From contig NZ_JAAHBQ010000001.1 in NCBI RefSeq assembly GCF_020144665.1, positions 1 through 64,000 on the forward strand: 64,000 bases of DNA. The letters run 5' to 3'. The DNA comes from Oscillatoria salina IIICB1 (GTDB lineage: Bacteria; Cyanobacteriota; Cyanobacteriia; Cyanobacteriales; SIO1D9). The position numbers and the translations under genes were made by a program. Of this stretch, positions 1 through 64,000 are shown one piece after another. A model generated the notes under the pieces. The model did not search any database and was not told the origin of the DNA. It saw only the letters and a list, made by a program, of their open reading frames with translations. Within the stretch, counting starts at the first letter, position 1, and every line of letters starts with the position of its first letter.

Positions 1-75
1 AGGGAAGGGGGTTGGGGGGTTAGGTTATAATCCTTCCCTCGCAGGGAAGGGGGTTGGGGGGTTAGGTTATAATCC
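1..75. repeat. Two direct copies of a 33-bp G-rich repeat
   Basis: A 33-bp G-rich block (starting agggaaggggg, ending ttataatcc) occurs at 1-33 and again, identical, at 43-75, with a 9-bp spacer (ttccctcgc), a period of 42 bp. The left copy starts at the window edge, so more copies may lie outside. The last nine bases of the right copy (67-75) read on the minus strand as Gly-Leu-stop, the end of the isomerase gene. G-rich repeats of this kind are common between cyanobacterial genes; their function is unknown. Confidence 0.8.
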
Positions 76-1059
76 ACTTCTAACGATGTCGTGGAGTCGC
101 AGCAAACCGACACAAACGCGCTCGCGATCGACAACAGGTAAAACTGCAATTTGGGAAGGACGATTTTCCATTAATTGCAAAGCTTCGTAAGCTAAACAAT
201 CGGGGGTAACAACGATGGGTTTGCGGGTCATAATTGAGCTAGCAGTAAGCTGATTTAAATTTGTTGGTGCTGTTTCTTGAATTGCACGTCGCAAGTCACC
301 GTCGGTAATTACTCCTAATAAGTGTCCATCGGTTTCGATGACATTAACCGCACCTAAACCACCTTTACTAATCGCGCTAACTACTTCTAACCACGAAGCA
401 TGAGGCGAAATTGTGGGATTATCTTCGCCACCGTGCATTAAATCTTGTACTCTTAAAGTTAAGCGTTTGCCTAGTCTACCAGCCGGATGATTGAGGGCGA
501 AATCTTCTGGAGTTAATCCTTTGACTTGCATCACCGTCATGGCGATCGCGTCTCCAATTGCTAAAGCTACTGTGGTGCTAGTCGTGGGTGCTAAATTTAA
601 AGGACAAGCTTCTTTAGCTACGGCTGCATTTAATACTAAATCGGCTTTTCTGGCGATCGTGGATTTGACGTTACCGACAATCGCAATTATGGGTACGCGA
701 CGATGGATTAAACAAGGTAACATCGAAATTAGTTCTTCAGTTTCGCCGCTATTACTTAAGGCGATCGCTACATCAGTTGCACCGACAATTCCTAAATCTC
801 CGTGTAACGCATCAGCCGGATGTAAATAACTCGCTAAAGTTCCCGTACTGGTCATCGTAGCAGCAATTTTGCGGGCAACTATTCCCGATTTACCCATCCC
901 AGTTAAGACTACTTTCCCGCGACAGTTAACCAACAATTCAATTGCGCGATCTACCTGCTGGGGATCTAAGCGCTCAACTGCTTGATTTATCGCTTCTGCT
1001 TCTAATTTAAGCAGGTCTAGTACCTGGGCTACATAATTTTGTTTCGCGATCGAAAGCAT
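67..1059 (-). CDS. kdsD: Arabinose-5-phosphate isomerase, SIS plus two CBS domains (KdsD/KpsF/GutQ family)
   Basis: Predicted cytoplasmic enzyme converting ribulose 5-phosphate to arabinose 5-phosphate, the first step towards Kdo. The SIS sugar-isomerase fold covers about residues 25-180, with TGMGKSG near 53-59, SNSGET near 102-107 and the family signature HPAGRLGKRL near 191-200. Two CBS domains (about 205-260 and 270-330) complete the standard KdsD/KpsF layout, and the length of 330 residues is normal. The first in-frame start is GTG at 1077, but AGGTGG lies only 1 nt from it. ATG at 1059 has GAAG 5 nt upstream and is preferred. It is on the same strand as the glycosyltransferase run but separated from it by 133 bp. 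Family assignment is firm. Whether the product feeds Kdo or another sugar in this organism is inference. Confidence 0.93.
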   Translation of the reverse strand: MLSIAKQNYVAQVLDLLKLEAEAINQAVERLDPQQVDRAIELLVNCRGKVVLTGMGKSGIVARKIAATMTSTGTLASYLHPADALHGDLGIVGATDVAIALSNSGETEELISMLPCLIHRRVPIIAIVGNVKSTIARKADLVLNAAVAKEACPLNLAPTTSTTVALAIGDAIAMTVMQVKGLTPEDFALNHPAGRLGKRLTLRVQDLMHGGEDNPTISPHASWLEVVSAISKGGLGAVNVIETDGHLLGVITDGDLRRAIQETAPTNLNQLTASSIMTRKPIVVTPDCLAYEALQLMENRPSQIAVLPVVDRERVCVGLLRLHDIVRSGL

Positions 1060-1123
1060 ATTTTCTTCAATCCTCACACCACCTGTGGATCGATTGTAAT
1101 CTTTTAACTCATTTTCGGCGATC

Positions 1124-1176
1124 TGGGGATTGGGGATTGGGGATTGGGGATTGGTGATTGGGGATTAGGGATTGGG
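1124..1176. repeat. Heptanucleotide tandem repeat (ggggatt)n
   Basis: The intergenic gap between the isomerase and the next gene holds about seven near-perfect units of ggggatt, with variants such as ggtgatt and ggattag. It resembles the short tandemly repeated repetitive (STRR) heptamers known from filamentous cyanobacteria. No coding potential was seen. Confidence 0.8.
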
Positions 1177-1210
1177 AGACAAACTATTAACTGTTCACTA
1201 TTAAATGATT

Positions 1211-2179
1211 TTACCTCTTAACTACTGACTTAATTTTTCCCTTCATCCGGTGAAAGTTCTTTTTAAACTTTTTTTGGATTTTGGGAATCATTTTTTTCTT
1301 CAATCTCGGCAATTCTTGCTCGATGAAATAGCGGGAAAAGTAAACTCTCAGCCAGTTTTTCTCTGGTAATTTAAAAGTTGTCGAATTTAAACGCTCAATT
1401 TGTTCTTTAGACAATGCTAATTCTGGTGGAGTAAAATTTAGATCCAAACAAATCGCTGTTTCCGGTAAAGCAAAAGGATTGTCAATTCCTAATTCAATTT
1501 GCTTCAATAAAGACGGACGCACTAAACCTGCTGCAACATCTTGCTGAATATCTTCAACATCTAAATAACCCTTTTCTATTGCTGAAAAGAGACTCATAGA
1601 CCATTCTTTACCAAAGGGAGCAAAACAAGAATACCACGGTCGCGAATTTAAAGCTAGGCAATCAATTACTTTTGCTTCTGGGTTTTCCCCATAAGCAAAA
1701 ATTGACCATTCTGGAGGCAAAATTTCAATTTTTAACTTGGCAAAATCGGCTAGCTTACTATAATTTAGCTCACTTTTTTGTCTGAGTTGTTTGGTTAATT
1801 TCTGTCTTTCCTTAGCAGTGTAGTTAACTACAAAAAAGTCTAAATAAGCGAAAACTTTTTCTTGAGTTGCTTGCAAGCAAGTTTGGCTCTCGTGCTGAAA
1901 AATTTCCTCAATGTTACCATAGATAAATAAATTACCATCAAGGTAAAGAGTTTTCTCGGCTGCCAATTGATTTGTTATTAACCACAATTTCGCAGCCAAT
2001 GGTAAGGCTACTTCTGGTTTAACTTCCCAACGATGAGGAATTGACAAATTTAGCTGAGAAGCAAAGCAAATCTCTAAATTGCCACTACAATTGCTGATGA
2101 GATGATAATTGAGCAGTTTTTTTGGGGTTTTACCGAGTCCGATGTCATTGACAAATACGCAATTTTGTGGTAAAGACAC
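1211..2179 (-). CDS. GT8-like protein with degenerate DxD motif
   Basis: A 322-residue protein related to the two GT8-like proteins at 2188-2910 and 8073-8996. It keeps the core pattern hydrophobic-YLD followed by a hydrophobic strand, but the metal-binding DxD is DGN at residues 81-83. It also shares the motif G-x-x-RPSLL-x-x-I (about 222-231) with the 8073-8996 protein. The C-terminus (about 285-322) is strongly basic and may contact membrane or polyanionic glycan. The start is GTG at 2179, with AGG 7 nt upstream; that AGG overlaps the stop codon of the preceding gene (gap 8 bp), which suggests translational coupling. It is the last gene of a four-gene run read from 5.8 kb. The altered DxD may mean changed metal use or loss of catalysis. 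Assignment rests on similarity to its neighbours, not on a full catalytic motif. Confidence 0.6.
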   Translation of the reverse strand: MSLPQNCVFVNDIGLGKTPKKLLNYHLISNCSGNLEICFASQLNLSIPHRWEVKPEVALPLAAKLWLITNQLAAEKTLYLDGNLFIYGNIEEIFQHESQTCLQATQEKVFAYLDFFVVNYTAKERQKLTKQLRQKSELNYSKLADFAKLKIEILPPEWSIFAYGENPEAKVIDCLALNSRPWYSCFAPFGKEWSMSLFSAIEKGYLDVEDIQQDVAAGLVRPSLLKQIELGIDNPFALPETAICLDLNFTPPELALSKEQIERLNSTTFKLPEKNWLRVYFSRYFIEQELPRLKKKMIPKIQKKFKKNFHRMKGKIKSVVKR

Positions 2180-2187
2180 TTTTCAAC

Positions 2188-2910
2188 CTACCAGATAAGA
2201 TAGCGGAGATAGTAGCGATTGATATCTTTTTCCGCGATCGCCTGCCATAATTCTCTACGTTTAAGATAACCCGCCCGGATTGTTTTTCTCAACCATTGAC
2301 CCCAAAATTTACTCAGAGGATGATCTGGTTTTTTCCAAGGTTGAGAAGCGACGTGACTAAAATGCAATAATTTCGTATCTTCTCGCAAAATATTAAAATG
2401 ATTCCAAGTAGGTTCGAGTTCCTGAATTTCGCGATCGTCCATCCACTTTAACCACATAAAATCGCGATAATGAATTTGTCCCGGTTCGAGAGGAGAATCA
2501 TTAGGAACCACATTATTAAAAATCGTCTCTGGATTCCAATGTTTTAGTTGAGCACAATTCATCACCATCACGCTAGTTTCTTTGCGCTGGGGAACTGGTT
2601 TACCACCAAAATAACCTTCTAAATTACTTACTAAAGCCAAGGTGTATTCTGGCTTTAAGCTATTAGCTAATTCTTGAATATCAGTCAGCACAATTTGGTC
2701 GGCATCTAAATAAATTGCCGTTCCTTCATAATTAAAAATACTCGGAACCAAAAATCTCACAAAACCAAATCTAGTTCCACCAACACGCTTTTGAGTTTGC
2801 GTCACGAAGCGAATATCCACCTCGGCTGAAGTGTGACTGCGAATGGAATATTCGAGAACTTTTTGGGCAACGTACTGATTTTTTTCCGTACCAATAACGA
2901 TTCTAATCAT
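2188..2910 (-). CDS. GT8-like glycosyltransferase (short form)
   Basis: A compact 240-residue GT-A enzyme. The N-terminus has the nucleotide-sugar strand IRIVIGTEKNQY; AIYLDADQIV at residues 66-75 carries the DxD (D69, D71). Then comes a middle region with a conserved MVMNC motif, and HFSH near the C-terminus supplies the usual second metal-binding histidine. The layout is that of glycogenin/LgtC-like GT8 enzymes, which move a sugar from a nucleotide donor with retention. The start codon overlaps the stop of the upstream gene as ATGA (2907-2910). It is a clear paralogue of the 8073-8996 product but lacks that protein's long basic tail. Donor and acceptor cannot be read from the sequence. Confidence 0.75.
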   Translation of the reverse strand: MIRIVIGTEKNQYVAQKVLEYSIRSHTSAEVDIRFVTQTQKRVGGTRFGFVRFLVPSIFNYEGTAIYLDADQIVLTDIQELANSLKPEYTLALVSNLEGYFGGKPVPQRKETSVMVMNCAQLKHWNPETIFNNVVPNDSPLEPGQIHYRDFMWLKWMDDREIQELEPTWNHFNILREDTKLLHFSHVASQPWKKPDHPLSKFWGQWLRKTIRAGYLKRRELWQAIAEKDINRYYLRYLIW

Positions 2911-3626
2911 ACATTTTTCAGCTTTTTAATGTCTTTAACCAACGAATCAGTCGAAATTTCGCCTTTCAACACTTCGTGCTGATAGTCAATCATATGATAA
3001 CCGACAATCGGCGAAAGATTAATCACATTAACGCCTTTTGTTTGCAAAAATTTTTGCACTATTAAGGTTCCATAGACATAAGCATCGTAGTTTCTCTCCC
3101 TCGCTACCACACCAAAATCATTTTTATCATAATTCGCGTAATGATTTCCGCCAATTGTCCGACTATCGCAACCCAACACAAAAATATTTTTTGCTCCCAT
3201 AATCCAACAAACTTGTAATGCTGGATGGAGAGAACAACCTTGAGGACTGTAGTATAAATAATCCGTATCTTTCGTCAAATTCCACAAATCTTGAATTTTT
3301 TGGGTGCGATCGAAACAGTAGAAATAAGGATGATCCCATTCGATCTTTTCGATTTTATAGCGACTTGCTGGTTTGAGAATCGGATATTTAATATTCTTAA
3401 AATTTTCGTGGTAAGGTGCAGTTACTTTTTTTCCAGCATGAGCGTAAAGCTGATGATTCATCAACACGATTGGCGCGATCGCCGGATGAATCTTATAAGC
3501 ATCATTCAGCCCTAGACAAATTTTATCTCTCAGAAACTCCATCGGAAACAAATTTGCCGTCGGTCCCGAACCCACTATATAAATATCTTGATTTAAATAA
3601 ATATCTCTTAACTCTCGCAGTCTCAT
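2907..3626 (-). CDS. DUF115/sialyltransferase-like glycan protein
   Basis: A 239-residue soluble protein with a Rossmann-like start: IYIVGSGPTANLF at about 15-27, then CLGLNDAYK at 37-45. A second block, NIFVLGCDS..GGNHY, lies near 146-163. The I-V-G-x-GP-S/T pattern followed by a 'true location/name' strand is the hallmark of DUF115/MAF-type and GT42 (Cst-I-like) sialyltransferase-related proteins, where it binds CMP-sugar or similar donors. Exact membership is uncertain. AGG sits 8 nt before the ATG, the upstream gene ends 10 bp away, and the downstream gene overlaps by 4 bp, so it belongs to the same transcript as the surrounding glycosyltransferases. A sugar-transfer role is inferred from motif and context. 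Confidence 0.55.
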   Translation of the reverse strand: MRLRELRDIYLNQDIYIVGSGPTANLFPMEFLRDKICLGLNDAYKIHPAIAPIVLMNHQLYAHAGKKVTAPYHENFKNIKYPILKPASRYKIEKIEWDHPYFYCFDRTQKIQDLWNLTKDTDYLYYSPQGCSLHPALQVCWIMGAKNIFVLGCDSRTIGGNHYANYDKNDFGVVARERNYDAYVYGTLIVQKFLQTKGVNVINLSPIVGYHMIDYQHEVLKGEISTDSLVKDIKKLKNV

Positions 3627-3636
3627 TTTTGCTACC

Positions 3637-5799
3637 TTATTTATCTACCAAACCCAAACCCTTTTTCAAACTTACCCATTTTTCGCGAACTTTCCAGAAT
3701 TTAGAAGCTTGCATCAGTTTAATTTCTGAGCGTAATTTCTTTTTCTCTTTTTGTAAAGTCCGTTTATCCTGTTGCAACTTTTCAATTTTGCTTTTGAGGC
3801 TAACTCGGTTGGTTTGCAAGTCATCGATTTTACCTTTGAGCTTAATTCTGTCAGCTTGCAAGTCTTCAAGTTTATTCTTAAAGTTAATAAATTCTGCTTG
3901 GAGAGCGGCTATTTTGTTTTTTAAGTTAGTTCGATCTGCTTTTAATTCTTCATTTTTATCCTTAACTTCCCTTAACTTAATTTTCAATTCCTGGTTTCTA
4001 TTTTTAAGACTTAATTTATCTGTTTTTAAATCTTTAACTTCTTGAACAATGTTTTTAAGTTCTTCTTGAAGTCCTTGAATTTTTTCCTGAAAAAAGCCAG
4101 AATTCTTGGCAAACAATTTTTGAACTTCGAGAGAAAAATTTTCCCAGCTTAAGTGAATGACAGTATCGCGAATATTCGTTTCAATTTGATAAGCTTGCTC
4201 GATCAGATCGCAAACTTCTTCAACCGAACTATCAATATTAAAGAGAAAACCATTTTCTCCATGAGTAATTATATTAGGTGCAAATCCTGTTTTGCTAGCT
4301 ACGGGAACAATATTACACATCATTGCCTCGATTAAAGGAATTGGACCTCCTTCAAGTTTGGCAGGCGAAACAAAGACGTCCATTTGAGCATAATATTGAG
4401 GATAATCTGAATAAGGAGCCTCAACATATTCAAAGTTAGGTAAATCCCTCAATTCGGAAAATTTCTCGTATTTCTCCCAGTTTCTTCCTAACAAAATAAA
4501 TTGACGATGTGGCATTGCTTTAACAACACATAAAATAAGATCGGGATTTTTACGAGGATAATAAGCCGTACAAAAACCTACCGAGCCAGCTTCTCTTTGA
4601 TGGGGTTGAAATAAATTTGGATCTGCACCGCCTAAAATAGAAGTAACTTTATGCTTTTCAACGCCATTATCTATCAAAAATTTGACATTTTGTGGGCTAG
4701 CACAGATGGTTGTTGTGCAATTATTTAAAGCTTGCACGACTCGCTCTTCTAAACGAGCGGTATTTTTGGGATGAGTGTACCAAGTTAAAAGCTGACTGTA
4801 GCGAATGTAAGGATACTCTTTCAAGCATTTTCCTACTAAGGAGTAGTGGGCTAAATAATAAACTTCTGCCAAAGGAATGTCTTCGGTGGGATAGTAGACA
4901 AAACGCCAATTTCCCTCGATAAATTTGGCGATTTCTTGACAAATACCATCCAAAATCCAACCACGATTTACTTCAGGAACAACAAATACTACATCGTAGG
5001 GTTTTTCGGCTTCAAAATTCCAACGACATTCTTTGGTAATATTTGCACTACCTTGAAGATATCCTCTCGTATAACCTTTCTCCCCAAATAATAAAGGATC
5101 TAAGGTCGAACCAATATCTAAATAAGTGTTTTCCTGAGAATGCAAAAATAATTGATGAGTTAAAATATTGCCTAACGGACCACAACAAAATAAAAAAAGA
5201 TGATTTTTGATTTCATTTTCGTCGATATAATTTTTAATTTCTGTAATTAAATTACGGTTTTCTTTCCAAGCATTCAATCCGCAGCGAAAATCTTTTTTTA
5301 CGGAAAAAGGTAGTTTTTCTAGATTGGCTTGCTGATTGCAAACTAAGATGACTTCATACTCTTGATACAGGGGAACAATACTAGTTAAATAATAACTATA
5401 ATTACTATTAACAAATATATTTGCCCAAGTTAAATAACTTTCGTCTCTATTGACAAATTCTCTCATCCAGCGAGCATCGTCTTCTCCGACGCAACAGGGA
5501 CAAGCAACACCTAGAAAATATTGTTCGCGATCGCAACGCAATGCGGCTGATAATGCTGCTCTTAATTCCTCGTCTTCTGGGTTTTCTGGCTCGTAGATAA
5601 ACTCACCATTACCGATATGCAATCTATTAATATGTCTACCCGCCACGATTGCCAGTTCCCCATCTGCGGCTTTATTAAAAGCAAAATGTTCTTTTCGCTT
5701 TAGTTTCTCGCGCAAAACTTCTAAGTCGCGCCGAAAATACTTATTGGGAAAAGTGCCAAATTTAAAGGACTGGTTCTCTTGGTGGCTCTGCATACTCAT
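3637..5799 (-). CDS. Multidomain glycosyltransferase: GT-D-like + GT4 + coiled coil
   Basis: About 720 residues in three parts. Residues 15-260 resemble the DUF1792/GT-D fold: NKAADGELA near 43 in place of the usual R-x-GDGE, and YLDIGSTLDPLL near 230. Residues 265-550 are a GT4 (GT-B fold) unit with ILGGADPNLF, GFCTAYYPRKNPD and the donor-site block SPAKLEGGPIPLIEAMMCN. Residues 560-695 are a long Lys/Glu/Leu heptad coiled coil, ending in SKFWKVREKW. The same coiled-coil-plus-SKFW-x-x-R-x-KW tail ends the 1006-residue protein at 9019-12039. A TTG at 5805 and ATGs at 5799 and 5793 are possible starts; no clear ribosome-binding site separates them, and ATG 5799 was chosen. It is the first gene of the minus-strand run. 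Two glycosyltransferase folds in one chain suggest successive sugar additions (inference). Confidence 0.75.
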   Translation of the reverse strand: MSMQSHQENQSFKFGTFPNKYFRRDLEVLREKLKRKEHFAFNKAADGELAIVAGRHINRLHIGNGEFIYEPENPEDEELRAALSAALRCDREQYFLGVACPCCVGEDDARWMREFVNRDESYLTWANIFVNSNYSYYLTSIVPLYQEYEVILVCNQQANLEKLPFSVKKDFRCGLNAWKENRNLITEIKNYIDENEIKNHLFLFCCGPLGNILTHQLFLHSQENTYLDIGSTLDPLLFGEKGYTRGYLQGSANITKECRWNFEAEKPYDVVFVVPEVNRGWILDGICQEIAKFIEGNWRFVYYPTEDIPLAEVYYLAHYSLVGKCLKEYPYIRYSQLLTWYTHPKNTARLEERVVQALNNCTTTICASPQNVKFLIDNGVEKHKVTSILGGADPNLFQPHQREAGSVGFCTAYYPRKNPDLILCVVKAMPHRQFILLGRNWEKYEKFSELRDLPNFEYVEAPYSDYPQYYAQMDVFVSPAKLEGGPIPLIEAMMCNIVPVASKTGFAPNIITHGENGFLFNIDSSVEEVCDLIEQAYQIETNIRDTVIHLSWENFSLEVQKLFAKNSGFFQEKIQGLQEELKNIVQEVKDLKTDKLSLKNRNQELKIKLREVKDKNEELKADRTNLKNKIAALQAEFINFKNKLEDLQADRIKLKGKIDDLQTNRVSLKSKIEKLQQDKRTLQKEKKKLRSEIKLMQASKFWKVREKWVSLKKGLGLVDK

Positions 5800-5840
5800 T
5801 GGCAAGAAGACAGTTTTTATTAAGGATAAGATACCACAAA

Positions 5841-5870
5841 TTGTTGAAAAAGAACAAACTTAATGATAAA
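5841..5870 (+). promoter_or_regulatory. Possible promoter for the plus-strand GT8 gene
   Basis: The 108-bp gap between divergent genes contains TTGTTG (5841-5846) and GATAAA (5865-5870), 18 bp apart, 37 bp upstream of the plus-strand start. The spacing is right, but neither hexamer is perfect and the region is A/T-rich. Confidence 0.35.
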
Positions 5871-5907
5871 ATTATGAAAGTTTGGGCAAATTAGAGAGCC
5901 AAATAAA

Positions 5908-6900
5908 ATGTTAGCAAATACTAGTCAATTGATAAAAAAGGTGCTAAAAAAGTTCCCAAAGCTTGCCCAAAAGTTGCCGGAACAAATCGCAACTCAGCTA
6001 TTCAAACCACAAGAGAATCCTAGCATTGTTTGTGCTGCTGACGATCGCTACGCTATGCCTTTGACTGTAGCAGTTCGCTCGGTGCTTGCCAACCTAAAAA
6101 TTTATCCCCAGGTAAAGCTATTTCTGATTGATGGCGGCATCAGTCCAAAAAACAAGGAAAAATTTCTCCAGTCTCTCAACCCTAAACAAATCGATCTTCA
6201 CTGGTTGCAACCAGATCGAAGTAAGCTAACTAAAATGAAGGTTAAAGGTCATGTGAGTCTGGCAAGTTATTATCGCTTACTAATTCCTGAGTTACTACCT
6301 GATTCCCTTCAAAAAGTAATTTACCTGGATAGTGACTTGGTTGTCAATGCGGATATCGGCAAACTCTGGAATATTGATGTGGGAGATTATTATCTTTTAG
6401 CAGTTCAAGATTTGGGCGTTCCTTATGTGGGTTGTCCGGTGGGACTTTTGAATTATCAAGAATTAGGATATCCGGCGGATTATAAATATTTTAATGCGGG
6501 TGTATTAGTAATTAATTTGCAAAAGTGGCGACAAGAAAGTATTGGCAAAAAAGTTATTAATTATATTGAAGAAAATCTAGAATTTATTCGTTGGTGGGAT
6601 CAAGATGGCTTAAATGCGATGTTAGCAGGTAAGTGGGGAGAACTTGATTATAAATGGAACCAACAACCGCCCATTTATGGCTACGGCGAACCTTCTTGGA
6701 AACCTAGTCCTCTGAAAAAAGAACTTTCTGAGGAAGTTTGTCAAGATATTATTGATAATCCTTATATCGTGCATTACGTGACTTCGCGCAAACCGTGGCG
6801 TTATGATTCTTTACATCCTCGACGAGACTTATTTTTTCACTATTTAGATATGACTGCTTGGGCGGGATGGCGACCGGAAAAACCTGCTAACAACAAATAA
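5908..6900 (+). CDS. GT8 family glycosyltransferase (LgtC-like)
   Basis: A 330-residue GT8 enzyme of normal length. The donor-binding strand IVCAADDRYAMPL is at 40-52, the DxD motif in VIYLDSDLVV at 137-146 (D141, D143), the substrate loop YFNAGVLVINL near 193-203, DQDGLNA near 231-237, and the C-terminal metal-site histidine in YIVHYV near 286. Known LgtC-like enzymes transfer galactose or glucose from UDP-sugars with retention of configuration. The first 35 residues are basic and amphipathic, suggesting attachment to the inner face of the membrane. It is the only plus-strand gene between two minus-strand glycosyltransferase runs and ends 5 bp from the convergent GT4 gene. Family is certain; sugar specificity is unknown. 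Confidence 0.9.
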   Translation: MLANTSQLIKKVLKKFPKLAQKLPEQIATQLFKPQENPSIVCAADDRYAMPLTVAVRSVLANLKIYPQVKLFLIDGGISPKNKEKFLQSLNPKQIDLHWLQPDRSKLTKMKVKGHVSLASYYRLLIPELLPDSLQKVIYLDSDLVVNADIGKLWNIDVGDYYLLAVQDLGVPYVGCPVGLLNYQELGYPADYKYFNAGVLVINLQKWRQESIGKKVINYIEENLEFIRWWDQDGLNAMLAGKWGELDYKWNQQPPIYGYGEPSWKPSPLKKELSEEVCQDIIDNPYIVHYVTSRKPWRYDSLHPRRDLFFHYLDMTAWAGWRPEKPANNK

Positions 6901-6905
6901 AACAG

Positions 6906-8060
6906 TTAATTTTTGTCGCGTAATGACTCGATAATTTGTAAGTGTTGTTCTGCCAAAAATTCTAATTTAAACTTGGTAGAGCAAGTTTGTTTTGCGCCAG
7001 CAATTAATTCATTTCTTAACTCTGGTTTATGAAGCAAAAGAGTAATTTTTTCATACCATTCATCTTGGTTTGCTAGTAAACCATTTTCTGAGTTAATTGT
7101 TTGATTGTAAACGTTTAAATTGCGGGCAATAATAGGGATTTCCGCAGCAGTATATTCTAAATATTTGCTCAAAGATTTACAGCGATTAAATTCTGTATCT
7201 TCGATTGGCGCTAATCCTACATCCCAATTAAGTTGGTAAAGCTGTTGCAGAAATTTGTCGAATTGTTTGATAACTTTGTGGGATTTTATTCTGTCACCAA
7301 AACAAGTTAATTCTTCCGGGAGAGAAACTGTACCAAAGATTTCAAACTTTGCTTGAGGATAGTCAGTCAAAACTTGCGCGATCGCAGGTGCGATCGCGCG
7401 CAAATCCTGATTATGTCCTTTCGATCCCATGTAACCAAATTTAAACTCGGAATCGGCTTTTTTCTCCTTCGCAGGTTTTTTATTGACTAAATGCCCTAAA
7501 TATGGTGGATAAACACCATCAAATATTTGCTGTTGAGGAAAAACTTTCGCGAGTTTCTTAGCTAAATATTCAGTTGATGAATAAATTAAATCAACATTTT
7601 CGAGTAAATGTTTTCTTTCAGTAATTACCTCTGGATTTCCTAACCGCTTTTGAATTTCTTCCCCAAGAACTGGGGTAATATTTAAGAGATCGTCGTCAAT
7701 GAAATAAATTGTCGGAATCTGCTTCTGTTGACATTCTGCCAGCAAAAAGCGACCGTAAGCCAAGCCGTAACGGTTAAAAATTACTGCATCTGGTTGTTCT
7801 GATTGTAACAACTGCTGCCAAAACAAATCTGGATTTTTTTTGTTGATTTTGTCAAGTATATCTTGATGACAAAGTGCCGTAAAATCAGCAACTTTTTTCG
7901 CTGCTAAACTTCGCAAAGGATAATAAAATCCGGTGTAGTAAGTGGCATTAAAGTAATCAGTAAGTACCAAGATTTTTAATTTCTTTTCCTGGTTTACTGT
8001 TAACTCTTGATTGGGACTAAAAAATTGTTTTACTTGCTTTAAAAAAGGCTGGAAAATCAT
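6906..8060 (-). CDS. Glycosyltransferase, GT4/GT1-like
   Basis: A 384-residue GT-B-fold protein. After a basic N-terminal stretch, residues 28-35 (LKILVLTD) begin the first Rossmann half. The second half has FKFGYMGSKGHNQDL near 207-221, the donor-proximal block GLAPIEDTEFNRCKSLSKYLEYTAAEIPII near 285-315 and a short C-terminal helix. The Glu-rich donor site is looser than in typical GT4 enzymes (E-x7-E is not obvious). The gene is 12 bp downstream of the GT8-like gene at 8073 and is the last of a four-gene minus-strand run beginning with the sialidase-like gene. Substrates cannot be predicted. Confidence 0.75.
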   Translation of the reverse strand: MIFQPFLKQVKQFFSPNQELTVNQEKKLKILVLTDYFNATYYTGFYYPLRSLAAKKVADFTALCHQDILDKINKKNPDLFWQQLLQSEQPDAVIFNRYGLAYGRFLLAECQQKQIPTIYFIDDDLLNITPVLGEEIQKRLGNPEVITERKHLLENVDLIYSSTEYLAKKLAKVFPQQQIFDGVYPPYLGHLVNKKPAKEKKADSEFKFGYMGSKGHNQDLRAIAPAIAQVLTDYPQAKFEIFGTVSLPEELTCFGDRIKSHKVIKQFDKFLQQLYQLNWDVGLAPIEDTEFNRCKSLSKYLEYTAAEIPIIARNLNVYNQTINSENGLLANQDEWYEKITLLLHKPELRNELIAGAKQTCSTKFKLEFLAEQHLQIIESLRDKN

Positions 8061-8072
8061 TATTTAACGAAA

Positions 8073-8996
8073 TTATTTGGTTACTTTTTCTTGTTTTTGC
8101 AAAGCTTCTTCGTATGCTTGAATTGCTTGCTTGCGTTTCTTTTTCGCTTTATAAACTTCTTTGTGAGGCTTATATTCTTTGCCTTTGTCTAAAGATTCGT
8201 GCCAATTTGCTAAAAATGGCTGGAAAATTTGGGGGACAAATTTAGTATATTTAATCTCTCGCAATAAAGATGGTCGAAAATATCCCAACTTAATTTCTTT
8301 TTCAATTTCTTTCATGGTTAGGGAACCATTTTTCAGCATCAGTCTGACTTCATTAAACCAGAGATAGCCATACTTGTTCCGAGAAGATACCCACGGTTGA
8401 GTAGCCATATCAGTATAGTGAATTAAACAGGTTTTTTTGTCGTAATATTCTAAACTATTCCACTCAAAAGGAACGCCATATTTGATATCTTTTTGGTCAT
8501 CTAAGATACATAACTCATACATGAGTTTTTCGTAATTGTATTTGTTAGTATCAAAACCATCAATAATCTGCTCAATTTTCCAGTCAAGACGATCGCAGTC
8601 TAAGAGCATCACCGAACATTGTTTCACTCTTTGGGGTGGTGCGCCATGTTTAGCGATCTGCTGGCGATCGCGGGGAATTTCTTCTTGAATAATCACTTTT
8701 GCACCGTCGAAAGGAATGTCCCAAAGCGAAGCAATATCCTTGAAAACTAACATATCCGCATCCAAATAAAGCGCTTTCCCGGAATATCCCGCTAATTCAG
8801 GAATGCAAAAGCGACTAAAGGAAAATCCTGTCCTTTGTCCCTGACGCGGATCTTTAGGTTTCGGGATTGGTAAATCGAGCATGGGATAAACTTCTACATC
8901 CCGCTTAGTATGTCGTTTAATTGAATGTTCTAGGACTTTAACTGCTAGTAATTGCGACCTATCTGTCCCGACATAAACCCGAATTCTTTCACTCAT
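8073..8996 (-). CDS. GT8-like glycosyltransferase (long form)
   Basis: A 307-residue paralogue of the 2188-2910 enzyme. IRVYVGTDRSQ starts the GT-A fold (residues 5-15), ALYLDADMLV at 75-84 gives DxD (D79, D81), VMLLDCDRLDW follows near 130, and LIHYTDMATQPW near 200 supplies the distal histidine. The tail (about 240-307) carries G-x-x-RPSLL-x-x-I, shared with the degenerate paralogue at 1211-2179, then a very basic Lys-rich end. A strong ribosome-binding site (GAGGAG, within gtgaggagtcagattt before ATG) fixes the start. It lies 22 bp downstream of the 1006-residue glycosyltransferase. Probably cytoplasmic and perhaps membrane-associated through the basic tail (inference). Confidence 0.75.
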   Translation of the reverse strand: MSERIRVYVGTDRSQLLAVKVLEHSIKRHTKRDVEVYPMLDLPIPKPKDPRQGQRTGFSFSRFCIPELAGYSGKALYLDADMLVFKDIASLWDIPFDGAKVIIQEEIPRDRQQIAKHGAPPQRVKQCSVMLLDCDRLDWKIEQIIDGFDTNKYNYEKLMYELCILDDQKDIKYGVPFEWNSLEYYDKKTCLIHYTDMATQPWVSSRNKYGYLWFNEVRLMLKNGSLTMKEIEKEIKLGYFRPSLLREIKYTKFVPQIFQPFLANWHESLDKGKEYKPHKEVYKAKKKRKQAIQAYEEALQKQEKVTK

Positions 8997-9018
8997 AAAT
9001 CTGACTCCTCACAATAAT

Positions 9019-12000
9019 TTATTCTGATTCCTTAGCTAGTTTAAGCAGCTTTTTCAGCCTAAACCATTTGGCTCTAAGCTGCCAAAACTTAGAAGTTTTC
9101 ATTGCGGCAATTTCTTCTGCTAATTTTTTATTCTCCTGTTTTAATTTTTTCAATTCTGATTTTACTTCTTTTTGCTGTAGCTTAACATTTTTTGCCTTGA
9201 TTTCTGTTTCTAAATTTCTCTTGTAAGTTTCATCTCGTTCGAGTTGAAACAAACTGTCAGCGCTGGGTTGAAGGAAACGCTGACGTAAGATAATTGTTTG
9301 GAGAAATTCATCGCAACGTCCTCTCGAAGTTCCCGATAAGTGTTGAACTTGGAGATGTCCGAGATAAATATTAGTGTAACCTGCTGCGCGCGATCGCGCA
9401 TTAAATTCTACATCATTAAAGCCGTTGGGAAACTCTTTTTCATTTAGCCCAGCCAATTCCTCATATCGATTTTTGGCTATAGCAACACAAGCAAAGCTGT
9501 TTCCATAGGTTTCGCGAATTAGTCTAGCGTATTTGCGATCGCGACATTCTTCCACTAAACTTAACTTTTGAGAAGTTGTCGCTTTTTTAGCTTTCAAACC
9601 AGCAATTATTTGCTTACCATCGGGACTAATAATTTGACAACCTACGGTAGTTACACTAGCAACTAAAGCCCAAGCTGCCATTTCTGATAAGGCTGATTCG
9701 CTCAATATTTCCGCATCATTATTCAAAAAGAAAAGAACTTCTCCGCTAGCTACTTTTGCACCTAAATTACACTGACGGCTGTGGTTAAAAGGAAAGTCAT
9801 AATCGATGATTTTGACGTTAATTTTGCTTTGCTGTTCCTCAAGATAACTTTTAATTTGTGCGAGACTGTTTTGCGTTGATTGATTATTAATTAAAATTAT
9901 CTCCAGACTTTCCGAAACTTGCTGTTTAAACAAAGAAGCTAGGCAACGAATAGTATAATCTGGTTTATCGCGAAAAGGAATAATTACACTAATACTTTCA
10001 GCCTGACGACGGGGTTTGAGTTGGTAAGGTTGTTGTTCATCAGCTTGCAAGACAAACTCAAATTCGTTTTCAAGAGAACTAAATATTTTTCGATAAGTAT
10101 CCAGATAGGGAGTTACTAACTTTTGCAAACTTTCGGGTCGATTTTTTCCTGCTCTCAAACTACAATATTCCGGATGTGTTTGCCATTGCAACCCAACTTG
10201 ATTTCCTAGCCAAAGCTGAAACAAATGTCCGTCATTTTTAACTAAACAATCAAATAAATCGTCGGGATAATTAGCTGCCAAATTCGGTTTGACAGCAAAA
10301 CCAGTTCCGATGTAATTTATATGTCTTAAAGTATGTAATTCTAACTGCGGACGGCGAAGAAATTCTTTAACTGTTAATTCATCTATTTCACTTCCTGCTA
10401 ACTGCTGTAAATTCCAAACGACTACATCGGGATTAGAGTCGAAACTGAATAATTTTAATGTGGTGGCTAAGGTAGGAGCAAGTAGATCTCCGGGACGAGA
10501 AAATAGGACAAAATCGCTTTTATCTGCGAGTTGAAGCCAGTCATTGTGGTTATCTTTCCAGACTTGAATTTTCCCAGAAAAATCTTGTTTTGCTAACCAA
10601 GTAGTTAAAGATTCTGTCGAGTTATTTCCCAGAGGAATTAACCAACAATCCACTAAAGGACAACTTTGCAATTGCCAAGATTTTAAAGTTACTCCTAATT
10701 CTGCTGAAGGAGTTTCCTCAACTAGCAACAACAAAGAGATATTTTTGGCTTTTTCTTCGTCAGTAAGCGCATCTCCAAGAAACAAACCTCGCTCGGTACT
10801 CAAGCGTTTAAAATATTCTTCAGGTTTAAGATTGCGGTATTGGTATTCTAAAGGTAGACTTGCTAAGAAGAGAATTTCGGCTTTGCTGGGATAAGATAAT
10901 TGATTGATTGTTGTGAAATCTGTGCTTTCTTGAGCAATTTCGGCGGCGATTAAATCAAGAATGCGTTGAATTGCATCGCCAGAAATTAGGTTTCTTTCAA
11001 CAAAGGCTTGGGCTTGATTGCGAGCAGTAATAATTTTCTGGGAATTTTGAATTTGATTGACAAAACTAAACCAATCTTTGGTTGATTTAATTCTCATCAA
11101 AGGAGCATAGTTTTCTAACTCTAAATCGTAACTTACTACGCTCACCGGACAACCAGCGCGGGCGGCATCAACTGCTACAGTTGAAGGGGTAGTAATTGCT
11201 GCATCAACATATTTAATTAAAGCCGCAGCCGTGTAAGCTTCCCATTGAGGAAGTTTGGGGTCAGCAATGATGATATTATCTGCGTTAGGTAAATTACCTT
11301 TGTAGCGATGGGTAAGCCACATTCCCGCGTGATGGGGTTTAACTAAAAATGTGGTATTGGGAAAGCGACGGGCTGTGGTTTCTAAGTCTGCTAAAAAAGA
11401 TTGGCGATAATCTTCACTATAGCGATGCCAGTGGAGATTTTCAAAGATAGCGATCGCGTAATCTCTTTTTCCTGGTATCTTAATTTCAGGTGTAACTGGA
11501 CTAATTTCTTTGGGACAACCGACAGGAATACAACGAGAAATTGTTTCTGGTAAGGCTTCGGGAGCGAGTAAACTTACATCCCCCCAAAGTAAGATTTTTG
11601 ACGAAGCAAACTGAATTGATTCGGGCGTTTCCCTCTCGTCAAAATAAGTTAAACCGATATTTTCAAAGCCATGTTGTAAAGTGTAAGTGTGGATTCCGGC
11701 GGCATTAGCTCGCTTGGTAAGTAAATGAGCGGCTTTGTGCGGTCCAGCCGTACTTTCGGCAGCAGTTATTAATACTTGAACGTCGTGTAATTGCGGTTGA
11801 ATTCCCAGTTTAACTCCACGACGGAAAGGGACGCTATATTCTATCCCTAATTCACGTAAAGTATTTTCTACTCGCGGCGATTTACTGACCAACCAATCAG
11901 TTACACAGACTTTAAATGACAAGTCTTCTCGATTTTTTGCTGCTAATAAAAAAGGTCTAATCAAATCTAAATCTTGAATTAGATCCATAAATAGCAACAC

Positions 12001-12039
12001 GGTTGGTTTACCGTTACTCAAGCTTGTCCGACTCCTCAC
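9019..12039 (-). CDS. Multidomain glycan synthase: polymer-synthase-like + GT2 + coiled coil
   Basis: 1006 residues. The N-terminal 360 residues look like the GT-B-like family that includes CDP-glycerol glycerophosphotransferases and capsule/UDP-GlcNAc-epimerase-like proteins (TLQHGFENIGLTYF near 128-141; FLVKPHHAGMW near 230-240; TTPSTVAVDAARAGCPV near 281-297). A linker region of about 300 residues has no clear motif. Residues 680-900 are a GT2 domain: ISVIIPFRDKPDYT, ILINNQST, NHSRQCNLGAKVASGEVLFFLNNDAE (NDA as DxD). A coiled coil and the tail SKFWQLRAKW end the protein, as in the 3637-5799 product. Start is GTG 12039 (GAGG 4 nt upstream) or TTG 12021 (AGGAG 10 nt upstream). Likely a bifunctional enzyme making or extending a repeating surface glycan (inference). 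Confidence 0.75.
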   Translation of the reverse strand: MRSRTSLSNGKPTVLLFMDLIQDLDLIRPFLLAAKNREDLSFKVCVTDWLVSKSPRVENTLRELGIEYSVPFRRGVKLGIQPQLHDVQVLITAAESTAGPHKAAHLLTKRANAAGIHTYTLQHGFENIGLTYFDERETPESIQFASSKILLWGDVSLLAPEALPETISRCIPVGCPKEISPVTPEIKIPGKRDYAIAIFENLHWHRYSEDYRQSFLADLETTARRFPNTTFLVKPHHAGMWLTHRYKGNLPNADNIIIADPKLPQWEAYTAAALIKYVDAAITTPSTVAVDAARAGCPVSVVSYDLELENYAPLMRIKSTKDWFSFVNQIQNSQKIITARNQAQAFVERNLISGDAIQRILDLIAAEIAQESTDFTTINQLSYPSKAEILFLASLPLEYQYRNLKPEEYFKRLSTERGLFLGDALTDEEKAKNISLLLLVEETPSAELGVTLKSWQLQSCPLVDCWLIPLGNNSTESLTTWLAKQDFSGKIQVWKDNHNDWLQLADKSDFVLFSRPGDLLAPTLATTLKLFSFDSNPDVVVWNLQQLAGSEIDELTVKEFLRRPQLELHTLRHINYIGTGFAVKPNLAANYPDDLFDCLVKNDGHLFQLWLGNQVGLQWQTHPEYCSLRAGKNRPESLQKLVTPYLDTYRKIFSSLENEFEFVLQADEQQPYQLKPRRQAESISVIIPFRDKPDYTIRCLASLFKQQVSESLEIILINNQSTQNSLAQIKSYLEEQQSKINVKIIDYDFPFNHSRQCNLGAKVASGEVLFFLNNDAEILSESALSEMAAWALVASVTTVGCQIISPDGKQIIAGLKAKKATTSQKLSLVEECRDRKYARLIRETYGNSFACVAIAKNRYEELAGLNEKEFPNGFNDVEFNARSRAAGYTNIYLGHLQVQHLSGTSRGRCDEFLQTIILRQRFLQPSADSLFQLERDETYKRNLETEIKAKNVKLQQKEVKSELKKLKQENKKLAEEIAAMKTSKFWQLRAKWFRLKKLLKLAKESE

Positions 12040-12120
12040 TTCACCTCAAACTCAGAATTTTATAGCATATCTTATTCATACCAGCAATAGCTATCACCCC
12101 TTCATAGAGACTTAGCAATG

Positions 12121-13095
12121 CTACTTCTCTACTTCATAGGAAAATTCCCAAAATTGAATTTGTTGCCGTTTCCAAGTGTAAGTTAGTGCGAAGCCGAATT
12201 CGGTTTTAATTACCGCCGGATAAGAATATTCTCCTAGCTTATCTTCCAAAACGAATATATCTGACCAAGTTTGTCCGTTATCTTGAGAAAGGGCAATTTT
12301 TAAAGGAGTCCTCGCACCCCAATTTTTCTCGACGGGATTGTAAATTAAAATCAAGCTACCGTCGTCTAATTTCGCTAAATCGATGCCGCTATTATTGTTC
12401 GGAAGTTCGGTAGGATAGGCTTTGCACCAAGTGTAACCGTTGTCAAGGGAATCGGCACGATAAATTTTTCCGGCGGTACTACGGGCGAAAAGATGGACAT
12501 GACCGGGGCTAGATTCCCATAATGTCGGTTGGATGATACCCAAACCAGCGAAATTTTGCCGATTCCGTGGTATAAAAGCACTAGGTTGCCAAGTTTTTCC
12601 CCCATCGGTGGAGCGATCGACAAAACAATCCCAAGCAGTTTGAGTTTCTACGGAAGCTGGAGCCAGCCAATCGCCATTTTCTAGTTTAATCGGTTTATTC
12701 TTCACTGGACCCCCAGCGATCGCTTGGTCAACTAATGCTTGAGGTGAACTCCATTGGTGACTCTCGAAACTACGACGACTCACATAACTTCGCCATTCTC
12801 TGGGAGAGGGACCGACTTTCCAGAAAAGGTAAATCTGCTCGTGATTTTGGCATAAAACCGGATTCCAGTGCGGTTCGTCAGTAACTTTGGCATTTTTCAC
12901 CGGGGAAGACCAATTTTCGCCAGATTTCTCACTCAACCAAATTGCCGTATCGTCATTACCTTCCTTACTTCCCGCAAACCAAGCACAAAGATAGCTATTG
13001 TTCGGCAATCTGAGTAACGTAGAAGCATGACACTCTGTGGTTTCTACTGTTTCCGCAAGGAATACTGGTTCATTAGTCAAGGGTTTGACAAACAT
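12121..13095 (-). CDS. Sialidase-fold (BNR/Asp-box) protein
   Basis: 324 residues with three exact Asp boxes, S-x-D-x-G-x-x-W, at 162-169 (STDGGKTW), 216-223 (SLDNGYTW) and 270-277 (SQDNGQTW), plus a weaker early box near 55-62. An arginine-containing strand (ARTPLKIAL, near 261-269) and a late tyrosine (LTYTW, near 308-312) are in the right order for exo-alpha-sialidase-like catalysis, but a complete Arg triad cannot be confirmed by eye. The length and the absence of accessory domains fit the 'BNR_2' group found in bacteria and plants. There is no signal peptide, so it appears cytoplasmic, unlike scavenging sialidases. It heads the minus-strand run and is divergent from the oxygenase gene. 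It might trim or recycle a nonulosonic-acid-like sugar (inference). Confidence 0.75.
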   Translation of the reverse strand: MFVKPLTNEPVFLAETVETTECHASTLLRLPNNSYLCAWFAGSKEGNDDTAIWLSEKSGENWSSPVKNAKVTDEPHWNPVLCQNHEQIYLFWKVGPSPREWRSYVSRRSFESHQWSSPQALVDQAIAGGPVKNKPIKLENGDWLAPASVETQTAWDCFVDRSTDGGKTWQPSAFIPRNRQNFAGLGIIQPTLWESSPGHVHLFARSTAGKIYRADSLDNGYTWCKAYPTELPNNNSGIDLAKLDDGSLILIYNPVEKNWGARTPLKIALSQDNGQTWSDIFVLEDKLGEYSYPAVIKTEFGFALTYTWKRQQIQFWEFSYEVEK

Positions 13096-13194
13096 AAATT
13101 TGCGCTGTATTTTGATTGGGCAGCGATCGCTCGTGCGTCCAGTTTAACTAATTTTTCATCTGGAACTTGCGATCGCGACTATTTGTCAAGAATG

Positions 13195-13227
13195 TATAAT
13201 TCTTGCTGCTGTGGGTATTGTGAGGAG
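13195..13227 (+). promoter_or_regulatory. Promoter -10 box and ribosome-binding site of the StrG-like gene
   Basis: A perfect TATAAT sits at 13195-13200, and GAGGAG (13222-13227) lies 6 nt before the ATG at 13234. No good -35 box is present at 16-18 bp, so this may be activator-dependent. The Shine-Dalgarno sequence decides the start: reading in the same frame from further upstream would run antisense into the sialidase-like gene. Confidence 0.5.
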
Positions 13228-13233
13228 TGTTGC

Positions 13234-13947
13234 ATGATGTTAGAAGTCAAAAATCAAATAATTATCAACAATTATGACACTGAAAATTTTCCTTTCTTAA
13301 AGATCTTTTCTCAGCATTGTTTAGAAACCTTTGGCTGTGCAGAAATAGAAAGACTTCATGAATTTATTCCCGATAGTCTCCAACCCCAGCGAGTTTTAAA
13401 AGTAGGAGAAGACCAAGCTACCTATGCTCACAGCCTACTTTATCAAATCGATCCTGCTTATCAAAAAAAAATTGCCAAACCAAAGCCAGTTAAAGACCGA
13501 GGTTTAATCCAAACTTATCAAAAGTTTATCAGCTTTTTAGAAGCAGAAATTTTTGGTTATAAGTTAGTATATCAAAAATTACCAACTTTAAGAATTCACT
13601 TACCTAATAACTTAAGTGTTGGCGAATATCACCGCGATCGCGACTATAACCATCCTGCGGAAGAAATTAATGTTTGGGTTCCCCTTACTAAAGCTCAAAA
13701 AACTGCTACTATTCAGATGGAAAGTTCCTACGATACAGGGGATTTTCATCCTGTGGAAGCTGACTATGGTCAATATGCGATCTTTGATTCAGCGTTGATG
13801 CACGGAAATGAAGTTAATATAGAAGGATATACGCGAGTTAGTTTTGATTTTCGAGTTATTCCTTTCTCTAAATATCAGGCTTGCGAACGTTCGTCAATTA
13901 ATCAAAAAATGAAATTTTGCGTTGGGGACTATTATAGTATTAACTAG
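13234..13947 (+). CDS. StrG-like 2-oxoglutarate/Fe(II) oxygenase
   Basis: A 237-residue cytoplasmic protein. The iron-binding triad is visible: H133-R-D135 in GEYHRDRDYNHP and H190 in ALMHGNEVN, with R201 in TRVSFDFRV as the 2-oxoglutarate-binding arginine. The block EINVWVPLT near 144-152 and the ending RVSFDFRV are typical of the streptomycin-biosynthesis StrG family and of hydroxylases acting on sugars or small molecules. The open frame extends upstream to 13027, but that part is antisense to the sialidase-like gene and Cys-rich; GAGGAG 6 nt before 13234 fixes the true start. It opens a three-gene plus-strand run (gaps 47 and 17 bp) with a glycosyltransferase and a second oxygenase. Its probable substrate is a sugar nucleotide or glycan (inference). 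Confidence 0.8.
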   Translation: MMLEVKNQIIINNYDTENFPFLKIFSQHCLETFGCAEIERLHEFIPDSLQPQRVLKVGEDQATYAHSLLYQIDPAYQKKIAKPKPVKDRGLIQTYQKFISFLEAEIFGYKLVYQKLPTLRIHLPNNLSVGEYHRDRDYNHPAEEINVWVPLTKAQKTATIQMESSYDTGDFHPVEADYGQYAIFDSALMHGNEVNIEGYTRVSFDFRVIPFSKYQACERSSINQKMKFCVGDYYSIN

Positions 13948-13994
13948 CGAGCTAACTAAACTACCACAAACAATTCAACAAAAGCTAATTATTT

Positions 13995-15032
13995 ATGAAG
14001 CCTTTAATTGCTTGGAAACCATTCGACCCCAAATTGAATGCAGCAAGTACGAGACTGCGAGTGCTCCTACCTTGTCAATATTTACAAGAAGCGGGATGGA
14101 ATTGTGAGATTTATAAGCCAGAAAAAGCCGATGAATATGATTTAGTAATCTTTCAAAAAACTTGTACCAAAGAAGATATTACTTTGGCAAAAAACTTGCG
14201 AAAAAAAAAGATTAAAGTTGTTTACGATTTATGCGATAATAACTTTTATAATCCCTACGATTTGCGGAAATATTCTCAAAAAGCTGCTGGCTCGAAAAGC
14301 ATGATCGAACGAGCAAATGCAGTGACAGTTTCTACGCCAGAATTGCAAAAATTAATCGCTCATCCTCAATGTATTGTGATTGACGATACGATTGATTATG
14401 TCCAGCGAAATTGGTTAAAAGAAATTCCTTACAAATTGAAAAAATGGCAGGAGAAATGGCAAGATAAATCTTTTCGGGTAGTGTGGTTTGGGAACTCGAA
14501 ACTAGAGATAGTTTATAAAAGTCTTGGATTATCCGAAGCGCCTTCAGGAATGGCAAGTATTACTAAAGTAACGCCCGCTTTAGAGGAGTTAAATAAAAGA
14601 ATACCCGTTAAATTGACTGTCATTAGTAATTCAGAAGAACTTTTTCAGGAACATACCCAAAATTTGAGCTTTCCCACTAAATATTATCCCTGGCAAATGT
14701 CAACTTTTCCTTTATTATTCTTCCAAAATGATGTTTGTATTATTCCTATAGATCTAAATCCTTTTACGATTTGCAAAACTAATAATCGCTTAGTTACTTC
14801 TTTGTCTTTAGGTTTACCTGTAGTAGCAGATAAAATTCCTAGCTACGAAGAATTTAAGGATTTTGTTTTATTTGGCGACTGGGAAAAGAATCTTTATCGC
14901 TACGCAACGAATAAAAAATTGCGCGATCGCCACGTTAAAGAAGGTAAAGAATATATTAAAAATAATTATACCAAAAAACGGGTAGTAGAACAATGGTCTA
15001 AAATGTTTAAGACAGTTTTAAAACTGAAATAG
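13995..15032 (+). CDS. Glycosyltransferase, GT4-like
   Basis: A 345-residue GT-B-type protein. The N-terminal half starts LIAWKPFDPKLNAASTRLRV; the Ala-Ser-x-Arg-x-Arg pattern is typical of GT4 enzymes that bind acceptor near the N-terminus. VVYDLCDNNFYN lies near 75-86. The donor half contains RVVWFGNS near 161-168 and an Ile/Pro-rich loop with NNRLVTSLSLGLPVVA near 269-284, which replaces the common E-x7-E block. It lies between two oxygenase genes and was probably co-transcribed with them. Sugar and acceptor are unknown. Confidence 0.75.
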   Translation: MKPLIAWKPFDPKLNAASTRLRVLLPCQYLQEAGWNCEIYKPEKADEYDLVIFQKTCTKEDITLAKNLRKKKIKVVYDLCDNNFYNPYDLRKYSQKAAGSKSMIERANAVTVSTPELQKLIAHPQCIVIDDTIDYVQRNWLKEIPYKLKKWQEKWQDKSFRVVWFGNSKLEIVYKSLGLSEAPSGMASITKVTPALEELNKRIPVKLTVISNSEELFQEHTQNLSFPTKYYPWQMSTFPLLFFQNDVCIIPIDLNPFTICKTNNRLVTSLSLGLPVVADKIPSYEEFKDFVLFGDWEKNLYRYATNKKLRDRHVKEGKEYIKNNYTKKRVVEQWSKMFKTVLKLK

Positions 15033-15049
15033 TGGAGGAGTGAAAAATT

Positions 15050-15925
15050 ATGCGATCGCTACTTGCGAAAGTAACTAAAGATGACGTTTTTACCGAACCG
15101 TTTCCGCACATAATTATTAAAGATCCCTTGGATGAAGACTTGTGCAAACAACTGTTTGAAGAATTTCCCACGCTCGACCAAGTGACGGAAGGAAAAAAAT
15201 ATGCCAGTAACGAAAGATTTAGTTACTCGGCAGCGAAGGTATTAAAGGATACAAGGATTAGTCCTCTCTGGAGAGAATTTGTTGCTACCCATGTATCTCA
15301 AAGTTTCTTGACAGAATTTATTGAATTATTTAAAGATGAAATTCGTCAAGTTTACCCGGATTTTGAAAAAGAATTTGGCAAACTGGAAACTTTGACAGCA
15401 GGTACGAGAAAAAAAGATTCCTTTGAGACAGTAGACGTACTGTTAGACGGACAAATTTGCGTGAATACTCCAGTGGTAGAAAAACCCTCATCAGTGCGAG
15501 GACCTCATGTAGATAGCTCGAATAAATTGTTTGCTGGTTTGTACTATCTGCGCGATCCTGAAGATCCTTCTACGGGAGGTGACTTAGAGATATATAAATT
15601 TAAGACCAAAGATTACCAATTTGAAGGTCAATTTATCAGTGACGAGTACGTGGAAACAATCAAGACAGTAAAATACGAGCGCAATGTTTTGGTGTTATTT
15701 GTGAACTCGATCGACTCGTTACATGGAGTAACAGTTAGAGAAACTACTGACTGCCCGCGTTACTTTTTTAACTTGTTAGGGGAAGTGAAAAAAAATTTGT
15801 TTAGCTTTACTCCAGAAGAAGATAAGCACAAACAACAAGTGCGAGAAAAGCAATTTAAAATCCCAATTCCGGCTTCATTAAAAGCATTAAAGAGAAAGCT
15901 GAGTGTGAGAGTTACCAAGGGCTAA
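15050..15925 (+). CDS. 2-oxoglutarate/Fe(II) oxygenase, prolyl-hydroxylase-like
   Basis: 291 residues. The metal site is H153-x-D155 (GPHVDSSNKLFAGLYYL) with the distal H225 in DSLHGVTVRE, followed by R237 in CPRYFFNLLG as the likely 2-oxoglutarate ligand. GGDLEIYKF between them is the characteristic strand of the prolyl 4-hydroxylase/Rps23-hydroxylase-like superfamily. The C-terminus is basic. GGAGG (15033-15037, just after the upstream stop) lies 12 nt before the ATG. It differs clearly from the StrG-like enzyme in the same run, so the pathway probably needs two separate hydroxylations. In glycan clusters such enzymes modify sugars, lipids or peptides; which applies here is unknown. Confidence 0.8.
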   Translation: MRSLLAKVTKDDVFTEPFPHIIIKDPLDEDLCKQLFEEFPTLDQVTEGKKYASNERFSYSAAKVLKDTRISPLWREFVATHVSQSFLTEFIELFKDEIRQVYPDFEKEFGKLETLTAGTRKKDSFETVDVLLDGQICVNTPVVEKPSSVRGPHVDSSNKLFAGLYYLRDPEDPSTGGDLEIYKFKTKDYQFEGQFISDEYVETIKTVKYERNVLVLFVNSIDSLHGVTVRETTDCPRYFFNLLGEVKKNLFSFTPEEDKHKQQVREKQFKIPIPASLKALKRKLSVRVTKG

Positions 15926-16032
15926 ACCTCAATAGCTAGTCAGAAATTTCGTTCCCCAGAGACTTCTTCTATTCAGGCGGCTAATTTTGCCTTAAACTTT
16001 AGAATGGTAAATTGCATGATTAATAAACAGGA

Positions 16033-16230
16033 ATGGAAATAGGGCAAAAAGTACAAGTCTGTCGCTTGAGAGACCGATTAGCACGTGGGATTGTGAGTAA
16101 ACTGGGAAAAGTAGGCACGATTCGAGACTTCAAAATGACTGATGGTAGCGGTGTCGGCGCAATTGTAGAATTCGAGGACAAATCTACTACCTGGTTTTTT
16201 GAAGACGAACTGCGACCAGTAGAAAACTAA
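16033..16230 (+). CDS. DUF2862 small protein
   Basis: 65 residues forming a small SH3-like beta-barrel: MEIGQKVQV..., then VGTIRDFKMTDGSGVGAIVEF and a final acidic FEDELRPVE. This matches the cyanobacterial DUF2862 family, which resembles the variable chain of ferredoxin-thioredoxin reductase but without a demonstrated partner. It lies 6 bp before the Get3-like gene and then chlG, so it may be cotranscribed with them. Function unknown. Confidence 0.8.
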   Translation: MEIGQKVQVCRLRDRLARGIVSKLGKVGTIRDFKMTDGSGVGAIVEFEDKSTTWFFEDELRPVEN

Positions 16231-16236
16231 TTTAAG

Positions 16237-17331
16237 ATGGCTCAAATTTTAACCTTCTTGGGCAAAGGCGGCACAGGTCGAACGACAGTAGCGATCGCCG
16301 CCGCTAAACAACTTGCTGCAAGTGGTTCTCGCACTTTGTTAGTCAGTTCTGACTCTTCTCCCGCTTTCGGGATCTTGTTAGGACTGTCTCCAGGTGCAGA
16401 ACCCCAAGAAATAGCTGCTAACCTCAGCGCAGTACAACTGCAAGCAACTGTACTGCTAGAAAACAGTTGGGAAGAGGTGAAAAAATTAGAGGCGAAATAC
16501 TTGCGATCGCCGACGTTGAAAAATGTCTACGGTCAAGAGTTAAGCGTTTTACCAGGAATGGATGGCGCCCTCGCGCTCAATGCGATCCGAGAATATAATG
16601 CTAGCGGGAAATACGACGCGATCGTTTACGATGGCACCGGAGATCTCCAGACTCTAAGAGTTTTAGGTATCCCCGAAACCGCTAGTTGGTATTTTCGCCG
16701 CTTCCGCCAAGTATTTATTGAGTCAGATTTGGGGAAAGCGATCGCGCCATTTATCCAACCTGTCAGTAGTGCAGTTCTCAATGTTACTTGGACTGCTGAT
16801 AACTTCGCTCCCGAACCGACCAATCAAGCAACCTCAATGTTAGAAGATGGGAAAGCAGCGATCGCCGATCCTCATCGCGTCTTGGCTTACTTGGTCACAA
16901 CCGACGATCCTAGTGCGATCGCCACCGCCAAATATCTCTGGGGAAGCGCTCAACAAATCAATCTTAGCGTCGGTGGAGTCTTGCTTAACCAAGCAGACAC
17001 TACCGCCGCCATTACCAAAGAGTTTGCACCCCTAGCGGTTACTTCTCTTCCCCGCAAAACTGCTGACTGGCAACCGTTGCTGGATGCTTTACCGAGTTTT
17101 AAACCAGCAGCCCAAATACCTAAGCCCGTTACCATAGATCTTGCCGCTCGTCAAGTCAAAATTTTTCTGCCCGGATTTGACAAAAAACAAGTCAAACTAA
17201 CTCAATACGGACCAGAAATTACCGTCGAAGCTGGCAACCAACGGCGTAATATTACCTTACCCCCGCCATTAAGCGGTCAACCCGTCAAAGGAGCAAAATT
17301 CCAAGACGGGTATTTGATAGTGTCTTTGTGA
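16237..17331 (+). CDS. Get3/ArsA-like ATPase with C-terminal HSP20-like domain
   Basis: 364 residues. The N-terminal deviant Walker A motif is FLGKGGTGRTTVA (residues 8-20): the signature Lys10 is present, but the P-loop Lys is Arg15 (G-R-T-T instead of G-K-T-T). SSDSSP near 37-42 takes the place of the switch-I DxDP motif and VYDGTGD near 129-135 is the Walker B-like strand. A central helical region follows, then an ArsA-HSP20-like beta domain from about 294 to the end (VKIFLPGFDKKQVKL...). No Cys metal-binding pair typical of ArsA is evident. Close relatives lie next to chlG in cyanobacteria. A chaperone or membrane-targeting role for tail-anchored or photosynthetic proteins is only inference. 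ATP hydrolysis is uncertain given Arg15. Confidence 0.8.
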   Translation: MAQILTFLGKGGTGRTTVAIAAAKQLAASGSRTLLVSSDSSPAFGILLGLSPGAEPQEIAANLSAVQLQATVLLENSWEEVKKLEAKYLRSPTLKNVYGQELSVLPGMDGALALNAIREYNASGKYDAIVYDGTGDLQTLRVLGIPETASWYFRRFRQVFIESDLGKAIAPFIQPVSSAVLNVTWTADNFAPEPTNQATSMLEDGKAAIADPHRVLAYLVTTDDPSAIATAKYLWGSAQQINLSVGGVLLNQADTTAAITKEFAPLAVTSLPRKTADWQPLLDALPSFKPAAQIPKPVTIDLAARQVKIFLPGFDKKQVKLTQYGPEITVEAGNQRRNITLPPPLSGQPVKGAKFQDGYLIVSL

Positions 17332-17360
17332 GGTAAGAGGTTTCACCCTGAAAGTACCCA

Positions 17361-17512
17361 CATTTATCAGTTACCAGCGAACAGTTATCAGTTTTCAGTT
17401 ATCAGTTTTCAGTAGAGATTGGAGACAAGAAGCAATTAGCGAATAAACTTTTCACTGTTTACTGTTTACTGTTCGGGTGGTAACTGCTAACTGTTTACTG
17501 ATAACTGAACCC
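17361..17512. repeat. Low-complexity repeats with inverted arms upstream of chlG
   Basis: The 194-bp gap holds repeated cagttatcag/cagttttcag units (about 17361-17415) and, after about 30 bp, repeated ttactgt/taactg units ending in gtttactgataactga (about 17446-17512). The two arms are partly inverse complements (ttatcag versus ctgataa) and could fold into a long imperfect hairpin. Such TATCAG/CTGATA blocks recur between cyanobacterial genes. The chlG promoter must lie in or near this block, but no convincing box was found. Confidence 0.65.
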
Positions 17513-17525
17513 AGTCCCTAAACCT

Positions 17526-18515
17526 ATGTCTAATTCTCAAACTTCAAAGACAACAGAAAACGAATCTCGTGGCTCAAAAACCAGACAATTATTAGGAATG
17601 AAAGGCGCGGCACCAGGTGAAAAATCAATCTGGAAAATTCGCCTCCAATTGATGAAACCGATCACTTGGATTCCTCTAATTTGGGGCGTAGTCTGCGGTG
17701 CAGCTTCTTCCGGTAGCTTCACCTGGTCTTTAGAAGACATCCTCAAAGCCGCAACTTGTATGTTGCTTTCTGGTCCTTTGCTCACAGGTTATACTCAAAC
17801 CTTAAATGATTTCTACGACAAAGAAATCGATGCAATTAATGAACCTTACCGACCGATTCCTTCAGGGGCAATTTCGATTCCCCAAGTAGTCACGCAAATT
17901 TTAGTATTGCTATTTGCTGGTTTTGGTATTGCTTATTTTCTCGATCGATGGGCAGGTCATAGTTTTCCGACAATTACCTGTACTGCCATCGGCGGTGCAT
18001 TTTTAGCTTATATTTACTCCGCCCCACCAATAAAACTGAAAAAAAATGGTTGGCTAGGTAACTACGCCCTCGGTGCAAGTTATATCGCCCTTCCTTGGTG
18101 GGCAGGTCACGCCCTTTTTGGCGATTTAAACTGGACGATCGCCATTCTCACTTTATTTTATAGTCTCGCTGGACTGGGTATTGCGGTGGTGAATGACTTC
18201 AAAAGTGTAGAAGGCGATCGGCAATTAGGGCTAAAATCTCTCCCAGTTATGTTTGGCGTTACTACCGCCGCTTGGATTTGCGTTTTAACGATCGATTTGT
18301 TTCAAGCAGGAATTGCGGGTTACTTGGTCAGCATTCACCAAAATCTTTATGCAGCGATTCTCATGCTATTAGTAATTCCGCAAATCACGTTCCAAGATAT
18401 GTATTTCCTGCGCGATCCCTTAGAAAATGACGTGAAATATCAAGCTAGCGCCCAACCTTTCCTCGTTTTGGGAATGTTAGTTACTGGTTTAGCATTAGGA
18501 CACGCCGGAATTTAA
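17526..18515 (+). CDS. chlG: Chlorophyll synthase ChlG
   Basis: 329-residue integral membrane UbiA-type prenyltransferase that attaches geranylgeranyl or phytyl diphosphate to chlorophyllide a in thylakoid membranes, the last step of chlorophyll a synthesis. The first Asp-rich motif NDFYDKEIDAINEP is at 94-107 and the second, VVNDFKSVEGDRQLG, near 221-235; both bind Mg-diphosphate. Eight or nine hydrophobic segments follow the polar N-terminal 40 residues, and FGVTTAAW and DPLENDVKYQAS are typical of ChlG rather than bacteriochlorophyll synthase. It lies 194 bp after the Get3-like gene, on the same strand. Confidence 0.97.
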   Translation: MSNSQTSKTTENESRGSKTRQLLGMKGAAPGEKSIWKIRLQLMKPITWIPLIWGVVCGAASSGSFTWSLEDILKAATCMLLSGPLLTGYTQTLNDFYDKEIDAINEPYRPIPSGAISIPQVVTQILVLLFAGFGIAYFLDRWAGHSFPTITCTAIGGAFLAYIYSAPPIKLKKNGWLGNYALGASYIALPWWAGHALFGDLNWTIAILTLFYSLAGLGIAVVNDFKSVEGDRQLGLKSLPVMFGVTTAAWICVLTIDLFQAGIAGYLVSIHQNLYAAILMLLVIPQITFQDMYFLRDPLENDVKYQASAQPFLVLGMLVTGLALGHAGI

Positions 18516-18528
18516 TTAGTAGTTTTGT

Positions 18529-18545
18529 GGTGGGCATTGCCCACC
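18529..18545 (+). terminator. Hairpin after chlG
   Basis: GGTGGGC (18529-18535) and GCCCACC (18539-18545) form a perfect 7-bp stem with a 3-nt loop, starting 14 nt after the chlG stop. The following bases are TAATTTAA, not a clean T-run, so it may be a terminator or the common dispersed GTGGGCAATGCCCAC-type cyanobacterial hairpin. The rest of the gap to 18680 shows nothing else. Confidence 0.5.
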
Positions 18546-18680
18546 TAATTTAAGTTACTTTCATTCTCCTAGAAGTAAATGCTAACCCAATTACCGAAAA
18601 GGAAATCTTGTTTACGCGATCGCAGTTTTTCCAGAGATTACCTTCCCCAAAAAAGCAGCAAGAATCTTACAAAATTATCC

Positions 18681-19889
18681 TTAGCCACTCAAACCACCTT
18701 TCTCCAGTAAAGGTTGTAGCGTCAAAGTAATTCCATCCCCTAACTTAACTGCAAAAACTTGATAAAGTTTGTTTTGATAGGAAAATTTTTGCTGAAAAGT
18801 TTTTCCAGTTTTTATAACCTTAATAAATCCTTCTAGCCAATCTAAATTATTAGCCTTAAAAAAATCAAGGCAACTTTTTTGTGTCATTAACTGACTACTC
18901 GTTAAATTAAAGCATTCAGCAAAAGCTGGATTAACTAACAAACAACGAAAATCAGTAATTTCAGCATCAACAGGACTACGAATAGCTTCAAAAGCTGCTA
19001 TACCATGATAGCTATAATTGAGAATGCTGGCAAGAATAGAACGAGATTGATAAAGGATTTCGATAGTTTGTTGATGTTGTTTGATTTCAGCTTCGAGTTG
19101 AATTCTTTGTTTCCGGAGAGTAATTTGACAAGAAACTCTGGCTAAAACTTCTTGAAGCTCAAAAGGTTTAGTAATATAGTCACTTCCTCCTAGTTCAAAA
19201 GCTTTAATTTTATCTATTGGTTCATTTAAAGCACTAATAAAAATAACGGGTATTAAAGCCGTTTTAGCTTGCTTTTTGAGAATTTTGCAGACTTCATATC
19301 CATTAAGATTAGGCATAAGAATGTCTAACAAAATCAAATCAGGTAAAATCTTTTCAAGAGAGCGTAAAGCTATATTACCGCCATTGGCGCTGCGAACTTG
19401 ATAACCATTTTCTTTTAGTAATTTTGAGAGAATTTGCAAATTTTCTACTTGGTCATCAACAAGTAAAATTGACCCTTTATCGAGCTGACTTTCTTCTTCT
19501 TCTTCCTCTTCAAAAAAAGGTGGAGTAATTTCTTCTTCAGAAATAATTTTGCAAATTAAGTAGTGAAACTGTGATTTAGTAATCTTCTGTTGAAATACTT
19601 TCGATAAAGTTTTCCAGAGAGAAGCAGCCGAATTTCTGACATAGCCACTGCTCAAATATAAAGATTCGCCAATTTCTTCATAGGAAGATTCTTCCCAAGC
19701 ACCCTTTAAAATTGTTTCTTCTTGTAAACTTAAATGGTTATTTGTTTGCAAATAAACTTTTTTTTGGACAAATTCTAAGGCTTCTTCAAAGGTGATTTTT
19801 TCCTTTTCCATAAGACTTTTGATTTTTCTTTGATGCTCTCTAAAAATCTTGTTGATACTATTTGCTTCTGTAAAAATACCGATCGGCAA
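18681..19889 (-). CDS. Response regulator with N-terminal vMAP-type HTH, REC and PAS-like domains
   Basis: 402 residues. Residues 30-115 (TFEEALEFV..., YEEIGESLYLSSGYVRNSAASLW) match the HTH-like N-terminal domain of cyanobacterial vWA-MoxR-associated proteins. A run of seven Glu (127-133) links it to a receiver domain at 140-255 with acidic pair D145/D146, phosphorylation site D189 (LILLDILMP), S219 and K241. A short coiled coil and a PAS-like domain (about 285-395) end the protein; there is no effector DNA-binding domain at the C-terminus and no kinase. The start is TTG at 19889, preceded by AGGA 8 nt upstream; an ATG at 19811 is possible but has no such site. It is divergent from the giant adhesin gene, so it is a candidate regulator of it (inference). 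Confidence 0.8.
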   Translation of the reverse strand: MPIGIFTEANSINKIFREHQRKIKSLMEKEKITFEEALEFVQKKVYLQTNNHLSLQEETILKGAWEESSYEEIGESLYLSSGYVRNSAASLWKTLSKVFQQKITKSQFHYLICKIISEEEITPPFFEEEEEEESQLDKGSILLVDDQVENLQILSKLLKENGYQVRSANGGNIALRSLEKILPDLILLDILMPNLNGYEVCKILKKQAKTALIPVIFISALNEPIDKIKAFELGGSDYITKPFELQEVLARVSCQITLRKQRIQLEAEIKQHQQTIEILYQSRSILASILNYSYHGIAAFEAIRSPVDAEITDFRCLLVNPAFAECFNLTSSQLMTQKSCLDFFKANNLDWLEGFIKVIKTGKTFQQKFSYQNKLYQVFAVKLGDGITLTLQPLLEKGGLSG

Positions 19890-19960
19890 GGGTGTGTTTC
19901 CTACTTTTTCAGTGAATACTCGGAAAAAGAAAATATTTTCCTGAAATTAGACCGTAAAAA

Positions 19961-20039
19961 ATGACAAAAGTGATTAATAAAACCCAAGATAGATGACAAA
20001 TATGACAAATTTAGAGAAATGAACTGGGTACTCTATAAG
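19961..20039 (+). promoter_or_regulatory. Three ATGACAAA repeats and a possible promoter before the giant gene
   Basis: ATGACAAA occurs exactly at 19961-19968, 19993-20000 and 20002-20009. It is followed by TTAGAG (20011-20016), a 17-bp spacer and TATAAG (20034-20039), a plausible -35/-10 pair. The repeats could be an operator for a regulator in this divergent gap (19890-20344). The rest of the gap holds the DUF4347 relic. Confidence 0.4.
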
Positions 20040-20076
20040 TAGAGGTTTAATTTTCACTTGTTTTGAGGCAGTCTCC

Positions 20077-20329
20077 ATGACTTCTAGTGTTTTTCTCGAC
20101 TCCCAAATTCTAGATTATCAGCAACTTGCAGAAAACGTTACTCCCAATAGCGAGTTTGTCATCTTCGACACCACCCAAGATGGCGTAGCCCAGATTACCC
20201 AGGTTTTGACGGCGCGGAGTAACTTAAGAAGGTATTCAGATTGTCTCTCATGGTAACGAAGGATGGTTACTTTTGGGAAGACAGCATTTAAACTTCAACA
20301 TAGAAAATATCGCCCTAAAATCTGTTTAA
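20077..20329 (+). pseudogene. Broken N-terminal DUF4347 domain, frameshifted and truncated
   Basis: From ATG 20077 the frame reads about 50 residues typical of the start of DUF4347 (VFLDSQILDYQQLAENV, then FDTTQDGVAQITQVLTARSN) before an out-of-frame end at TAA 20254. Shifting by +1 near 20225-20231 restores the DUF4347 continuation GIQIVSHGNEGWLLLG, which then stops at TAA 20327. That second frame is the frame of the giant gene starting at 20345. Thus one frameshift and one stop separate this head from the giant protein. The domain is also about half its usual length. DUF4347 normally begins giant cadherin/FG-GAP/DUF4114-type proteins of cyanobacteria. Interpreted as the decayed original N-terminus; a small independent fragment is less likely. 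Confidence 0.7.
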
Positions 20330-20344
20330 TTAAGAGTAAAAATT

Positions 20345-23300
20345 ATGGAAATCATTAATCCAAACTTGAATATAGACAGTAATTTTTTGTCTTCCTTAAA
20401 TAGAATCAATACCGCCCTAAACGGCAGCGAGCAAACCGACACAATTACTGGAGGAATTAACCGAGGTCAAGACAATGTATATAGATTCCTCAAAGGTGAA
20501 GGGTTACACTTGCCAAGCTCTGGAACAACAAGCTACTCTTTAGAACTAATATTTAAATTTGATGAAACTAACGGCTATCGTAAAATACTCGATTTTGCAG
20601 GCAGAACTCAAGATACAGGATTATATGTATATAACCAACAAATAAGATTTTATAACGTTAGTGGTGCTACAGGCGGAACTGTCAATTCTGGTGAATATAA
20701 CCATCTCATCTTAACCCGTTCCAACGATAACACCGTAGTAGCTTATTTGAATGGTCAACAAATTTTTTCATTTAATGACAGCAGTAATCTCGCCGTTATT
20801 AATGCCAGTGACGGATTAAATATTTTTATAGAAGACACACTTCAAGGAACTGAACAATCAGCCGGACATTTAGATCTATTAAGTTTTTGGTCAAGTAACA
20901 CTTTATCATCTACACAAACTTTACATCGCTATAACTCACTGCAAGATTCCTCTATTGCTCCTAGTGTAAATATTACTTCAGATCGAAGTGAATTAAATAG
21001 TGGAGAAACCGCAACAATAACCTTTACTTTCTCGAAAGAAATTACCGATTTCGATCTTAATGATATCACCGTAACAGGCGGAACAATTTCCAACTTAACT
21101 GGGATTGGAGGTACAATTACCGCATCAGGAGAAAATGCCCTAGCTGGAGAGGGAAAAGAAGAAGCATTCGATCGAAATTCAAATACGAAATGGTTGACTT
21201 TTAGCAACACAGGCTGGTTACAATATGAATTTGAAACTCCAGCAGTCGTAACAGACTATCATTTAACCTCCGCCAATGACGAACCAGCAAGAGATCCGAA
21301 AGATTGGCAATTACAAGGTTCTAATGATGGCGTAAATTTTGTCAATCTAGAGAGTCAAACTAATCAGAATTTTGACACCAGACTAGAAACAAAAAGCTTC
21401 CATATTCCTAGTACTAATCAACAAGCGTATCAATATTATCGCTTAAATATAACTGCAAATCATGGTCTAGATTCATACGGTGATGCAACTCTTCAGTTAG
21501 CAGAATTACAATTAGAATATGATAGCATCTACACCGCCACATTTACTCCAGAAGAAGATAGCCAAACCACAGCCAATATTCAAGTAGGAAGCGATTATTT
21601 TGACCTCTCAGGAAATCCAGGAACGTCTCAGAGTATCACCATTGACATCGACACAGACGAAATAGACGAGACAGCACCAACTCTGACAATAACGTCAGAT
21701 AAGAGTGAATTAAGCAGTGGAGAAACCGCAACAATAACCTTTACTTTCTCCGAAGAAGTTAGCGAATTTGACAGTAGCGATATCACCGTAACTGGGGGCA
21801 CATTAGGAACAGTTTCAACCAGCGATAATCAAATCTACACCGCCACATTTACTCCAGAAGAAAATAGCAAAATTACTGGAACTATTCAAGTAGGAAGCGA
21901 TTATTTTGACCTCTTAGGAAATCCAGGAACGTCTCAGAGTATCACCATTGACATCGACACAGACGAGACAGCACCTACTTTAGTCATCACTTCAGATAAG
22001 AGTGAATTAAGCAGTGGAGAAACCGCAACAATAACCTTTACTTTTTCTGAAAAAATTACCGATTTCGATCTTAATGACATCACGGTAACAGGCGGAACAA
22101 TTTCCAACTTAACTGGTGGGATTGGAGGTACAATTACCGCATCAGGAGAAAACGCCTCTCAAGAGGGAAAAGAAGAAGCCTTCGATCAAAGTTCAAGCAC
22201 CAAATGGTTGACTTTTAGCAACACAGGCTGGTTACAATATGAATTTGATAGTCCAGTAGTCGTAACCGACTATAATTTAACCTCCGCCAATGACGAACCA
22301 TCAAGAGATCCGAAAGATTGGCAATTACAAGGTTCTAATGACGGAGTAAGTTTTGTTAATCTAGAGAGTCAAACTAATCAGAATTTTGACACGAGACTAG
22401 AGACAAAAAGCTACAATATTCCTAGTGCTAATCAACAAGCATATAAATATTATCGCTTAAATATAACTGCAAATCATGGTCTAGATTCATACGATAATTC
22501 AATTCTTCAGTTAGCAGAATTAGAATTAGTATATGATAGCATTTACACGGCGACATTTACCCCAGAAGAAGATAGCAAAATTACTGGAACTGTTGAAGTA
22601 GCAGGGACTTACAGGGATTTATCAGGTAACACAGGAACAAGTATCACGTTCAATGATTTGAGTATTGATACCAGAAATCCCCAACTAACTATTAATCCGA
22701 TTAGTGAGAATGATAGCCTCAACTTAAGAGAATCTTCTCAAGATTTAATTATTTCAGGTACGGCTATAGCTTTGGATGGAGAAATAGTTACAGTTAACCT
22801 TAATGGTAAAGAATATACTAGCGAGGTTATCGACGATCGCTGGACTGTTGTGATTCCAGTTGAAGATGTTGAGATTATAACTGAAACAGACAAACAAGTT
22901 TTTCAAGTAAATGCAGAAGTTGGCTTGGGTTCAGTTAATTTAACTCAATTCAAAAATCTCGAAGTATCTAAAAATCCTCCAGTTTTCAATCCCACTAATC
23001 CTCAGTTACCAACTATTACTGAAGATGAAACTACTCATCAAGGTAAAAAAATCTCTGAATTGCTCGATACAGAAAACTTAGGTATAGTAATCATTGAAGC
23101 TAATAATAATAATGGAAGTTGGCAATATACTTTATATGATTCTGAACCTTTTGCATTTACTATAAATGATGATGGTTCACAAACTCCTATTTTTCCTGGT
23201 TGGAGAGATTTACCTTTAATATCAGAAGAACAAGGACTTTTGTTAGGAGCAAATCATCGCTTGCGCTTTGTTCCTAACCAGGAAAATGGTGGTGAAGCTA

Positions 23301-26300
23301 GCTTAAGATATCGTGCTTGGGATCGATTTGGTTTAGGAGAACCAGGAGAACAAGTTGATGCGCGAATTGACAATGAAAATACTAATTTTTCTCCTGAAAC
23401 TGACACGATTGAGATTGAGATAACTTCTGTTAATGATGCTCCTCAACTGAAGCTAGATGTAGACTTAGAAACGATCGAGGAAAATGATATTGCTCCCGAA
23501 AATGGTAGAAATCTCAGTGAAGTTTTTGGGATAGCGATCGCCGATCCTGATAATGGTTCTTCCTTGGAAGGATTTGCTGTAGTTGGCTTCGGTGCAGTTG
23601 GTCAAGAAATGGACAGTAGTCAGGGAAAATGGCAATACAGTTTAGATGGGCTGAATTGGCTAGATATCAATCTTCGAGATATTGACCGTAAACCAACAGA
23701 AATTGATAATAAGCAGGAATTAAGTTACGAAATTTATAATTTACAGAATGAAATTAGGCAGTTAAATAATAATTATTATGGCAGGAGCAGTGATTTTAAT
23801 TGGCAGGATAAACTGAGGAAGTTAATTGAAAATAATGTTGCCGATCGCGAATTTATTGACGGCTTTGTGGAAAATACTGTCGGTACAAGTTATTTAAGAA
23901 AAACAGAATATGTTTACAATCCGTATTTAGGTCGATCTTATGAAGAAACAAGATATGTAGAAGTAACGCAAGTTGACGAATACAAATTCAACAACTATTT
24001 ATACAACCAGCTCGCAGATTTACTGGAAGCAGGAACAATATCGCAGAAGTTTCTTGATGAGTTAAAAGCTTTAGAAGTCTTTAATGACCAAACCTATAAT
24101 CGGCTCTCCAATTTAGCGGGAGAATATTACGATCGCTCTCACAAAGAAGCTCTGGCTCTGAATCCTTTTACACAAATACGTTTCTTACCCGCAAATAACT
24201 TTACTGGCAAACCTTTACAAATGCTAGTAACAGTGTTGGATAACAGTTATACGGGTGGATTTACCTCTGCTCAAGGGGAGAAAACGATTGACATTAACCA
24301 ATGGAAACCAACCAGCTATTTTGCTTTTGAACCTAGTGCTGTTGGAGTTGAGGTAGTTAATGTTAATGATGCTCCTAGCTTCGATAATGTTGGAGAATTA
24401 GCCGCTATTAACGAAGATTCTCTAGCGGCAGAAATTGTCGGTGAAACGATCGCCAATCTCTTCAGTGATAAATTTGTGGATGCCGATCCAGGAGATACTT
24501 TATCCGGAATTTTAATTGTCTCCAATCCGAACAACTCAGAGCAGGGTGAATGGCAGTATTCGACAGATGACGGTAGGAATTGGTTAAAAGTTGGGACAGT
24601 CGATGATCTGGAAAATGCTCTGGCTTTAGATATCTTCACAAAAATTCGCTTTGTTCCAGTGAGTAATTTTTCTGGTGCAGTGGATGGTTTAGAGGTGCGA
24701 GCTTTAGACTCAACCTATGACGAAGGCTTCACCCAAGGTAGCGATCGCTACTTTATCGATTCTCGCTTAAACGGAAATGAATCCGCGATCGCTGGGGAAA
24801 CTCAACTTCTACAGACGACAATTAAACCCCAAAACGATCGTCCAGTGCTACAAACTACGAACAACAAATCATTAACTGCGATTACTGAAGACGATCTTGA
24901 TAACTTAGGAACCCGCGTCGGTGATTTAATTGCCAATAAAATTAAAGATGCAGATATCAACGATCCCCAAGGAATTGCGATTACCTCCGCAAATAACCAA
25001 AATGGACAATGGCAATATCGTCTCTCAAGCACTTCTACTTGGCGAAATATTGGTACCGTTTCCGACAATTCTTCCCTTCGTTTGAGTGAAAACGCTTACA
25101 TTCGTTTCTTACCAGATGGGAAAAATGGCACTACTACTACTCTTAAATATCGAGCCTATGTTTCCTCTGACACCGATCGATTGTCCGGAACTAAATCCAC
25201 TAATTTAACTCAGGAACAAAGCTTAAGAGATGCTGTTTCCGAAGCCGAACAAACTGTCACTCTCAAAGTAAATTCACTCAACGATCCACCTCGTTTAGCT
25301 AACAGTAAAACTCTCGCAACACCGGCAAACTGGCGTAATCCTGCTGGACAAACATTAGAAAGTCTTTTTGCTAGTCAATTTAGCGATCTTGATTTAGGTG
25401 CGAGCTTTAAAGGAATAGTTGTTAGCGATAATTTTGCTCAAACTCTACAAGGATCGTGGCAATATTCTGTTGATAACGGCTCAAATTGGATTGATATTAT
25501 TGCTAATCCTGAAAGGAGTTTAGTTTTATCCCGTCAAACTAAGATCAGATTTTTACCTCTGCTCTCATTCACAGGGACGCCAGGAAACCTGAAAATCAGA
25601 GCATTGGATAATACTTATACAGGTGAATTTAGCCAAACTGATCGTCAAATTTATCTCGATACTACTAATTTAGAGCCAACTTCTCCTGTCTCTGATTCGG
25701 TAGATTTAAGCAGTGGTTATGTACCTAGACAAGCAGTCGATCTTTTAGGTACAAATAATAGCGATATCTTAAATAACGTAGGTGGCAAATCTGTCTCTGC
25801 TCTTGCTGGAAATGATACCCTACGTTATCAACCAACCTCCAGCTTCACTACAATCGATGGTGGCACTGGCTCAGATGTGCTAGAAATTAATGATAACTGG
25901 GAAAACTATGAAGTAAAATTTGAACACAACCGAATTACAATTAAACATAAAAGCACTCAACAGACGCGGATAGTTGCAAATAATGTTGAGAAAATTAAAT
26001 TTAACGACCATGAAATTACTGGTTTACGTTATGAACTTAAGCTACTCAACAATGCAGCCGAAGAAATTTATCAAGACAAAGATCAACTTTCAGCCAATAA
26101 ATCTATTAGGTTATTACCAAGTAACTCTCGCTTAAAAGCTGGAGATGTTTTCACCTCTCCCAATGGGGAATATTCTCTCAGCTTACAAAATGGAGTTTTA
26201 GTATTCTCTAGTGCAGAAAAACAAATTTGGTCTTCTGGTTTAGATTTAGGTGCGACAGAAGTTCGCTTGGAAACAAATGGTTACTTAGTTTTCTACGATC

Positions 26301-29300
26301 GCGAGGGTGATACCGTCTCAAAAATCTTTACAGGTGGAGGAGAAAAAGGTCAATTATTTATCAGTAATGAAGGGGTTTTTGGAGTTAGCGATCGCCAAGG
26401 CAAAATTACTCATTTATTCCCACAAATTTTGGAACTTGGAGAGACAATTACTTCGCCTTCAGGTAAATATGAATTTGGCGTTACTAGCTTATTTGGTTCG
26501 ATAATTTTCTACCTAAGCAATCTAGAAAATAATCAGTTGCAATGGGGCAAGATAATTGCCAGTGATACGAGCAATGAAAACACGAAAATTCGCGCAGCAC
26601 TTAAAGCTTCGGGAGAGTTAGTTGTTGAGCGTTTAGAAAGAGTACCTCAACCAGAAAATTCGATTCCCAAATTAGAAACGGAAACTCTCTGGAGTAGTAA
26701 AATTGCTTCTGGTAATACTAGCTTAGGTCTTCCTAGCTTGATTGTGACAGATACAGGTAATTTTGGTATTTGGCGACCAGATGTAGCTAAATACTTTAGT
26801 ATTCCAGAATCAATAGAAGCAACCTTTAGTAACCTAGATTTAGAGCAAGTTTCTCTTCCTTTCACTAAAGCCGTCGGACCAAATAACGTATTTTATTCGA
26901 CAACTACTCATAAAGCTGGGAGTTATCGAGCAGAAATTAACTTCCATTTAGCAGATGATAAAACTTCCGGAGCTATTAATCCTAATGAGATTATAGATTG
27001 GCAAGTTATTCTCTATAACTCTAACAATGAAAGTTATATTCTGACTCCTGAGAATGCCACTCTAACTTATGGTTTTCTCGATGAAGATACAGATTTTGAT
27101 GATAACGGTAACATAGTCAGAACTAAAAATTTAATTACTGATGGTCTTGTTATCGAAAATAATCGAATCTATATACAACAAAGAGGCTACTCTGGCAGTA
27201 GTTTTGAAGAACCCCAAATTGAGTTTAAATCTAACGATGGTAAATACGGCTTTTTACTGGGGATAACTAGCTGGTTTAATGCAACGGCTGAACGCAAAAT
27301 TACTTTCAATGGTAGTAGTCAAACAACTCAATTACCAAAAATTAATAATAGCCGAGACGATAATCAGGTATATTTCACTTCTCAGCGCAGTTCTCAAAGC
27401 TTAGATATTTTAGATGTGGGAGAAACCCTCAAAGCTGGAGAATATGAACTCAAGTTGACAGAAGAAAAATTGCAATTATCTAATTCTCAAGGAGAAGTAT
27501 GGAGTTACAATCCTGCGGTTAATAGTATAGGTAAGGCTCGCACTTATACGACAAATTTAAGTAGTTCTGGTATTATCTCTCCAAATCGCGAATATCAAGT
27601 TTATTTAGATGCTGAAGGAGATTTAGTAATTGGGAAAGGCGATCGCAACCGTTATACTTTCCGCAAAGAAACTAATAAATATACTGCCGAAGGTTGGTTA
27701 GAAATCCCTATTGCTCAAGTTTCAGGCATTTTTGGTGTAGATTTACCTCTAGATTGGAAGGTTAAGTTAATTAATAAATCTACTGGTCAGTTTTTTGAGT
27801 TAACCCCTAGCAATGCCAAACTTTCGACAACTACTGATTGGCCATTTGGTAATAGCGATCGCTTCTTAGAAATTGTTGACAATGGCAAAAATATTAATTT
27901 TAAACCTGAGTTTGGCGGCAGAGCATTAAACTGGAAAGCAAACAATGGTAATTATGAACTTAATTTAAACGACACAGGTACTTTTTGGAATGATTTAGAT
28001 ATCGCGATTAAATATGCGGGAGTGACAGATACCAAAAACGCTCAACCTTCAGACTTTGCTACTTTAGACCCTAATTTTGAACCTTATAACATTGTCGAAA
28101 CAACAAGACTGTGGAATGAAGGAGAATACCAACAATCAACTCAACTGGTTGTAGAAAATGGCGATTTAGTAGTTAAAGATGCTCAAGATCGAACTTTAGC
28201 TACCTTAAAAGAAACTGAAGGTTCAGAAGTTTATTTTGCTCTTGATGATGATGGTAAATTAGAACTTCTCCAAAAATCTGCTACAGGTTATATTTCTGAT
28301 GTCACGATCGCTCCAGATACAGGTAAATTAGTTCTCCCGAAAAGCGATCGCCAACGTTTTGTCTTTAGTCAAGAAGTGAACGATCATCTAGCAGAAGGTT
28401 GGTTTGAGATTCCTATCGTCCGAACTTCTGGCGCTATTTCTCAAGCAGAAATTCTTGATTGGGATATTAAGATCGTCGATAAATCTGACTTTAGTTACTT
28501 TACTCTTACACCGAAAAATTCTGATTTCACGGGTAATAATTTAGCTATTTTCGATAATGGGACAAACGTTAAGCTAACTAAAGGCAATGCTATTAGTTGG
28601 AGATCTAATAATGGTAATTATGAATTTTATTTCCACTTTACTGATAATTTTTTCGCCGATAAGGACGTAAACATTAATGTCAAGTATGCAGGACAAGACA
28701 GTGTAGCTTCCTATGATGCTAATTATTTCCAGGAAAATCTTGATTTAGGAACTAAACTTAGTTTAACGGATTCGGGAGTAACTAATTTAGTTCAAATCTC
28801 GAAATTAAACTATATTTCTGATAGTTTAATTGAGCAATTTTATGCGCCAGAAGCTACTAAGAAAATTAGTAAAGTAGATTTAGATTCCTTTGGTAATCTA
28901 GTTTTCTTTAATCAAGATGGCAACAAACTTAGCCTAATTGAATCGGGGAATGATGAAAAAGGCGCTTTTGCTCTCGCTCTAGATCAATATGGTAATGTTA
29001 GCGTTGTTAATGCTTATCGAAATACGCTCACTAAACCTTTACATAAAGGTACAGAAGAAAATAGCTTGCTCCTAATGCCTGACTCAGAAATTTCTGACTC
29101 AGAAATATCCCAATTAACTGTTACTTCTCCTCGAACAGTATGGGATAAAAATCAAGTAGGAAAAGTACAAATTAAACTGTATGAAAATTGGGAGAGTGGG
29201 AAAACTGAATACTTTACTGATGAGCCTGTTAAAGTTGCTTATGAAATTCTCCTCCGTAGTGAAAATCCTTTACCTTTAACTGCCCAAGTTAAAGATATTA

Positions 29301-32300
29301 ATTATCTGGGTGCAACTGCTGCGGAAGTTAATAGTAATACTGATGCTAATCGTTCTGGGATCGCAATTACTCAATTGCAAAAGTTTGATCGAGGTATTTG
29401 GCAGTATTCTCCTGATGGGAAAACTTGGAGAAATATTGGTAATGTATCTGATAGCAATGCGTTATTTTTAGGAGCAGATAGTTATCTGCGGTTTGTGCCG
29501 GAATCTAATGAATATTATCCATCTAATCTCAGTTTTCGTTATAAACTTTGGAGAGAAAACGCAAGTTTAGTAGGTAAATATGGTAGTTTAAATTCGGCAA
29601 ATGTAGCTGATGAATATCAACAAGGAGCGATCGCGGATGAAGGTTTCCTCACCAACAAACTGAGATTCCGCCGAATCAACCCAGAAAATGGCGAAGCGCG
29701 AGACAACAACAATAATCTTTTGGAATATGCGATCGCCAATGTGGTAGTCATACCTAGCGGCTCAAGTACAGCCGAGATCGATATTTTACCGCTAGTAGAT
29801 ACCATTCAAGAACAGGTGCAAACCGTCGATGTTCGCATTAAATCTATAGACTGGGTAAATCAGGGAGATACTTTAGTCAGTGGCTATCTGTATCAAGAAG
29901 GAGATATTAATCAAGAATATGTTCTTTTACCTGTAGATGATAGTGGCGATCGCCTTCAGATAACGATCGCTGATTCTGGCTTGTTTGATGCAGGTTTACA
30001 GATTACTGATGAGTACGGTTTCCCAGTCAAAGGAGAATTGAAACTCAACCATCAAGAAGGGGAACCGACAGTATTTTACATTGCTCTCACCAGTCGTCCC
30101 GCTCATGATGTGGAAGTTAAAGTCAACAATAATTTAACTTTAACCTTCAGTAGCGATCGCGATACTTGGGATCGACCTCAAAAAGTTACACTCACTAACC
30201 AGAAAGCCGGAAGCACAACGAATATTACTGTCGCATCTTTAGATCCATTCTATGATGCTCTTGGTTCAAACATTATTAAATTAGTCGATACTTCTCGAGT
30301 CTTACAAGTAGCCGAACCCGTATCTCTGCGTCTCGGAAAAGATGTAGCTTTGCAACTACCGGATAACTTAGAACTGCAAGGCAACTATGCAATCCAATTT
30401 TGGCTGAAACCAGAATCTCCTGACGGCGTAATTCTGCGTAGTGACTCAGGAGAATTACGCTTAGAAAATGGCATTTTCAAAGGTACAGAACGTTGGAATT
30501 TTGTTAGTTCAGAAGCCACGCAACTATCTCTAAATAAATGGAACAAAATCGCTCTCATTGAAGACAACCAAAATCTGATTCTTTATCTCAATGGTGAAAA
30601 AGTTTCTGATGGTAAAGTTTCAAACAGAGTTTATGAGTTAAATTATGAAACTGACAGCTATCAAGCTGTAGGAACCATGAGAATTGATGCTAGTCGTCTC
30701 TCTGGAGGGATTTTAGCTCAAGAAATTCTCAGTTGGGAAATCACTTTAGCTCACAAAGCAACGGGTAACAAAATCGAGCTTAACTCGAATAATGCACGCT
30801 TAATTTATGGTAATAATAGTTTACAACTTACAGGCGATCGCTTAGTTCTCAATACTGCTATTCCTTATGTTTCAGTTGAGTGGCGCAGTCAAGATAATCA
30901 AAATCGTTTCGCCTTCGGTAAAACTAGCAGTTTTAGTTCCGCTAGCAACAATCTTCTGATTAAATATCAAGGCAATAGTCAAACTAAAACTATTGCTGAT
31001 AATACAGTCTTTACCACCAGAATAACTGAAGACAATAGCGGCGTTGTTGACCCGCTTCAAGTCGAGCAATTTGGTGATTTATCCAATCGAGGAATTACAG
31101 GTTATTTAAGCCGAGTCGAATTTTGGGATAACCTGAAACCCTTTAATTCTGCCTATTTAGCTACTTTAGCAGCACGGTATAACCTCGATGAAGGTAGTGG
31201 CGAAATAGCTAATAATCAGGGAACCAGCACCAGCTTAGAAGATGCCCAAATTCTGATTGCTAAATCCTCACTAAGTGAAGCAATTTGGCAAGCAGGTTTT
31301 TCTCCAGCGGAACGAGAATACTTGAGTATTTTAAGTGAGGAAGAAAAACAATTTTTATTAGTAGACCGCAATAACGATCTGCCAACTGTTAATGTTAATG
31401 TACCGGAAAATTCTCAACAAGTAGAAGAAGGAACCAACACGACTGCGGTATTTGCAATTACCTTAGATAAGCCAGCCCCAGAGGGAGGAATTTTTGTTCC
31501 TTATGTTTTGCGTAACCCGCAAGTAATTTCAACGCTAACTGAATCCACTTTAGTCACCTCGGAAGCTAAATGGGCGATCGCGCAAGCTAGTGGTTCGATT
31601 CAGCTAGAATTTGCTCCTGAGACTAACTACATTGTCACTAGCTATCAAATTACCGCTAATAGTAGCGATCGTTCTCAGGATGTTACCAGTTGGCGTTTAC
31701 TAGGTTCTCAAGATGGCATTAACTATACTGAATTAGATACTCGCACTCAAGAAACTTTTGCCGATCGCAATGCAGTTAATACCTATCAAATCAGCGAAAA
31801 TAATACCGCCTATCGTTTCTATTTACTCGAAGCTACAGACAATAATGGTGGTAGCCAAATTCAATTAGGAAACTTACAGCTATTTAGTTTCAATAATCCA
31901 GAGACGAATTTACCAACAGAAATTACTCAGCAACCTTATAACGTCAGAATTGCCAATAACTTGTTGAGTGAAAATTCGACCAGTGAATGGACTAAGCCAG
32001 ATGTAACTATTGCTAACGTTAACTCCACCTCTCAAGCCCAATTAAATAGTAATAGTAGCGAACCTTTACAGCAACAACAACTTGCCCTTGGTCAGGATAT
32101 TAGCATCAAATTAGGTGAAACAATTTTCTCAGGAATTTATATTCCAGAAGGATCTCGCCAAGGACAAATTACTTTGCGATCGCTAGATGATAACCGCGCG
32201 GAAAGAAATCAAAAATACGAGTTACAAATTATTGGCGATGGCGACCCAGAAGCTACAAGATTTAAAGCTGGTGGAGAACAATTAGGAGAATTGATTGTTC

Positions 32301-35300
32301 GCGATGCTGACCGCAAAGGAGTAGAACTTTTAACACTCGACCGAGACTATCAATATAACGCCGAATTAGACCAACTAATATTAGTAGACAGTTTGGTGAC
32401 TGCTGAGTCAGTTTTTACCAGCGAAAAATCTACTCCTAGCTTAGAAATTCGCTTTAGTCCCGATGTCCAACTGTGGCAAGAATTACAACTGAAAAATATC
32501 GAAATTCGTCTTTCCGGTCAAGAAGAATTAGGTTTAACTGAAGGAAATCAAATCTTAGATGACCTCGACAGTTTCGCAATTTTAAATATTAGGGCAGATT
32601 ATGCAGGTAAAAATATTACTGGCACGTTAGTATTAACCGATCTTAACGACCAAGTAACTACTCAACCTTTTAGCCTCGAACTAAATCCTAGCCAAGAATT
32701 AGCCGATTATAACCTACTGAGGTCGGCAATAATTGACTCTAGCGATACAGTTTCATCTCGGCAAGACAACTTTGATTTAGGTCGTCTACTGACCACAGCT
32801 ACAGGAGATAATCTACCCTTAAGAAGTCACTTGAAAACTTGGGATAGTTATCTTTATGTGCGCCTCAAATCAGCACCTCAAAACCCAGATAGCCAAATAG
32901 TCATTGACTTGCAAGCTTCTCAAGGTTTAGGAGGTACTCAAGAAATAGAATTATCTACTCAGCAAATTACTTTTGCCGCTAAGAATTGGCAGCAACCAGT
33001 CTTAGTAGGAGTACGAGGTATTAACGATATCTATGCCGATCCCGCTCAACAAGGTGTAATTACGGCGGAACTAAATCAAGATTTGACTACCGATACCGCT
33101 TATTTGTTAGGTTATGAAAGTGCCGCAGTTGATTACCTCAACTTAGCTAATCCGGAGACAATTCGCGATTTTACCGATATAGATTTAGATGCTCTCGCTA
33201 ACGAAAATGACAGCGAACCTTTATCAAGTTTAAGAGTTAAATGGAATCCTAGTCCGACTTATACAAGAGTAATTGAAGAAGGAAACAAAGCTAATATTAT
33301 TCTCGAAGCTGCCGCCGCTACTGGTATTCTTAAAGGTCGAGTGGCTTTGGGAATTACTAATCCTCAAAGTGTCTTACGTTTGGATGGAGAAAAAGATTAC
33401 CTGAGTCTGAATAAACCTTTGCAATTAGGGGAAACATATTCTTTACAATTCCATTTACGTTTAAAAGAATCCGAGCAAATTAATCGGATGCTGCTAGCAT
33501 CTCAGGATGATAATCTGCAAGTTTGGATTAACGAACAACGTCGATTAGAAGTTAGGATTAAAACGACTCAAGGTGAGACAAAAATAGTTGCTAGTAGTTT
33601 AGCTATACCTTTGGATGAAAGCCGTTTAACGATCGCCGTTGCGGAAAAGAGTTTAGTTCTCTATCTGAATGGAATTAACGTCGGGACGATCGCTTTAGCT
33701 ACCCAAGAAAGTTTTAGTCCAGTTAAACTCACTCATTTCTTCGGATCTCCAGCGATAACGGACGATAATCCTGAAAATATCGAGAGTGAATTTTCTCTTC
33801 AACCCTATGGAGGTTTAGCTTACGGAATTCGAGTTTGGGATCGAGCGATCGCGGCTGAAACTGAGTTAGCTTCTTGGGCTAGTTCTATACCAGAAAACTT
33901 ACCAATTAGCAATAGTAATTTAGTTGCTAACTTTGAGTTGAATAAATCAAATCGTTTAGATTTCTTCAACAGTGTCACGACCAATCCTTTACAACTCTCA
34001 GTTACAACTCCCATCGAAGTTTTTGACTATGCTACCCCCAGTCCCTCTGGTTTAGTTTCTTCTCGACTATACGATAATTTATTGACCTTAAATTACAACG
34101 TCGAAGGTGTAGAAATAGCAGAAAGTTTCCAGGGAGTACGTTTCGGGACTCGTTTCTTCTTCCTAACTCCCGTCGCCGATAACTGGTCAGAATTAGAAGC
34201 GATCGCGCAACGTTATGGTGGTTCTTTAGCAGTTATTGATACACCTGAGTTAAATAATTTCCTGGCTGAAAATTTAGCTGACCAAGAAAATGTGGCGATT
34301 GGTTTACGTGCTGATGGAAATTGGATTAGTGGCGGTAGAATTGATGAATTGGCTTATCGTTGGCAAAATTCTCTGGAATTAGAAGATACTTTAGAAACTG
34401 CTACTCAACCAGGTTATGTTTTATCTGCACAAGGAAATTGGGAATTAGCTGGAACCGAACAAATTAAAGGAATTGTCGAAATTGCTTTACCCAGTCCCAC
34501 GGAGATTTTAGCAGGGAAAAATTTAGTTGAGGAAGAAGCTTTACCAGAAAAAGATTTCCAACTACCTTTAGGAACTTTATATAAAGGAGGAAAAGCGAAT
34601 CAATTCCCGCTTTCAGGTAATCGTTACATTGGCGATCGCGTGGCGATCGCGGCGGCTGATTTCAACAACGACTCACAACCAGACCTCCTCGTCTTTTCCG
34701 AGAAAAATGGCGGACAATTATTCCTCAATAACTCTACCCTGACCGAGATTCAATTCCAACGCGATCGAGAAGCTTTAATTAACCTCAAAAATATTCAACC
34801 TGCCCTCAATGGTCGCGAATTTCAGTTAATCGATCTCAATGAGGATAGTTTAGTCGATTTAGTTTGGAATGATGGCGAAAAAATTGTTTGGCTTGAAAAT
34901 CAATTGAGCAATAATCAAGCTTTTGGTACAGAAACGCAACCAGTAACTTTAATTGATAACACGGTTGCTCCAGGAATTGATTTTACTCAAGCTAATTTTG
35001 AGCTTATTGTTGAAAATAATCTCACGTCCCTTTTAGTTACCGATCGCGGCTCAATTCGTCTGTTCCAACCGGAAAGTAATTTAACCAGTAATTGGCAAGA
35101 AATTCAGGGAAATCAAAATCCTTTCAGCGAATTAATTTTACCAGCAGATTTAGAACTGAGTTTGAGGAGTGTCGATAGCGATCGCGACGGACTTCTCGAT
35201 CTTTACGTCTTCGCCCGCAGTAACGATTTAACAGCAATTGATTCGGGATTTATCCGCTATTTCGAGCAAACTGAAGAGGGAACTTATCAAGACCGCACCT

Positions 35301-38300
35301 TTAGCGACGAACTTACCAAACGTCTCCCAGCGATCGGTAATTTAGAATCTATAGCCTTCTTAGATAATCAAAATCAAGGCTTAGATGCAGTCACCCTCAG
35401 TTACAATGTCGGTCGTTATGAATTTGGTCGCTTACAAGACATTAACGACCAACTAACCTTTGATTTTACCGGAGCAAATTCAGAAGCAGATTTAAGCCAA
35501 ATTCTGGAAGTTTATAGCATTGATGACCAAATCGCCGAAGGTGACGAACGTCTGACACTGCGACTGTTAGCAACAGAAGATTTCGCCTTGGGAGAAGAAG
35601 TCGAACGCACAGTCGATCTGATTATTAGCGATAACGACGAATCCGGAATCAATGTCGAATGGTACAGTGGCGATCGCGCTTCAGCCCAAACTTTAGTCAG
35701 TCACAATCGCGATCGCGAAATCACTCAACTCGACCTACGCGAAGGTATCGACAATGGTGGTTTCTTCACCGTTTCTCTCGCTTCTCAACCAAGTAAAAAC
35801 GTCACAGTCAACACTGTCAGCAGCAACAGCGAAACCTTCCGTCTAGAAAGAATTTATCCGTTTAAAATTAACTTCGCCTTAGACGGAACCCTCGAAATTA
35901 GTTCTCGTTTACCCAACTCCGGAGACGATTATCTCCTCAAATTCCGTTCCGATCTCATTGCTAGCGTCACTGACAACAACGACGGCGTTTATCAAGTGCT
36001 TCTCAAACCCGAAGTCACCGCACAACTCAAAGCAGAATTAGACACTCTGATTGCACATGAGCGAATTTTCCAATTAATTACTGACAATGGCATTGATTTA
36101 ATCGATCTCTCTGAATCTGAGAAATTATTGGCAGCTTTGGGTTATATATTTCTACCCGAATTTCAACAATTTCTCCAAGAAACCGTCCTCAATCAAGGTA
36201 GCAGCGTTGAAATTCTCCAAAGTGTCACCGCCATTCAAGACATCTTCGAGCAAATTCGGATTGACGTAGAAACCAACGACCCCACCTATCGCATCGGCGG
36301 TTCTCTCAACGCCAATCAACTTTTCAGCGAACGTATCACCACCGTTAGTTCCGACAACTTAGCCTTTAACTTTACCACCCTGAATTGGGAACAAAAAATC
36401 TTTGTCAGACCAGTAGCGACTGAAGACCTCAGCGACAACACCGAACAAACATCTCCCAATCTTCTCATCTCCACCAGCAGCTTAGATAACCAGTACAACG
36501 CCCTCGATCTCTTGAAAGTTCCCGTACAAATTGCTGACAACGATCGAGCCGAAGTAATTATCAACAACTTTCAAGATATTCGCGAAGGTGTAGATGGTCA
36601 ATTTGAAGTAACCCTCGCCAGTCAACCCAATGGCGAAGTAACCATTACCTTAACTCCAGAAAATATCCGGGGTCTAACTCCTAACGCAGCGACAGGTTTA
36701 CCAAGTCATAGTTACACGCTCATCGAAGAAACCATGACTTGGCAACAAGCCCAACAAAGAGCCTGGGAATTAGGCGGTCACTTAGTCAGTATCAACTCCC
36801 AAGCCGAACAAGATTTCTTAGTGGAAAACTTCGGCAGCCAAGTAACTGAAGGTTTCTGGATTGGTCTTCATCGTCAGAACTGGCTTCAGTGGGATAACGG
36901 CGAAACAGTTGACTATGGTTACTGGCAACAAGGAGAACCATCATTTACTGATTACAACGAACATTTTGCTTATGTCAATGCCCAAGATAATTTTACTTGG
37001 CATGATGGAAACTCGGAACTAAGCTTGCCTTTTATTGTCGAACTCGATGACCCCGATCGCCAAGATTTATCCCTCAACAATAAATATTTTGGTCAGACTA
37101 TTGAGCTTACCTTCGACGAAACTAACTGGAATTTACCCCAACAAGTCACCGTCAGACCCCAAGATAATCCCTACTATGAAGGATCTCGCGAAAGCTTTGT
37201 TTATTTCGATGTCGCTTCCACAGATCCGAGTTACGACCAATTTGCCGTTGACCCAGTTTCAGTGCAAATTCGCGACAATGACGTTCCGGTAGCCAAAACC
37301 TTTACCGTTTTGGATGCGGCTGAACCTGGACAAATTGGTTTCTTTGGTTTGAAATTAGATACAGACCAAGTGCGCGATCGCCAAGGATTAAAGATTTACT
37401 ATCGCGTTAAAGGTATTCCCTACACAATTCAAGACCAATTAGGCAATAGTTTTGATTACGACACTAACTTGGGAGAAGATTTTCAAAGTTACGTTGATTT
37501 AACACCCAGTGGTGAAAATTACGTGACGATCGCTCCCGGACAAGATTTAGGCAACGTCGTCATTTTCCCCATTGATGACTTTATCGCTGAAGGAGTCCCA
37601 GACCAACGTATCGAAGAAATTACCAAAAATCAGCTATCTCAACTCAATTTGTTTGCTAATTTTCCTCTCGATACTTTTACGCTGTCAACAGGAGACAAAC
37701 GCTCGACAATTAATGGAGATTCTTTAGAATTAAACCGAGAGGGAGAACTGTTAATTAATGGGGTGAAGCGCGATGAAGGGATCTTTAAAGTACAGTTTGA
37801 ACGCAATCAAGGATCTCCCCTGCTGAAAGTTTATAAAACGGATAATCCCGAAAAATCGGATAATGGTAGTGCCGAACCGAGACGATTTGAACAAGTTATT
37901 CTCGAATTATTACCTGACCCGAATGTAGCCGAACCTAGCTATCGTCTAACCGATTTTAATACCAGTGCTAGCGTCAGAATTTGGGATGACGATAAAGTCG
38001 GTTTCCGCTTTATTCTTCCTGGCGATCGCGCCAATACTGACCCCGACCAAAAAGGAGAACTTAAGGTTGTTGAAAGTGCCGACCTCAGCGATATTCAACA
38101 AACTTCTGGGGCTTCCTTCCTCGTGCGTCCTCTTTCCGATCCTGACGATAAATATATTCATCTGCGTTTTTCGCCTCAATGGAAAGATCATCTTAAACAC
38201 GAATTCAAATTCCAACTCAAAGAACAGCCTAATTTGCTAGCTGGAGAAGCAGAATTTAGGATCAATTTAGCTCTGGGCGATCTTAATCAAGAGAAATTAG

Positions 38301-41300
38301 TTATTCCCCAAGCAATTATCGATAACTTGCGAGAAGCTGGTGAAATAGTTGACCCAATTTTCGAGAATGGGCAAATTAAAGGTATTAGCATTACCAGAAC
38401 CAAAGATAACTGGGCAAAACCTTTTTCTTTCGTTTTAACCCCAGAAGACGAACAAGGAATCGTCACTGAAGAACGTTATTTACAACGTCAGTCAGGAAGT
38501 TCTCGTTTTACAACTTATGCTCAATTTTTAACCAGTGTTTTAGAACAAACCAAAGAAGTTCTGATTTCCTACACCGATAAAATCGATACAGTCGAGATTA
38601 GCGATCCTAGCGATCGCAACCAGGGAACCGCAGTTGATATTACCACCGCTTTGCCCATTCAAGGAATTTATCAACCGGGAACCAGACTCGATCGCGGTGA
38701 AGCTTGGTTATCAGAAGACCGCCGCGTAGCGCTGAGTTTAGAAGCCAGTAGCGCTAATGAAACTAAGTTAGTGCTTAATCATCTCCGTACCGAACCGAAT
38801 AGTCAAGGTTTTTATCAAGTAGAAAAGTCAGAAGTTTTGCGAACGGTAGCAGGAGATAAAAGTTTCCTCAGCTTTAAACCTGATGGTCGTTTGGTACTAA
38901 TTGAAAGTAAAAATGTCACCGAAACGATTAAATTTAATCAATTCGACGATCGCATCCAAAGTCTCGACTCTTTAGTTAATAGCGAAGTCTTGAGTCAATT
39001 TGCACCCCTTGAGTCTTTCTCTTTCAACCGCTATAACTACCAAGGAAGCAAAACCACTCTCAGTAAAGGCGAACAACTGAGATTAGTAGGAAACGTCAGC
39101 GACTCCCAACAATTTGAATTTGAACTAGACATTGCCGGAAACTTATCAGTACGTCGCGGACAAACCCTGAAAGCGATCGCTACCAACGTCAGTCAAGTTA
39201 ACTTCAGTAGTAGTGGCGTTAGCGTCATCCGAGAAAGCATCAAAGAAGCTTGGAGTCCCCAACCAACTTACGATAACTTCGACGCTACCTACTTCGCCGT
39301 GCAAAATAACGGTGAAATAGCCCTCTACACTCAGGGCGGCGAAAAACCCTATCAAAAACAACTAGCCGGAGTTCAAGAGGAAATGGTCGCCGCCGATCCT
39401 CGCGCTGTAGTCTTTACGCAAAAATTACCCGATGTCCCCGTCGTATTTCAGAACGACGATGCGAACAATCCGCGCTTAGACGGCGCTTACTTTGACACCT
39501 CAAATTGGTCGCGCTATCAAAAGATTACCGTTGCCGCAGCATCAGACGAATTAATTGATATAGCGCGATCGCTAAAAGTCAATCTTAATGTCGAAGGCGA
39601 ACCACTCTACGCCGTTAAATTTGACAACGCCGAATCTCCCCTCGTTCTCACAATTGACGACCCCCACTTCGAGAAAAACACCATTATTAGCTCTTTTGCT
39701 GAACCACTAGGAGATAACGAACAAGTCCTCAATCAAGCAGAAATTCCCCTAATTGGCGATGCTTCCGGAAAATTACCCAACTTTAGTGAAGCCTTTGGGC
39801 AAAAATTCAAAGAATCCTTAGAGAAAAACGAAAAAATTGACGCTAGTAATGTCACTGCTGCGGTTACTCAAGCCTTAGTTGCTTCCTTTGGTGGCGGAGA
39901 ACTAAACCAACTCGGAAAAGAAGGTTTATTTGGCGTTCAGGGACTTTCTGTCAACGCCGACTGGCAATTTGGAACCCTACTACTCAACGTCACCTTTCAG
40001 AAAAACTTCCTCCCCTTTGTCACTGAATTAGGAGCAGATTTAGGATTACCTGAATTCGGCTTAGAACTAGATGGTCAACTCAAAGGTTATTTAGGCGGAA
40101 AAATTAGTCTCAGCCCCGCCATCAGAATTACTAACCCCAGTATTACAGCCAAGAATCCCGAAAACAAAACTGTTCAAACAGGAGCAGAAGAACCGAGTCG
40201 TTGGCAACAAATCACCCAAACAATTAAAAACGCCTTAAACGGACCAGAATACGACCTCGAAGTTACCGAAGAAACCGGAAAACAAGGAGTTCTAAACCGA
40301 TTCCAACTCAATACCTCAGAAGACGAAAACGGCAACCCAGCCACAGGCTTAGAATTATATCTCAACCTCGATTTTGAAGAGTTAGGACTACAATCTACTC
40401 TCTTTCCTCTCCAACTTAACGCCAGCCAAAAATCCATCGAAGAATTTGTCCTCGGTTCTGACGGCGATGAAATTATTATCGAATTAAAAGACAATCTCCT
40501 CAATCAAATTGGTAACGCCGATCTCGTAGTCAGAGGATTGCGTTACACCGGAGAACCAGAAAACCGCAGTAACGCCAAAGATTGGGATTATCAACAAATT
40601 TCTCTCAGTAACCCCGGACAAATTAACGTCGAGGGAATTATCACAATTCCCAATGCCACAATTAAATCTCAAGGTGAAATTCGGCTACCCTTACGCCCGA
40701 AAACTGCCTACAATATCGACAAAATTGAGTTATATCTCGGCGATTCTAGCAATAGTCAATCGACACCCCAATTGCTAGAAAGTATTCTCATTCCATCTAG
40801 CATTCTTAACGGTAGTTCTACCACTGCTGAATTACCCAGCTATGAAATAACCCGAATTTCCACTCAAACCAATAATTTCCTCGGTTTTGTTCCCCTGGAT
40901 AATGGTAACGAACAATTTGAGCGTTTCAATGAACAATATGGCTTCCTCAACGAATTAGCAAAAAATCCCTCCGATGCCAGTAAATTTGTTGGTGCTAGCG
41001 ATGCGGTACTATCAGAATTAACCGCCGGAGATGACTACAACGAAGCCCGATTAGAATTAGCTGTTCCCATTACTAAACCCAAAGAAACTAATCTGCGTTT
41101 TTATCGTAAATATCCCTTTGACATCAAAATTGACGACGTTACCGAGCGAACTTACTCTACCAGTGACCTTAGTAGCATCTCTTTAAACTTTAATAAACAC
41201 AAACAAGTTAATCTTTCTCTGGCTCTGGATGACATTGTTGACAATAGCGAATTGCAAGACTTTTATGTCGAAATGGTTTATCTTCCCTCCTTTGCAGCGA

Positions 41301-44300
41301 AAGATTTACCTAACTCCGACAAAGTTGAGCAAGGGAAAACAGACGAAGAAAAAATTTATACTCTCCTCCAACAAGATACCTTTGGTACACCAACAACAAT
41401 CTATAACGTAGGCTATACCACACCTCAAGTTAACCCAGAAGAAAGTGAAAACCAACCTTGGAATAAACAATTACCTCTGCATACCAAAATCATCAATTCT
41501 CAAGATGTTAATACAGGTAAACCTGTTTCTAATTCCGCTTTAGTTGATAGCGCTACTCACTTAATTCGACTAGCAGATCTCAATGGTTTAGTTCTTAATC
41601 TCGACTCCAGCGAATTTCTCAAATCCAAGAGCGGTAATGACGCGATCGTTAATAATCCTTCTCACTTTGATGATTTCGTCATCCGCATCATTAAAAAAAT
41701 TGATGAAAATACAGCTTTAATTGGCAAAGAAGGAGATCGATTAGGTACAAAAATTCTTTCCGGACGTGCTAATCCTAACGATCCTAATAGTCCAGTTTAT
41801 AACAACGGACCGTTTGAAGTTCTTTATGAAATTCGTCCTTTTGGTAGTTTCAAGAAAGTTAATCTTGTCAAAGATTATATCAGAGTTAATGTTGATAATC
41901 CAGATACCCAAGGCGAATACCGAATTATTCCTCTCTATGATGTAGATGATTTTAATATCGAACAAAATAGTGATGGAAGTTTTAAATCTGTCAGCGCCAA
42001 AAATGCCGATCGATCTAAATTAACCGACAAATTACTGCACATTGTTTCACCCCCGACAATTCCTACCCTCGTCTTTGAAAATGCTCAACCTGACTTAATT
42101 AAAATTGTCGGACCCGACGGGAAACCCCAAACAAATTCTTTGGGAACTCCCTTAGATTTTGTCCATCTACCTACAGCCAATTTCTGGGTACGCGAACAAA
42201 ATAACAACGGTACCTTAAAATTAAACCTCGATGAATATTATATTGCTGCCGATGGCGAACCTTTGCGGAAAGCTTTAGTACCCTTTAGTCAGCTTACGAA
42301 TACTGCTCAAATTCAACCTCGTGTTACTGGACAATTTGCGACTGCTTTTGATGTTACAACTGGATTTCCTGCTGATTTGCCGACTCCTTCGTTAGAATTT
42401 GACTTAGGTTTATTCGGCTATGTCAACAAAAACTTAATTAATCGAGAAACTAACGTTAAACCTGATGGTAAAGCTTTTGCTGTAGGAGTTAATGATTTGA
42501 GTTTAAATCTCGGCACTTTTGTCACAGATTTACTCAAACCAGTGATTGATTCAGTAGATGAAATTTTTGTCAATACTGGTGTTTACCAAGTAATTGATTT
42601 ATTAGATACTGACACCCAATTTCTTGAATCAATTGGGATTGCCGGTTTATTTGACACCAATAAAGACGATAAAGTTTCTGTTTTAGAGTTATTAGAGGCT
42701 GGTAATAATTTAGGTGCTGCCCTTAGTTCTTTGCAAAAAGGAAAACAAGTTGCTCCTTCTCAGTTGATTTCCACAATCGTTAAGTTTGCCGATTTAGTTA
42801 AACAGTTTCGAGAAGTTGCTAATAATGAAGGCTTAGAAGAGTTAATAGTTGGTCTTTACGATCAATACACCAAAGCTTTTGGTGATGTTGCCCAAAAGCC
42901 TAATACTAGCGGGCAAAATCCCACTACTACAGAAGCAAATACTAGCGCTATTGATACTAATGACAAAACTCTCCAACGCCAAAATGCTTTGGATTTAGAT
43001 GAGTCTAGTAATCAATCAGGTAACAGTGATAATGCTAAGATAACTGACCAAGCACCAGCGCAAAAAGGTTTGTTTGAAAAACTAGCCAATATTGGTTTAT
43101 CGATTCCAGTTTTAGACGATCCTTTGTTGGTGTTAGATTTGATTTTTGGCGAAGATATTGACCTGGTTAAGTTCAAACCTTTCCCGCAAAAACAACAGTA
43201 TTTCTTACATACAGAATTAAAGAAAGGACTTCCCGAACCTTTGGATTTTCTTTCGGTGGGTGTTGAAGGCAATTTACTTGCTGGTGTCGATCTTAGCTTT
43301 GGGTTTGATACTTATGGATTACGTCAATTTGAAACCGGAGAACATGGCGATAATTTCCTCAAATTGCTGGATAGTTTCTATCTCCAAGATTGGACAGATA
43401 GTAGTTATGGTAGTGGAAATATTGTTGATAAACCAGAATTGTTTTTGAATTTAGAAGCAGGAGCTAAAGGCGAAGCTAGTCTAAAAGTATTCGGTATAGA
43501 AGTAGCTTCTGGAGAAATTGGTGGAGGTTTAGGAGCTTCTCTGAATCTAGATTTAGATGAGTTTGGCGAGCATAAAGAAGAACGCAACCAAGACGCTGAT
43601 GGCAAGATTCGCATTTCTGATTGGCAGAAACAAGGAGCGAATATCTTTGATTTTTACGGCGATTTGTATGTTTACTTTAAGGCTGTAGCTGAAGCATTTG
43701 GGATTACTTTACTTAATGAAAAATGGAAGTATCCTTTCTATGAATTCCGCTTGAGCAATAGTGTCGATATTGCAGGTAAGTCAACTCAAGCTTATATTGA
43801 AGGTGCGACAATTTTCTTTGACCGCAATTTTAACCTCAGCTTAGATGAGGATGAACCTTTTACTCTCACTAAAGCTGATGGCTCTTACGATCTTAATCTC
43901 AATCCGGTAGAATATGACCTTGATGGAGATGGAGAATTAACGATCGCTGATGGTCAAGTAGTTTCTCTCGGTGGTTTGGATACGGAAAGTAATCTTCCCA
44001 TCACTGCACCAATGATTTCTGAACCTACCGCGACAATTACTTCACCGCTAACGACTTTGGGGGTTACTCTTTCGCTTCGAGAAGGTGGTAGCACTGAGTC
44101 GAGACTCAATCAAGTTAAAGAAATTTTTGGTATTCCCGCAGAAGTCGATCTTAACAGTTTTGATGCGATCGCGGCAGCTAAATCGGGCGATCCTCTTGGT
44201 TTAATTGTCTATCAAGCTCATGTTGTTGTCGATAGTCTGCTCACTAACCTTACCAATATCTCTGCACTCTATTCTCAGAGCGATGACGATTCTACACTTT

Positions 44301-46357
44301 TTGCTCAAACTTTACAATCAATCGCTACTGTACTCAATCAAACGGTTGTCAATCAAGAGCAAACTCTTCAGGAACGTTTGCTTACTCTGACAGCACAAAT
44401 TATTGAGCAACATCTCCAAGAACAAATCTTACCTTCACTAGAAAATTCTGACCAAATATCAACAATTACATCTCAGTTTAATTGGCTTGCTACTCAACTG
44501 CAAAATATCTATCAAAAGCTAGTTAAAAATCCTGATGAGTTGTTAGCTTTGTCAACAGATGAGGTTTTAGCTAGCTTCAATGACATCACATCTTTTAAAT
44601 CTCTCCTAAAATCTGATTTACCTTCTAATATTAACCTGATCGAACAAAGCCTCATCACTCTTGAAGAGGCAACTGCTCAGATCGATGATTTGCTTACAGA
44701 TGATACAGTTACTAACACCCCACCTGTAGCAGTAGATGACAATTTCACCGTTAATGAAGATAGCACAAACAACATCTTAGAAGTCTTAAATAATGACAGC
44801 GATGCTGACTCAGACACCCTGACAATTACGGCTGTAACTGAAGGTAATAACGGTGGAGAAATTGCCATCAGCAATGACAATCAAACCTTAATTTACACCC
44901 CAGCAGCTAACTTCAACGGTACCGAAACCTTCACCTACACAATTGATGATGGTAGCGGCACAACTGCCCAAGCATCAGTAGAAATTACCGTTACTCCTGA
45001 ATTAACAACCAACACCCCACCTGTAGCAGTAGATGACAATTTCACCGTCAATGAAGATAGCACAAACAACATCTTAGAAGTCTTAAATAATGACAGCGAT
45101 CCTGACTCAGACACCCTGACAATCACGGCTGTAACTGAAGGTAATAACGGTGGAGAAATTACCATCAGTAACGACAATCAAACCTTAATTTACACCCCAG
45201 CAGCTAACTTCAACGGTACCGAAACCTTCACCTACACAATTGATGATGGTAGCGGCACAACTGCCCAAGCATCAGTAGAAATTACCGTCAATAATCTTCC
45301 CGATACACCAACATTAAAAGAAGAAGCAACTTCCGGTATTTTCACCCTCGAAGACTTACCAGCAGATTTGTTCTTCTCCTTAAACAGTAATAATCAATTC
45401 ACCCAAGTAAGCGAAATTGGAGTCTTTACTGTTGACAACGAACAAGGAACCATTAATAATCTTTCTCTCGGAACATCTGGTTATCAAGAAGCTGCATTAG
45501 AAAACTCGAAAGTTATTTTCTCAATGTTGCCAGATTCTCATCTACCTAATGGCTTAACTTTGGCAGATATTGAGCGAATTTTACCTTTAGATGAAGATAC
45601 CAGTTTCGGTTTCTATCTGCTGAAAGAAAATAGCACTCAAGCTGTTTTTAAAGAGATGCAGGAAAATGGCAATAGCGATGAGGAAATTATCCTTTCTAAC
45701 TCTTCATTATTCCAAACAGAAGTTCAAACCGACGGTAGTTGGATTCTTAGCTGGACAGATGAATTGAACGCCATGACGGTTGATTTGCAAGTGCAACAAC
45801 AACAACCAATCACAATTGGTACTCAATTGCAAAACGAGCAAGGTTTAGAGGTAATTGATTTATCCGGTGAAAGTAATTCTTTAACAGTAGAAGTTACTAT
45901 TCACCGCGAAGCAGCAGTGGATAATATAGTTAGCTTGTATAAAGTTCAAGCTGATGGTAGTGTTACTGACCCTCTGACAGGTGAAACAATTACTGCAACT
46001 TCAGAAAATCAATCTCGTTATATTCGTGCAGCTTTAGCTAATCGAGTGGAAGGGTTAGATATTTCTAGTAGTAATCAAACTGAAACTATTCTTTCTGGGG
46101 AGTTAGAAGCTGGGGAAATTTATGCACCGATGATTATTTTTGACCCAGCAAAACAGGTTAATGCTAATTTAGCTAATCCCGATATTTGGTTGGAAGATGT
46201 TGAGGTTTATTTCCCGTGGATGGAAGTTAATTCTGATGGTTACGACCACATTCGTTTATTAGGAGATAATCATTTTGGTTTTGAAGATTTACCTGCTGGT
46301 GGAGATCGCGATTTTAATGATTTAATTGTTAAAGTTGATTTGTCACCAGTTGACTAG
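20345..46357 (+). CDS. Giant 8670-residue multidomain adhesin/matrix protein with C-terminal DUF4114
   Basis: One uninterrupted frame of 8670 codons (roughly 0.95 MDa at 110 Da per residue). Approximate domain order in residues: LamG-like 46-199; three Ig-like (Big_12 type) units 205-775, two carrying an inserted F5/8 type C domain; a further Ig-like unit 779-879; five cadherin/tandem-95-like WQYS units 879-1779; degenerate RTX repeats 1796-1892; bulb-lectin-like and roughly 115-residue modules 1916-3550, with a second LamG near 3330-3630; an F5/8C near 3737-3848; Calx-beta-like segments with a third LamG 4342-4550; C-type-lectin-like 4589-4716; FG-GAP-like 4759-4999; a second C-type-lectin-like domain 5449-5569; Calx-beta-like and unassigned 5570-7430; EF-hand/dockerin-like loops 7435-7872; two near-identical cadherin-like repeats 8124-8316; DUF4114 at the end. 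No N-terminal signal peptide or sortase/PEP-CTERM anchor is visible, so type I secretion is likely (inference). The start ATG has only a weak AAGAG 6 nt upstream. Confidence 0.85.
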   Translation: MEIINPNLNIDSNFLSSLNRINTALNGSEQTDTITGGINRGQDNVYRFLKGEGLHLPSSGTTSYSLELIFKFDETNGYRKILDFAGRTQDTGLYVYNQQIRFYNVSGATGGTVNSGEYNHLILTRSNDNTVVAYLNGQQIFSFNDSSNLAVINASDGLNIFIEDTLQGTEQSAGHLDLLSFWSSNTLSSTQTLHRYNSLQDSSIAPSVNITSDRSELNSGETATITFTFSKEITDFDLNDITVTGGTISNLTGIGGTITASGENALAGEGKEEAFDRNSNTKWLTFSNTGWLQYEFETPAVVTDYHLTSANDEPARDPKDWQLQGSNDGVNFVNLESQTNQNFDTRLETKSFHIPSTNQQAYQYYRLNITANHGLDSYGDATLQLAELQLEYDSIYTATFTPEEDSQTTANIQVGSDYFDLSGNPGTSQSITIDIDTDEIDETAPTLTITSDKSELSSGETATITFTFSEEVSEFDSSDITVTGGTLGTVSTSDNQIYTATFTPEENSKITGTIQVGSDYFDLLGNPGTSQSITIDIDTDETAPTLVITSDKSELSSGETATITFTFSEKITDFDLNDITVTGGTISNLTGGIGGTITASGENASQEGKEEAFDQSSSTKWLTFSNTGWLQYEFDSPVVVTDYNLTSANDEPSRDPKDWQLQGSNDGVSFVNLESQTNQNFDTRLETKSYNIPSANQQAYKYYRLNITANHGLDSYDNSILQLAELELVYDSIYTATFTPEEDSKITGTVEVAGTYRDLSGNTGTSITFNDLSIDTRNPQLTINPISENDSLNLRESSQDLIISGTAIALDGEIVTVNLNGKEYTSEVIDDRWTVVIPVEDVEIITETDKQVFQVNAEVGLGSVNLTQFKNLEVSKNPPVFNPTNPQLPTITEDETTHQGKKISELLDTENLGIVIIEANNNNGSWQYTLYDSEPFAFTINDDGSQTPIFPGWRDLPLISEEQGLLLGANHRLRFVPNQENGGEASLRYRAWDRFGLGEPGEQVDARIDNENTNFSPETDTIEIEITSVNDAPQLKLDVDLETIEENDIAPENGRNLSEVFGIAIADPDNGSSLEGFAVVGFGAVGQEMDSSQGKWQYSLDGLNWLDINLRDIDRKPTEIDNKQELSYEIYNLQNEIRQLNNNYYGRSSDFNWQDKLRKLIENNVADREFIDGFVENTVGTSYLRKTEYVYNPYLGRSYEETRYVEVTQVDEYKFNNYLYNQLADLLEAGTISQKFLDELKALEVFNDQTYNRLSNLAGEYYDRSHKEALALNPFTQIRFLPANNFTGKPLQMLVTVLDNSYTGGFTSAQGEKTIDINQWKPTSYFAFEPSAVGVEVVNVNDAPSFDNVGELAAINEDSLAAEIVGETIANLFSDKFVDADPGDTLSGILIVSNPNNSEQGEWQYSTDDGRNWLKVGTVDDLENALALDIFTKIRFVPVSNFSGAVDGLEVRALDSTYDEGFTQGSDRYFIDSRLNGNESAIAGETQLLQTTIKPQNDRPVLQTTNNKSLTAITEDDLDNLGTRVGDLIANKIKDADINDPQGIAITSANNQNGQWQYRLSSTSTWRNIGTVSDNSSLRLSENAYIRFLPDGKNGTTTTLKYRAYVSSDTDRLSGTKSTNLTQEQSLRDAVSEAEQTVTLKVNSLNDPPRLANSKTLATPANWRNPAGQTLESLFASQFSDLDLGASFKGIVVSDNFAQTLQGSWQYSVDNGSNWIDIIANPERSLVLSRQTKIRFLPLLSFTGTPGNLKIRALDNTYTGEFSQTDRQIYLDTTNLEPTSPVSDSVDLSSGYVPRQAVDLLGTNNSDILNNVGGKSVSALAGNDTLRYQPTSSFTTIDGGTGSDVLEINDNWENYEVKFEHNRITIKHKSTQQTRIVANNVEKIKFNDHEITGLRYELKLLNNAAEEIYQDKDQLSANKSIRLLPSNSRLKAGDVFTSPNGEYSLSLQNGVLVFSSAEKQIWSSGLDLGATEVRLETNGYLVFYDREGDTVSKIFTGGGEKGQLFISNEGVFGVSDRQGKITHLFPQILELGETITSPSGKYEFGVTSLFGSIIFYLSNLENNQLQWGKIIASDTSNENTKIRAALKASGELVVERLERVPQPENSIPKLETETLWSSKIASGNTSLGLPSLIVTDTGNFGIWRPDVAKYFSIPESIEATFSNLDLEQVSLPFTKAVGPNNVFYSTTTHKAGSYRAEINFHLADDKTSGAINPNEIIDWQVILYNSNNESYILTPENATLTYGFLDEDTDFDDNGNIVRTKNLITDGLVIENNRIYIQQRGYSGSSFEEPQIEFKSNDGKYGFLLGITSWFNATAERKITFNGSSQTTQLPKINNSRDDNQVYFTSQRSSQSLDILDVGETLKAGEYELKLTEEKLQLSNSQGEVWSYNPAVNSIGKARTYTTNLSSSGIISPNREYQVYLDAEGDLVIGKGDRNRYTFRKETNKYTAEGWLEIPIAQVSGIFGVDLPLDWKVKLINKSTGQFFELTPSNAKLSTTTDWPFGNSDRFLEIVDNGKNINFKPEFGGRALNWKANNGNYELNLNDTGTFWNDLDIAIKYAGVTDTKNAQPSDFATLDPNFEPYNIVETTRLWNEGEYQQSTQLVVENGDLVVKDAQDRTLATLKETEGSEVYFALDDDGKLELLQKSATGYISDVTIAPDTGKLVLPKSDRQRFVFSQEVNDHLAEGWFEIPIVRTSGAISQAEILDWDIKIVDKSDFSYFTLTPKNSDFTGNNLAIFDNGTNVKLTKGNAISWRSNNGNYEFYFHFTDNFFADKDVNINVKYAGQDSVASYDANYFQENLDLGTKLSLTDSGVTNLVQISKLNYISDSLIEQFYAPEATKKISKVDLDSFGNLVFFNQDGNKLSLIESGNDEKGAFALALDQYGNVSVVNAYRNTLTKPLHKGTEENSLLLMPDSEISDSEISQLTVTSPRTVWDKNQVGKVQIKLYENWESGKTEYFTDEPVKVAYEILLRSENPLPLTAQVKDINYLGATAAEVNSNTDANRSGIAITQLQKFDRGIWQYSPDGKTWRNIGNVSDSNALFLGADSYLRFVPESNEYYPSNLSFRYKLWRENASLVGKYGSLNSANVADEYQQGAIADEGFLTNKLRFRRINPENGEARDNNNNLLEYAIANVVVIPSGSSTAEIDILPLVDTIQEQVQTVDVRIKSIDWVNQGDTLVSGYLYQEGDINQEYVLLPVDDSGDRLQITIADSGLFDAGLQITDEYGFPVKGELKLNHQEGEPTVFYIALTSRPAHDVEVKVNNNLTLTFSSDRDTWDRPQKVTLTNQKAGSTTNITVASLDPFYDALGSNIIKLVDTSRVLQVAEPVSLRLGKDVALQLPDNLELQGNYAIQFWLKPESPDGVILRSDSGELRLENGIFKGTERWNFVSSEATQLSLNKWNKIALIEDNQNLILYLNGEKVSDGKVSNRVYELNYETDSYQAVGTMRIDASRLSGGILAQEILSWEITLAHKATGNKIELNSNNARLIYGNNSLQLTGDRLVLNTAIPYVSVEWRSQDNQNRFAFGKTSSFSSASNNLLIKYQGNSQTKTIADNTVFTTRITEDNSGVVDPLQVEQFGDLSNRGITGYLSRVEFWDNLKPFNSAYLATLAARYNLDEGSGEIANNQGTSTSLEDAQILIAKSSLSEAIWQAGFSPAEREYLSILSEEEKQFLLVDRNNDLPTVNVNVPENSQQVEEGTNTTAVFAITLDKPAPEGGIFVPYVLRNPQVISTLTESTLVTSEAKWAIAQASGSIQLEFAPETNYIVTSYQITANSSDRSQDVTSWRLLGSQDGINYTELDTRTQETFADRNAVNTYQISENNTAYRFYLLEATDNNGGSQIQLGNLQLFSFNNPETNLPTEITQQPYNVRIANNLLSENSTSEWTKPDVTIANVNSTSQAQLNSNSSEPLQQQQLALGQDISIKLGETIFSGIYIPEGSRQGQITLRSLDDNRAERNQKYELQIIGDGDPEATRFKAGGEQLGELIVRDADRKGVELLTLDRDYQYNAELDQLILVDSLVTAESVFTSEKSTPSLEIRFSPDVQLWQELQLKNIEIRLSGQEELGLTEGNQILDDLDSFAILNIRADYAGKNITGTLVLTDLNDQVTTQPFSLELNPSQELADYNLLRSAIIDSSDTVSSRQDNFDLGRLLTTATGDNLPLRSHLKTWDSYLYVRLKSAPQNPDSQIVIDLQASQGLGGTQEIELSTQQITFAAKNWQQPVLVGVRGINDIYADPAQQGVITAELNQDLTTDTAYLLGYESAAVDYLNLANPETIRDFTDIDLDALANENDSEPLSSLRVKWNPSPTYTRVIEEGNKANIILEAAAATGILKGRVALGITNPQSVLRLDGEKDYLSLNKPLQLGETYSLQFHLRLKESEQINRMLLASQDDNLQVWINEQRRLEVRIKTTQGETKIVASSLAIPLDESRLTIAVAEKSLVLYLNGINVGTIALATQESFSPVKLTHFFGSPAITDDNPENIESEFSLQPYGGLAYGIRVWDRAIAAETELASWASSIPENLPISNSNLVANFELNKSNRLDFFNSVTTNPLQLSVTTPIEVFDYATPSPSGLVSSRLYDNLLTLNYNVEGVEIAESFQGVRFGTRFFFLTPVADNWSELEAIAQRYGGSLAVIDTPELNNFLAENLADQENVAIGLRADGNWISGGRIDELAYRWQNSLELEDTLETATQPGYVLSAQGNWELAGTEQIKGIVEIALPSPTEILAGKNLVEEEALPEKDFQLPLGTLYKGGKANQFPLSGNRYIGDRVAIAAADFNNDSQPDLLVFSEKNGGQLFLNNSTLTEIQFQRDREALINLKNIQPALNGREFQLIDLNEDSLVDLVWNDGEKIVWLENQLSNNQAFGTETQPVTLIDNTVAPGIDFTQANFELIVENNLTSLLVTDRGSIRLFQPESNLTSNWQEIQGNQNPFSELILPADLELSLRSVDSDRDGLLDLYVFARSNDLTAIDSGFIRYFEQTEEGTYQDRTFSDELTKRLPAIGNLESIAFLDNQNQGLDAVTLSYNVGRYEFGRLQDINDQLTFDFTGANSEADLSQILEVYSIDDQIAEGDERLTLRLLATEDFALGEEVERTVDLIISDNDESGINVEWYSGDRASAQTLVSHNRDREITQLDLREGIDNGGFFTVSLASQPSKNVTVNTVSSNSETFRLERIYPFKINFALDGTLEISSRLPNSGDDYLLKFRSDLIASVTDNNDGVYQVLLKPEVTAQLKAELDTLIAHERIFQLITDNGIDLIDLSESEKLLAALGYIFLPEFQQFLQETVLNQGSSVEILQSVTAIQDIFEQIRIDVETNDPTYRIGGSLNANQLFSERITTVSSDNLAFNFTTLNWEQKIFVRPVATEDLSDNTEQTSPNLLISTSSLDNQYNALDLLKVPVQIADNDRAEVIINNFQDIREGVDGQFEVTLASQPNGEVTITLTPENIRGLTPNAATGLPSHSYTLIEETMTWQQAQQRAWELGGHLVSINSQAEQDFLVENFGSQVTEGFWIGLHRQNWLQWDNGETVDYGYWQQGEPSFTDYNEHFAYVNAQDNFTWHDGNSELSLPFIVELDDPDRQDLSLNNKYFGQTIELTFDETNWNLPQQVTVRPQDNPYYEGSRESFVYFDVASTDPSYDQFAVDPVSVQIRDNDVPVAKTFTVLDAAEPGQIGFFGLKLDTDQVRDRQGLKIYYRVKGIPYTIQDQLGNSFDYDTNLGEDFQSYVDLTPSGENYVTIAPGQDLGNVVIFPIDDFIAEGVPDQRIEEITKNQLSQLNLFANFPLDTFTLSTGDKRSTINGDSLELNREGELLINGVKRDEGIFKVQFERNQGSPLLKVYKTDNPEKSDNGSAEPRRFEQVILELLPDPNVAEPSYRLTDFNTSASVRIWDDDKVGFRFILPGDRANTDPDQKGELKVVESADLSDIQQTSGASFLVRPLSDPDDKYIHLRFSPQWKDHLKHEFKFQLKEQPNLLAGEAEFRINLALGDLNQEKLVIPQAIIDNLREAGEIVDPIFENGQIKGISITRTKDNWAKPFSFVLTPEDEQGIVTEERYLQRQSGSSRFTTYAQFLTSVLEQTKEVLISYTDKIDTVEISDPSDRNQGTAVDITTALPIQGIYQPGTRLDRGEAWLSEDRRVALSLEASSANETKLVLNHLRTEPNSQGFYQVEKSEVLRTVAGDKSFLSFKPDGRLVLIESKNVTETIKFNQFDDRIQSLDSLVNSEVLSQFAPLESFSFNRYNYQGSKTTLSKGEQLRLVGNVSDSQQFEFELDIAGNLSVRRGQTLKAIATNVSQVNFSSSGVSVIRESIKEAWSPQPTYDNFDATYFAVQNNGEIALYTQGGEKPYQKQLAGVQEEMVAADPRAVVFTQKLPDVPVVFQNDDANNPRLDGAYFDTSNWSRYQKITVAAASDELIDIARSLKVNLNVEGEPLYAVKFDNAESPLVLTIDDPHFEKNTIISSFAEPLGDNEQVLNQAEIPLIGDASGKLPNFSEAFGQKFKESLEKNEKIDASNVTAAVTQALVASFGGGELNQLGKEGLFGVQGLSVNADWQFGTLLLNVTFQKNFLPFVTELGADLGLPEFGLELDGQLKGYLGGKISLSPAIRITNPSITAKNPENKTVQTGAEEPSRWQQITQTIKNALNGPEYDLEVTEETGKQGVLNRFQLNTSEDENGNPATGLELYLNLDFEELGLQSTLFPLQLNASQKSIEEFVLGSDGDEIIIELKDNLLNQIGNADLVVRGLRYTGEPENRSNAKDWDYQQISLSNPGQINVEGIITIPNATIKSQGEIRLPLRPKTAYNIDKIELYLGDSSNSQSTPQLLESILIPSSILNGSSTTAELPSYEITRISTQTNNFLGFVPLDNGNEQFERFNEQYGFLNELAKNPSDASKFVGASDAVLSELTAGDDYNEARLELAVPITKPKETNLRFYRKYPFDIKIDDVTERTYSTSDLSSISLNFNKHKQVNLSLALDDIVDNSELQDFYVEMVYLPSFAAKDLPNSDKVEQGKTDEEKIYTLLQQDTFGTPTTIYNVGYTTPQVNPEESENQPWNKQLPLHTKIINSQDVNTGKPVSNSALVDSATHLIRLADLNGLVLNLDSSEFLKSKSGNDAIVNNPSHFDDFVIRIIKKIDENTALIGKEGDRLGTKILSGRANPNDPNSPVYNNGPFEVLYEIRPFGSFKKVNLVKDYIRVNVDNPDTQGEYRIIPLYDVDDFNIEQNSDGSFKSVSAKNADRSKLTDKLLHIVSPPTIPTLVFENAQPDLIKIVGPDGKPQTNSLGTPLDFVHLPTANFWVREQNNNGTLKLNLDEYYIAADGEPLRKALVPFSQLTNTAQIQPRVTGQFATAFDVTTGFPADLPTPSLEFDLGLFGYVNKNLINRETNVKPDGKAFAVGVNDLSLNLGTFVTDLLKPVIDSVDEIFVNTGVYQVIDLLDTDTQFLESIGIAGLFDTNKDDKVSVLELLEAGNNLGAALSSLQKGKQVAPSQLISTIVKFADLVKQFREVANNEGLEELIVGLYDQYTKAFGDVAQKPNTSGQNPTTTEANTSAIDTNDKTLQRQNALDLDESSNQSGNSDNAKITDQAPAQKGLFEKLANIGLSIPVLDDPLLVLDLIFGEDIDLVKFKPFPQKQQYFLHTELKKGLPEPLDFLSVGVEGNLLAGVDLSFGFDTYGLRQFETGEHGDNFLKLLDSFYLQDWTDSSYGSGNIVDKPELFLNLEAGAKGEASLKVFGIEVASGEIGGGLGASLNLDLDEFGEHKEERNQDADGKIRISDWQKQGANIFDFYGDLYVYFKAVAEAFGITLLNEKWKYPFYEFRLSNSVDIAGKSTQAYIEGATIFFDRNFNLSLDEDEPFTLTKADGSYDLNLNPVEYDLDGDGELTIADGQVVSLGGLDTESNLPITAPMISEPTATITSPLTTLGVTLSLREGGSTESRLNQVKEIFGIPAEVDLNSFDAIAAAKSGDPLGLIVYQAHVVVDSLLTNLTNISALYSQSDDDSTLFAQTLQSIATVLNQTVVNQEQTLQERLLTLTAQIIEQHLQEQILPSLENSDQISTITSQFNWLATQLQNIYQKLVKNPDELLALSTDEVLASFNDITSFKSLLKSDLPSNINLIEQSLITLEEATAQIDDLLTDDTVTNTPPVAVDDNFTVNEDSTNNILEVLNNDSDADSDTLTITAVTEGNNGGEIAISNDNQTLIYTPAANFNGTETFTYTIDDGSGTTAQASVEITVTPELTTNTPPVAVDDNFTVNEDSTNNILEVLNNDSDPDSDTLTITAVTEGNNGGEITISNDNQTLIYTPAANFNGTETFTYTIDDGSGTTAQASVEITVNNLPDTPTLKEEATSGIFTLEDLPADLFFSLNSNNQFTQVSEIGVFTVDNEQGTINNLSLGTSGYQEAALENSKVIFSMLPDSHLPNGLTLADIERILPLDEDTSFGFYLLKENSTQAVFKEMQENGNSDEEIILSNSSLFQTEVQTDGSWILSWTDELNAMTVDLQVQQQQPITIGTQLQNEQGLEVIDLSGESNSLTVEVTIHREAAVDNIVSLYKVQADGSVTDPLTGETITATSENQSRYIRAALANRVEGLDISSSNQTETILSGELEAGEIYAPMIIFDPAKQVNANLANPDIWLEDVEVYFPWMEVNSDGYDHIRLLGDNHFGFEDLPAGGDRDFNDLIVKVDLSPVD
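20959..22680 (+). repeat. Three Ig-like units, two with inserted F5/8C domain (inside the giant gene)
   Basis: The DNA block agtggagaaaccgcaacaat recurs at 20999, 21716 and 22013. The middle unit (297 bp, 99 residues) is an uninterrupted Ig-like domain ending IYTATFTPEE...SKITG. The first and third carry about 140 extra residues (about 21110-21520 and 22120-22535) reading as a discoidin/F5/8C carbohydrate-binding domain (TKWLTFSNTGWLQYEF, DPKDWQLQGSNDG, YYRLNITANHGLDSY). The two long copies are about 85% identical by eye, so the block arose by recent segmental duplication. Confidence 0.8.
22980..25680 (+). repeat. Five WQYS-type cadherin-like units (inside the giant gene)
   Basis: Units share ITEDD...DL, a G-x-WQY-S/T-x-D-G-x-x-W core (near 23119, 23629, 24551, 25009 and 25457) and an I-R-F-x-P strand. 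A sixth copy lies alone near 29290-29560. The second unit carries a polar alpha-helical insertion of about 150 residues (23696-24150). They resemble tandem-95/cadherin-like repeats of secreted bacterial giant proteins. Confidence 0.7.
25731..26020 (+). other. Degenerate RTX calcium-binding segment (inside the giant gene)
   Basis: LLGTNNSDILNNVGG, ALAGNDTLRY and IDGGTGSDVLEIND follow the G-G-x-G-x-D-x-L pattern, then a strand KIKFNDHEI like the end of hemolysin-type repeat domains. It supports Ca-dependent folding after type I secretion, although only three or four repeats are present and they are internal rather than C-terminal. Confidence 0.7.
26905..30980 (+). repeat. Four copies of an unnamed roughly 115-residue module (inside the giant gene)
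   Basis: Copies begin near 26905, 27676, 28379 and 30655. Each has a start of the type A-E-G-W-x-E-I, then S-G-x-I...E-I-x-D-W-x-I, a middle x-L-T-P-x-N-A strand, and an ending W-x-S-N-N-G-x-Y-x-F...I-x-V-K-Y-A-G. Between them lie bulb-lectin-like strands (SPNGEYSLSLQNGVLVF; SGELVVERL). The fourth copy is nested inside the second LamG domain. I do not recognise a named family; the pattern resembles beta-sandwich segments of PEP-CTERM-type exported proteins. Confidence 0.6.
30330..31240 (+). other. Second LamG/concanavalin-like domain, interrupted (inside the giant gene)
   Basis: DNLELQGNYAIQFWLKPES, LSLNKWNKIALIEDNQ and LILYLNGEKVSDG are the front strands of a LamG domain. The closing strands (GYLSRVEFWDNLKPF) come only after the nested unnamed module, at about 31100. 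Possible polysaccharide-binding module. Confidence 0.65.
31555..31890 (+). other. Third F5/8C (discoidin-like) domain (inside the giant gene)
   Basis: IVTSYQITANSSDRSQDVTS, WRLLGSQDGINYTELDTRT and YRFYLLEATDNNGG repeat the pattern of the two earlier discoidin-like insertions but are much diverged. It is again embedded in a beta-rich domain that starts with a Calx-beta-like strand (TAVFAITLDKPAPEGG). Confidence 0.6.
33370..33990 (+). other. Third LamG-like domain (inside the giant gene)
   Basis: VLRLDGEKDYLSLNKPLQLG, YSLQFHLRLKES, LVLYLNGINVGTIAL and GGLAYGIRVWDRAI give the ordered strands of a LamG/concanavalin-A-like fold, inserted after a Calx-beta-like start (VIEEGNKANIILEAAAATG). Confidence 0.65.
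34110..34490 (+). other. C-type-lectin-like domain 1 (inside the giant gene)
   Basis: The strand FGTRFFFLTPVADNWSELEA, then AQRYGGSLAVIDTPELNNFL, AIGLRADGNWISGG and LAYRWQNS follow the C-type lectin pattern (W..A...C/G-G-L-x-x-I). It lacks the cysteine pairs, as is common in bacterial forms. Confidence 0.6.
34620..35340 (+). other. FG-GAP/VCBS-like segment (inside the giant gene)
   Basis: AIAAADFNNDSQPDLLVFSE, FQLIDLNEDSLVDLVWND and LRSVDSDRDGLLDLYVFAR are three Ca-binding D-x-N/D-x-D-x-x-x-D-L blades spaced as in FG-GAP/VCBS beta-propellers. Confidence 0.7.
36690..37050 (+). other. C-type-lectin-like domain 2 (inside the giant gene)
   Basis: The best-preserved lectin-like module: MTWQQAQQRAWELGGHLVSI, EGFWIGLHRQN, WDNGETVDYGYWQQGEPS and NFTWHDGNSELSLPFIVEL. 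The W-x-D-G-x-x...L-P-F-I-V-E closing strand fits C-type lectins. It sits inside a Calx-beta-like domain whose halves flank it (EVTITLTPEN before; FDETNWNLPQQVTVRPQDN after). Confidence 0.75.
42649..43960 (+). other. Three EF-hand/dockerin-like calcium loops (inside the giant gene)
   Basis: FDTNKDDKVSVLELLEAG (near 42649), NQDADGKIRISDW (near 43588) and YDLDGDGELTIADGQ (near 43915) carry the D-x-D/N-x-D-G-x-I/V-x-x-x-D/E loop. They are spread over about 1.3 kb and separated by Gly-rich beta segments, so they probably stabilise the fold rather than act as a dockerin pair. Confidence 0.6.
44714..45291 (+). repeat. Two near-identical 297-bp cadherin-like repeats (inside the giant gene)
   Basis: Units start at 44714 and 45011 (aacaccccacctgtagcagt), giving a 297-bp, 99-residue period. 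Only a handful of bases differ over about 280 bp (for example gctgac/cctgac and attgcc/attacc). The protein pattern, PPVAVDDNFTVNEDSTNNIL...NDSD-x-DSDTLTIT, is the Cadherin/Big_9 tandem type with DxND-style Ca sites. Recent duplication or gene conversion. Confidence 0.85.
46090..46354 (+). other. C-terminal DUF4114 domain (inside the giant gene)
   Basis: The protein ends with VYFPWMEVNSDGYDHIRLLG, then FGFEDLPAGGDRDFNDLIVK, the G-G-D-x-D-F-N-D signature of DUF4114, a domain found at the C-termini of large secreted cyanobacterial and planctomycete proteins. The stop is 8 bp from the convergent hpsP-like stop. Confidence 0.85.
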
Positions 46358-46365
46358 ATATCCGC

Positions 46366-47568
46366 TCAATTTTTTCCTAAATCGCGACTTTCAGACGCCT
46401 TCATAATTTGCTTGTAAGCAACAATGGTTTGACGCGCGATCGCGTCCCAGCTATATTTCTCGATAACTAGTTTTTTCGCTTTCATTCCCCTTTCTTGTCG
46501 AGAATCAACTTCCTCTATAGCACTTTTTATTGTCTTTGTCAAGGAATCAATATTACATTTTGTTACCCAACCAGCCTCAGCTTCTTGTACTTCTTGCCAA
46601 ATATGCACCTGGTCGGAGATTACCACCGGAGTTGCCGCCGCCATCGCCTCAGCCACGGCAATTCCGAAATTTTCGTAATAAGAAGGCAAAACAAACAAAT
46701 CGGCGTCCTGAAGCAAACCTAGCTTCTTTTCGCCAGTAACAAAACCTGTAATTGTTGTCCAATTTGCTAATTGTGAAGCTTTAATTTGTTCGCGAATTTT
46801 CCTTTCGTAATCTGGATTTTGTGGGTTTCCCCCCGCTAACACAAAATGAAAATCAACACCTTCTCTTAACAACCTTTCTAAAGCAGGAATTAATAAATCT
46901 AAACCCTTTTTCGGGTCAAGGCGAGACATATACAAAATTAACGGTTTTTCCGCCGCAATTCCTAACTGCTTGCGCGTAGTTCCTAACTCTGGTAAATTAG
47001 GCGGTAATTCCACACCCAAAGGAATTACTAAATCCCGCGTTTGTGCGCCAAAACGTTCCGAAATTTGCCTTTCTTGTTCGCTAGTAAAATGAACCGCAGC
47101 CGCATTAGCTAAATTAGGTTTTTCTAACAATTGACCGTAAATTTGCTTTAACTGACGTTTCTTTTGTAAATCGGCTGGGTCAAGAGTACCCAAAGGACGC
47201 ATTATATAAGGTAACTTTTTGATTCTTGCCACGGTTGCCGCCGCCGTACTTATCGGCGAAAATAAAGCATGAATATGGGCAAGATTGTAAGCTTTAGCAT
47301 TATTAGCTAACCAGCCTAACAAATCGAGAGAAAACTTATAGCGACGGAAAGGAGAACAACGGAAATAAATAATTTTATATCCATCTTGGGAAAGCGGTTG
47401 CTGAAGCGGTACATCTAAAGGAGGTTGTCCCGCATCGCCATTAGAATTAGTAGTTAGTAGCGTCACCTCGACACCTTCAGCAGCTAAGGCTTTTGATAGT
47501 CCCAATACCATTTGACTCGGACCGCCATAAACCAGAGAAACTGAAGGAACAATTTGTAAAACACGCAT
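46366..47568 (-). CDS. hpsP: GT4 glycosyltransferase, HpsP-like
   Basis: 400 residues, classic GT4. The N-terminal GGPSQMVLGLSKALAAEGVEV at about 15-35 forms the acceptor Rossmann half. The donor half has YMSRLDPKKGLDLLIPAL near 214-231 and SYYENFGIAVAEAMA near 299-313, the E-x7-E motif. The protein is normal length with no membrane segment beyond a possible amphipathic patch. It is the last of four minus-strand genes in the order seen for hormogonium polysaccharide genes of filamentous cyanobacteria (HpsL, HpsN, HpsO, HpsP); the name rests on this order and family type. Gap to the preceding gene is 35 bp. It converges on the giant adhesin gene with only 8 bp between stops. Confidence 0.8.
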   Translation of the reverse strand: MRVLQIVPSVSLVYGGPSQMVLGLSKALAAEGVEVTLLTTNSNGDAGQPPLDVPLQQPLSQDGYKIIYFRCSPFRRYKFSLDLLGWLANNAKAYNLAHIHALFSPISTAAATVARIKKLPYIMRPLGTLDPADLQKKRQLKQIYGQLLEKPNLANAAAVHFTSEQERQISERFGAQTRDLVIPLGVELPPNLPELGTTRKQLGIAAEKPLILYMSRLDPKKGLDLLIPALERLLREGVDFHFVLAGGNPQNPDYERKIREQIKASQLANWTTITGFVTGEKKLGLLQDADLFVLPSYYENFGIAVAEAMAAATPVVISDQVHIWQEVQEAEAGWVTKCNIDSLTKTIKSAIEEVDSRQERGMKAKKLVIEKYSWDAIARQTIVAYKQIMKASESRDLGKN

Positions 47569-47603
47569 TTTAATTAGCTAAAATAAACAATTTTTGTAGG
47601 AGA

Positions 47604-48779
47604 TTATTTTGACTCCAATAACTCCTGGTAAAATTCTAACTGTTGTTTTGCCAAAGCTTGATTCGTATATTGTGCCATTACTTTTTGATAACCCAATTCT
47701 GCTAATTTTTCCCTTAATTCTGGCTGGGATAATAGCGACTTGAGACAATTTGCTAGCGCCTCTGCATCTGCCTCTGGAAAGATTAAACCAGCCTCACCAA
47801 TCACGTTCGGAATTTCGCCAGAGTCAGAACCAATGACAGGTACTTTACAAGCCATTGCTTCGATTAAAACATGACCGAATTGTTCTTTCCATCCCGCCGC
47901 AGTTAAGGTTTTAAATTTGTAGGTAGTTTCTGAGGGTAAGACGAGGACATTCATCAAGTTGATATAGCGAGGAACTTCATCGTGAGGGACGCTTTCGACT
48001 AAAATTAGTCGGTCTTTTATTCCTGCTTCTTTAGCTGTAGCGAGAATGGTTGCTTTTAAATCTCCTCTTCCTAATAAAAGCAATTTCCAGTTTAATTCTT
48101 TTAAAGTAGTTAAAGCTTTTAGTAGCGTGAGAATGCCTTTTTCTTCAACAAAGCGTCCGACAAAACCAATGATAAAATCGTCCTGTGTAATTCCTAATTG
48201 AGAAGCTAATTCTGGTTGAGGACGAGGGGCAAATAATTGTTGATCTACGCCTAACTGAGGCATGATTTTGGCTTTTCCTTGATAGCCATGTTCTCGCAAT
48301 ACTTCTAAGCCATCTTGATTGCCGATAATTAAGCCGTCAGTGTTGTTTAAGTTATAAGCTTCTAGCCAATTAATGGGAAATTTAGATGTGTAAGGTAAAT
48401 TCCACCAAGTAAAGAAGACATTTTTGGCTTTTAAATTTAGCAATTTATTCAGGGTAATTAATTGGGCATAACTCAAGGCTTTGGCGCCTTGTTCTGCTTG
48501 AACAATTTGCGGTTTGAATTGACGCAATAAGCTAATTAAGTCAGCGCCAAATGTAAGTAAGCCTTGATTATTTTCACTAAAATTACTTACGGGAACTATA
48601 CGAAAATTGCCTTCAGTTTGGGGTTTGGTTTCAATAATTTTATTTTGGACGCCACCAGGTCGCCAGCGTTTTGGGACAACTATTGTCACCTCAAGCTTTG
48701 GGTTAAAATTAGCTAATTTTTTCAGCTTTTCGCAGTTGAGGTCAACGATATAAGTATGACTAGCAACAAGAATTTTCAT
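47604..48779 (-). CDS. hpsO: GT4 glycosyltransferase, HpsO-like
   Basis: About 391 residues of GT4 type. MKILVASHTYIVD at the start is the natural beginning of the fold, so the ATG at 48779 is preferred over an in-frame ATG at 48800 that would overlap the previous gene by 8 bp; neither has a strong ribosome-binding site. IIGFVGRFVEEKGILTLLKAL near 202-222 and EQFGHVLIEAMACKVPVIGS near 298-317 carry the donor-binding residues. Probably translated from one transcript with the HpsN-like and HpsP-like genes. Role in polysaccharide assembly is inferred from synteny. Confidence 0.8.
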   Translation of the reverse strand: MKILVASHTYIVDLNCEKLKKLANFNPKLEVTIVVPKRWRPGGVQNKIIETKPQTEGNFRIVPVSNFSENNQGLLTFGADLISLLRQFKPQIVQAEQGAKALSYAQLITLNKLLNLKAKNVFFTWWNLPYTSKFPINWLEAYNLNNTDGLIIGNQDGLEVLREHGYQGKAKIMPQLGVDQQLFAPRPQPELASQLGITQDDFIIGFVGRFVEEKGILTLLKALTTLKELNWKLLLLGRGDLKATILATAKEAGIKDRLILVESVPHDEVPRYINLMNVLVLPSETTYKFKTLTAAGWKEQFGHVLIEAMACKVPVIGSDSGEIPNVIGEAGLIFPEADAEALANCLKSLLSQPELREKLAELGYQKVMAQYTNQALAKQQLEFYQELLESK

Positions 48780-48792
48780 GACTATTTCGTGG

Positions 48793-49800
48793 TTAAACAT
48801 TCACTTTAGTTGCTGTGTTTGGGGTAGTTATTTCTGTGTCTTGACGAGTGTAAACTTGTCCGTCATCCCAAAGAGATTTAATTCGGGTATTCACAGCATT
48901 GAGGAAACCCAAACTGTAGAAAATTCCGCGAGTAATAATTTTGATTGGGGAACCGCTTTTATTGCAGGGAGGATTACCTAAAACGTGACAATCAAAAAGT
49001 TTTGCATAAAGGCGCAATTGTTGAGAGAAAGTCAGATTTTTTAGCGCCATGAGGAAATGATTGTGATAAAAGGTAAACTGATATTGTAGCGATCGCGTAT
49101 CGATATCGTGACAGCCGCCAGTCATTTCTCCCAAATGAACTAAATTCGCTTCGGGGTCATACCAAACGTGATAGCCTGTTTTCCGCAATCTTAAGCAAAA
49201 ATCTGACTCTTCGCGAACAGCCGAACCGCGAAATCTTTCATCAAACCAAACCCCATGCTGGGTAAAAATCTCCTTACGGTAAGACATATTACAACCTCGC
49301 GCCGAAATTACACGCTGCGGCTTGACCGTATGCACCAAATCGAGATAATACCAAGCAATACCTGGGTCCATCGCTTCCGGTGGTAAATCTTCAATTTGGA
49401 ACTTATTTCCAGAGTCAGCCAATTTCATGCGGTCAAAAACTCGTCCCGCTACCGCACCAACTTCTTTGCGGACATAATGACGAGCATGAGAGTGCAGATA
49501 ACCTGACGGCAATTGAACATCATCATCAATAAACAGAATAACCTCACCGCGCGATCGCCGCACGCCATAATTTCTCGCCCCAGGTAAACTCGCCCAATTC
49601 ACGCGAAACCAGCTAATTTTCCCACTATTCGCCAGTTCTGCTAAGAATTTCTCTGTTTCTGGTTCGTGATTAGCTGTTTGGTCTACCACTAACACTTCAA
49701 AATCAGGGTAGTCTTGCTGAAGTAGATCGCAAATGCTGTCTCTTAGCGCCGCTTCCCGTCCGTAAGTTGGAATAATTACCGAAATTGCAGGCAAATTCAT
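48793..49800 (-). CDS. hpsN: GT2 glycosyltransferase, HpsN-like
   Basis: 335 residues, GT-A fold. ISVIIPTYGREAALRDSICD at 6-25 binds the nucleotide, ILFIDDDVQ near 88-96 is the DxD-type motif, and AVREESDFCLRLRKTGY near 206-222 supplies the catalytic acid region (ED-like). The C-terminal 90 residues are poorly conserved, with a Cys pair in CHVLGNPPCNKSG. Cytoplasmic-face enzyme, inverting by family rule. Second gene of the hps-like set, 102 bp downstream of the HpsL-like gene. Confidence 0.8.
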   Translation of the reverse strand: MNLPAISVIIPTYGREAALRDSICDLLQQDYPDFEVLVVDQTANHEPETEKFLAELANSGKISWFRVNWASLPGARNYGVRRSRGEVILFIDDDVQLPSGYLHSHARHYVRKEVGAVAGRVFDRMKLADSGNKFQIEDLPPEAMDPGIAWYYLDLVHTVKPQRVISARGCNMSYRKEIFTQHGVWFDERFRGSAVREESDFCLRLRKTGYHVWYDPEANLVHLGEMTGGCHDIDTRSLQYQFTFYHNHFLMALKNLTFSQQLRLYAKLFDCHVLGNPPCNKSGSPIKIITRGIFYSLGFLNAVNTRIKSLWDDGQVYTRQDTEITTPNTATKVNV

Positions 49801-49902
49801 AACGAGATTAAATGTAGATTATCTAAATTTCTACTGACAAAAAATAACCTAATAACCGAGCAATTGCTGAACTTTAATTTCTGCTCCTAATTTATTTTAC
49901 TC

Positions 49903-51573
49903 CTAACGACGAGAACTTCTTGACAAACTACGCCGCCCATTTTTTTTACCTGCTTTAGTTTCTAACTCTGGATTTTCTTGTGCTGCTTTCAGTTTGGCTT
50001 CTTGTTCTTGCTTATCTATTTCCGGCAATTTATAAATTACCCCAGCGAAAAACCAGTAATAAACTGCTACTGGGTCTGTATCTAAAGGATACCAGTAAGG
50101 GAAATAACTAATAATCAAAAGAAACACCCAATAAGAAGAAGCGAAACTGCGTAAAGTCTTTTCCTTGATGCTCTGGCGAGACTGAAAAGCAACTACCATT
50201 AAATGAGTCACAAAAATCAAAAAACCTAGCAAACCAAACCAGCCCATTTCATAAAGAATTTTCGGGTGAAAAGTTTCTACTAAAACAGTTTTACCAAAAA
50301 TGCGCGTGGAATTTGTCGCTGTTCCTAATCCTCTCCCAAAGATTCCTTCTTGTTCCTTAATTGCCCAACCAAATTGTTCTTCAATAAATTTGGTCGGAGG
50401 AGAAGCTTGCCAGCGAGTAACAAAACTATCAATTCTTTCTTGTACCACTGTGGGGTTACTTACCATGACCCCAAATAGCAAAATTCCTAAGCCAATCCCA
50501 ATCGGCAAAAAGCGTTTTAAATTAGTGATTTGTCCGGTTAGAATTAGTAAAAATACTGTCACCACTGGCACTAAGGCAAGAGCAATTCTTTGTCCCGAAA
50601 TAACCGCATTAATAAATACTAATGCCATGCCAACCAAACCAGTAATTCGCCAGACATTTTTCGGGTCGCAAAAAGCTACGGTAAAAGTCAGGGCGCTATT
50701 AGGAATTAGAAACCAAGCCCAGTGCCAAGGAGAGGGTAAAGTTCCTGGCAAACGAATTTGGTTTTCGGAAGGGCTAAAAGTTAAAGAACCACCAACAAAA
50801 CATTTGGCTTCAATACTAGCTGTAAACAGGTCAACTCCTGTGGCATTGCGCGTTCCTTCACATCTGCCACTATCAAGCATCCAATACTGAACTATTCCTA
50901 ACAAACAGCAAATAATTGCTAGTATCAAATGTAGGCGAGCGAGAAAAAGTAACTGCTTTTTATTTTCAATTAAATAATAAGCGCAGAAAATGAGAGGAAC
51001 GTAACCAAGCAAGACTTTTAAGCCGAGAATTCCTTGGGGAAAAGGATTTCCTTTGGCTTCACCAGAAAGTTGTAAGGGTAGGTTAACTAAAAATAGTGTC
51101 AGCAGCGAAAAACCCAGGAGAAGCCACAGGGTAGTAAGCAGCTTTTTCGGCACCATAAAAGGTTGCTTTTTTTGCTTACATTCTTGCATTAATCCCAGCA
51201 TAGCGGGAATGAAAAAAGCATCTTTTGCTAGAGAAAAAATAGCATTCCCGCCCATAATTTGGTACTGAACTGTACCAGAAAAAGGTAAATAAATGAGGAA
51301 AAACCATAGTGCTTGGCGGGGATAAACATAGGATAAAACTAAACAAGGAATTCCGGCTGCTATAGCTGCGCCAATGAGAGGTTTGACGGCAAAAGCTAAA
51401 GGTAAACCAACAGCAATACCAAAAAAAAGAGAACCACTAACTAAACTAATTAGCTTTTTTCGCGTCTCTTGCGCTTGCCGTTTTTTAGCTAGCTGTTCTT
51501 TGAGACTGAGAGGTGGTTGCTCTGATTGTTTTTTTCCTTTTTGAGATTTTTTCTTTTTTTTAGATTTGAGCAT
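49903..51573 (-). CDS. hpsL: O-antigen-ligase-like membrane protein, HpsL-like
   Basis: About 556 residues. A Lys-rich start (residues 1-45) is followed by about eleven hydrophobic segments, with a large periplasmic loop around residues 225-280 (...GTRNATGVDLFT...) and a Wzy/WaaL-type core with RIALALVPV and a late GRGLGTATNSTRIFG motif. The C-terminus is again basic. The family polymerises or ligates glycan chains in the membrane. TTG at 51615 would add 14 residues, but ATG 51573 (MLKSKKKK) is preferred. It heads the four-gene hps-like set; a glmM terminator lies just upstream. The name HpsL rests on order plus domain type. Confidence 0.75.
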   Translation of the reverse strand: MLKSKKKKKSQKGKKQSEQPPLSLKEQLAKKRQAQETRKKLISLVSGSLFFGIAVGLPLAFAVKPLIGAAIAAGIPCLVLSYVYPRQALWFFLIYLPFSGTVQYQIMGGNAIFSLAKDAFFIPAMLGLMQECKQKKQPFMVPKKLLTTLWLLLGFSLLTLFLVNLPLQLSGEAKGNPFPQGILGLKVLLGYVPLIFCAYYLIENKKQLLFLARLHLILAIICCLLGIVQYWMLDSGRCEGTRNATGVDLFTASIEAKCFVGGSLTFSPSENQIRLPGTLPSPWHWAWFLIPNSALTFTVAFCDPKNVWRITGLVGMALVFINAVISGQRIALALVPVVTVFLLILTGQITNLKRFLPIGIGLGILLFGVMVSNPTVVQERIDSFVTRWQASPPTKFIEEQFGWAIKEQEGIFGRGLGTATNSTRIFGKTVLVETFHPKILYEMGWFGLLGFLIFVTHLMVVAFQSRQSIKEKTLRSFASSYWVFLLIISYFPYWYPLDTDPVAVYYWFFAGVIYKLPEIDKQEQEAKLKAAQENPELETKAGKKNGRRSLSRSSRR

Positions 51574-51639
51574 AGAAGCTTGTTTAAGCTGTCCTTCCTC
51601 TCGATTGTGGCACAAGAATTGTTAAGCTTTTGGAAAAAT

Positions 51640-51663
51640 GGGGCAACCACGGGGGGTTGCCCC
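51640..51663 (-). terminator. Rho-independent terminator of glmM
   Basis: On the minus strand, GGGGCAACC and GGTTGCCCC (9-bp perfect stem, 6-nt loop) are followed by ATTTTTCC, starting 8 bp after the glmM stop. A similar hairpin lies at 61121-61145. Confidence 0.75.
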
Positions 51664-51671
51664 TACTACAA

Positions 51672-53135
51672 TTAACCGACGAGGTGGGTTTGGACTGCGC
51701 TGACGAGTTTGGTAGTCCAATAGTTAGCAACTTCGACTTCAGCCGCTTCTACCATGACGCGGATGACGGGTTCGGTTCCAGAGGCGCGGACTAAGATGCG
51801 TCCTTGGTTTCCCATTGCTGTTTCAGCTTGCGCGATCGCCTTTTGCAATTCTAGACATTCTTGCCAGTTACGGCGGGTTTCTCTGTCTTCGACGCGCACG
51901 TTTCGCAACAATTGAGGATAAGGTGTAAAGCTTTCGGCTACTAAGTCGGCGAGGGAAACTCCTGACTGGCGGACTAAACAAGCTAAATGTAATGCGGTTT
52001 GAATGCCATCTCCGGTGATGCTGTAGTGATGACAGAGAATGTGTCCTGACTGTTCGCCTCCTAGTTTCGCACCTGTACTGCACATTTGGGCGTGAACGTG
52101 GCGATCGCCGACTGGAGTTCGGATCATTTTACCACCACGCTCTTGCCATGCTCGCTCAAAACCTAAATTTGCCATCACGGTCGCAATAATTAAATTCTCT
52201 GGCAGTTTTCCGGCGGCTTGCAAGCTCTGACCCCAAAAATAAAGAATGTAGTCGCCGTCAATCACATTGCCACAACTATCGACTGCCATTGCGCGATCGG
52301 CATCGCCATCAAAAGCAAAACCTAAATCGGCTGAATACAGCTTGACAGCCTCTTTCAGCACATCTAAGTGCGTCGAGCCACAATTGACATTAATTTGATT
52401 TCCATCGGGTTCTTCGTGCAAACAGATGACTTCTGCGCCCAAAGCTTGGAAGAGCTGCGGCGCTAACCGAGCAGAAGCTCCCCAAGCCAGATCTAGGACA
52501 ATTTTCATACCCTGCAAATTTACATCCACGGGGAGCGATCGCTGCAAAAAGTTCGCATAATCTTGCACTAACAACTGTCTTTGATAAGACTTACCCCACT
52601 TCAGTGCCGAATTAGTCGAATCTTCCCTTCCTCTGATTCCTGCTTCAATTTCTTGTTGTAAAGCTAGTTCTAGCTTTGTGCCATCACTGCCAAAAATCTT
52701 AATCCCATTATCTTCTGGCGGGTTGTGGCTAGCGGAAATCATAATTCCTCCCACCGCATCCGTAATGCTAGTCAGATACGCTACACAAGGAGTCGGACAT
52801 AATCCCAAATTCCAAACTTCTAAGCCTGCTGAAGTCAAACCAGCCGCTAAAGCATTAGCCAACATATCGCTAGAATTCCGCGAATCTTGCCCTAAAATCA
52901 TCGGACCTAACTGGGGAGCCTTAGCTTGCAACACCTTACCAGCCCAAAAACCCACTTGCAATGCCAAAGGCGCATTCAGTAACTCTCCCGCCTTACCACG
53001 AATACCATCAGTACCAAACAACGCCGACTTCGGTAAAGCCGTCAAATAACTCAAAGGAGTCGCTTTTACGGATGCAGTTTGACGCAAAACATCTACACGA
53101 GTGACCTCCTGAGTCCGGATAGGAGATTTAACCAT
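51672..53135 (-). CDS. glmM: Phosphoglucosamine mutase GlmM
   Basis: 487-residue cytoplasmic enzyme converting glucosamine 6-phosphate to glucosamine 1-phosphate for UDP-GlcNAc, peptidoglycan and amino-sugar glycans. Motifs: FGTDGIRG 40-47; the catalytic loop [19 protein letters not shown] with S136 as the phosphoserine; metal loop DGDADRAM near 267-274; sugar-binding GEQSGH near 358; phosphate-binding [12 protein letters not shown] near 454. The N-terminal 39 residues are longer than in enteric GlmM, but this is usual in cyanobacteria. It lies directly upstream of the hps-like genes but is separated from them by a terminator. Confidence 0.95.
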
Positions 53136-53360
53136 AACTTAAATATTCCTCACACAACACACTCACAGTGGAGGATAACATTTTCAGCCGAATTTGTTCT
53201 CCCCAGTGTGATTAATAGCCTTTATCTATTTTTAGCCGCAAATTTCACTTTACTCCGGACTAGAGATCTTAAGAGTTATATACTTGGTTGCGAAACTGGG
53301 CTACTTGTTTTCGCCTTGCGTCCAAAGGGAGAATCTTGATATTTGCTCGGCTAATAACCC

Positions 53361-53383
53361 AAGTTTTCCTTTTCAGAAAACTT
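53361..53383 (-). terminator. Weak A/T-rich hairpin between the kinase gene and glmM
   Basis: AAGTTTTC (53361-53368) pairs with GAAAACTT (53376-53383) across a 7-nt loop, 15 bp after the kinase stop. There is no T-run; it could be a terminator or part of the glmM upstream region. The remainder of 53136-53397 shows nothing convincing. Confidence 0.35.
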
Positions 53384-53397
53384 TAGCCACCTTTATA

Positions 53398-54993
53398 TCA
53401 CTGGCTGGACTTCGCACCATCAATTAACCATTGATTAGTATTTTCATCCCAAACTAACCGAAATCTTACTAAATTAGGATTCGAGACCCTCCCCGATTTC
53501 AGATAATAACGTAAACGAGCATCTACTTCAGCAACTTCTACTCCTTCATTTACTAATCTGACATCTTCTATATCAACGAAATCTACTGTTGTCCACCAAC
53601 CTGTATAAGATTGATAGCCTTGAGGATGAACTTGGCTATTGTTTTGAAAATTAGTTGTAAATTTACTCCAACTTGTTTGATAATCCTCTTGATTAATAAT
53701 TGCATAATAGTCTTGTAATGCCTGTTTGGGTGACGGTTTAGCTAAGGATTTAGCAGGATTTCCCGTGTTAGGATTATTCGGTTGATTAACTAGAGGATTA
53801 TTGGGATTTGCGGTATTTACATTGCTAGAATTATCTGGTGGTGTCGTCAAAGTGTCACGATCGCTATTAGTGGAAGAAGTAACATGAGAAGAATTAGTAG
53901 GGGCAGGAGAATTTTCTGTTGAAGAAATTACCGTATTCGGTTCGGGATCGCGTGTCAAAGCATAACCGATAACTACGGAAGCACCAATAATCCCTCCAGC
54001 AATCAAACTACCGAAAAGTAAACTATTATTTTGATTATTAGAAACAGGCAGTTGAACTGGCGAAACTGGTTGAGCTTGTTGCTGTCTTCCGGCTGGGGAG
54101 ACGACTAAAGTTTCTTCGGTTTCAGGTACGGGTGAAGCTAGGGGAATTGTCGGTGCTATTGGTGTTACTGGGATTGGCGACTGTAATGCTTGGAGCATAG
54201 CTTGGGCGCTAGGGTAGCGATCGCGCGGATGTGACATCACTGCTTTAGTTAAAATGTTAGCCAAAATTTGGCTTACTTGGGGCGCAAATTGTTGCCATAA
54301 TACCTCTCCCGTATGAGGATCGCTAGTTAACTGCTGAGGAGTTTTTCCTGTTAGTAAATAAATGGCGGTTAAGCCTAAACTAAACAGATCGCTGGAATAT
54401 AAAGGTCGTCCGGCTGCTTGTTCGGAAGGCATAAATCCTGGTGTCCCAACTACAATCGAAGCGGTACTATTTCCTTGGGAATTTACTACTGTTCCCATTG
54501 CTTCTTTCACTGCCCCAAAATCAATTAAAACAGGCAAGCTATCGGAGGAACGAATAATAATATTCTCTGGCTTAATATCTCGATGAACAATTTTTTTACT
54601 ATGAACATAACCAAGAACTGGTAAAATTTTAACTAAAATATCTTTAACGACATTTTCACTCAAATTACCCTGATTTTGCACCAATTTAGTTAGGGTTTCT
54701 CCGGCAATATATTCCTGAACTAAATAAAATTGTCCGCCTTCGGAAAAATAAGCAAAAAGATCGGGGATTTGCGAATTCCCGCGACCAAGTTCTTCTAAAA
54801 TGGCAGCTTCTCTGGCAAAACGTTCTTGAATCAACTGATACATTTGGGGATTATTACTTATCGGTTTCAGTTGTTTGATAACACAACGACGACGCGAAGG
54901 CATATAAGTGTCTTCAGCGAGGAAAGTTTCGCCAAAGCCACCACTGCCTAAAGTGTTAATTATTTGATAGCGATTGTTTAAAATTGTAGTCAT
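53398..54993 (-). CDS. Ser/Thr protein kinase, membrane-anchored, NTF2-like C-terminus
   Basis: 531 residues. Hanks-type kinase domain 9-270: Gly loop GSGGFGETF at 16-24, Lys40 in CVIK, Glu64, catalytic HRD 137-139 with K141 and N144, DFG 158-160 and GTPGFMPSEQ as activation-segment end. A Pro/Ser/Thr/Asn-rich linker surrounds one transmembrane segment (LLFGSLIAGGIIGASVVIGYA, near 328-348). The C-terminal 110 residues (QALQDYYAIINQEDYQTSWS..., GWWTTVDFVDIEDV...) form an NTF2-like domain, presumably periplasmic or lumenal. It is one of three tandem paralogues. All kinase catalytic residues are intact, so it is predicted active; ligand and targets are unknown. Confidence 0.9.
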   Translation of the reverse strand: MTTILNNRYQIINTLGSGGFGETFLAEDTYMPSRRRCVIKQLKPISNNPQMYQLIQERFAREAAILEELGRGNSQIPDLFAYFSEGGQFYLVQEYIAGETLTKLVQNQGNLSENVVKDILVKILPVLGYVHSKKIVHRDIKPENIIIRSSDSLPVLIDFGAVKEAMGTVVNSQGNSTASIVVGTPGFMPSEQAAGRPLYSSDLFSLGLTAIYLLTGKTPQQLTSDPHTGEVLWQQFAPQVSQILANILTKAVMSHPRDRYPSAQAMLQALQSPIPVTPIAPTIPLASPVPETEETLVVSPAGRQQQAQPVSPVQLPVSNNQNNSLLFGSLIAGGIIGASVVIGYALTRDPEPNTVISSTENSPAPTNSSHVTSSTNSDRDTLTTPPDNSSNVNTANPNNPLVNQPNNPNTGNPAKSLAKPSPKQALQDYYAIINQEDYQTSWSKFTTNFQNNSQVHPQGYQSYTGWWTTVDFVDIEDVRLVNEGVEVAEVDARLRYYLKSGRVSNPNLVRFRLVWDENTNQWLIDGAKSSQ

Positions 54994-55069
54994 AATTAAA
55001 AATTATTTTTGTCAAGTAAACTAAATGATTCTTAATATTTTGGGAAAACCTGAAGATTGTTACTTAATT

Positions 55070-56845
55070 TTACCTAGCAAAACTTCGCTCAAATTTCCAA
55101 ATCTGCTCTTGGGGATTCCAAGTAAGAATAACTCGCCGAGACTCAGGAGAAGTTTTCCCATTTTTCAGATAGTAGTTCACCTGATAATCGATGATAGCAT
55201 TTTTGTTATTTTCCTCTATAATTTGCACTGTTTCCAGCTCGGCAAAATCTACTGTTTCCCACCAATTTTTATAAGTAGTATAACCTTCAGGGAAGACTTG
55301 ACGATTGCTTTGAAACTGCGGCGAAAGCCGATGCCAAGCAGTTTGATAATCGCCACTATTAATTAAACTAAATTGCTGTTGAATCGCTTGTTTTGGCGAT
55401 GAGCGATCTCCCAAATTTTCATCATTTAAACTAACTAAATTTGCTGACTGAGGAGATGCGTCTGTAATCCATCTTAAGTTATTTTCATTTTGATATTGTA
55501 AAATATAAGCAGCATTCTCTTGTTCTAATTGAGAAAGTAAATTCACCGGAAATTCTTCTGGAGAATAACGGGGATCGTACCAAGTTTGACTATTAAAATA
55601 AGTTTGTAATTCTTGAGATTGAAACCTCCGCCCATGACGAGCAAAAATTGAATTACGCATGATATCTAATTCAAAAGCAGTTTTACCAACCAGATCGGCA
55701 TCAGTAACTCGTCTTTCAGCTAACCAAACATAGGAACTATCTTGAGTTGGGGAAGGCGCGATCGCTGGGGGATCGTTCTCAATTTCCGCAGGGATTGCAG
55801 GCGTTTCATGAGTTACAATGGGTTCAATAAGTGAATGCTTCTCCTGATTAATTGCCAAAGCAATAATCGCGGCTGCGCCAATCAAACCACTAGCGATTAA
55901 ACCACCAAACATCAAATTACTATTAGGCTTATTTTGAGGAGTTGGTGGCAGAGAAGGAACAGTTTCCGGTATTGGTTTTCGCGTCCCTGGCGAAATCGGA
56001 ATTGTCGGTGTTGTAGCTGCTTTTCGCAACTGCAAAGCTTGTAACATCGCTTGCGCAGTCGGATAGCGATCGCGTGGATGAGACATCACTGCTTTAGTTA
56101 AAATCTCGGCAAAATTCGGACTAACTTGTAAAGCAAATTGCCGCCAAATAACCTCACCAGTTTCGGGATTACTTTCTAACTCCTGGGGCATTTTACCAGT
56201 TAATAAATAAATCGCAGTTAAACCCAAACTATACAGATCGCTAGAATACAAAGGTCGTCCCGCCGCTTGTTCCGAAGGCATAAATCCAGGCGTACCAATA
56301 ATAATACTACTGGTAGCATTTCCTTGAGAATTAACCACAGTTCCCATCGCTTCCCGCACTGCACCAAAATCAATTAGCACAGGTAAACGATCGGCAGCAC
56401 GTAAAATAATATTATCCGGTTTAATATCGCGATGTACGATTCGTTTACTATGAATGTAATCTAAAATCTGTAAACATTTAATTAAAATTTCTTCAACGTA
56501 ACTTTCGCTTAAACTTCCCTGTTTTTTCAACAAATCAGTCAGCGTTTCCCCATCAACAAATTCTTGCACCAAATAAAACTCTCCCCCAGACTCAAAATAA
56601 GCATACAAACGGGGAATTTGCCGATTAGCATCGCCTAACTCTTCTAAAATCGCCGCTTCCCGCGCAAATCGCTCTTTAACTAACTCATACACCTGGGGAT
56701 TGTTATTGATAGGCAAAAGCCGCTTAATCACGCACTTGCGAGCAGAAGGCATTTGAGTATCTTCTGCGAGGAAAGTTTCGCCAAATCCGCCACTTCCCAA
56801 AGTACGGAGAATCCGATAGCGATCGTTTAATAGCTGAGGTATCAT
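55070..56845 (-). CDS. Ser/Thr protein kinase with YARHG and NTF2-like domains
   Basis: 591 residues. Kinase domain: GSGGFGETF at 18-26, K41, HRD 138-140, DFG 159-161, GTPGFMPSEQ. A transmembrane segment (LMFGGLIASGLIGAAAIIALA) follows near 318-338. It differs from its paralogues by an inserted YARHG domain (MRNSIFARHGRRFQSQELQT, then WYDPRYSPEEF), normally found in extracytoplasmic proteins, before the NTF2-like C-terminus (QAIQQQFSLINSGDYQTAWH, NWWETVDFAELE). An ATG at 56881 would add 12 residues; the ATG at 56845 matches the starts of both paralogues (MIPQLLNDRY versus MTLQLLNNRY) and is preferred. Probable sensor of something outside the membrane (inference). Confidence 0.9.
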   Translation of the reverse strand: MIPQLLNDRYRILRTLGSGGFGETFLAEDTQMPSARKCVIKRLLPINNNPQVYELVKERFAREAAILEELGDANRQIPRLYAYFESGGEFYLVQEFVDGETLTDLLKKQGSLSESYVEEILIKCLQILDYIHSKRIVHRDIKPDNIILRAADRLPVLIDFGAVREAMGTVVNSQGNATSSIIIGTPGFMPSEQAAGRPLYSSDLYSLGLTAIYLLTGKMPQELESNPETGEVIWRQFALQVSPNFAEILTKAVMSHPRDRYPTAQAMLQALQLRKAATTPTIPISPGTRKPIPETVPSLPPTPQNKPNSNLMFGGLIASGLIGAAAIIALAINQEKHSLIEPIVTHETPAIPAEIENDPPAIAPSPTQDSSYVWLAERRVTDADLVGKTAFELDIMRNSIFARHGRRFQSQELQTYFNSQTWYDPRYSPEEFPVNLLSQLEQENAAYILQYQNENNLRWITDASPQSANLVSLNDENLGDRSSPKQAIQQQFSLINSGDYQTAWHRLSPQFQSNRQVFPEGYTTYKNWWETVDFAELETVQIIEENNKNAIIDYQVNYYLKNGKTSPESRRVILTWNPQEQIWKFERSFAR

Positions 56846-57031
56846 CGGCTTAAGAGGATATTTTTCTCGAAAATAACACAAAAAAATACCGACTACATCC
56901 TCACTTCTAGCTTTGACTAGCTAAGATAGCTCGAATTCGCTCTTTAAATAAACTTACTGCTGACCTTTGACCAATTCTATCACTTTATGCAAAAAAACAG
57001 TAATTTTAGTAATTTGCAAATGCCAAGAAAA

Positions 57032-58438
57032 TTACAGTCTTTCCACATCATCTAAAAGCCATTCTTCCCTTTGATTATCCCAGATAAAATTAAAACGCAA
57101 ACTTTGATTAATAGTTTTACCACTATTAAGTAAATAACGCAATTCACTATCTACAGTAGCAAAATCTCCACTTTCTCCTACTACGTCTAAATCGAGAATA
57201 TCTACTCGTCTAACTTGCGTCCACCAGTCAGTAAAAGATTTATAACCTTCGGGGTGTTGTTCTGCATCATTTTGTGATTCAGGAGTTCGTAAATCCCACG
57301 CTTCTCGATACTGTTGGTTATTGATTGCTTCGTAGTAATTAATTAATGCACTTTGTGAGGAAGGTTTAGCTACAGGTGAGGGATTTTGTGATTGAATGGG
57401 AGTAGGATTATCTGGAGAATCTGGAACATTTGGAGGAAATAATTCGTCAGAAAATAAAGCAAAAGCAACGACAACTACAACTCCGACAAAACCACCAATA
57501 ATTAAACTACTTATCAATCCTTTATTACTTTTTTGCGGAGAAGGAGAAGGCGATGGAGATGGGGAAAACTTCTGTTGTTGCTGTTGATAACTAATAGTTT
57601 TTTGACTCGATCTAGGCGAACCTTGCAAAGCTGCAAGCATTTCATCAGCAGTGTAATATCTTTCTTTCGGATGAGACATTACAGCCTTATTCAAAACCGC
57701 AGCGAAACTATCACTAATCTGCGGTGCATATTGTTGCCAAATCACCTCTCCAGTTTGCGGATCGCTAGTTAAATCTTGAGGAATTTTTCCAGTCAGTAAA
57801 TAGATTGCAGTTAAGCCCAAACTATACAAATCGCTAGAATATAAAGGTCGTCCTGCTGCCTGTTCCGAAGGCATAAATCCGGGCGTACCAATCACAATTG
57901 AACTGGTATAATTACCTTGAGAAGAAAGAGTAGTTCCCATTGCTTCGCGAACTGCACCAAAATCGATCAATACAGGAACGCGATCGCTAGAACGAATAAT
58001 GATATTATCTGGTTTAATATCCCGGTGGACAATCTGCTGACCGTGAACGTAATCAAGGACAGGTAAAATACTAATTAAAATTTCTTTAACGGTACTTTCG
58101 CTAAGTTTTCCTTGCTTTTGTACCAGTTGAGTAAGAGTATCACCTTCAATCCATTCTTGAACTAAATAAAATTGTCCTCCTTCAGATAAATAAGCATATA
58201 ACTTAGGAATTTGCGAATTTGCTTCACCTAACTTTTCTAAAATTGCTGCTTCTCTAGCAAAACGTTCTTGGACTAACTGATATAATTCCGGATTATTATT
58301 AGCAGGTTTAAGCTGTTTAATCACACAAAGGCGAGAAGAAGGCATTTGGGTATCTTCAGCGAGAAAAGTTTCGCTAAAGCCACCACTTCCCAGAGTACGA
58401 ATAACATGATAGCGATTGTTTAAGAGTTGGAGTGTCAC
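57032..58438 (-). CDS. Ser/Thr protein kinase, membrane-anchored, NTF2-like C-terminus (third paralogue)
   Basis: 468 residues. Catalytic elements: Gly loop GSGGFSETF at 18-26, K41, HRD 138-140, DFG 159-161. A short SPSPSPSPSP linker, one membrane segment (LISSLIIGGFVGVVVVVAFAL) and an NTF2-like domain follow (SALINYYEAINNQQYREAWDLR, DWWTQVRRVDILDLD). The start is GTG at 58438 with GAGGAA 6 nt upstream. It is the first of the kinase group and the closest in domain layout to the 53398 copy. Each kinase gene has its own upstream gap, so they may be separately transcribed. Confidence 0.9.
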   Translation of the reverse strand: MTLQLLNNRYHVIRTLGSGGFSETFLAEDTQMPSSRLCVIKQLKPANNNPELYQLVQERFAREAAILEKLGEANSQIPKLYAYLSEGGQFYLVQEWIEGDTLTQLVQKQGKLSESTVKEILISILPVLDYVHGQQIVHRDIKPDNIIIRSSDRVPVLIDFGAVREAMGTTLSSQGNYTSSIVIGTPGFMPSEQAAGRPLYSSDLYSLGLTAIYLLTGKIPQDLTSDPQTGEVIWQQYAPQISDSFAAVLNKAVMSHPKERYYTADEMLAALQGSPRSSQKTISYQQQQQKFSPSPSPSPSPQKSNKGLISSLIIGGFVGVVVVVAFALFSDELFPPNVPDSPDNPTPIQSQNPSPVAKPSSQSALINYYEAINNQQYREAWDLRTPESQNDAEQHPEGYKSFTDWWTQVRRVDILDLDVVGESGDFATVDSELRYLLNSGKTINQSLRFNFIWDNQREEWLLDDVERL

Positions 58439-58597
58439 AAGCTATTCCTCAATTATGGCGCGATCGCGGATATTAACTAGACTAACGCACCCCCGAAAAG
58501 ATTCTAATTCTTATACTATCCTAACTACTGCCTGTTAAACTTAAATTATTGCTGTCTGTTTAACATAAGTTTCACCCTCACCAGCACAATTAATCCT

Positions 58598-59179
58598 ATG
58601 GTTACGACTTCTTTAATTTTAAATTTAGATGCCGTTCATCTTACTGACGAGCAATTTTATCAGCTTTGCCAAAATAACCGGGATCTCAAATTTGAAAAAA
58701 CTAGCAATGGAGAACTAATTGTTATGCCGCCCACAGGGGGAAATACAGGTAGATATAACCTCAAAATTACTCAACAATTAGCTAACTGGTCGGATCTAGA
58801 TCGAACTGGTGTTGCTTTTGATTCTTCTACAGGTTTTCAACTACCTAACGGTGCATATCGTTCGCCGGATGCGGCTTGGATTTCATTGGCAAAATGGAAC
58901 CGTCTGAGTCCAGAACAACAAGATAAATTTCCCCCAATTTGTCCTGACTTTGTAATCGAATTACGTTCTCCTAGTGATTCCTTGAAATCTCTACAAGAAA
59001 AAATGCAAGAATATCTTGATAATGGCACGCTTTTAGGATGGTTAATTAATCGCCAAAATCGAGAAGTCGAAATTTATAGATTCCGGCAAGCTAAGGAACT
59101 CCTTAACTCGCCAAGAACTTTGTCTGGAGAAGATATCTTACCCAATTTTGTTCTCAATCTTGAAGCAATTTGGCGTTAA
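58598..59179 (+). CDS. Uma2 family (DUF820) restriction-endonuclease-like protein
   Basis: 193 residues. PDAAWISLAKW near 93-103 and FVIELRSPSDSLKSLQEKM near 118-136 give the PD...E-x-R/K core of the PD-(D/E)xK nuclease fold; QEYLDNG then leads to a closing beta strand. Uma2 proteins are expanded in cyanobacteria, and their real substrates are unknown. It ends with a 4-bp tail-to-tail overlap with the GHL10-like gene. No partner toxin or antitoxin is nearby. Confidence 0.9.
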   Translation: MVTTSLILNLDAVHLTDEQFYQLCQNNRDLKFEKTSNGELIVMPPTGGNTGRYNLKITQQLANWSDLDRTGVAFDSSTGFQLPNGAYRSPDAAWISLAKWNRLSPEQQDKFPPICPDFVIELRSPSDSLKSLQEKMQEYLDNGTLLGWLINRQNREVEIYRFRQAKELLNSPRTLSGEDILPNFVLNLEAIWR

Positions 59180-60840
59180 TTATCATTAATCTCTACCACC
59201 GCAGCCTTACCTTGAGTACCATAACGGTTAACCGCAGAAACAGCTACAATTGAAGCATCAGAATCGATAAGATAAGCCGTCTCTATTCTTGGTAAAATTT
59301 CTGTTGTCCACTGCTGTCCTTTTTTCATTTGTACTACCCACAACCAAACGTCTTCTTCCTCTGAAGAACGCCAAGTTAATTTAATTTTTTCACGACGATC
59401 TGGTCTAACTACAACTCCCGCTTCTGTTTCACAAGCAGGAGGAATTTCCCTTCCCCATTCGATCGATGGAGATGAAGAACTATTTGGACAAACTAGAGGT
59501 GCTTGAAACTCTCCTTCCGCAGCTACAATTGGTTGAGCAGGTAGCCGATTTTCCAACCACGGTGAGGCAGGAACTAACGCCGGATTAGCATAAACTTCAT
59601 TCGCTAATTTTGTCGTAATTTCGCCCCGATTTTCGAGCAAACTTTTCATACTAAAATGAATATTTCCCGTTGCTCCTAACTCTTTTCTTGTTTCCTCAAT
59701 TTGCGCAATAATTTCTTCAGCTTGCCAACCTAACTCAGAAGTATTACTAACTCTACCCGTGTAGTTTCCTACCCATAGATGTCTATCTTGGATATTTTGC
59801 TCGCTCCACCAAGATAACAAAACCGGATAACTTTGTTCTGGTTGGTCAATTTTCCAATACAATTGCGGTGCAAAATAATCTACCCAACCATTAGCTAACC
59901 ATTTACGAGAATCAGCATAAAGTTGTTGATAAGCATCTAAACCTTTGATTTGTTCGGGATTTCCTGGTCGCCAAATACCAAAAGGACTAATACCAAATTT
60001 GACCCAAGGTTTTACCGCTTTAATTCCTTCATAAAGACGCTGGACAAACATATTATTATTTTCTCGTCGCCAGTCATCTTTTGTTAATGTACCTCCCGAT
60101 TCCAAATATTTTTGCCAGCTTTCTTCATCCGGAAAATAGCGGTCTGCACCGTAAGGATAAAAATAATCATCGAGGTGAACGCCGTCAATATCGTAGCGGC
60201 GAACTACATCCATAATTACTTTAATTGAATAATCTTGAACTTCCGGTTCTCCCGGATCGAGCCAAAGATATTTACCATGTTCTTTAACTAAATGAGGACG
60301 AGTTTGACTAATATGATTCGCAGAAATTGGTGAAGTGGCTTTCTCGTGATATGCTCGGTATGGGTTGAACCAGGCGTGTAACTCTAAACCTCGCTTATGC
60401 GCCTCCTCTACTGCAAATGCTAGGGGATCGTAGTAGGGAGTAGGCGCTTTTCCCATCTCTCCTGTCAAAGATTCAGACCAAGGTTCGTAGGGAGAGTCGT
60501 AAAGTGCGTCAGCCGCAGGGCGTACTTGAAAAACCACTGCATTTAAGTTAAGTTCGGCGGCGCGATCGAGAATTTCAATTAATTCTGCTTGCTGTTGTTG
60601 GCTGGTTAAACCTGCTTTTGAGGGCCAGTCAATGTTAATGACTGTTGCTACCCAAACGCCACGAAATTCTCTTTCTGGAGGTGGTGGAATAACTTCCGAT
60701 GAGAGAAGAGAAATTTGTTTTGTATCCGATGGTTTGGAAAATAGTTGTGTTGCTTGGTTAACGGCTAAATTAAACAGGATTGAGGTAAAAATTACACTAC
60801 CTGCAACTAAACTACCGAATAAAAAGTTTTTTCTACGCAT
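59176..60840 (-). CDS. GHL10 family glycoside hydrolase-like lipoprotein/secreted protein
   Basis: 554 residues. A short basic start and hydrophobic stretch (LFGSLVAGSVIFTSILFNLAV, residues 7-27) act as signal or anchor, so the body is outside the cytoplasmic membrane. Residues 57-370 are a TIM-barrel of the GHL10/DUF187 type: FRGVWVATVINIDWPSK near 58-74, VFQVRPAADALY near 103-114, LHAWFNPYRA near 153-162, IDGVHLDDYFYPY near 217-229 and WVDYFAPQLYWKID near 318-331 (acidic residues as in GH-A enzymes). A C-terminal Fn3-like beta domain follows (WRSSEEEDVWLWVV). Possibly acts on cell-wall or exopolysaccharide chains; the substrate is not known. Confidence 0.85.
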   Translation of the reverse strand: MRRKNFLFGSLVAGSVIFTSILFNLAVNQATQLFSKPSDTKQISLLSSEVIPPPPEREFRGVWVATVINIDWPSKAGLTSQQQQAELIEILDRAAELNLNAVVFQVRPAADALYDSPYEPWSESLTGEMGKAPTPYYDPLAFAVEEAHKRGLELHAWFNPYRAYHEKATSPISANHISQTRPHLVKEHGKYLWLDPGEPEVQDYSIKVIMDVVRRYDIDGVHLDDYFYPYGADRYFPDEESWQKYLESGGTLTKDDWRRENNNMFVQRLYEGIKAVKPWVKFGISPFGIWRPGNPEQIKGLDAYQQLYADSRKWLANGWVDYFAPQLYWKIDQPEQSYPVLLSWWSEQNIQDRHLWVGNYTGRVSNTSELGWQAEEIIAQIEETRKELGATGNIHFSMKSLLENRGEITTKLANEVYANPALVPASPWLENRLPAQPIVAAEGEFQAPLVCPNSSSSPSIEWGREIPPACETEAGVVVRPDRREKIKLTWRSSEEEDVWLWVVQMKKGQQWTTEILPRIETAYLIDSDASIVAVSAVNRYGTQGKAAVVEINDN

Positions 60841-61159
60841 AAGTATGAATTCCTAAATGTAGGCGATTTCTGGGACTATAACTTTGACTCTGATAAGGTT
60901 TGAGTAGTTTCCCCAAGCAGCTATTCTTTGGTCTGACCAAATTGTAGACAAAAAATTTGCTGCTGGGGATGACACTTGCTAAACTCAAATGCCATAATTA
61001 TGGCAATGTTCGCTATAGTCTGGATGGCACTAAGTTGGTTGTTACTCAGGGAAATCAAACTTTGGTTAGTCAATATGTGACTGCTTGGTATTAATTACTA
61101 AGTTTAAATTTTATATGGTCGGGGCGATCGCGGGGGGATTGCCCCTACTTGTTAATTAA
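60841..61159. other. 319-bp intergenic region with a possible 41-codon relic ORF
   Basis: The gap between the GHL10-like gene and the membrane-protein gene holds one short plus-strand frame at 60969-61094: ATG, then 40 codons ending YVTAWY. The readable part (YSLDGTKLVVTQGNQTLVSQ) looks protein-like, but there is no ribosome-binding site and upstream frames are closed (TAG at 60945). It may be a gene remnant. A hairpin follows at 61121-61145. No tRNA or promoter was found. Confidence 0.35.
61121..61145. terminator. Hairpin after the membrane-protein gene, related to the glmM terminator
   Basis: GGGGCGATC (61121-61129) pairs, with one G-T wobble, with GATTGCCCC (61137-61145). The right arm and flank, ggggggattgcccctact, nearly match ggggggttgcccctact at 51651-51667, so both belong to one dispersed hairpin family. 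Confidence 0.55.
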
Positions 61160-62584
61160 TTAATTGGCTTGTTTGTTTTCGGTATTTTCGACAATTTTTT
61201 CGACTTCTTCCATTGTTTCGGTAGGGTCAGTTTTGGCTGAACTAACCACGTAGTTGAGTTTAATTTCTTCGAGTAAATCGGATAGTAATAATTCTAGTTC
61301 AGCGAGAGTTTCTTTGTTGCGTAGTTCGTTGCGTAAAGCCCGACTGAAATCGTGGGAAAAGCGGTCAAAAAGTTGGCGACCTTCGACATCGGCATAAGAA
61401 GATGCTAACACATCAACTGCTGCTTCTGCTAATTGATTGGCTAAGTTTTCTAGAACTTCGGCTGGTAAATTTCCTAGTCCGGGAACTTTTTGCATTGTCT
61501 GATAAAAATCAGAATCTTGAAAAGCATTCCGCAGGGAATAATGAAGTAATTCTTCTAATTCTGGTTGTACTTTTGGCAAAACTTTGTAAATTGTCAAATT
61601 TAAGATTTTGTCAGTAATTACTTCAATTTCGTTGATCTCGTTGACGGCTTTGTAGGGTTGGGGATATAGTAGCGATCGCGCTAACTCTCCTTGGACTACT
61701 GAGTCTTTGGCTTGATTGATAATTCGCACTAGGACAAATTGGGAAATTCTGTCTGAGAGGTAGGCTGCGGGTTCGTGGGTAATTTGGGCTAAGACTCTTT
61801 CGGTATTGACTAATTTGCTTTTATGTACTTTGACCATGACGGGGATGATTCGCAACCATCGCCAAACTGGAAATAACATGAAAATATCGTACCAGTGTCG
61901 CAACATTGCGTCTAATAAATGAACTTTTGGCTGACGCAAACTCATCAGAAAACTGCGACTTATATATTCAATGGCAAAAAAGCCGACGAAGAAAACATCA
62001 ATGCGCCAAAAATCATCGATAAATTGACCGTAGTCGTCAACGTAACGAAAATAATTAGTGTTAATTGCTGGTCGGATTTTGCTGTCAAAAAAGCTTAATT
62101 CTGATTCTACGCCAGCGCTAGTTAAACGATCGGAATTCCAAAATTGAGTGAAGGCGGTATCATCAGAACGGCTGTTCGTGTGCTGCCGCATCAAGCGTTT
62201 GATTTTCGCAAAAGTAGCAAATTTTCCGGCGGCTAAGAAAGGATTTTCGTCAATCATTTCTGCGCTTAAATAACGCAATTTTTGCAAAATTTGTTCTGTT
62301 TCTGGAGTAAATTCTGGTGCTGTTAATAATTCGGTTTCTAAACGATCGACCGTGTGAAGATAATTTTGAGTAAATTCTTCTGGTTCAATGCCTTTAATGG
62401 GATCGTATACTTGAACGATCGCCGGAACGTGACGCAGATAAAAATCGCGCATTGGCACGTAGGCAATGTTAAATAATACCAAAAGCAAATTGATTACTGC
62501 AATCAGGGCGATCGCCTTTTCCCACCAGGGGATGGTAGCAGCTTGCGATGGAGTTGGGTTGCTGAAAGTTTCAGTATTAGTCAT
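61160..62584 (-). CDS. Unknown membrane protein with a possible voltage-sensor-like segment
   Basis: 474 residues, conserved-looking, no named family recognised. The first membrane span is near 23-43 (KAIALIAVINLLLVLFNIAYV) and a second near 195-215 (IDVFFVGFFAIEYISRSFLMS). Residues 228-252 (LRHWYDIFMLFPVWRWLRII) are amphipathic with regularly spaced Arg. The order F-x-x-E-Y-x-x-R, then W-Y-D, then R-W-L-R-I recalls the S2-S4 part of voltage-sensor domains, but no pore or selectivity motif is present. The C-terminal 220 residues are helical and acidic. Upstream of it are the S4-domain gene and another minus-strand gene (gap 91 bp). Function unknown. Confidence 0.6.
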   Translation of the reverse strand: MTNTETFSNPTPSQAATIPWWEKAIALIAVINLLLVLFNIAYVPMRDFYLRHVPAIVQVYDPIKGIEPEEFTQNYLHTVDRLETELLTAPEFTPETEQILQKLRYLSAEMIDENPFLAAGKFATFAKIKRLMRQHTNSRSDDTAFTQFWNSDRLTSAGVESELSFFDSKIRPAINTNYFRYVDDYGQFIDDFWRIDVFFVGFFAIEYISRSFLMSLRQPKVHLLDAMLRHWYDIFMLFPVWRWLRIIPVMVKVHKSKLVNTERVLAQITHEPAAYLSDRISQFVLVRIINQAKDSVVQGELARSLLYPQPYKAVNEINEIEVITDKILNLTIYKVLPKVQPELEELLHYSLRNAFQDSDFYQTMQKVPGLGNLPAEVLENLANQLAEAAVDVLASSYADVEGRQLFDRFSHDFSRALRNELRNKETLAELELLLSDLLEEIKLNYVVSSAKTDPTETMEEVEKIVENTENKQAN

Positions 62585-62675
62585 AATCTATCGGTGAGCG
62601 AGCAACTTGCGCTATTTGTTTATTTTCCCATGCTCGATCGCTCTTTTTCCCCAAAAAGCCGATCTGCATTTTTGC

Positions 62676-63455
62676 CTACATATAGCGGGTTAATTGCACT
62701 CGATAGCGTTCTTTTTTGGTTATCGAAACTTCGCCAACTTCTAAGCGTCCTTTTCCACGTACGGAAATTAAATCTCCCGATCGCACATTATGACTTTCTT
62801 TGGTTACTTCTTTCCAATTCACTCGCACGTCACCAGAGGAAATTAGATTTCCCATTTTACTACGTGACATTCCAAAACCTGCGGATGCGATCGCGTCTAA
62901 GCGCATGGAAGCTTCCACTGTCGTCATTTCTTTCTTTTTCGGGGGACGTACTTTTAATTCGCCGATTTCAATCGGTTGTACTTTCACCGGAACCGATCGC
63001 ACTTGAGTTAAATTAGTTTGTAGAAATTCTCCCAATTCGGGAACGACAATGACTTGCGCTCCTCTTTCCCCTAAAACCACAATATCGCCAACTTTCTCCC
63101 GAACTACCCCAGTCCCCAAAATTGCACCGAGAAAGTCGCGATGAGTAGCAGGATCGAAGAGAAAATTACCTGCTATATCCAAAGCTACCAGATCCACCTG
63201 CGATCGCTCTAAAGGTAATTCTTCGCGCACTAAAGCCACTCGTTGTCGTTCCGCTTGCGGATAACCTCCCCATTCACAAATCTTGACTTCTGTCAAGGCT
63301 TTAAATTGTCCTTGAACTTCCGCCAACTCTGGTGGTGCGAGAAAATCCGTTAATACCACTTCCCAAGTTTTAATTGCTTGTTCCGCTTTATCAATAACGC
63401 GAGCAACAGTTTCGCGATTTTCAACTCCTTTTAAAATTTCTTCTCTGGGTAACAT
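62676..63455 (-). CDS. Photosystem II S4 domain protein
   Basis: 259 residues. The N-terminal part (1-175) has no named motif but is typical of the cyanobacterial/plant 'PS II S4' family. The S4 RNA-binding domain lies at about 182-245: SMRLDAIASAGFGMSRSKMG then ISSGDVRVNWKEV and GDLISVRGKGRLEVGEV. The protein ends with a basic strand. Members are related to YlmH-type RNA-binding proteins; a role in photosystem II biogenesis or ribosome-associated RNA binding is suggested by the family name only. It lies 40 bp downstream of the truncated gene at the right edge. Confidence 0.9.
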   Translation of the reverse strand: MLPREEILKGVENRETVARVIDKAEQAIKTWEVVLTDFLAPPELAEVQGQFKALTEVKICEWGGYPQAERQRVALVREELPLERSQVDLVALDIAGNFLFDPATHRDFLGAILGTGVVREKVGDIVVLGERGAQVIVVPELGEFLQTNLTQVRSVPVKVQPIEIGELKVRPPKKKEMTTVEASMRLDAIASAGFGMSRSKMGNLISSGDVRVNWKEVTKESHNVRSGDLISVRGKGRLEVGEVSITKKERYRVQLTRYM

Positions 63456-63495
63456 TTGCTAACAGGTAATTAATGATTATTAAAAGTAGCTATAA

Positions 63496-64000
63496 TTAAG
63501 AAGATTGCTCCACATAACCTTGAATATTTTCCGGTTCAAACTGACGCAGAACGCGAGTAGCAAGACTTTTCACCGCTTCCGAACCCTGGACAACAATCAA
63601 ATACTTACCAGCATTGAGTCGATTACGATAAGGTAAAGCATCGCCGCTACCAATTGATAAACCAACACCACCACCGATAAAATAAGCGCCCATCGCCCCT
63701 CCGACAGCGCCAAAAAGTCCACCAATAATGTGATTAATCAGTGGGCTAACCGAACTCACAATTTCAATTCCCGTTTGCAAATTAAAAACATAACCAGCAG
63801 CGAAACCAAAAGGAATCAACCAATAACTCATTTGCTGGAAACGCTTCGTCCCTTGTTCGTTGGGGTCAATTAAACCAAACTCATCAGCACTTTGATAACC
63901 TTCACCGAGAATCGTAATTTTGTCAGCAGGTATACCGCCATCCTTTAAAGCATTGTAAGCTTGTTCGGCTTGTAAGCGAGTGGAAAGTACAGCAATTAAA
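63496..64000 (-). CDS. Cyanobacterial general-stress-like membrane protein, 5' end cut by the window
   Basis: The frame stays open to the window edge, so only the C-terminal 167 residues are visible. The visible N-terminal part (LIAVLSTRLQAEQAYNALKD, ADKITILGEGYQ) looks like a small alpha/beta (GsiB/YflT-like) domain. LIPFGFAAGYVFNLQTGIEI and a Gly-rich stretch (GGLFGAVGGAMGAYFIGGGVG) suggest two membrane-associated or glycine-zipper segments. A further alpha/beta element (KYLIVVQGSEAV) follows. An internal Met at 63831 is not the start. Probably a membrane-associated protein of unknown function. Confidence 0.75.
   Translation of the reverse strand, partial: LIAVLSTRLQAEQAYNALKDGGIPADKITILGEGYQSADEFGLIDPNEQGTKRFQQMSYWLIPFGFAAGYVFNLQTGIEIVSSVSPLINHIIGGLFGAVGGAMGAYFIGGGVGLSIGSGDALPYRNRLNAGKYLIVVQGSEAVKSLATRVLRQFEPENIQGYVEQSS

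Follow-up and report, generated by a model that had tools for sequence, protein, structure and literature searches.

A glycosyltransferase island in the cyanobacterium Oscillatoria salina as the probable left part of a Kdo locus

What glycan would a cyanobacterium build with an island that places a sialidase fold and two oxygenases among glycosyltransferases (GTs)? The question is raised by the first 16 kb of a 64,000-nucleotide stretch of Oscillatoria salina IIICB1 (contig NZ_JAAHBQ010000001.1, hereafter the window). All the genes that the original prediction placed at 1211-15925 are present, namely a sialidase fold, two 2OG-Fe(II) oxygenases, a DUF115-like protein and eight GTs. They are arranged as a minus-strand run (1211-5805), a single plus-strand gene (5908-6900), a second minus-strand run (6906-13095) and a plus-strand run (13237-15925), and are preceded by kdsD, which lies immediately beyond the predicted span and was overlooked in that prediction, and by a contig-end repeat:

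1-66, no strand: contig-end repeat, C-rich, unit of about 40 bases (read directly)
67-1077, minus: kdsD, arabinose-5-phosphate isomerase, KpsF/GutQ family (TIGR00393)
1211-2179, minus: GT8-like protein, degenerate D-G-N, locus-specific (no Pfam match)
2188-2910, minus: GT8 with D-A-D (PF01501)
2907-3626, minus: DUF115/MptE-like candidate transferase (relatives in genomes G014 and G018)
3637-5805, minus: GT4 with N-terminal region, long coiled coil and tail (Pfam, motif reading)
5908-6900, plus: GT8 with D-S-D (PF01501)
6906-8060, minus: GT4-type GT, conserved framework (relatives in Kdo loci)
8073-8996, minus: GT8, conserved framework (PF01501, relatives in Kdo loci)
9019-12039, minus: two-module protein of 1006 aa with GT-B-type N-half, GT2 C-half, C-terminal coiled coil and tail
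12121-13095, minus: sialidase-fold (BNR_2) protein, lineage-specific insertion (Pfam, AlphaFold model)
13237-13947, plus: 2OG-Fe(II) oxygenase 1, distantly TIGR04324-like, lineage-specific insertion
13995-15032, plus: GT4-like GT, conserved framework (relatives in Kdo loci)
15050-15925, plus: 2OG-Fe(II) oxygenase 2, prolyl-4-hydroxylase-like family, candidate ulosonate hydroxylase

Arabinose-5-phosphate isomerase catalyzes the first step of CMP-Kdo synthesis. The kdsD product scores 288.0 bits against TIGR00393 (cut-off 203.7) and 307.2 of 505 bits against the stricter KdsD equivalog NF008141, a score that leaves KdsD versus GutQ unsettled. Strong relatives occur in 8 of 100 related genomes, its own counted. 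Another contig of the same assembly, C126, carries kdsA, kdsC, a GT8 gene, an ABC exporter pair and a GT2 gene. KdsA scores 411.8 bits (cut-off 314), and KdsC 173.5 bits against TIGR01670 (cut-off 106.95) and 175 of 208 bits against the equivalog NF007019. Of the CMP-Kdo genes, kdsB alone is absent from this assembly, a profile search of whose 163 contigs returned no kdsB or other PF02348 CMP-sugar synthetase. Both kdsD and kdsA stand at contig ends. The window's contig ends 66 bases past kdsD, with the break inside the repeat at 1-66, the search pattern of which occurs once in the window; the 89 bases ahead of kdsA on C126 contain no clear kdsB tail. As all seven other relatives with a strong kdsD have kdsB at most 3.5 kb away from it, kdsB is expected here past the repeat, in the assembly gap between the window and C126.

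An unbroken framework that includes kdsB is found in three genomes from two other families (G014, G179 and G392), where kdsB is placed between kdsD and kdsA (G014 KdsB: 202.1 bits, cut-off 155.2). The shared order is the GT at 13995, the N-half of 9019-12039, the GT8 at 8073, the GT4 at 6906, intervening genes, then kdsD, kdsB, kdsA, kdsC, GT8 and GT2. The window and C126, as the two sides of the gap, both fit this single order; in the comparison G014 kdsC lies at the fetch border, the 13995 site was not fetched for G392, and the GT2 of G179 is weak (24%). We consider it very likely that the island and C126 together constitute a Kdo locus. The original prediction had made conserved linkage its check, and this holds for the GT framework and in part for oxygenase 2, and fails for the sialidase-fold gene and oxygenase 1. 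Its description of the mix as unusual is partly wrong, since at least six of the 14 Kdo loci compared (own included, the others as fetched) contain 2OG oxygenases. Kdo loci of this kind are scattered among cyanobacteria. Twelve of the 14 have a GT-B belonging to one of three types, themselves related or analogous, among them POLYST (PF07388, 52.0 bits, cut-off 23.3) and Capsule_synth (PF05159, 26.2 bits, cut-off 20, in a protein of the G347 locus); PF05159 (KpsC/KpsS) had no match in the window proteins scanned.

Five of the eight GTs exceed Pfam cut-offs (those at 2188, 3637, 5908, 8073 and 9019). Against PF01501 the GT8 proteins score 25.4 bits over a cut-off of 24.3 (2188), 166.2 bits (5908) and 39.6 bits (8073). 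The GT at 6906 falls slightly under its cut-off (25.1 of 26.4 bits), the match of 13995 is marginal, and the 1211 protein, in which D-G-N replaces D-x-D, has no Pfam match and is similar over part of its length (24-30%) to GT8 genes from other Kdo loci. Among the GTs, 8073 has relatives of 69-71% and 6906 of 44-49% in the Kdo loci of G014, G179 and G392, 13995 of 32-47% in those of G014, G179 and G018, and the 1211 and 2188 proteins have relatives at the same place in G014 (41% and 64%). The DUF115-like protein has a 70% relative in G014 and no Pfam match of its own (PF01973 cut-off 34.6 bits); a 29% identical relative in G018 reaches 31.7 of 34.6 bits for MptE-like/DUF115, PF01973.

The two-module protein supplies the best candidate for a Kdo transferase. 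Its C-half is a GT2 (61.0 bits, Pfam), and its N-half (residues 1-370, window 10930-12039) has free-standing counterparts of 59-62% identity in G014, G179 and G392. The N-half was found in 3 of 386 genomes of the phylum, all three with KdsA over the cut-off. Its profile resembles the CDP-glycerol/capsule-type transferases of other Kdo loci (probability 86.5, E 4.6e-6) and has no match to the POLYST type, to Pfam or to any solved structure; the structure prediction was unusable (pLDDT 40). On this pattern of occurrence we tentatively propose that the N-half may transfer Kdo.

The sialidase-fold protein scores 231.5 bits against Pfam BNR_2 (cut-off 31.4), and its AlphaFold model (pLDDT 81.6) superposes on the Micromonospora sialidase 2ber with a Z-score of 35.1 and an rmsd of 2.1 over 300 residues. 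It shares with GH33 sialidases the propeller fold, the BNR_2 repeats and the residues D49, R262 and Y292. In contrast to GH33 sialidases, the RIP arginine, the carboxylate binder, is replaced by H23 (C-H-A-S), and there is no signal peptide. The gene was found in none of the 13 other Kdo loci as fetched. Together with oxygenase 1 it lies between framework genes that adjoin each other in G014 and G179, and we regard the two as recent lineage additions inserted into the framework. That they are cargo from Bacteroidota or elsewhere with no role in the glycan is a serious contender, if short of an even chance. In keeping with it are the insertion site, the GC content of the sialidase gene (0.443, versus 0.34-0.38 in neighbouring GT genes) and nearest relatives in Bacteroidota (51% in a Flammeovirgaceae MAG, 40% in Larkinella), the former adjoining SusC/SusD-like genes by our own reading of the sequences. 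Against this, both genes are intact and form a head-to-head pair within the run, separated by 141 bases, an arrangement that hints at their being kept for use. GH33 includes a Kdo hydrolase, according to the portion of the literature available (PMC9120202); that the window protein acts on Kdo is improbable.

Both oxygenases retain the H-x-D...H...R metal and co-substrate motif, although this facial triad plus arginine is common to the entire 2OG-Fe(II) superfamily. Oxygenase 1 (H132-x-D134 and H189; true start probably the ATG at 13237, not 13027) is a marginal Pfam match (14.7 of 27 bits) and is distantly similar to the NCBIfam 'sporadic carbohydrate cluster' 2OG oxygenase TIGR04324 (53.7 bits, E 2e-14, well under the cut-off of 150). 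Of 100 relatives, own genome counted, three have it. Oxygenase 2 scores 26.3 bits against 2OG-FeII_Oxy_3, slightly under the cut-off of 27, and its H153, D155, H225 and R237 are invariant across five Kdo-locus oxygenases. Its relatives adjoin kdsD in G066 (55%) and G084 (54%), and a broken copy does so in G016; all three clear matches besides its own thus stand beside kdsD (hypergeometric 0.0002, all three from one family and kinship uncorrected), which suggests hydroxylation of the Kdo-to-Ko type. The Kdo_hydroxy family (PF11004) was not among the Pfam-A matches listed for the two oxygenases at E values of 10 or less, a listing in which HMMER filters hide most weak matches. In this the window proteins differ from KdoO, the Fe(II)/2OG Kdo-3-hydroxylase of Burkholderia and Yersinia, which putative ulosonate-modifying oxygenase 2 resembles in its Kdo association and intact motif. 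The accessible text of PMC8533242 has KdoO converting Kdo to Ko, a precedent for ulosonate hydroxylation. That oxygenase 2 acts on the ulosonic acid itself is possible, if doubtful.

The exporter on C126 adjoins the Kdo genes and comprises a Wzm/Wzt-type permease and ATPase, with best NCBIfam matches to galactan Wzm (43.1 of 380 bits) and Wzt (191.5 of 400), both under the equivalog cut-offs. Since the Wzt is short (265 aa, lacking the C-terminal extension present in relatives of 417-429 aa) and the permease shares only 22-24% identity with theirs, the exporter is not the framework's own.

Taken from sequence, these data lead us to favor, with moderate confidence, an island that would be the left part of a single locus making, decorating and exporting a Kdo-bearing surface polysaccharide. 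KdsD would supply arabinose 5-phosphate, KdsA and KdsC would form Kdo, and KdsB, encoded in the gap, would activate it to CMP-Kdo. The GT-B module of 9019-12039 would transfer Kdo, and GT8, GT4 and GT2 enzymes would complete the chain on the cytoplasmic side, ahead of its export by the ABC pair. Oxygenase 2 would probably hydroxylate the ulosonic acid or an adjacent sugar, much as KdoO converts Kdo to Ko; the sialidase-fold protein, lacking a signal peptide, might act in the cytoplasm on an ulosonic or related linkage, or might have a different function altogether. It is rather improbable that all parts hold jointly, that is, Kdo of the exported polysaccharide made Ko-like or otherwise oxidised by a cytoplasmic 2OG oxygenase without sequence kinship to KdoO, transferred by an undescribed GT-B family (the N-half), and edited in the cytoplasm, ahead of export, by a sialidase-fold ulosonidase that carries histidine for the RIP arginine.

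Cyanobacterial GT islands are highly variable, and the Kdo and GT genes could merely be co-located, with CMP-Kdo destined for LPS core or another glycan and the island for a neutral, O-antigen-like chain without Kdo. This is unlikely yet credible: the exporter pair and its G014 counterpart are not orthologs, and Pereira et al. 2015 (PMC4594306) argue that cyanobacterial EPS may have no poly-Kdo linker. It is opposed by the interleaving of kdsD, kdsB, kdsA and kdsC with the same GT genes in four genomes of three families, own included, and by the confinement of the N-half to KdsA-bearing genomes. A much less probable role is glycosylation of the neighbouring 8670-aa adhesin-like protein (20345-46357), which has Ig-like, F5/8, lectin and cadherin-like domains and lies close to several GT8 and GT4 genes. 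Between this protein's gene and the island lie further genes, one of them of the UbiA family, the framework occurs in G014, G179 and G392 without any reading frame above 1000 aa in the stretches read, and the ABC pair beside the Kdo genes points to an exported polysaccharide.

The DUF115 family is tied to nonulosonic acid and flagellin glycosylation. A glycan of sialic, legionaminic or pseudaminic type, trimmed by the sialidase, would accommodate the DUF115-like protein and the sialidase fold and is nevertheless the least probable reading of all, given the missing RIP arginine, the absence of a PF02348 CMP-sugar synthetase and a sole NeuB-family match in the genome that is a DAHP synthase (712.9 bits over 486). 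Because kds genes flank or link to the island and the genome lacks a NeuB-type synthase, the sugar is probably octulosonic (Kdo) rather than nonulosonic; of the modified, possibly nonulosonic-like glycan first proposed, a modified ulosonic-acid type stays plausible, whereas the linked pathway, with kdsD adjacent and kdsA and kdsC on C126, is that of Kdo.

The favored Kdo-bearing polysaccharide recalls group 2 capsule loci (KpsF, KpsU, KpsC, KpsS, KpsM, KpsT), Kdo-linked and ABC-exported, which likewise place CMP-Kdo genes beside ABC and GT genes. In contrast to these, the window proteins scanned gave no PF05159 match, and the locus has a GT8/GT4 framework, a sialidase-fold protein and 2OG oxygenases; nothing in the stretches read was recognised as KpsE or KpsD. 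Cyanobacterial Kdo genes have been published before: within the part accessible, Pereira et al. list KpsM, T, F and U in Synechocystis slr2107-slr2122, describe such Kdo/ABC loci as confined in distribution and leave open the mode of Kdo transfer in cyanobacterial EPS (PMC4594306). Reviews, as excerpted, describe cyanobacterial LPS without Kdo, with some older colorimetric reports disagreeing (PMC4515613, PMC4390846). Yet kdsD-B-A-C sets occur inside GT/ABC loci of several cyanobacterial families. Comparison of the loci narrows the candidates for Kdo transferases and for ulosonate-modifying oxygenases to short, individually testable lists, and thereby turns the Kdo-transfer question into bench work.

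In WbbB, KrkA and Klebsiella O4 ORF7, a Kdo transferase is joined to other GT modules or a coiled coil, as the available portions of two reports describe (PMC12887879, PMC11231755). The 9019-12039 protein is similar in that it combines a putative nucleotide-sugar GT-B module with another GT and a coiled coil in one chain; it differs in that its N-half matches no solved structure by sequence, and the C-terminal extension by which the Wzt of such systems reads the terminator is missing from the C126 protein. A coiled coil (about residues 572-710) and a SKFWxxRxxWxxLKK tail are also found in the GT4 protein at 3637-5805, which is a possible chain-length ruler.

The gene content originally predicted for positions 1211-15925, a glycan island with a sialidase-fold protein, two oxygenases, a DUF115-like protein and eight glycosyltransferases (GTs), was confirmed and the genes are real. 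The window is the beginning of contig 1 of the Oscillatoria salina draft genome (5.96 Mb, 163 contigs, 99.99% complete), and kdsD, a gene of the CMP-Kdo pathway, stands directly to the left of the island. With kdsD counted in, intergenic spacing within the gene runs is -4 to 133 bases. The labels DUF115 and, for oxygenase 1, TIGR04324 are taken from sub-threshold scores.

Genes of the island and its left neighbor
67-1077, kdsD, directly left of the island
1211-2179, minus, GT8-like protein with a degenerate motif
2188-2910, minus, GT8
2907-3626, minus, DUF115-like protein
3637-5805, minus, GT4 with a coiled coil
5908-6900, plus, GT8
6906-8060, minus, GT4
8073-8996, minus, GT8
9019-12039, minus, two-module protein of 1006 aa
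12121-13095, minus, sialidase-fold protein
13237-13947, plus, oxygenase 1
13995-15032, plus, GT4-like protein
15050-15925, plus, oxygenase 2

An Rfam scan of the window gave no match, viral scans with three proteins returned no relatives, and a PDB profile search with the DUF115-like protein yielded nothing useful. In the open-access papers searched, no description of this gene combination was found.

Contig 1 ends 66 bases beyond kdsD, within a C-rich repeat. The KdsA gene of the same genome is located on a second contig, C126 (7368 bases), 89 bases from that contig's end, and is followed by genes for KdsC, a GT8, an ABC-2 permease, an ABC ATPase and a GT2. In G014, a genome from another family of the same order, the genes flanking this gap on both sides are joined in a single run. 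Naming the island genes by their start coordinates, the run opens with relatives of 13995, the N-terminal half of 9019 (59%), 8073 (69%) and 6906 (44%), continues through other genes that include an ABC pair of their own, and closes with relatives of 2907 (70%), 2188 (64%) and 1211 (41%), then kdsD (74%), kdsB and kdsA, beyond which lie relatives of the C126 GT8 (60%) and GT2 (57%). Two genomes of a third family, G179 and G392, share this framework without 2907, 2188 and 1211. A PF02348 profile search found no kdsB elsewhere in the O. salina genome. Based on the unbroken order in these three genomes, contig 1 very probably adjoins C126, with kdsB in the gap between them; since the 89 bases of C126 that precede kdsA contain no recognizable kdsB end, we infer the position of kdsB from synteny. 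We consider it likely that the island is part of a Kdo polysaccharide locus that was split by the assembly.

The reading that this genome lacks any activated ulosonic acids was abandoned in view of the contig end next to kdsD and of the kdsA gene on C126. The original prediction had envisaged a nonulosonic-acid-like or hydroxylated product and is borne out in part. A hydroxylated glycan is plausible, but a nonulosonic one finds no support, as the sole PF03102 match above the cut-off in the genome (36.1 over 22.1 bits) is a DAHP synthase. Conserved linkage holds for the framework, which is kept in G014, G179 and G392, but not for the sialidase-fold protein and oxygenase 1, which are not conserved partners. 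Between the framework genes of the G014 locus (L024, 7412-14497) lie an MBOAT acyltransferase and methyltransferases; because these have relatives in G179 and G392, acylation and methylation of this class of glycan are likely, judging from the genes present.

Strong kdsD matches were found in eight of 100 relatives, O. salina included; 64 match at all, most through CBS domains only. G043, with two kdsD copies (33-35%), was excluded from the locus comparison. KdsA scores above the cut-off in 209 of 386 genomes of the phylum, the bulk of them from two families: one outside the class with genomes of ~2 Mb, and one inside it with small genomes, assigned to picocyanobacteria by size only. In the order of O. 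salina, KdsA occurs in 6 of 104 genomes among those listed, a hand count in which 18 genomes without a match stand outside the list. Given these distributions, Kdo genes in cyanobacteria are not new. Passages in Pereira et al. (PMC4594306) list KpsF and KpsU for Synechocystis, and CMP-Kdo in Chroococcidiopsis is discussed in part of a 2026 paper (PMC13308351).

Fourteen Kdo loci were compared: those of the eight strong-kdsD genomes plus G041, G127, G179, G273, G347 and G392, six that we picked among the order and class members ranking highest for KdsA; the many KdsA genomes of family f47 were left out. Within this set kdsB was not seen in O. salina and G041. Twelve of the 14 loci encode a GT-B-type protein of one of three types. 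The first, represented in the window by the N-terminal half (residues 1-370) of the 9019-12039 protein, occurs in O. salina, G014, G179 and G392. The second, polysialyltransferase-like and adjoining kdsC, occurs in G016, G018, G066 and G084 (PF07388 in both of the two proteins scanned). The third, with weak CDP-glycerol-transferase or Capsule_synth matches (three of four scanned), occurs in G004, G127, G273 and G347; a distant relative of the second type is also present in G127. None of the three was seen in the G083 and G041 stretches. The profiles of the first and third types align (prob 86.5, E 4.6e-6, 280 columns); those of the first and second do not. Only three of the 386 phylum genomes contain the window type, each with KdsA, and leaving O. 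salina aside this is two of two (hypergeometric chance 0.002, kinship ignored). Because Capsule_synth includes the known Kdo transferases KpsC and KpsS, as noted in a section of PMC4594306, we tentatively rank the N-terminal half first as a candidate Kdo transferase. A PDB profile search with it gave nothing useful, and a single-sequence AlphaFold model (pLDDT 40) was discarded.

In the window this half forms one protein with a GT2 module and a coiled coil. This resembles other ABC-dependent systems, in which chain length is governed by a coiled coil according to an excerpt of PMC11231755. The 3637-5805 and 9019-12039 proteins both end in a coiled coil and a SKFWxxRxxWxxLKK tail. Among 396 reading frames of the loci compared, these are the only two with the tail, which may anchor them to a membrane or in a complex.

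Apart from its own gene, oxygenase 2 has clear relatives in three of the 100 genomes: G066 (55%), G084 (54%) and G016, where the copy is broken; all three genomes belong to one family and carry the gene beside kdsD. A fifth, weak match lies in G074, which is without a strong kdsD. The G016 copy (L040, G016:C17, ~6009-6161) has an internal stop, which suggests that the decoration may be being lost in that genome. The Kdo loci of G018 and G347 contain a second 2OG type, lying 1.6 and 5.3 kb from kdsD, respectively, and H153, D155, H225 and R237 are invariant across the five Kdo-locus oxygenases, the G016 fragment left out. Single-sequence PDB searches with both oxygenases returned nothing useful; a profile search with oxygenase 2 retrieved 9blq, a putative hydroxylase (E 0.0016), and 9ei6, which has a P4H domain (E 0.004). 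KdoO, a 2OG oxygenase acting on Kdo, provides a precedent in passages of PMC8533242. Since neither oxygenase matched a Kdo-hydroxylase family, we infer the substrate by analogy, and we regard action of oxygenase 2 on an ulosonic acid as plausible, though less likely than not. Relatives of oxygenase 1 number three of 100, its own genome included; the other two are without a strong kdsD.

The sialidase fold of the 12121-13095 protein is firmly supported: nearly all top chains among the Foldseek and VIA-align matches listed have this fold. Alignment with a canonical planctomycete sequence revealed that the arginine of the RIP motif is replaced by histidine, while D49, R262 and Y292 are kept. The protein has no signal peptide and starts directly with the domain; as read from their sequences, its relatives in Bacteroidota (51% and 40%) have a lipobox or leader. 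The other 99 of the 100 relatives, the set including its own genome, gave no sialidase-fold match. Across the class, 10 of 388 genomes have relatives, O. salina included; the other nine are distant and six belong to one genus (~26% identical), and in none of the six did the 20 kb read contain kds genes. In G014 and G179 the two genes that here flank the sialidase-fold gene and oxygenase 1 are direct neighbors. The GC content of the sialidase-fold gene is 0.443 versus 0.34-0.38 for its GT neighbors; we read this gene as a late insertion. Its position, together with a Kdo hydrolase activity listed for GH33 in part of PMC9120202, would point to a Kdo hydrolase working in the cytoplasm, a role that we consider improbable. 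In the genus with six matches (L071-L076), whose genomes of 2.3-2.6 Mb are assigned to picocyanobacteria by size only, the sialidase-fold proteins are ~500 aa long, and in five of the six genomes read a GT4-like gene lies ~8 kb away.

Across the window as a whole, the octamer GCGATCGC occurs 66 times versus 0.5 expected; a high count of this octamer is a cyanobacterial trait. Outside the island, a single plus-strand reading frame of 8670 aa (20345-46357) combines bacterial Ig-like, F5/8 type C, laminin-G-like, C-type lectin and cadherin-like domains with a C-terminal DUF4114, and is by its predicted domains a giant adhesin-like surface protein. On the minus strand, 46366-53135 encodes three glycosyltransferases, a phosphoglucomutase/phosphomannomutase and a 570-aa protein that matches no Pfam family; this run may be a second sugar cluster. 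Three serine/threonine kinase genes follow in a row at 53398-58438 (minus), one with a YARHG domain.

Follow-up and report, generated by a model that had tools for sequence, protein, structure and literature searches.

The window analysed here, a stretch of 64,000 nucleotides of Oscillatoria salina IIICB1, holds a giant surface-protein gene and, directly ahead of it, a short reading frame that resembles the beginning of a DUF4347 domain. The question that this locus raises is whether the giant gene once carried that domain as its N-terminal head and, if so, how the head was lost. The features on which the argument depends are as follows.

18681-19889, minus strand: divergent response-regulator gene, the upstream limit of the intergenic region
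20065-20068: GAGG, a plausible ribosome-binding site read from the sequence, 8 nt ahead of ATG 20077
20077-20256, plus strand: ORF of 59 codons, ATG to TAA (frame 1, stop codon at 20254-20256), whose first ~50 codons cover the initial third of the DUF4347 profile (2-48)
20225-20231, plus strand: point at which the DUF4347 match switches from frame 1 to frame 2, placed by profile matches in two frames
20228-20326, plus strand: frame-2 continuation, with DUF4347 profile 49-70 at 20231-20296 and then NIENIALKSV
20327-20329, plus strand: TAA closing the frame-2 remnant; the putative deletion junction lies here or nearby
20332-20336, plus strand: AAGAG, weakly ribosome-binding-site-like, read from the sequence, 8 nt ahead of the giant ATG
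20345-46357, plus strand: giant ORF of 8,670 aa with LamG, Big_12, F5/8 type C, C-type lectin and cadherin-like domains and a C-terminal DUF4114
20351-20947, plus strand: intact N-terminal LamG module of the giant (domain search, alignment)
46103-46342, plus strand: DUF4114 domain at the giant C-terminus (domain search)

The Pfam DUF4347 profile (PF14252, 164 positions, curated cut-off 24.6 bits) matched the ORF that starts at ATG 20077 over positions 2-48 in frame 1 (E 1.8e-10, 41.2 bits), and a six-frame search of the complete genome that was not directed at this ORF picked it up as well (E 8.0e-9, 37.3 bits). Frame 2, which from 20228 reads EGIQIVSHGNEGW..., continues the match over positions 49-70, a piece that taken on its own gave E 0.0058 with the Pfam profile and 1.5e-6 with a profile built in the present analysis. 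Because the two pieces adjoin exactly at 48|49 without a gap, chance is excluded, and the same junction places the frame change at approximately 20225-20231. The giant ORF is read in the same frame as the frame-2 part of the remnant, and just the TAA and five codons (~18 nt up to the giant ATG) lie between the two. The first-pass annotation of this DNA had read the first ~50 codons as the start of DUF4347, had placed a frame shift near 20225-20231, and had noted that the second frame is that of the giant gene and reaches it through TAA 20327; all of this is borne out by the profile matches.

That annotation had also taken one frameshift and one stop to be the whole lesion, which falls short, as about half of the domain is deleted. 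The DUF4347 match in the remnant runs out at position ~70, or at most ~85 if NIENIALKSV is counted, since this segment can be aligned to a helix of the paralogue C95 (NLANYALEIKSW). Positions ~71/85-164, about 80-95 residues that include the invariant cysteine, are absent, and a domain search of the 8,670-aa ORF detected no DUF4347 match within the giant protein. The remnant has kept the histidine motif SHG and lost the GC cysteine motif, and so does not have the His55/Cys98 pair of the intact domain; it scores over the PF14252 cut-off but does not form the full 164-position domain in one open frame. Because the cysteine-bearing C-terminal half is gone, we regard it as a deletion remnant and not merely as a domain with a frameshift and a stop; with at least ~80 residues deleted, mending both would still yield no DUF4347 domain. 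Programmed frameshifting was considered and rejected, as the shift gives just an 83-residue product that has no cysteine half and is stopped by TAA 20327.

A profile built from 29 intact domains gave the remnant, joined across its two frames, a score of 77.2 bits over 68 residues; the intact heads of the paralogues C11 and C95 in the same genome scored 81.5 and 84.3 bits over 74 residues, each with themselves excluded from the profile. Since the protein-level sequence of the remnant is little eroded compared with these intact heads, the break is probably recent. Searches of 60 relatives by DNA and of 389 genomes by protein and profile, and one contig scan with the giant N-terminus, yielded neither a close relative that would date the break nor an orthologue of the giant carrying a DUF4347 head. 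A DNA search with 19850-20700 recovered no orthologous locus in the 60 relatives, the single match being a chance one of 25 bases. Searching the organism's own genome with 19890-20345 returned the self match only, so that the genome contains neither another DNA copy nor a recent duplicate of the head region.

Translation of the giant appears to begin at ATG 20345, which would give a headless and otherwise intact surface protein. The 389 genomes, all of the same order, contained two homologues of its LamG module, which share 43% identity with it across giant residues 3-201, and because their alignment begins at giant residue ~3 (INPxxxxDxNFxSSxN), ATG 20345 coincides with a module boundary. Ahead of the LamG homologue in G250 stands an N-terminal head of another kind, marked by an IEEIGH-like motif, and ahead of that in G350 a leader of ~50 residues; no DUF4347 was found in either LamG protein, nor any trace of it upstream. 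The codons preceding ATG 20345, VKIMEIINP, were compared with the linker before LamG in G250, VEQNSVINP, and this likeness is too short to use.

Two further observations concern the modules and heads of these giants. The Big_12 and F5/8 type C modules are duplicated internally, residues 201-400 recurring at 21959-22558 with 84% identity, and this pattern suggests a recent module duplication within the giant over 20945-22558. A second type of N-terminal head occurs on giant surface proteins, L048 (G000:C2) and L077 (G250:C12), with the motif E-E-I-G-H ... D-E-G-x-I-F-A-x-L-V; it is common to C2, another giant of this genome, and to the closest LamG homologue, and from its motif it looks like a minimal metallopeptidase-like domain.

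We then consider how the giant compares with proteins that begin with DUF4347 and end with DUF4114. Both domains occur in one ORF in 8 ORFs among roughly 100 DUF4347 heads (complete hit lists for 12 genomes), namely two of three intact heads in this genome, three of eight heads in G027 and three of nine in G051, with no such ORF in the remaining nine genomes. In a set of named genomes with 78 DUF4347 loci, two intact ORFs end in DUF4114 (L129 from Dendronalium and L141 from Nostoc), and L142 from Calothrix sp. PCC 7716 would be a third case had no element been inserted into it; counts made with the local DUF4114 profile, built from just two sequences, are rough. The layout does exist, as a local feature of some lineages, and is uncommon elsewhere; the earlier description of DUF4347 as a domain that often starts DUF4114-ending proteins overstates frequencies of 8 ORFs in about 100 heads, confined to three of 12 genomes, and of two intact loci and one split locus in 78. 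The two examples in this genome, C95 (4,121 aa) and C11 (1,908 aa), are like the giant large surface proteins with a DUF4114 end, but differ from it in having a complete in-frame DUF4347 head that is followed by modules other than LamG. The giant itself has the C-terminal DUF4114, whereas a complete in-frame N-terminal DUF4347 is missing, the remnant being truncated and outside the ORF. LamG was found within the first 600 residues after DUF4347 at 7 of 65 loci, and lies ~49 aa downstream of DUF4347 in the five Nitrospirota-labelled loci examined (L101, L104, L110, L114 and L116).

Proteins with no head are the norm among DUF4114 proteins here, the majority of the DUF4114 ORFs in this genome having no DUF4347. 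One of them, C56 (1,963 aa), begins MATFNPTTTEEL and ends in DUF4114; its start aligns to C95 directly after the DUF4347 of the latter (49% identity over ~230 residues) and its C-terminus to that of C95 (41% over ~360 residues). Like the giant, C56 starts at a module boundary with no DUF4347 and has DUF4114 at its end; unlike at the giant locus, no trace of DUF4347 was found upstream of it. Because a headless protein matches both ends of a DUF4347-headed one, we consider head loss to be ordinary. Type I secreted giant adhesins are exported through a C-terminal signal, and the giant may use this route. The first-pass annotation had suggested that the loss may affect secretion or processing; the comparison does not support the former, as this genome has many headless proteins that share the C-terminal domain of the giant, and an export defect is not indicated. 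The processing of the giant could have been changed.

Broken DUF4347 heads are found in other genomes as well. Two in G023 are broken at a C-rich tract, two lie in G004 and one in G073 is broken at a poly-A tract, and stops within heads occur in G001, G004 and G129. In total the 12-genome census has roughly 9 broken heads in about 100, and the set of named genomes has 3 in about 80; because the genomes are mostly drafts, we claim no breakage rate from these counts. There are also orphan stubs with no giant gene in frame after them, L109 (profile 1-79, beside an unrelated gene) and L166 (1-51), and a degenerate head, L070 in G019 (1-85), upstream of headless beta-helix genes. In the complete genome of Calothrix sp. 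PCC 7716, the DUF4347 at L142 (10006-12544) is split at profile 85/86 by an insertion of ~2 kb whose opposite strand encodes a 534-aa ORF, presumably a transposase, and the downstream ORF of 979 aa has a DUF4114-like motif at its end. This resembles the giant locus in having a broken DUF4347 ahead of an ORF that ends in a DUF4114-like motif, and differs in that the break is due to an inserted element and both halves of DUF4347 survive.

Two of these cases have features of their own. In the paralogues L056 (G023:C176) and L057 (G023:C67) one and the same C-rich tract, near profile 83-91, is the site of the break, and long open frames follow; these breaks could be repeat-length (phase) variation. 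At L109 (10001-10405), the DUF4347 stub adjoins a palindromic repeat and the tail of the unrelated ORF, which looks Tex-like, an arrangement that may be a sign of repeat-mediated rearrangement.

The nature of the head was approached through a structure model of the intact DUF4347 (mean pLDDT 97). The best structural match of this model is Tce1 of Pseudomonas aeruginosa (PDB 9QPE, Z 12.7, 143 residues, 3.0 A), followed by SAVED-CHAT (Z 8.5) and then by TPR-CHAT, caspases, the C11 peptidase and legumains at Z 6-7; as the caspase, legumain and C11 matches are weak alone, the fold argument is based on Tce1, CHAT and conserved residues. Among 48 intact sequences, Cys98 is invariant and His55 is at least 90% conserved (A3 numbering). 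The model has a caspase-like fold with the His/Cys pair after two core strands, strands 47-53 and 87-96 coming closely before His55 and Cys98 respectively, and the HG and YGC motifs of DUF4347 align with Tce1. On the model, the predicted fold of intact DUF4347 is accordingly that of a clan-CD (caspase/legumain-like) cysteine peptidase carrying a His/Cys dyad. In Tce1, His186/Cys240 is a proposed cysteine-protease dyad patterned on autoprocessing cysteine-protease domains, and the protease activity of Tce1 is itself putative (PMC13323088). Tce1 (PA0256) is like the DUF4347 heads as a family member of solved fold with aligned HG and YGC motifs, and unlike them in being a secreted T6SS cargo, not the head of a giant surface protein (PMC13323088). 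The model likewise resembles the clan CD peptidases (caspases, legumain, C11, CHAT) in its fold and His/Cys placement, unlike the remnant in the window, which keeps the His and has no Cys half. Given the Tce1/CHAT-like fold, the conservation of His55 and Cys98 and the shared HG and YGC motifs, it can reasonably be inferred that DUF4347 in cyanobacteria forms a head that is protease-like and perhaps self-processing. Other literature consulted that names DUF4347 does so in passing.

Taken together, we favor the explanation, with a probability of roughly 0.6, that the giant gene lost an N-terminal DUF4347 head by internal deletion followed by decay of the frame, and is now translated from 20345. 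The ancestral gene would have been laid out DUF4347-LamG-...-DUF4114, and an internal deletion would have fused the first ~80 DUF4347 residues to the LamG start, with loss of the cysteine-bearing part. What was left of DUF4347 would afterwards have been cut off by a one-base shift in frame and by the TAA, leaving the giant to be translated from ATG 20345 at the LamG boundary. The part lost would probably have been a protease-like or self-processing head and not an export signal. This reading is supported because the remnant shares the frame of the giant (an agreement with a one-in-three likelihood by coincidence), because C95 and C11 are fused to DUF4347, and because LamG follows DUF4347 elsewhere; it is weakened because the nearest LamG relatives have other N-termini and because orphan truncated heads exist. 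The earlier proposal that the giant had lost its original N-terminus is thus likely in view of the decayed DUF4347 head in its frame, and short of proven, as no orthologue was found and the nearest LamG relatives differ.

An unlikely but serious alternative is that the remnant derives from a DUF4347 gene distinct from the giant, either a standalone one or part of a different surface protein, that stood or arrived upstream and had its 3' part deleted up to the start of the giant. The giant would then never have had this head and would always have started at ATG 20345 or close to it. Orphan truncated heads (L109, L166, L070) are known elsewhere, standalone DUF4347 ORFs of ~184 aa occur among the matches listed (G019:C6, G086:C18, G068:C31), LamG relatives of the giant without DUF4347 exist, and the giant has its own ATG with the weak AAGAG; against this, the ~18 nt from the remnant to the giant ATG leave no intergenic region, no consensus promoter was found in a promoter/terminator scan, strand and frame agree with those of the giant, and the two paralogues of the same genome are fused. 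It is very improbable that the break is a sequencing or assembly error in a strain that truly has a continuous DUF4347-giant fusion. Although the genome is a draft of 163 contigs, a base-calling error could account for the one-base shift in frame, and some of the other breaks fall at a homopolymer or low-complexity tract (poly-A in G073, a C-rich repeat in G023), no small error explains the absence of ~80-95 domain residues. The domain search of the giant did not recover the missing half, and the genome offers no further DNA copy of the head region with which it could be mis-joined. A simple sequencing error is strongly disfavored because a deletion of at least ~80 residues belongs to the event. 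The least probable explanation is that the 59-codon ORF now serves as a regulatory leader that controls how much of the giant is made, either as an upstream ORF or through translational coupling. Its start context is good, with the GAGG 8 nt ahead of its ATG, and it stops ~90 nt ahead of the giant ATG on the same strand, but the promoter/terminator scan detected neither a terminator-like element nor a consensus promoter, and the ORF reads as ordinary DUF4347 with nothing seemingly conserved for regulation.

A broader idea, which we regard as doubtful, is that the DUF4347 heads on giant surface proteins of cyanobacteria are caspase-like self-processing modules that have been switched off repeatedly in evolution, leaving working headless proteins, and that the window records one such event. 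Frameshifts, stops, an inserted element and deletions, often in or near a variable loop at ~80-94, would be the routes of this switching off.

For the organism, the start of the giant surface-protein gene is corrected, the protein being taken to begin at 20345 with no DUF4347 head. For the family, DUF4347 in cyanobacteria is given a concrete reading, modeled as a cysteine-peptidase fold of clan-CD-like type in which a His/Cys pair is conserved. On the lost-head explanation that we prefer, head loss in the giant gene is ordinary gene decay, the loss of an optional head, and because the head is optional its role can be tested by comparing headed and headless paralogues in one strain.
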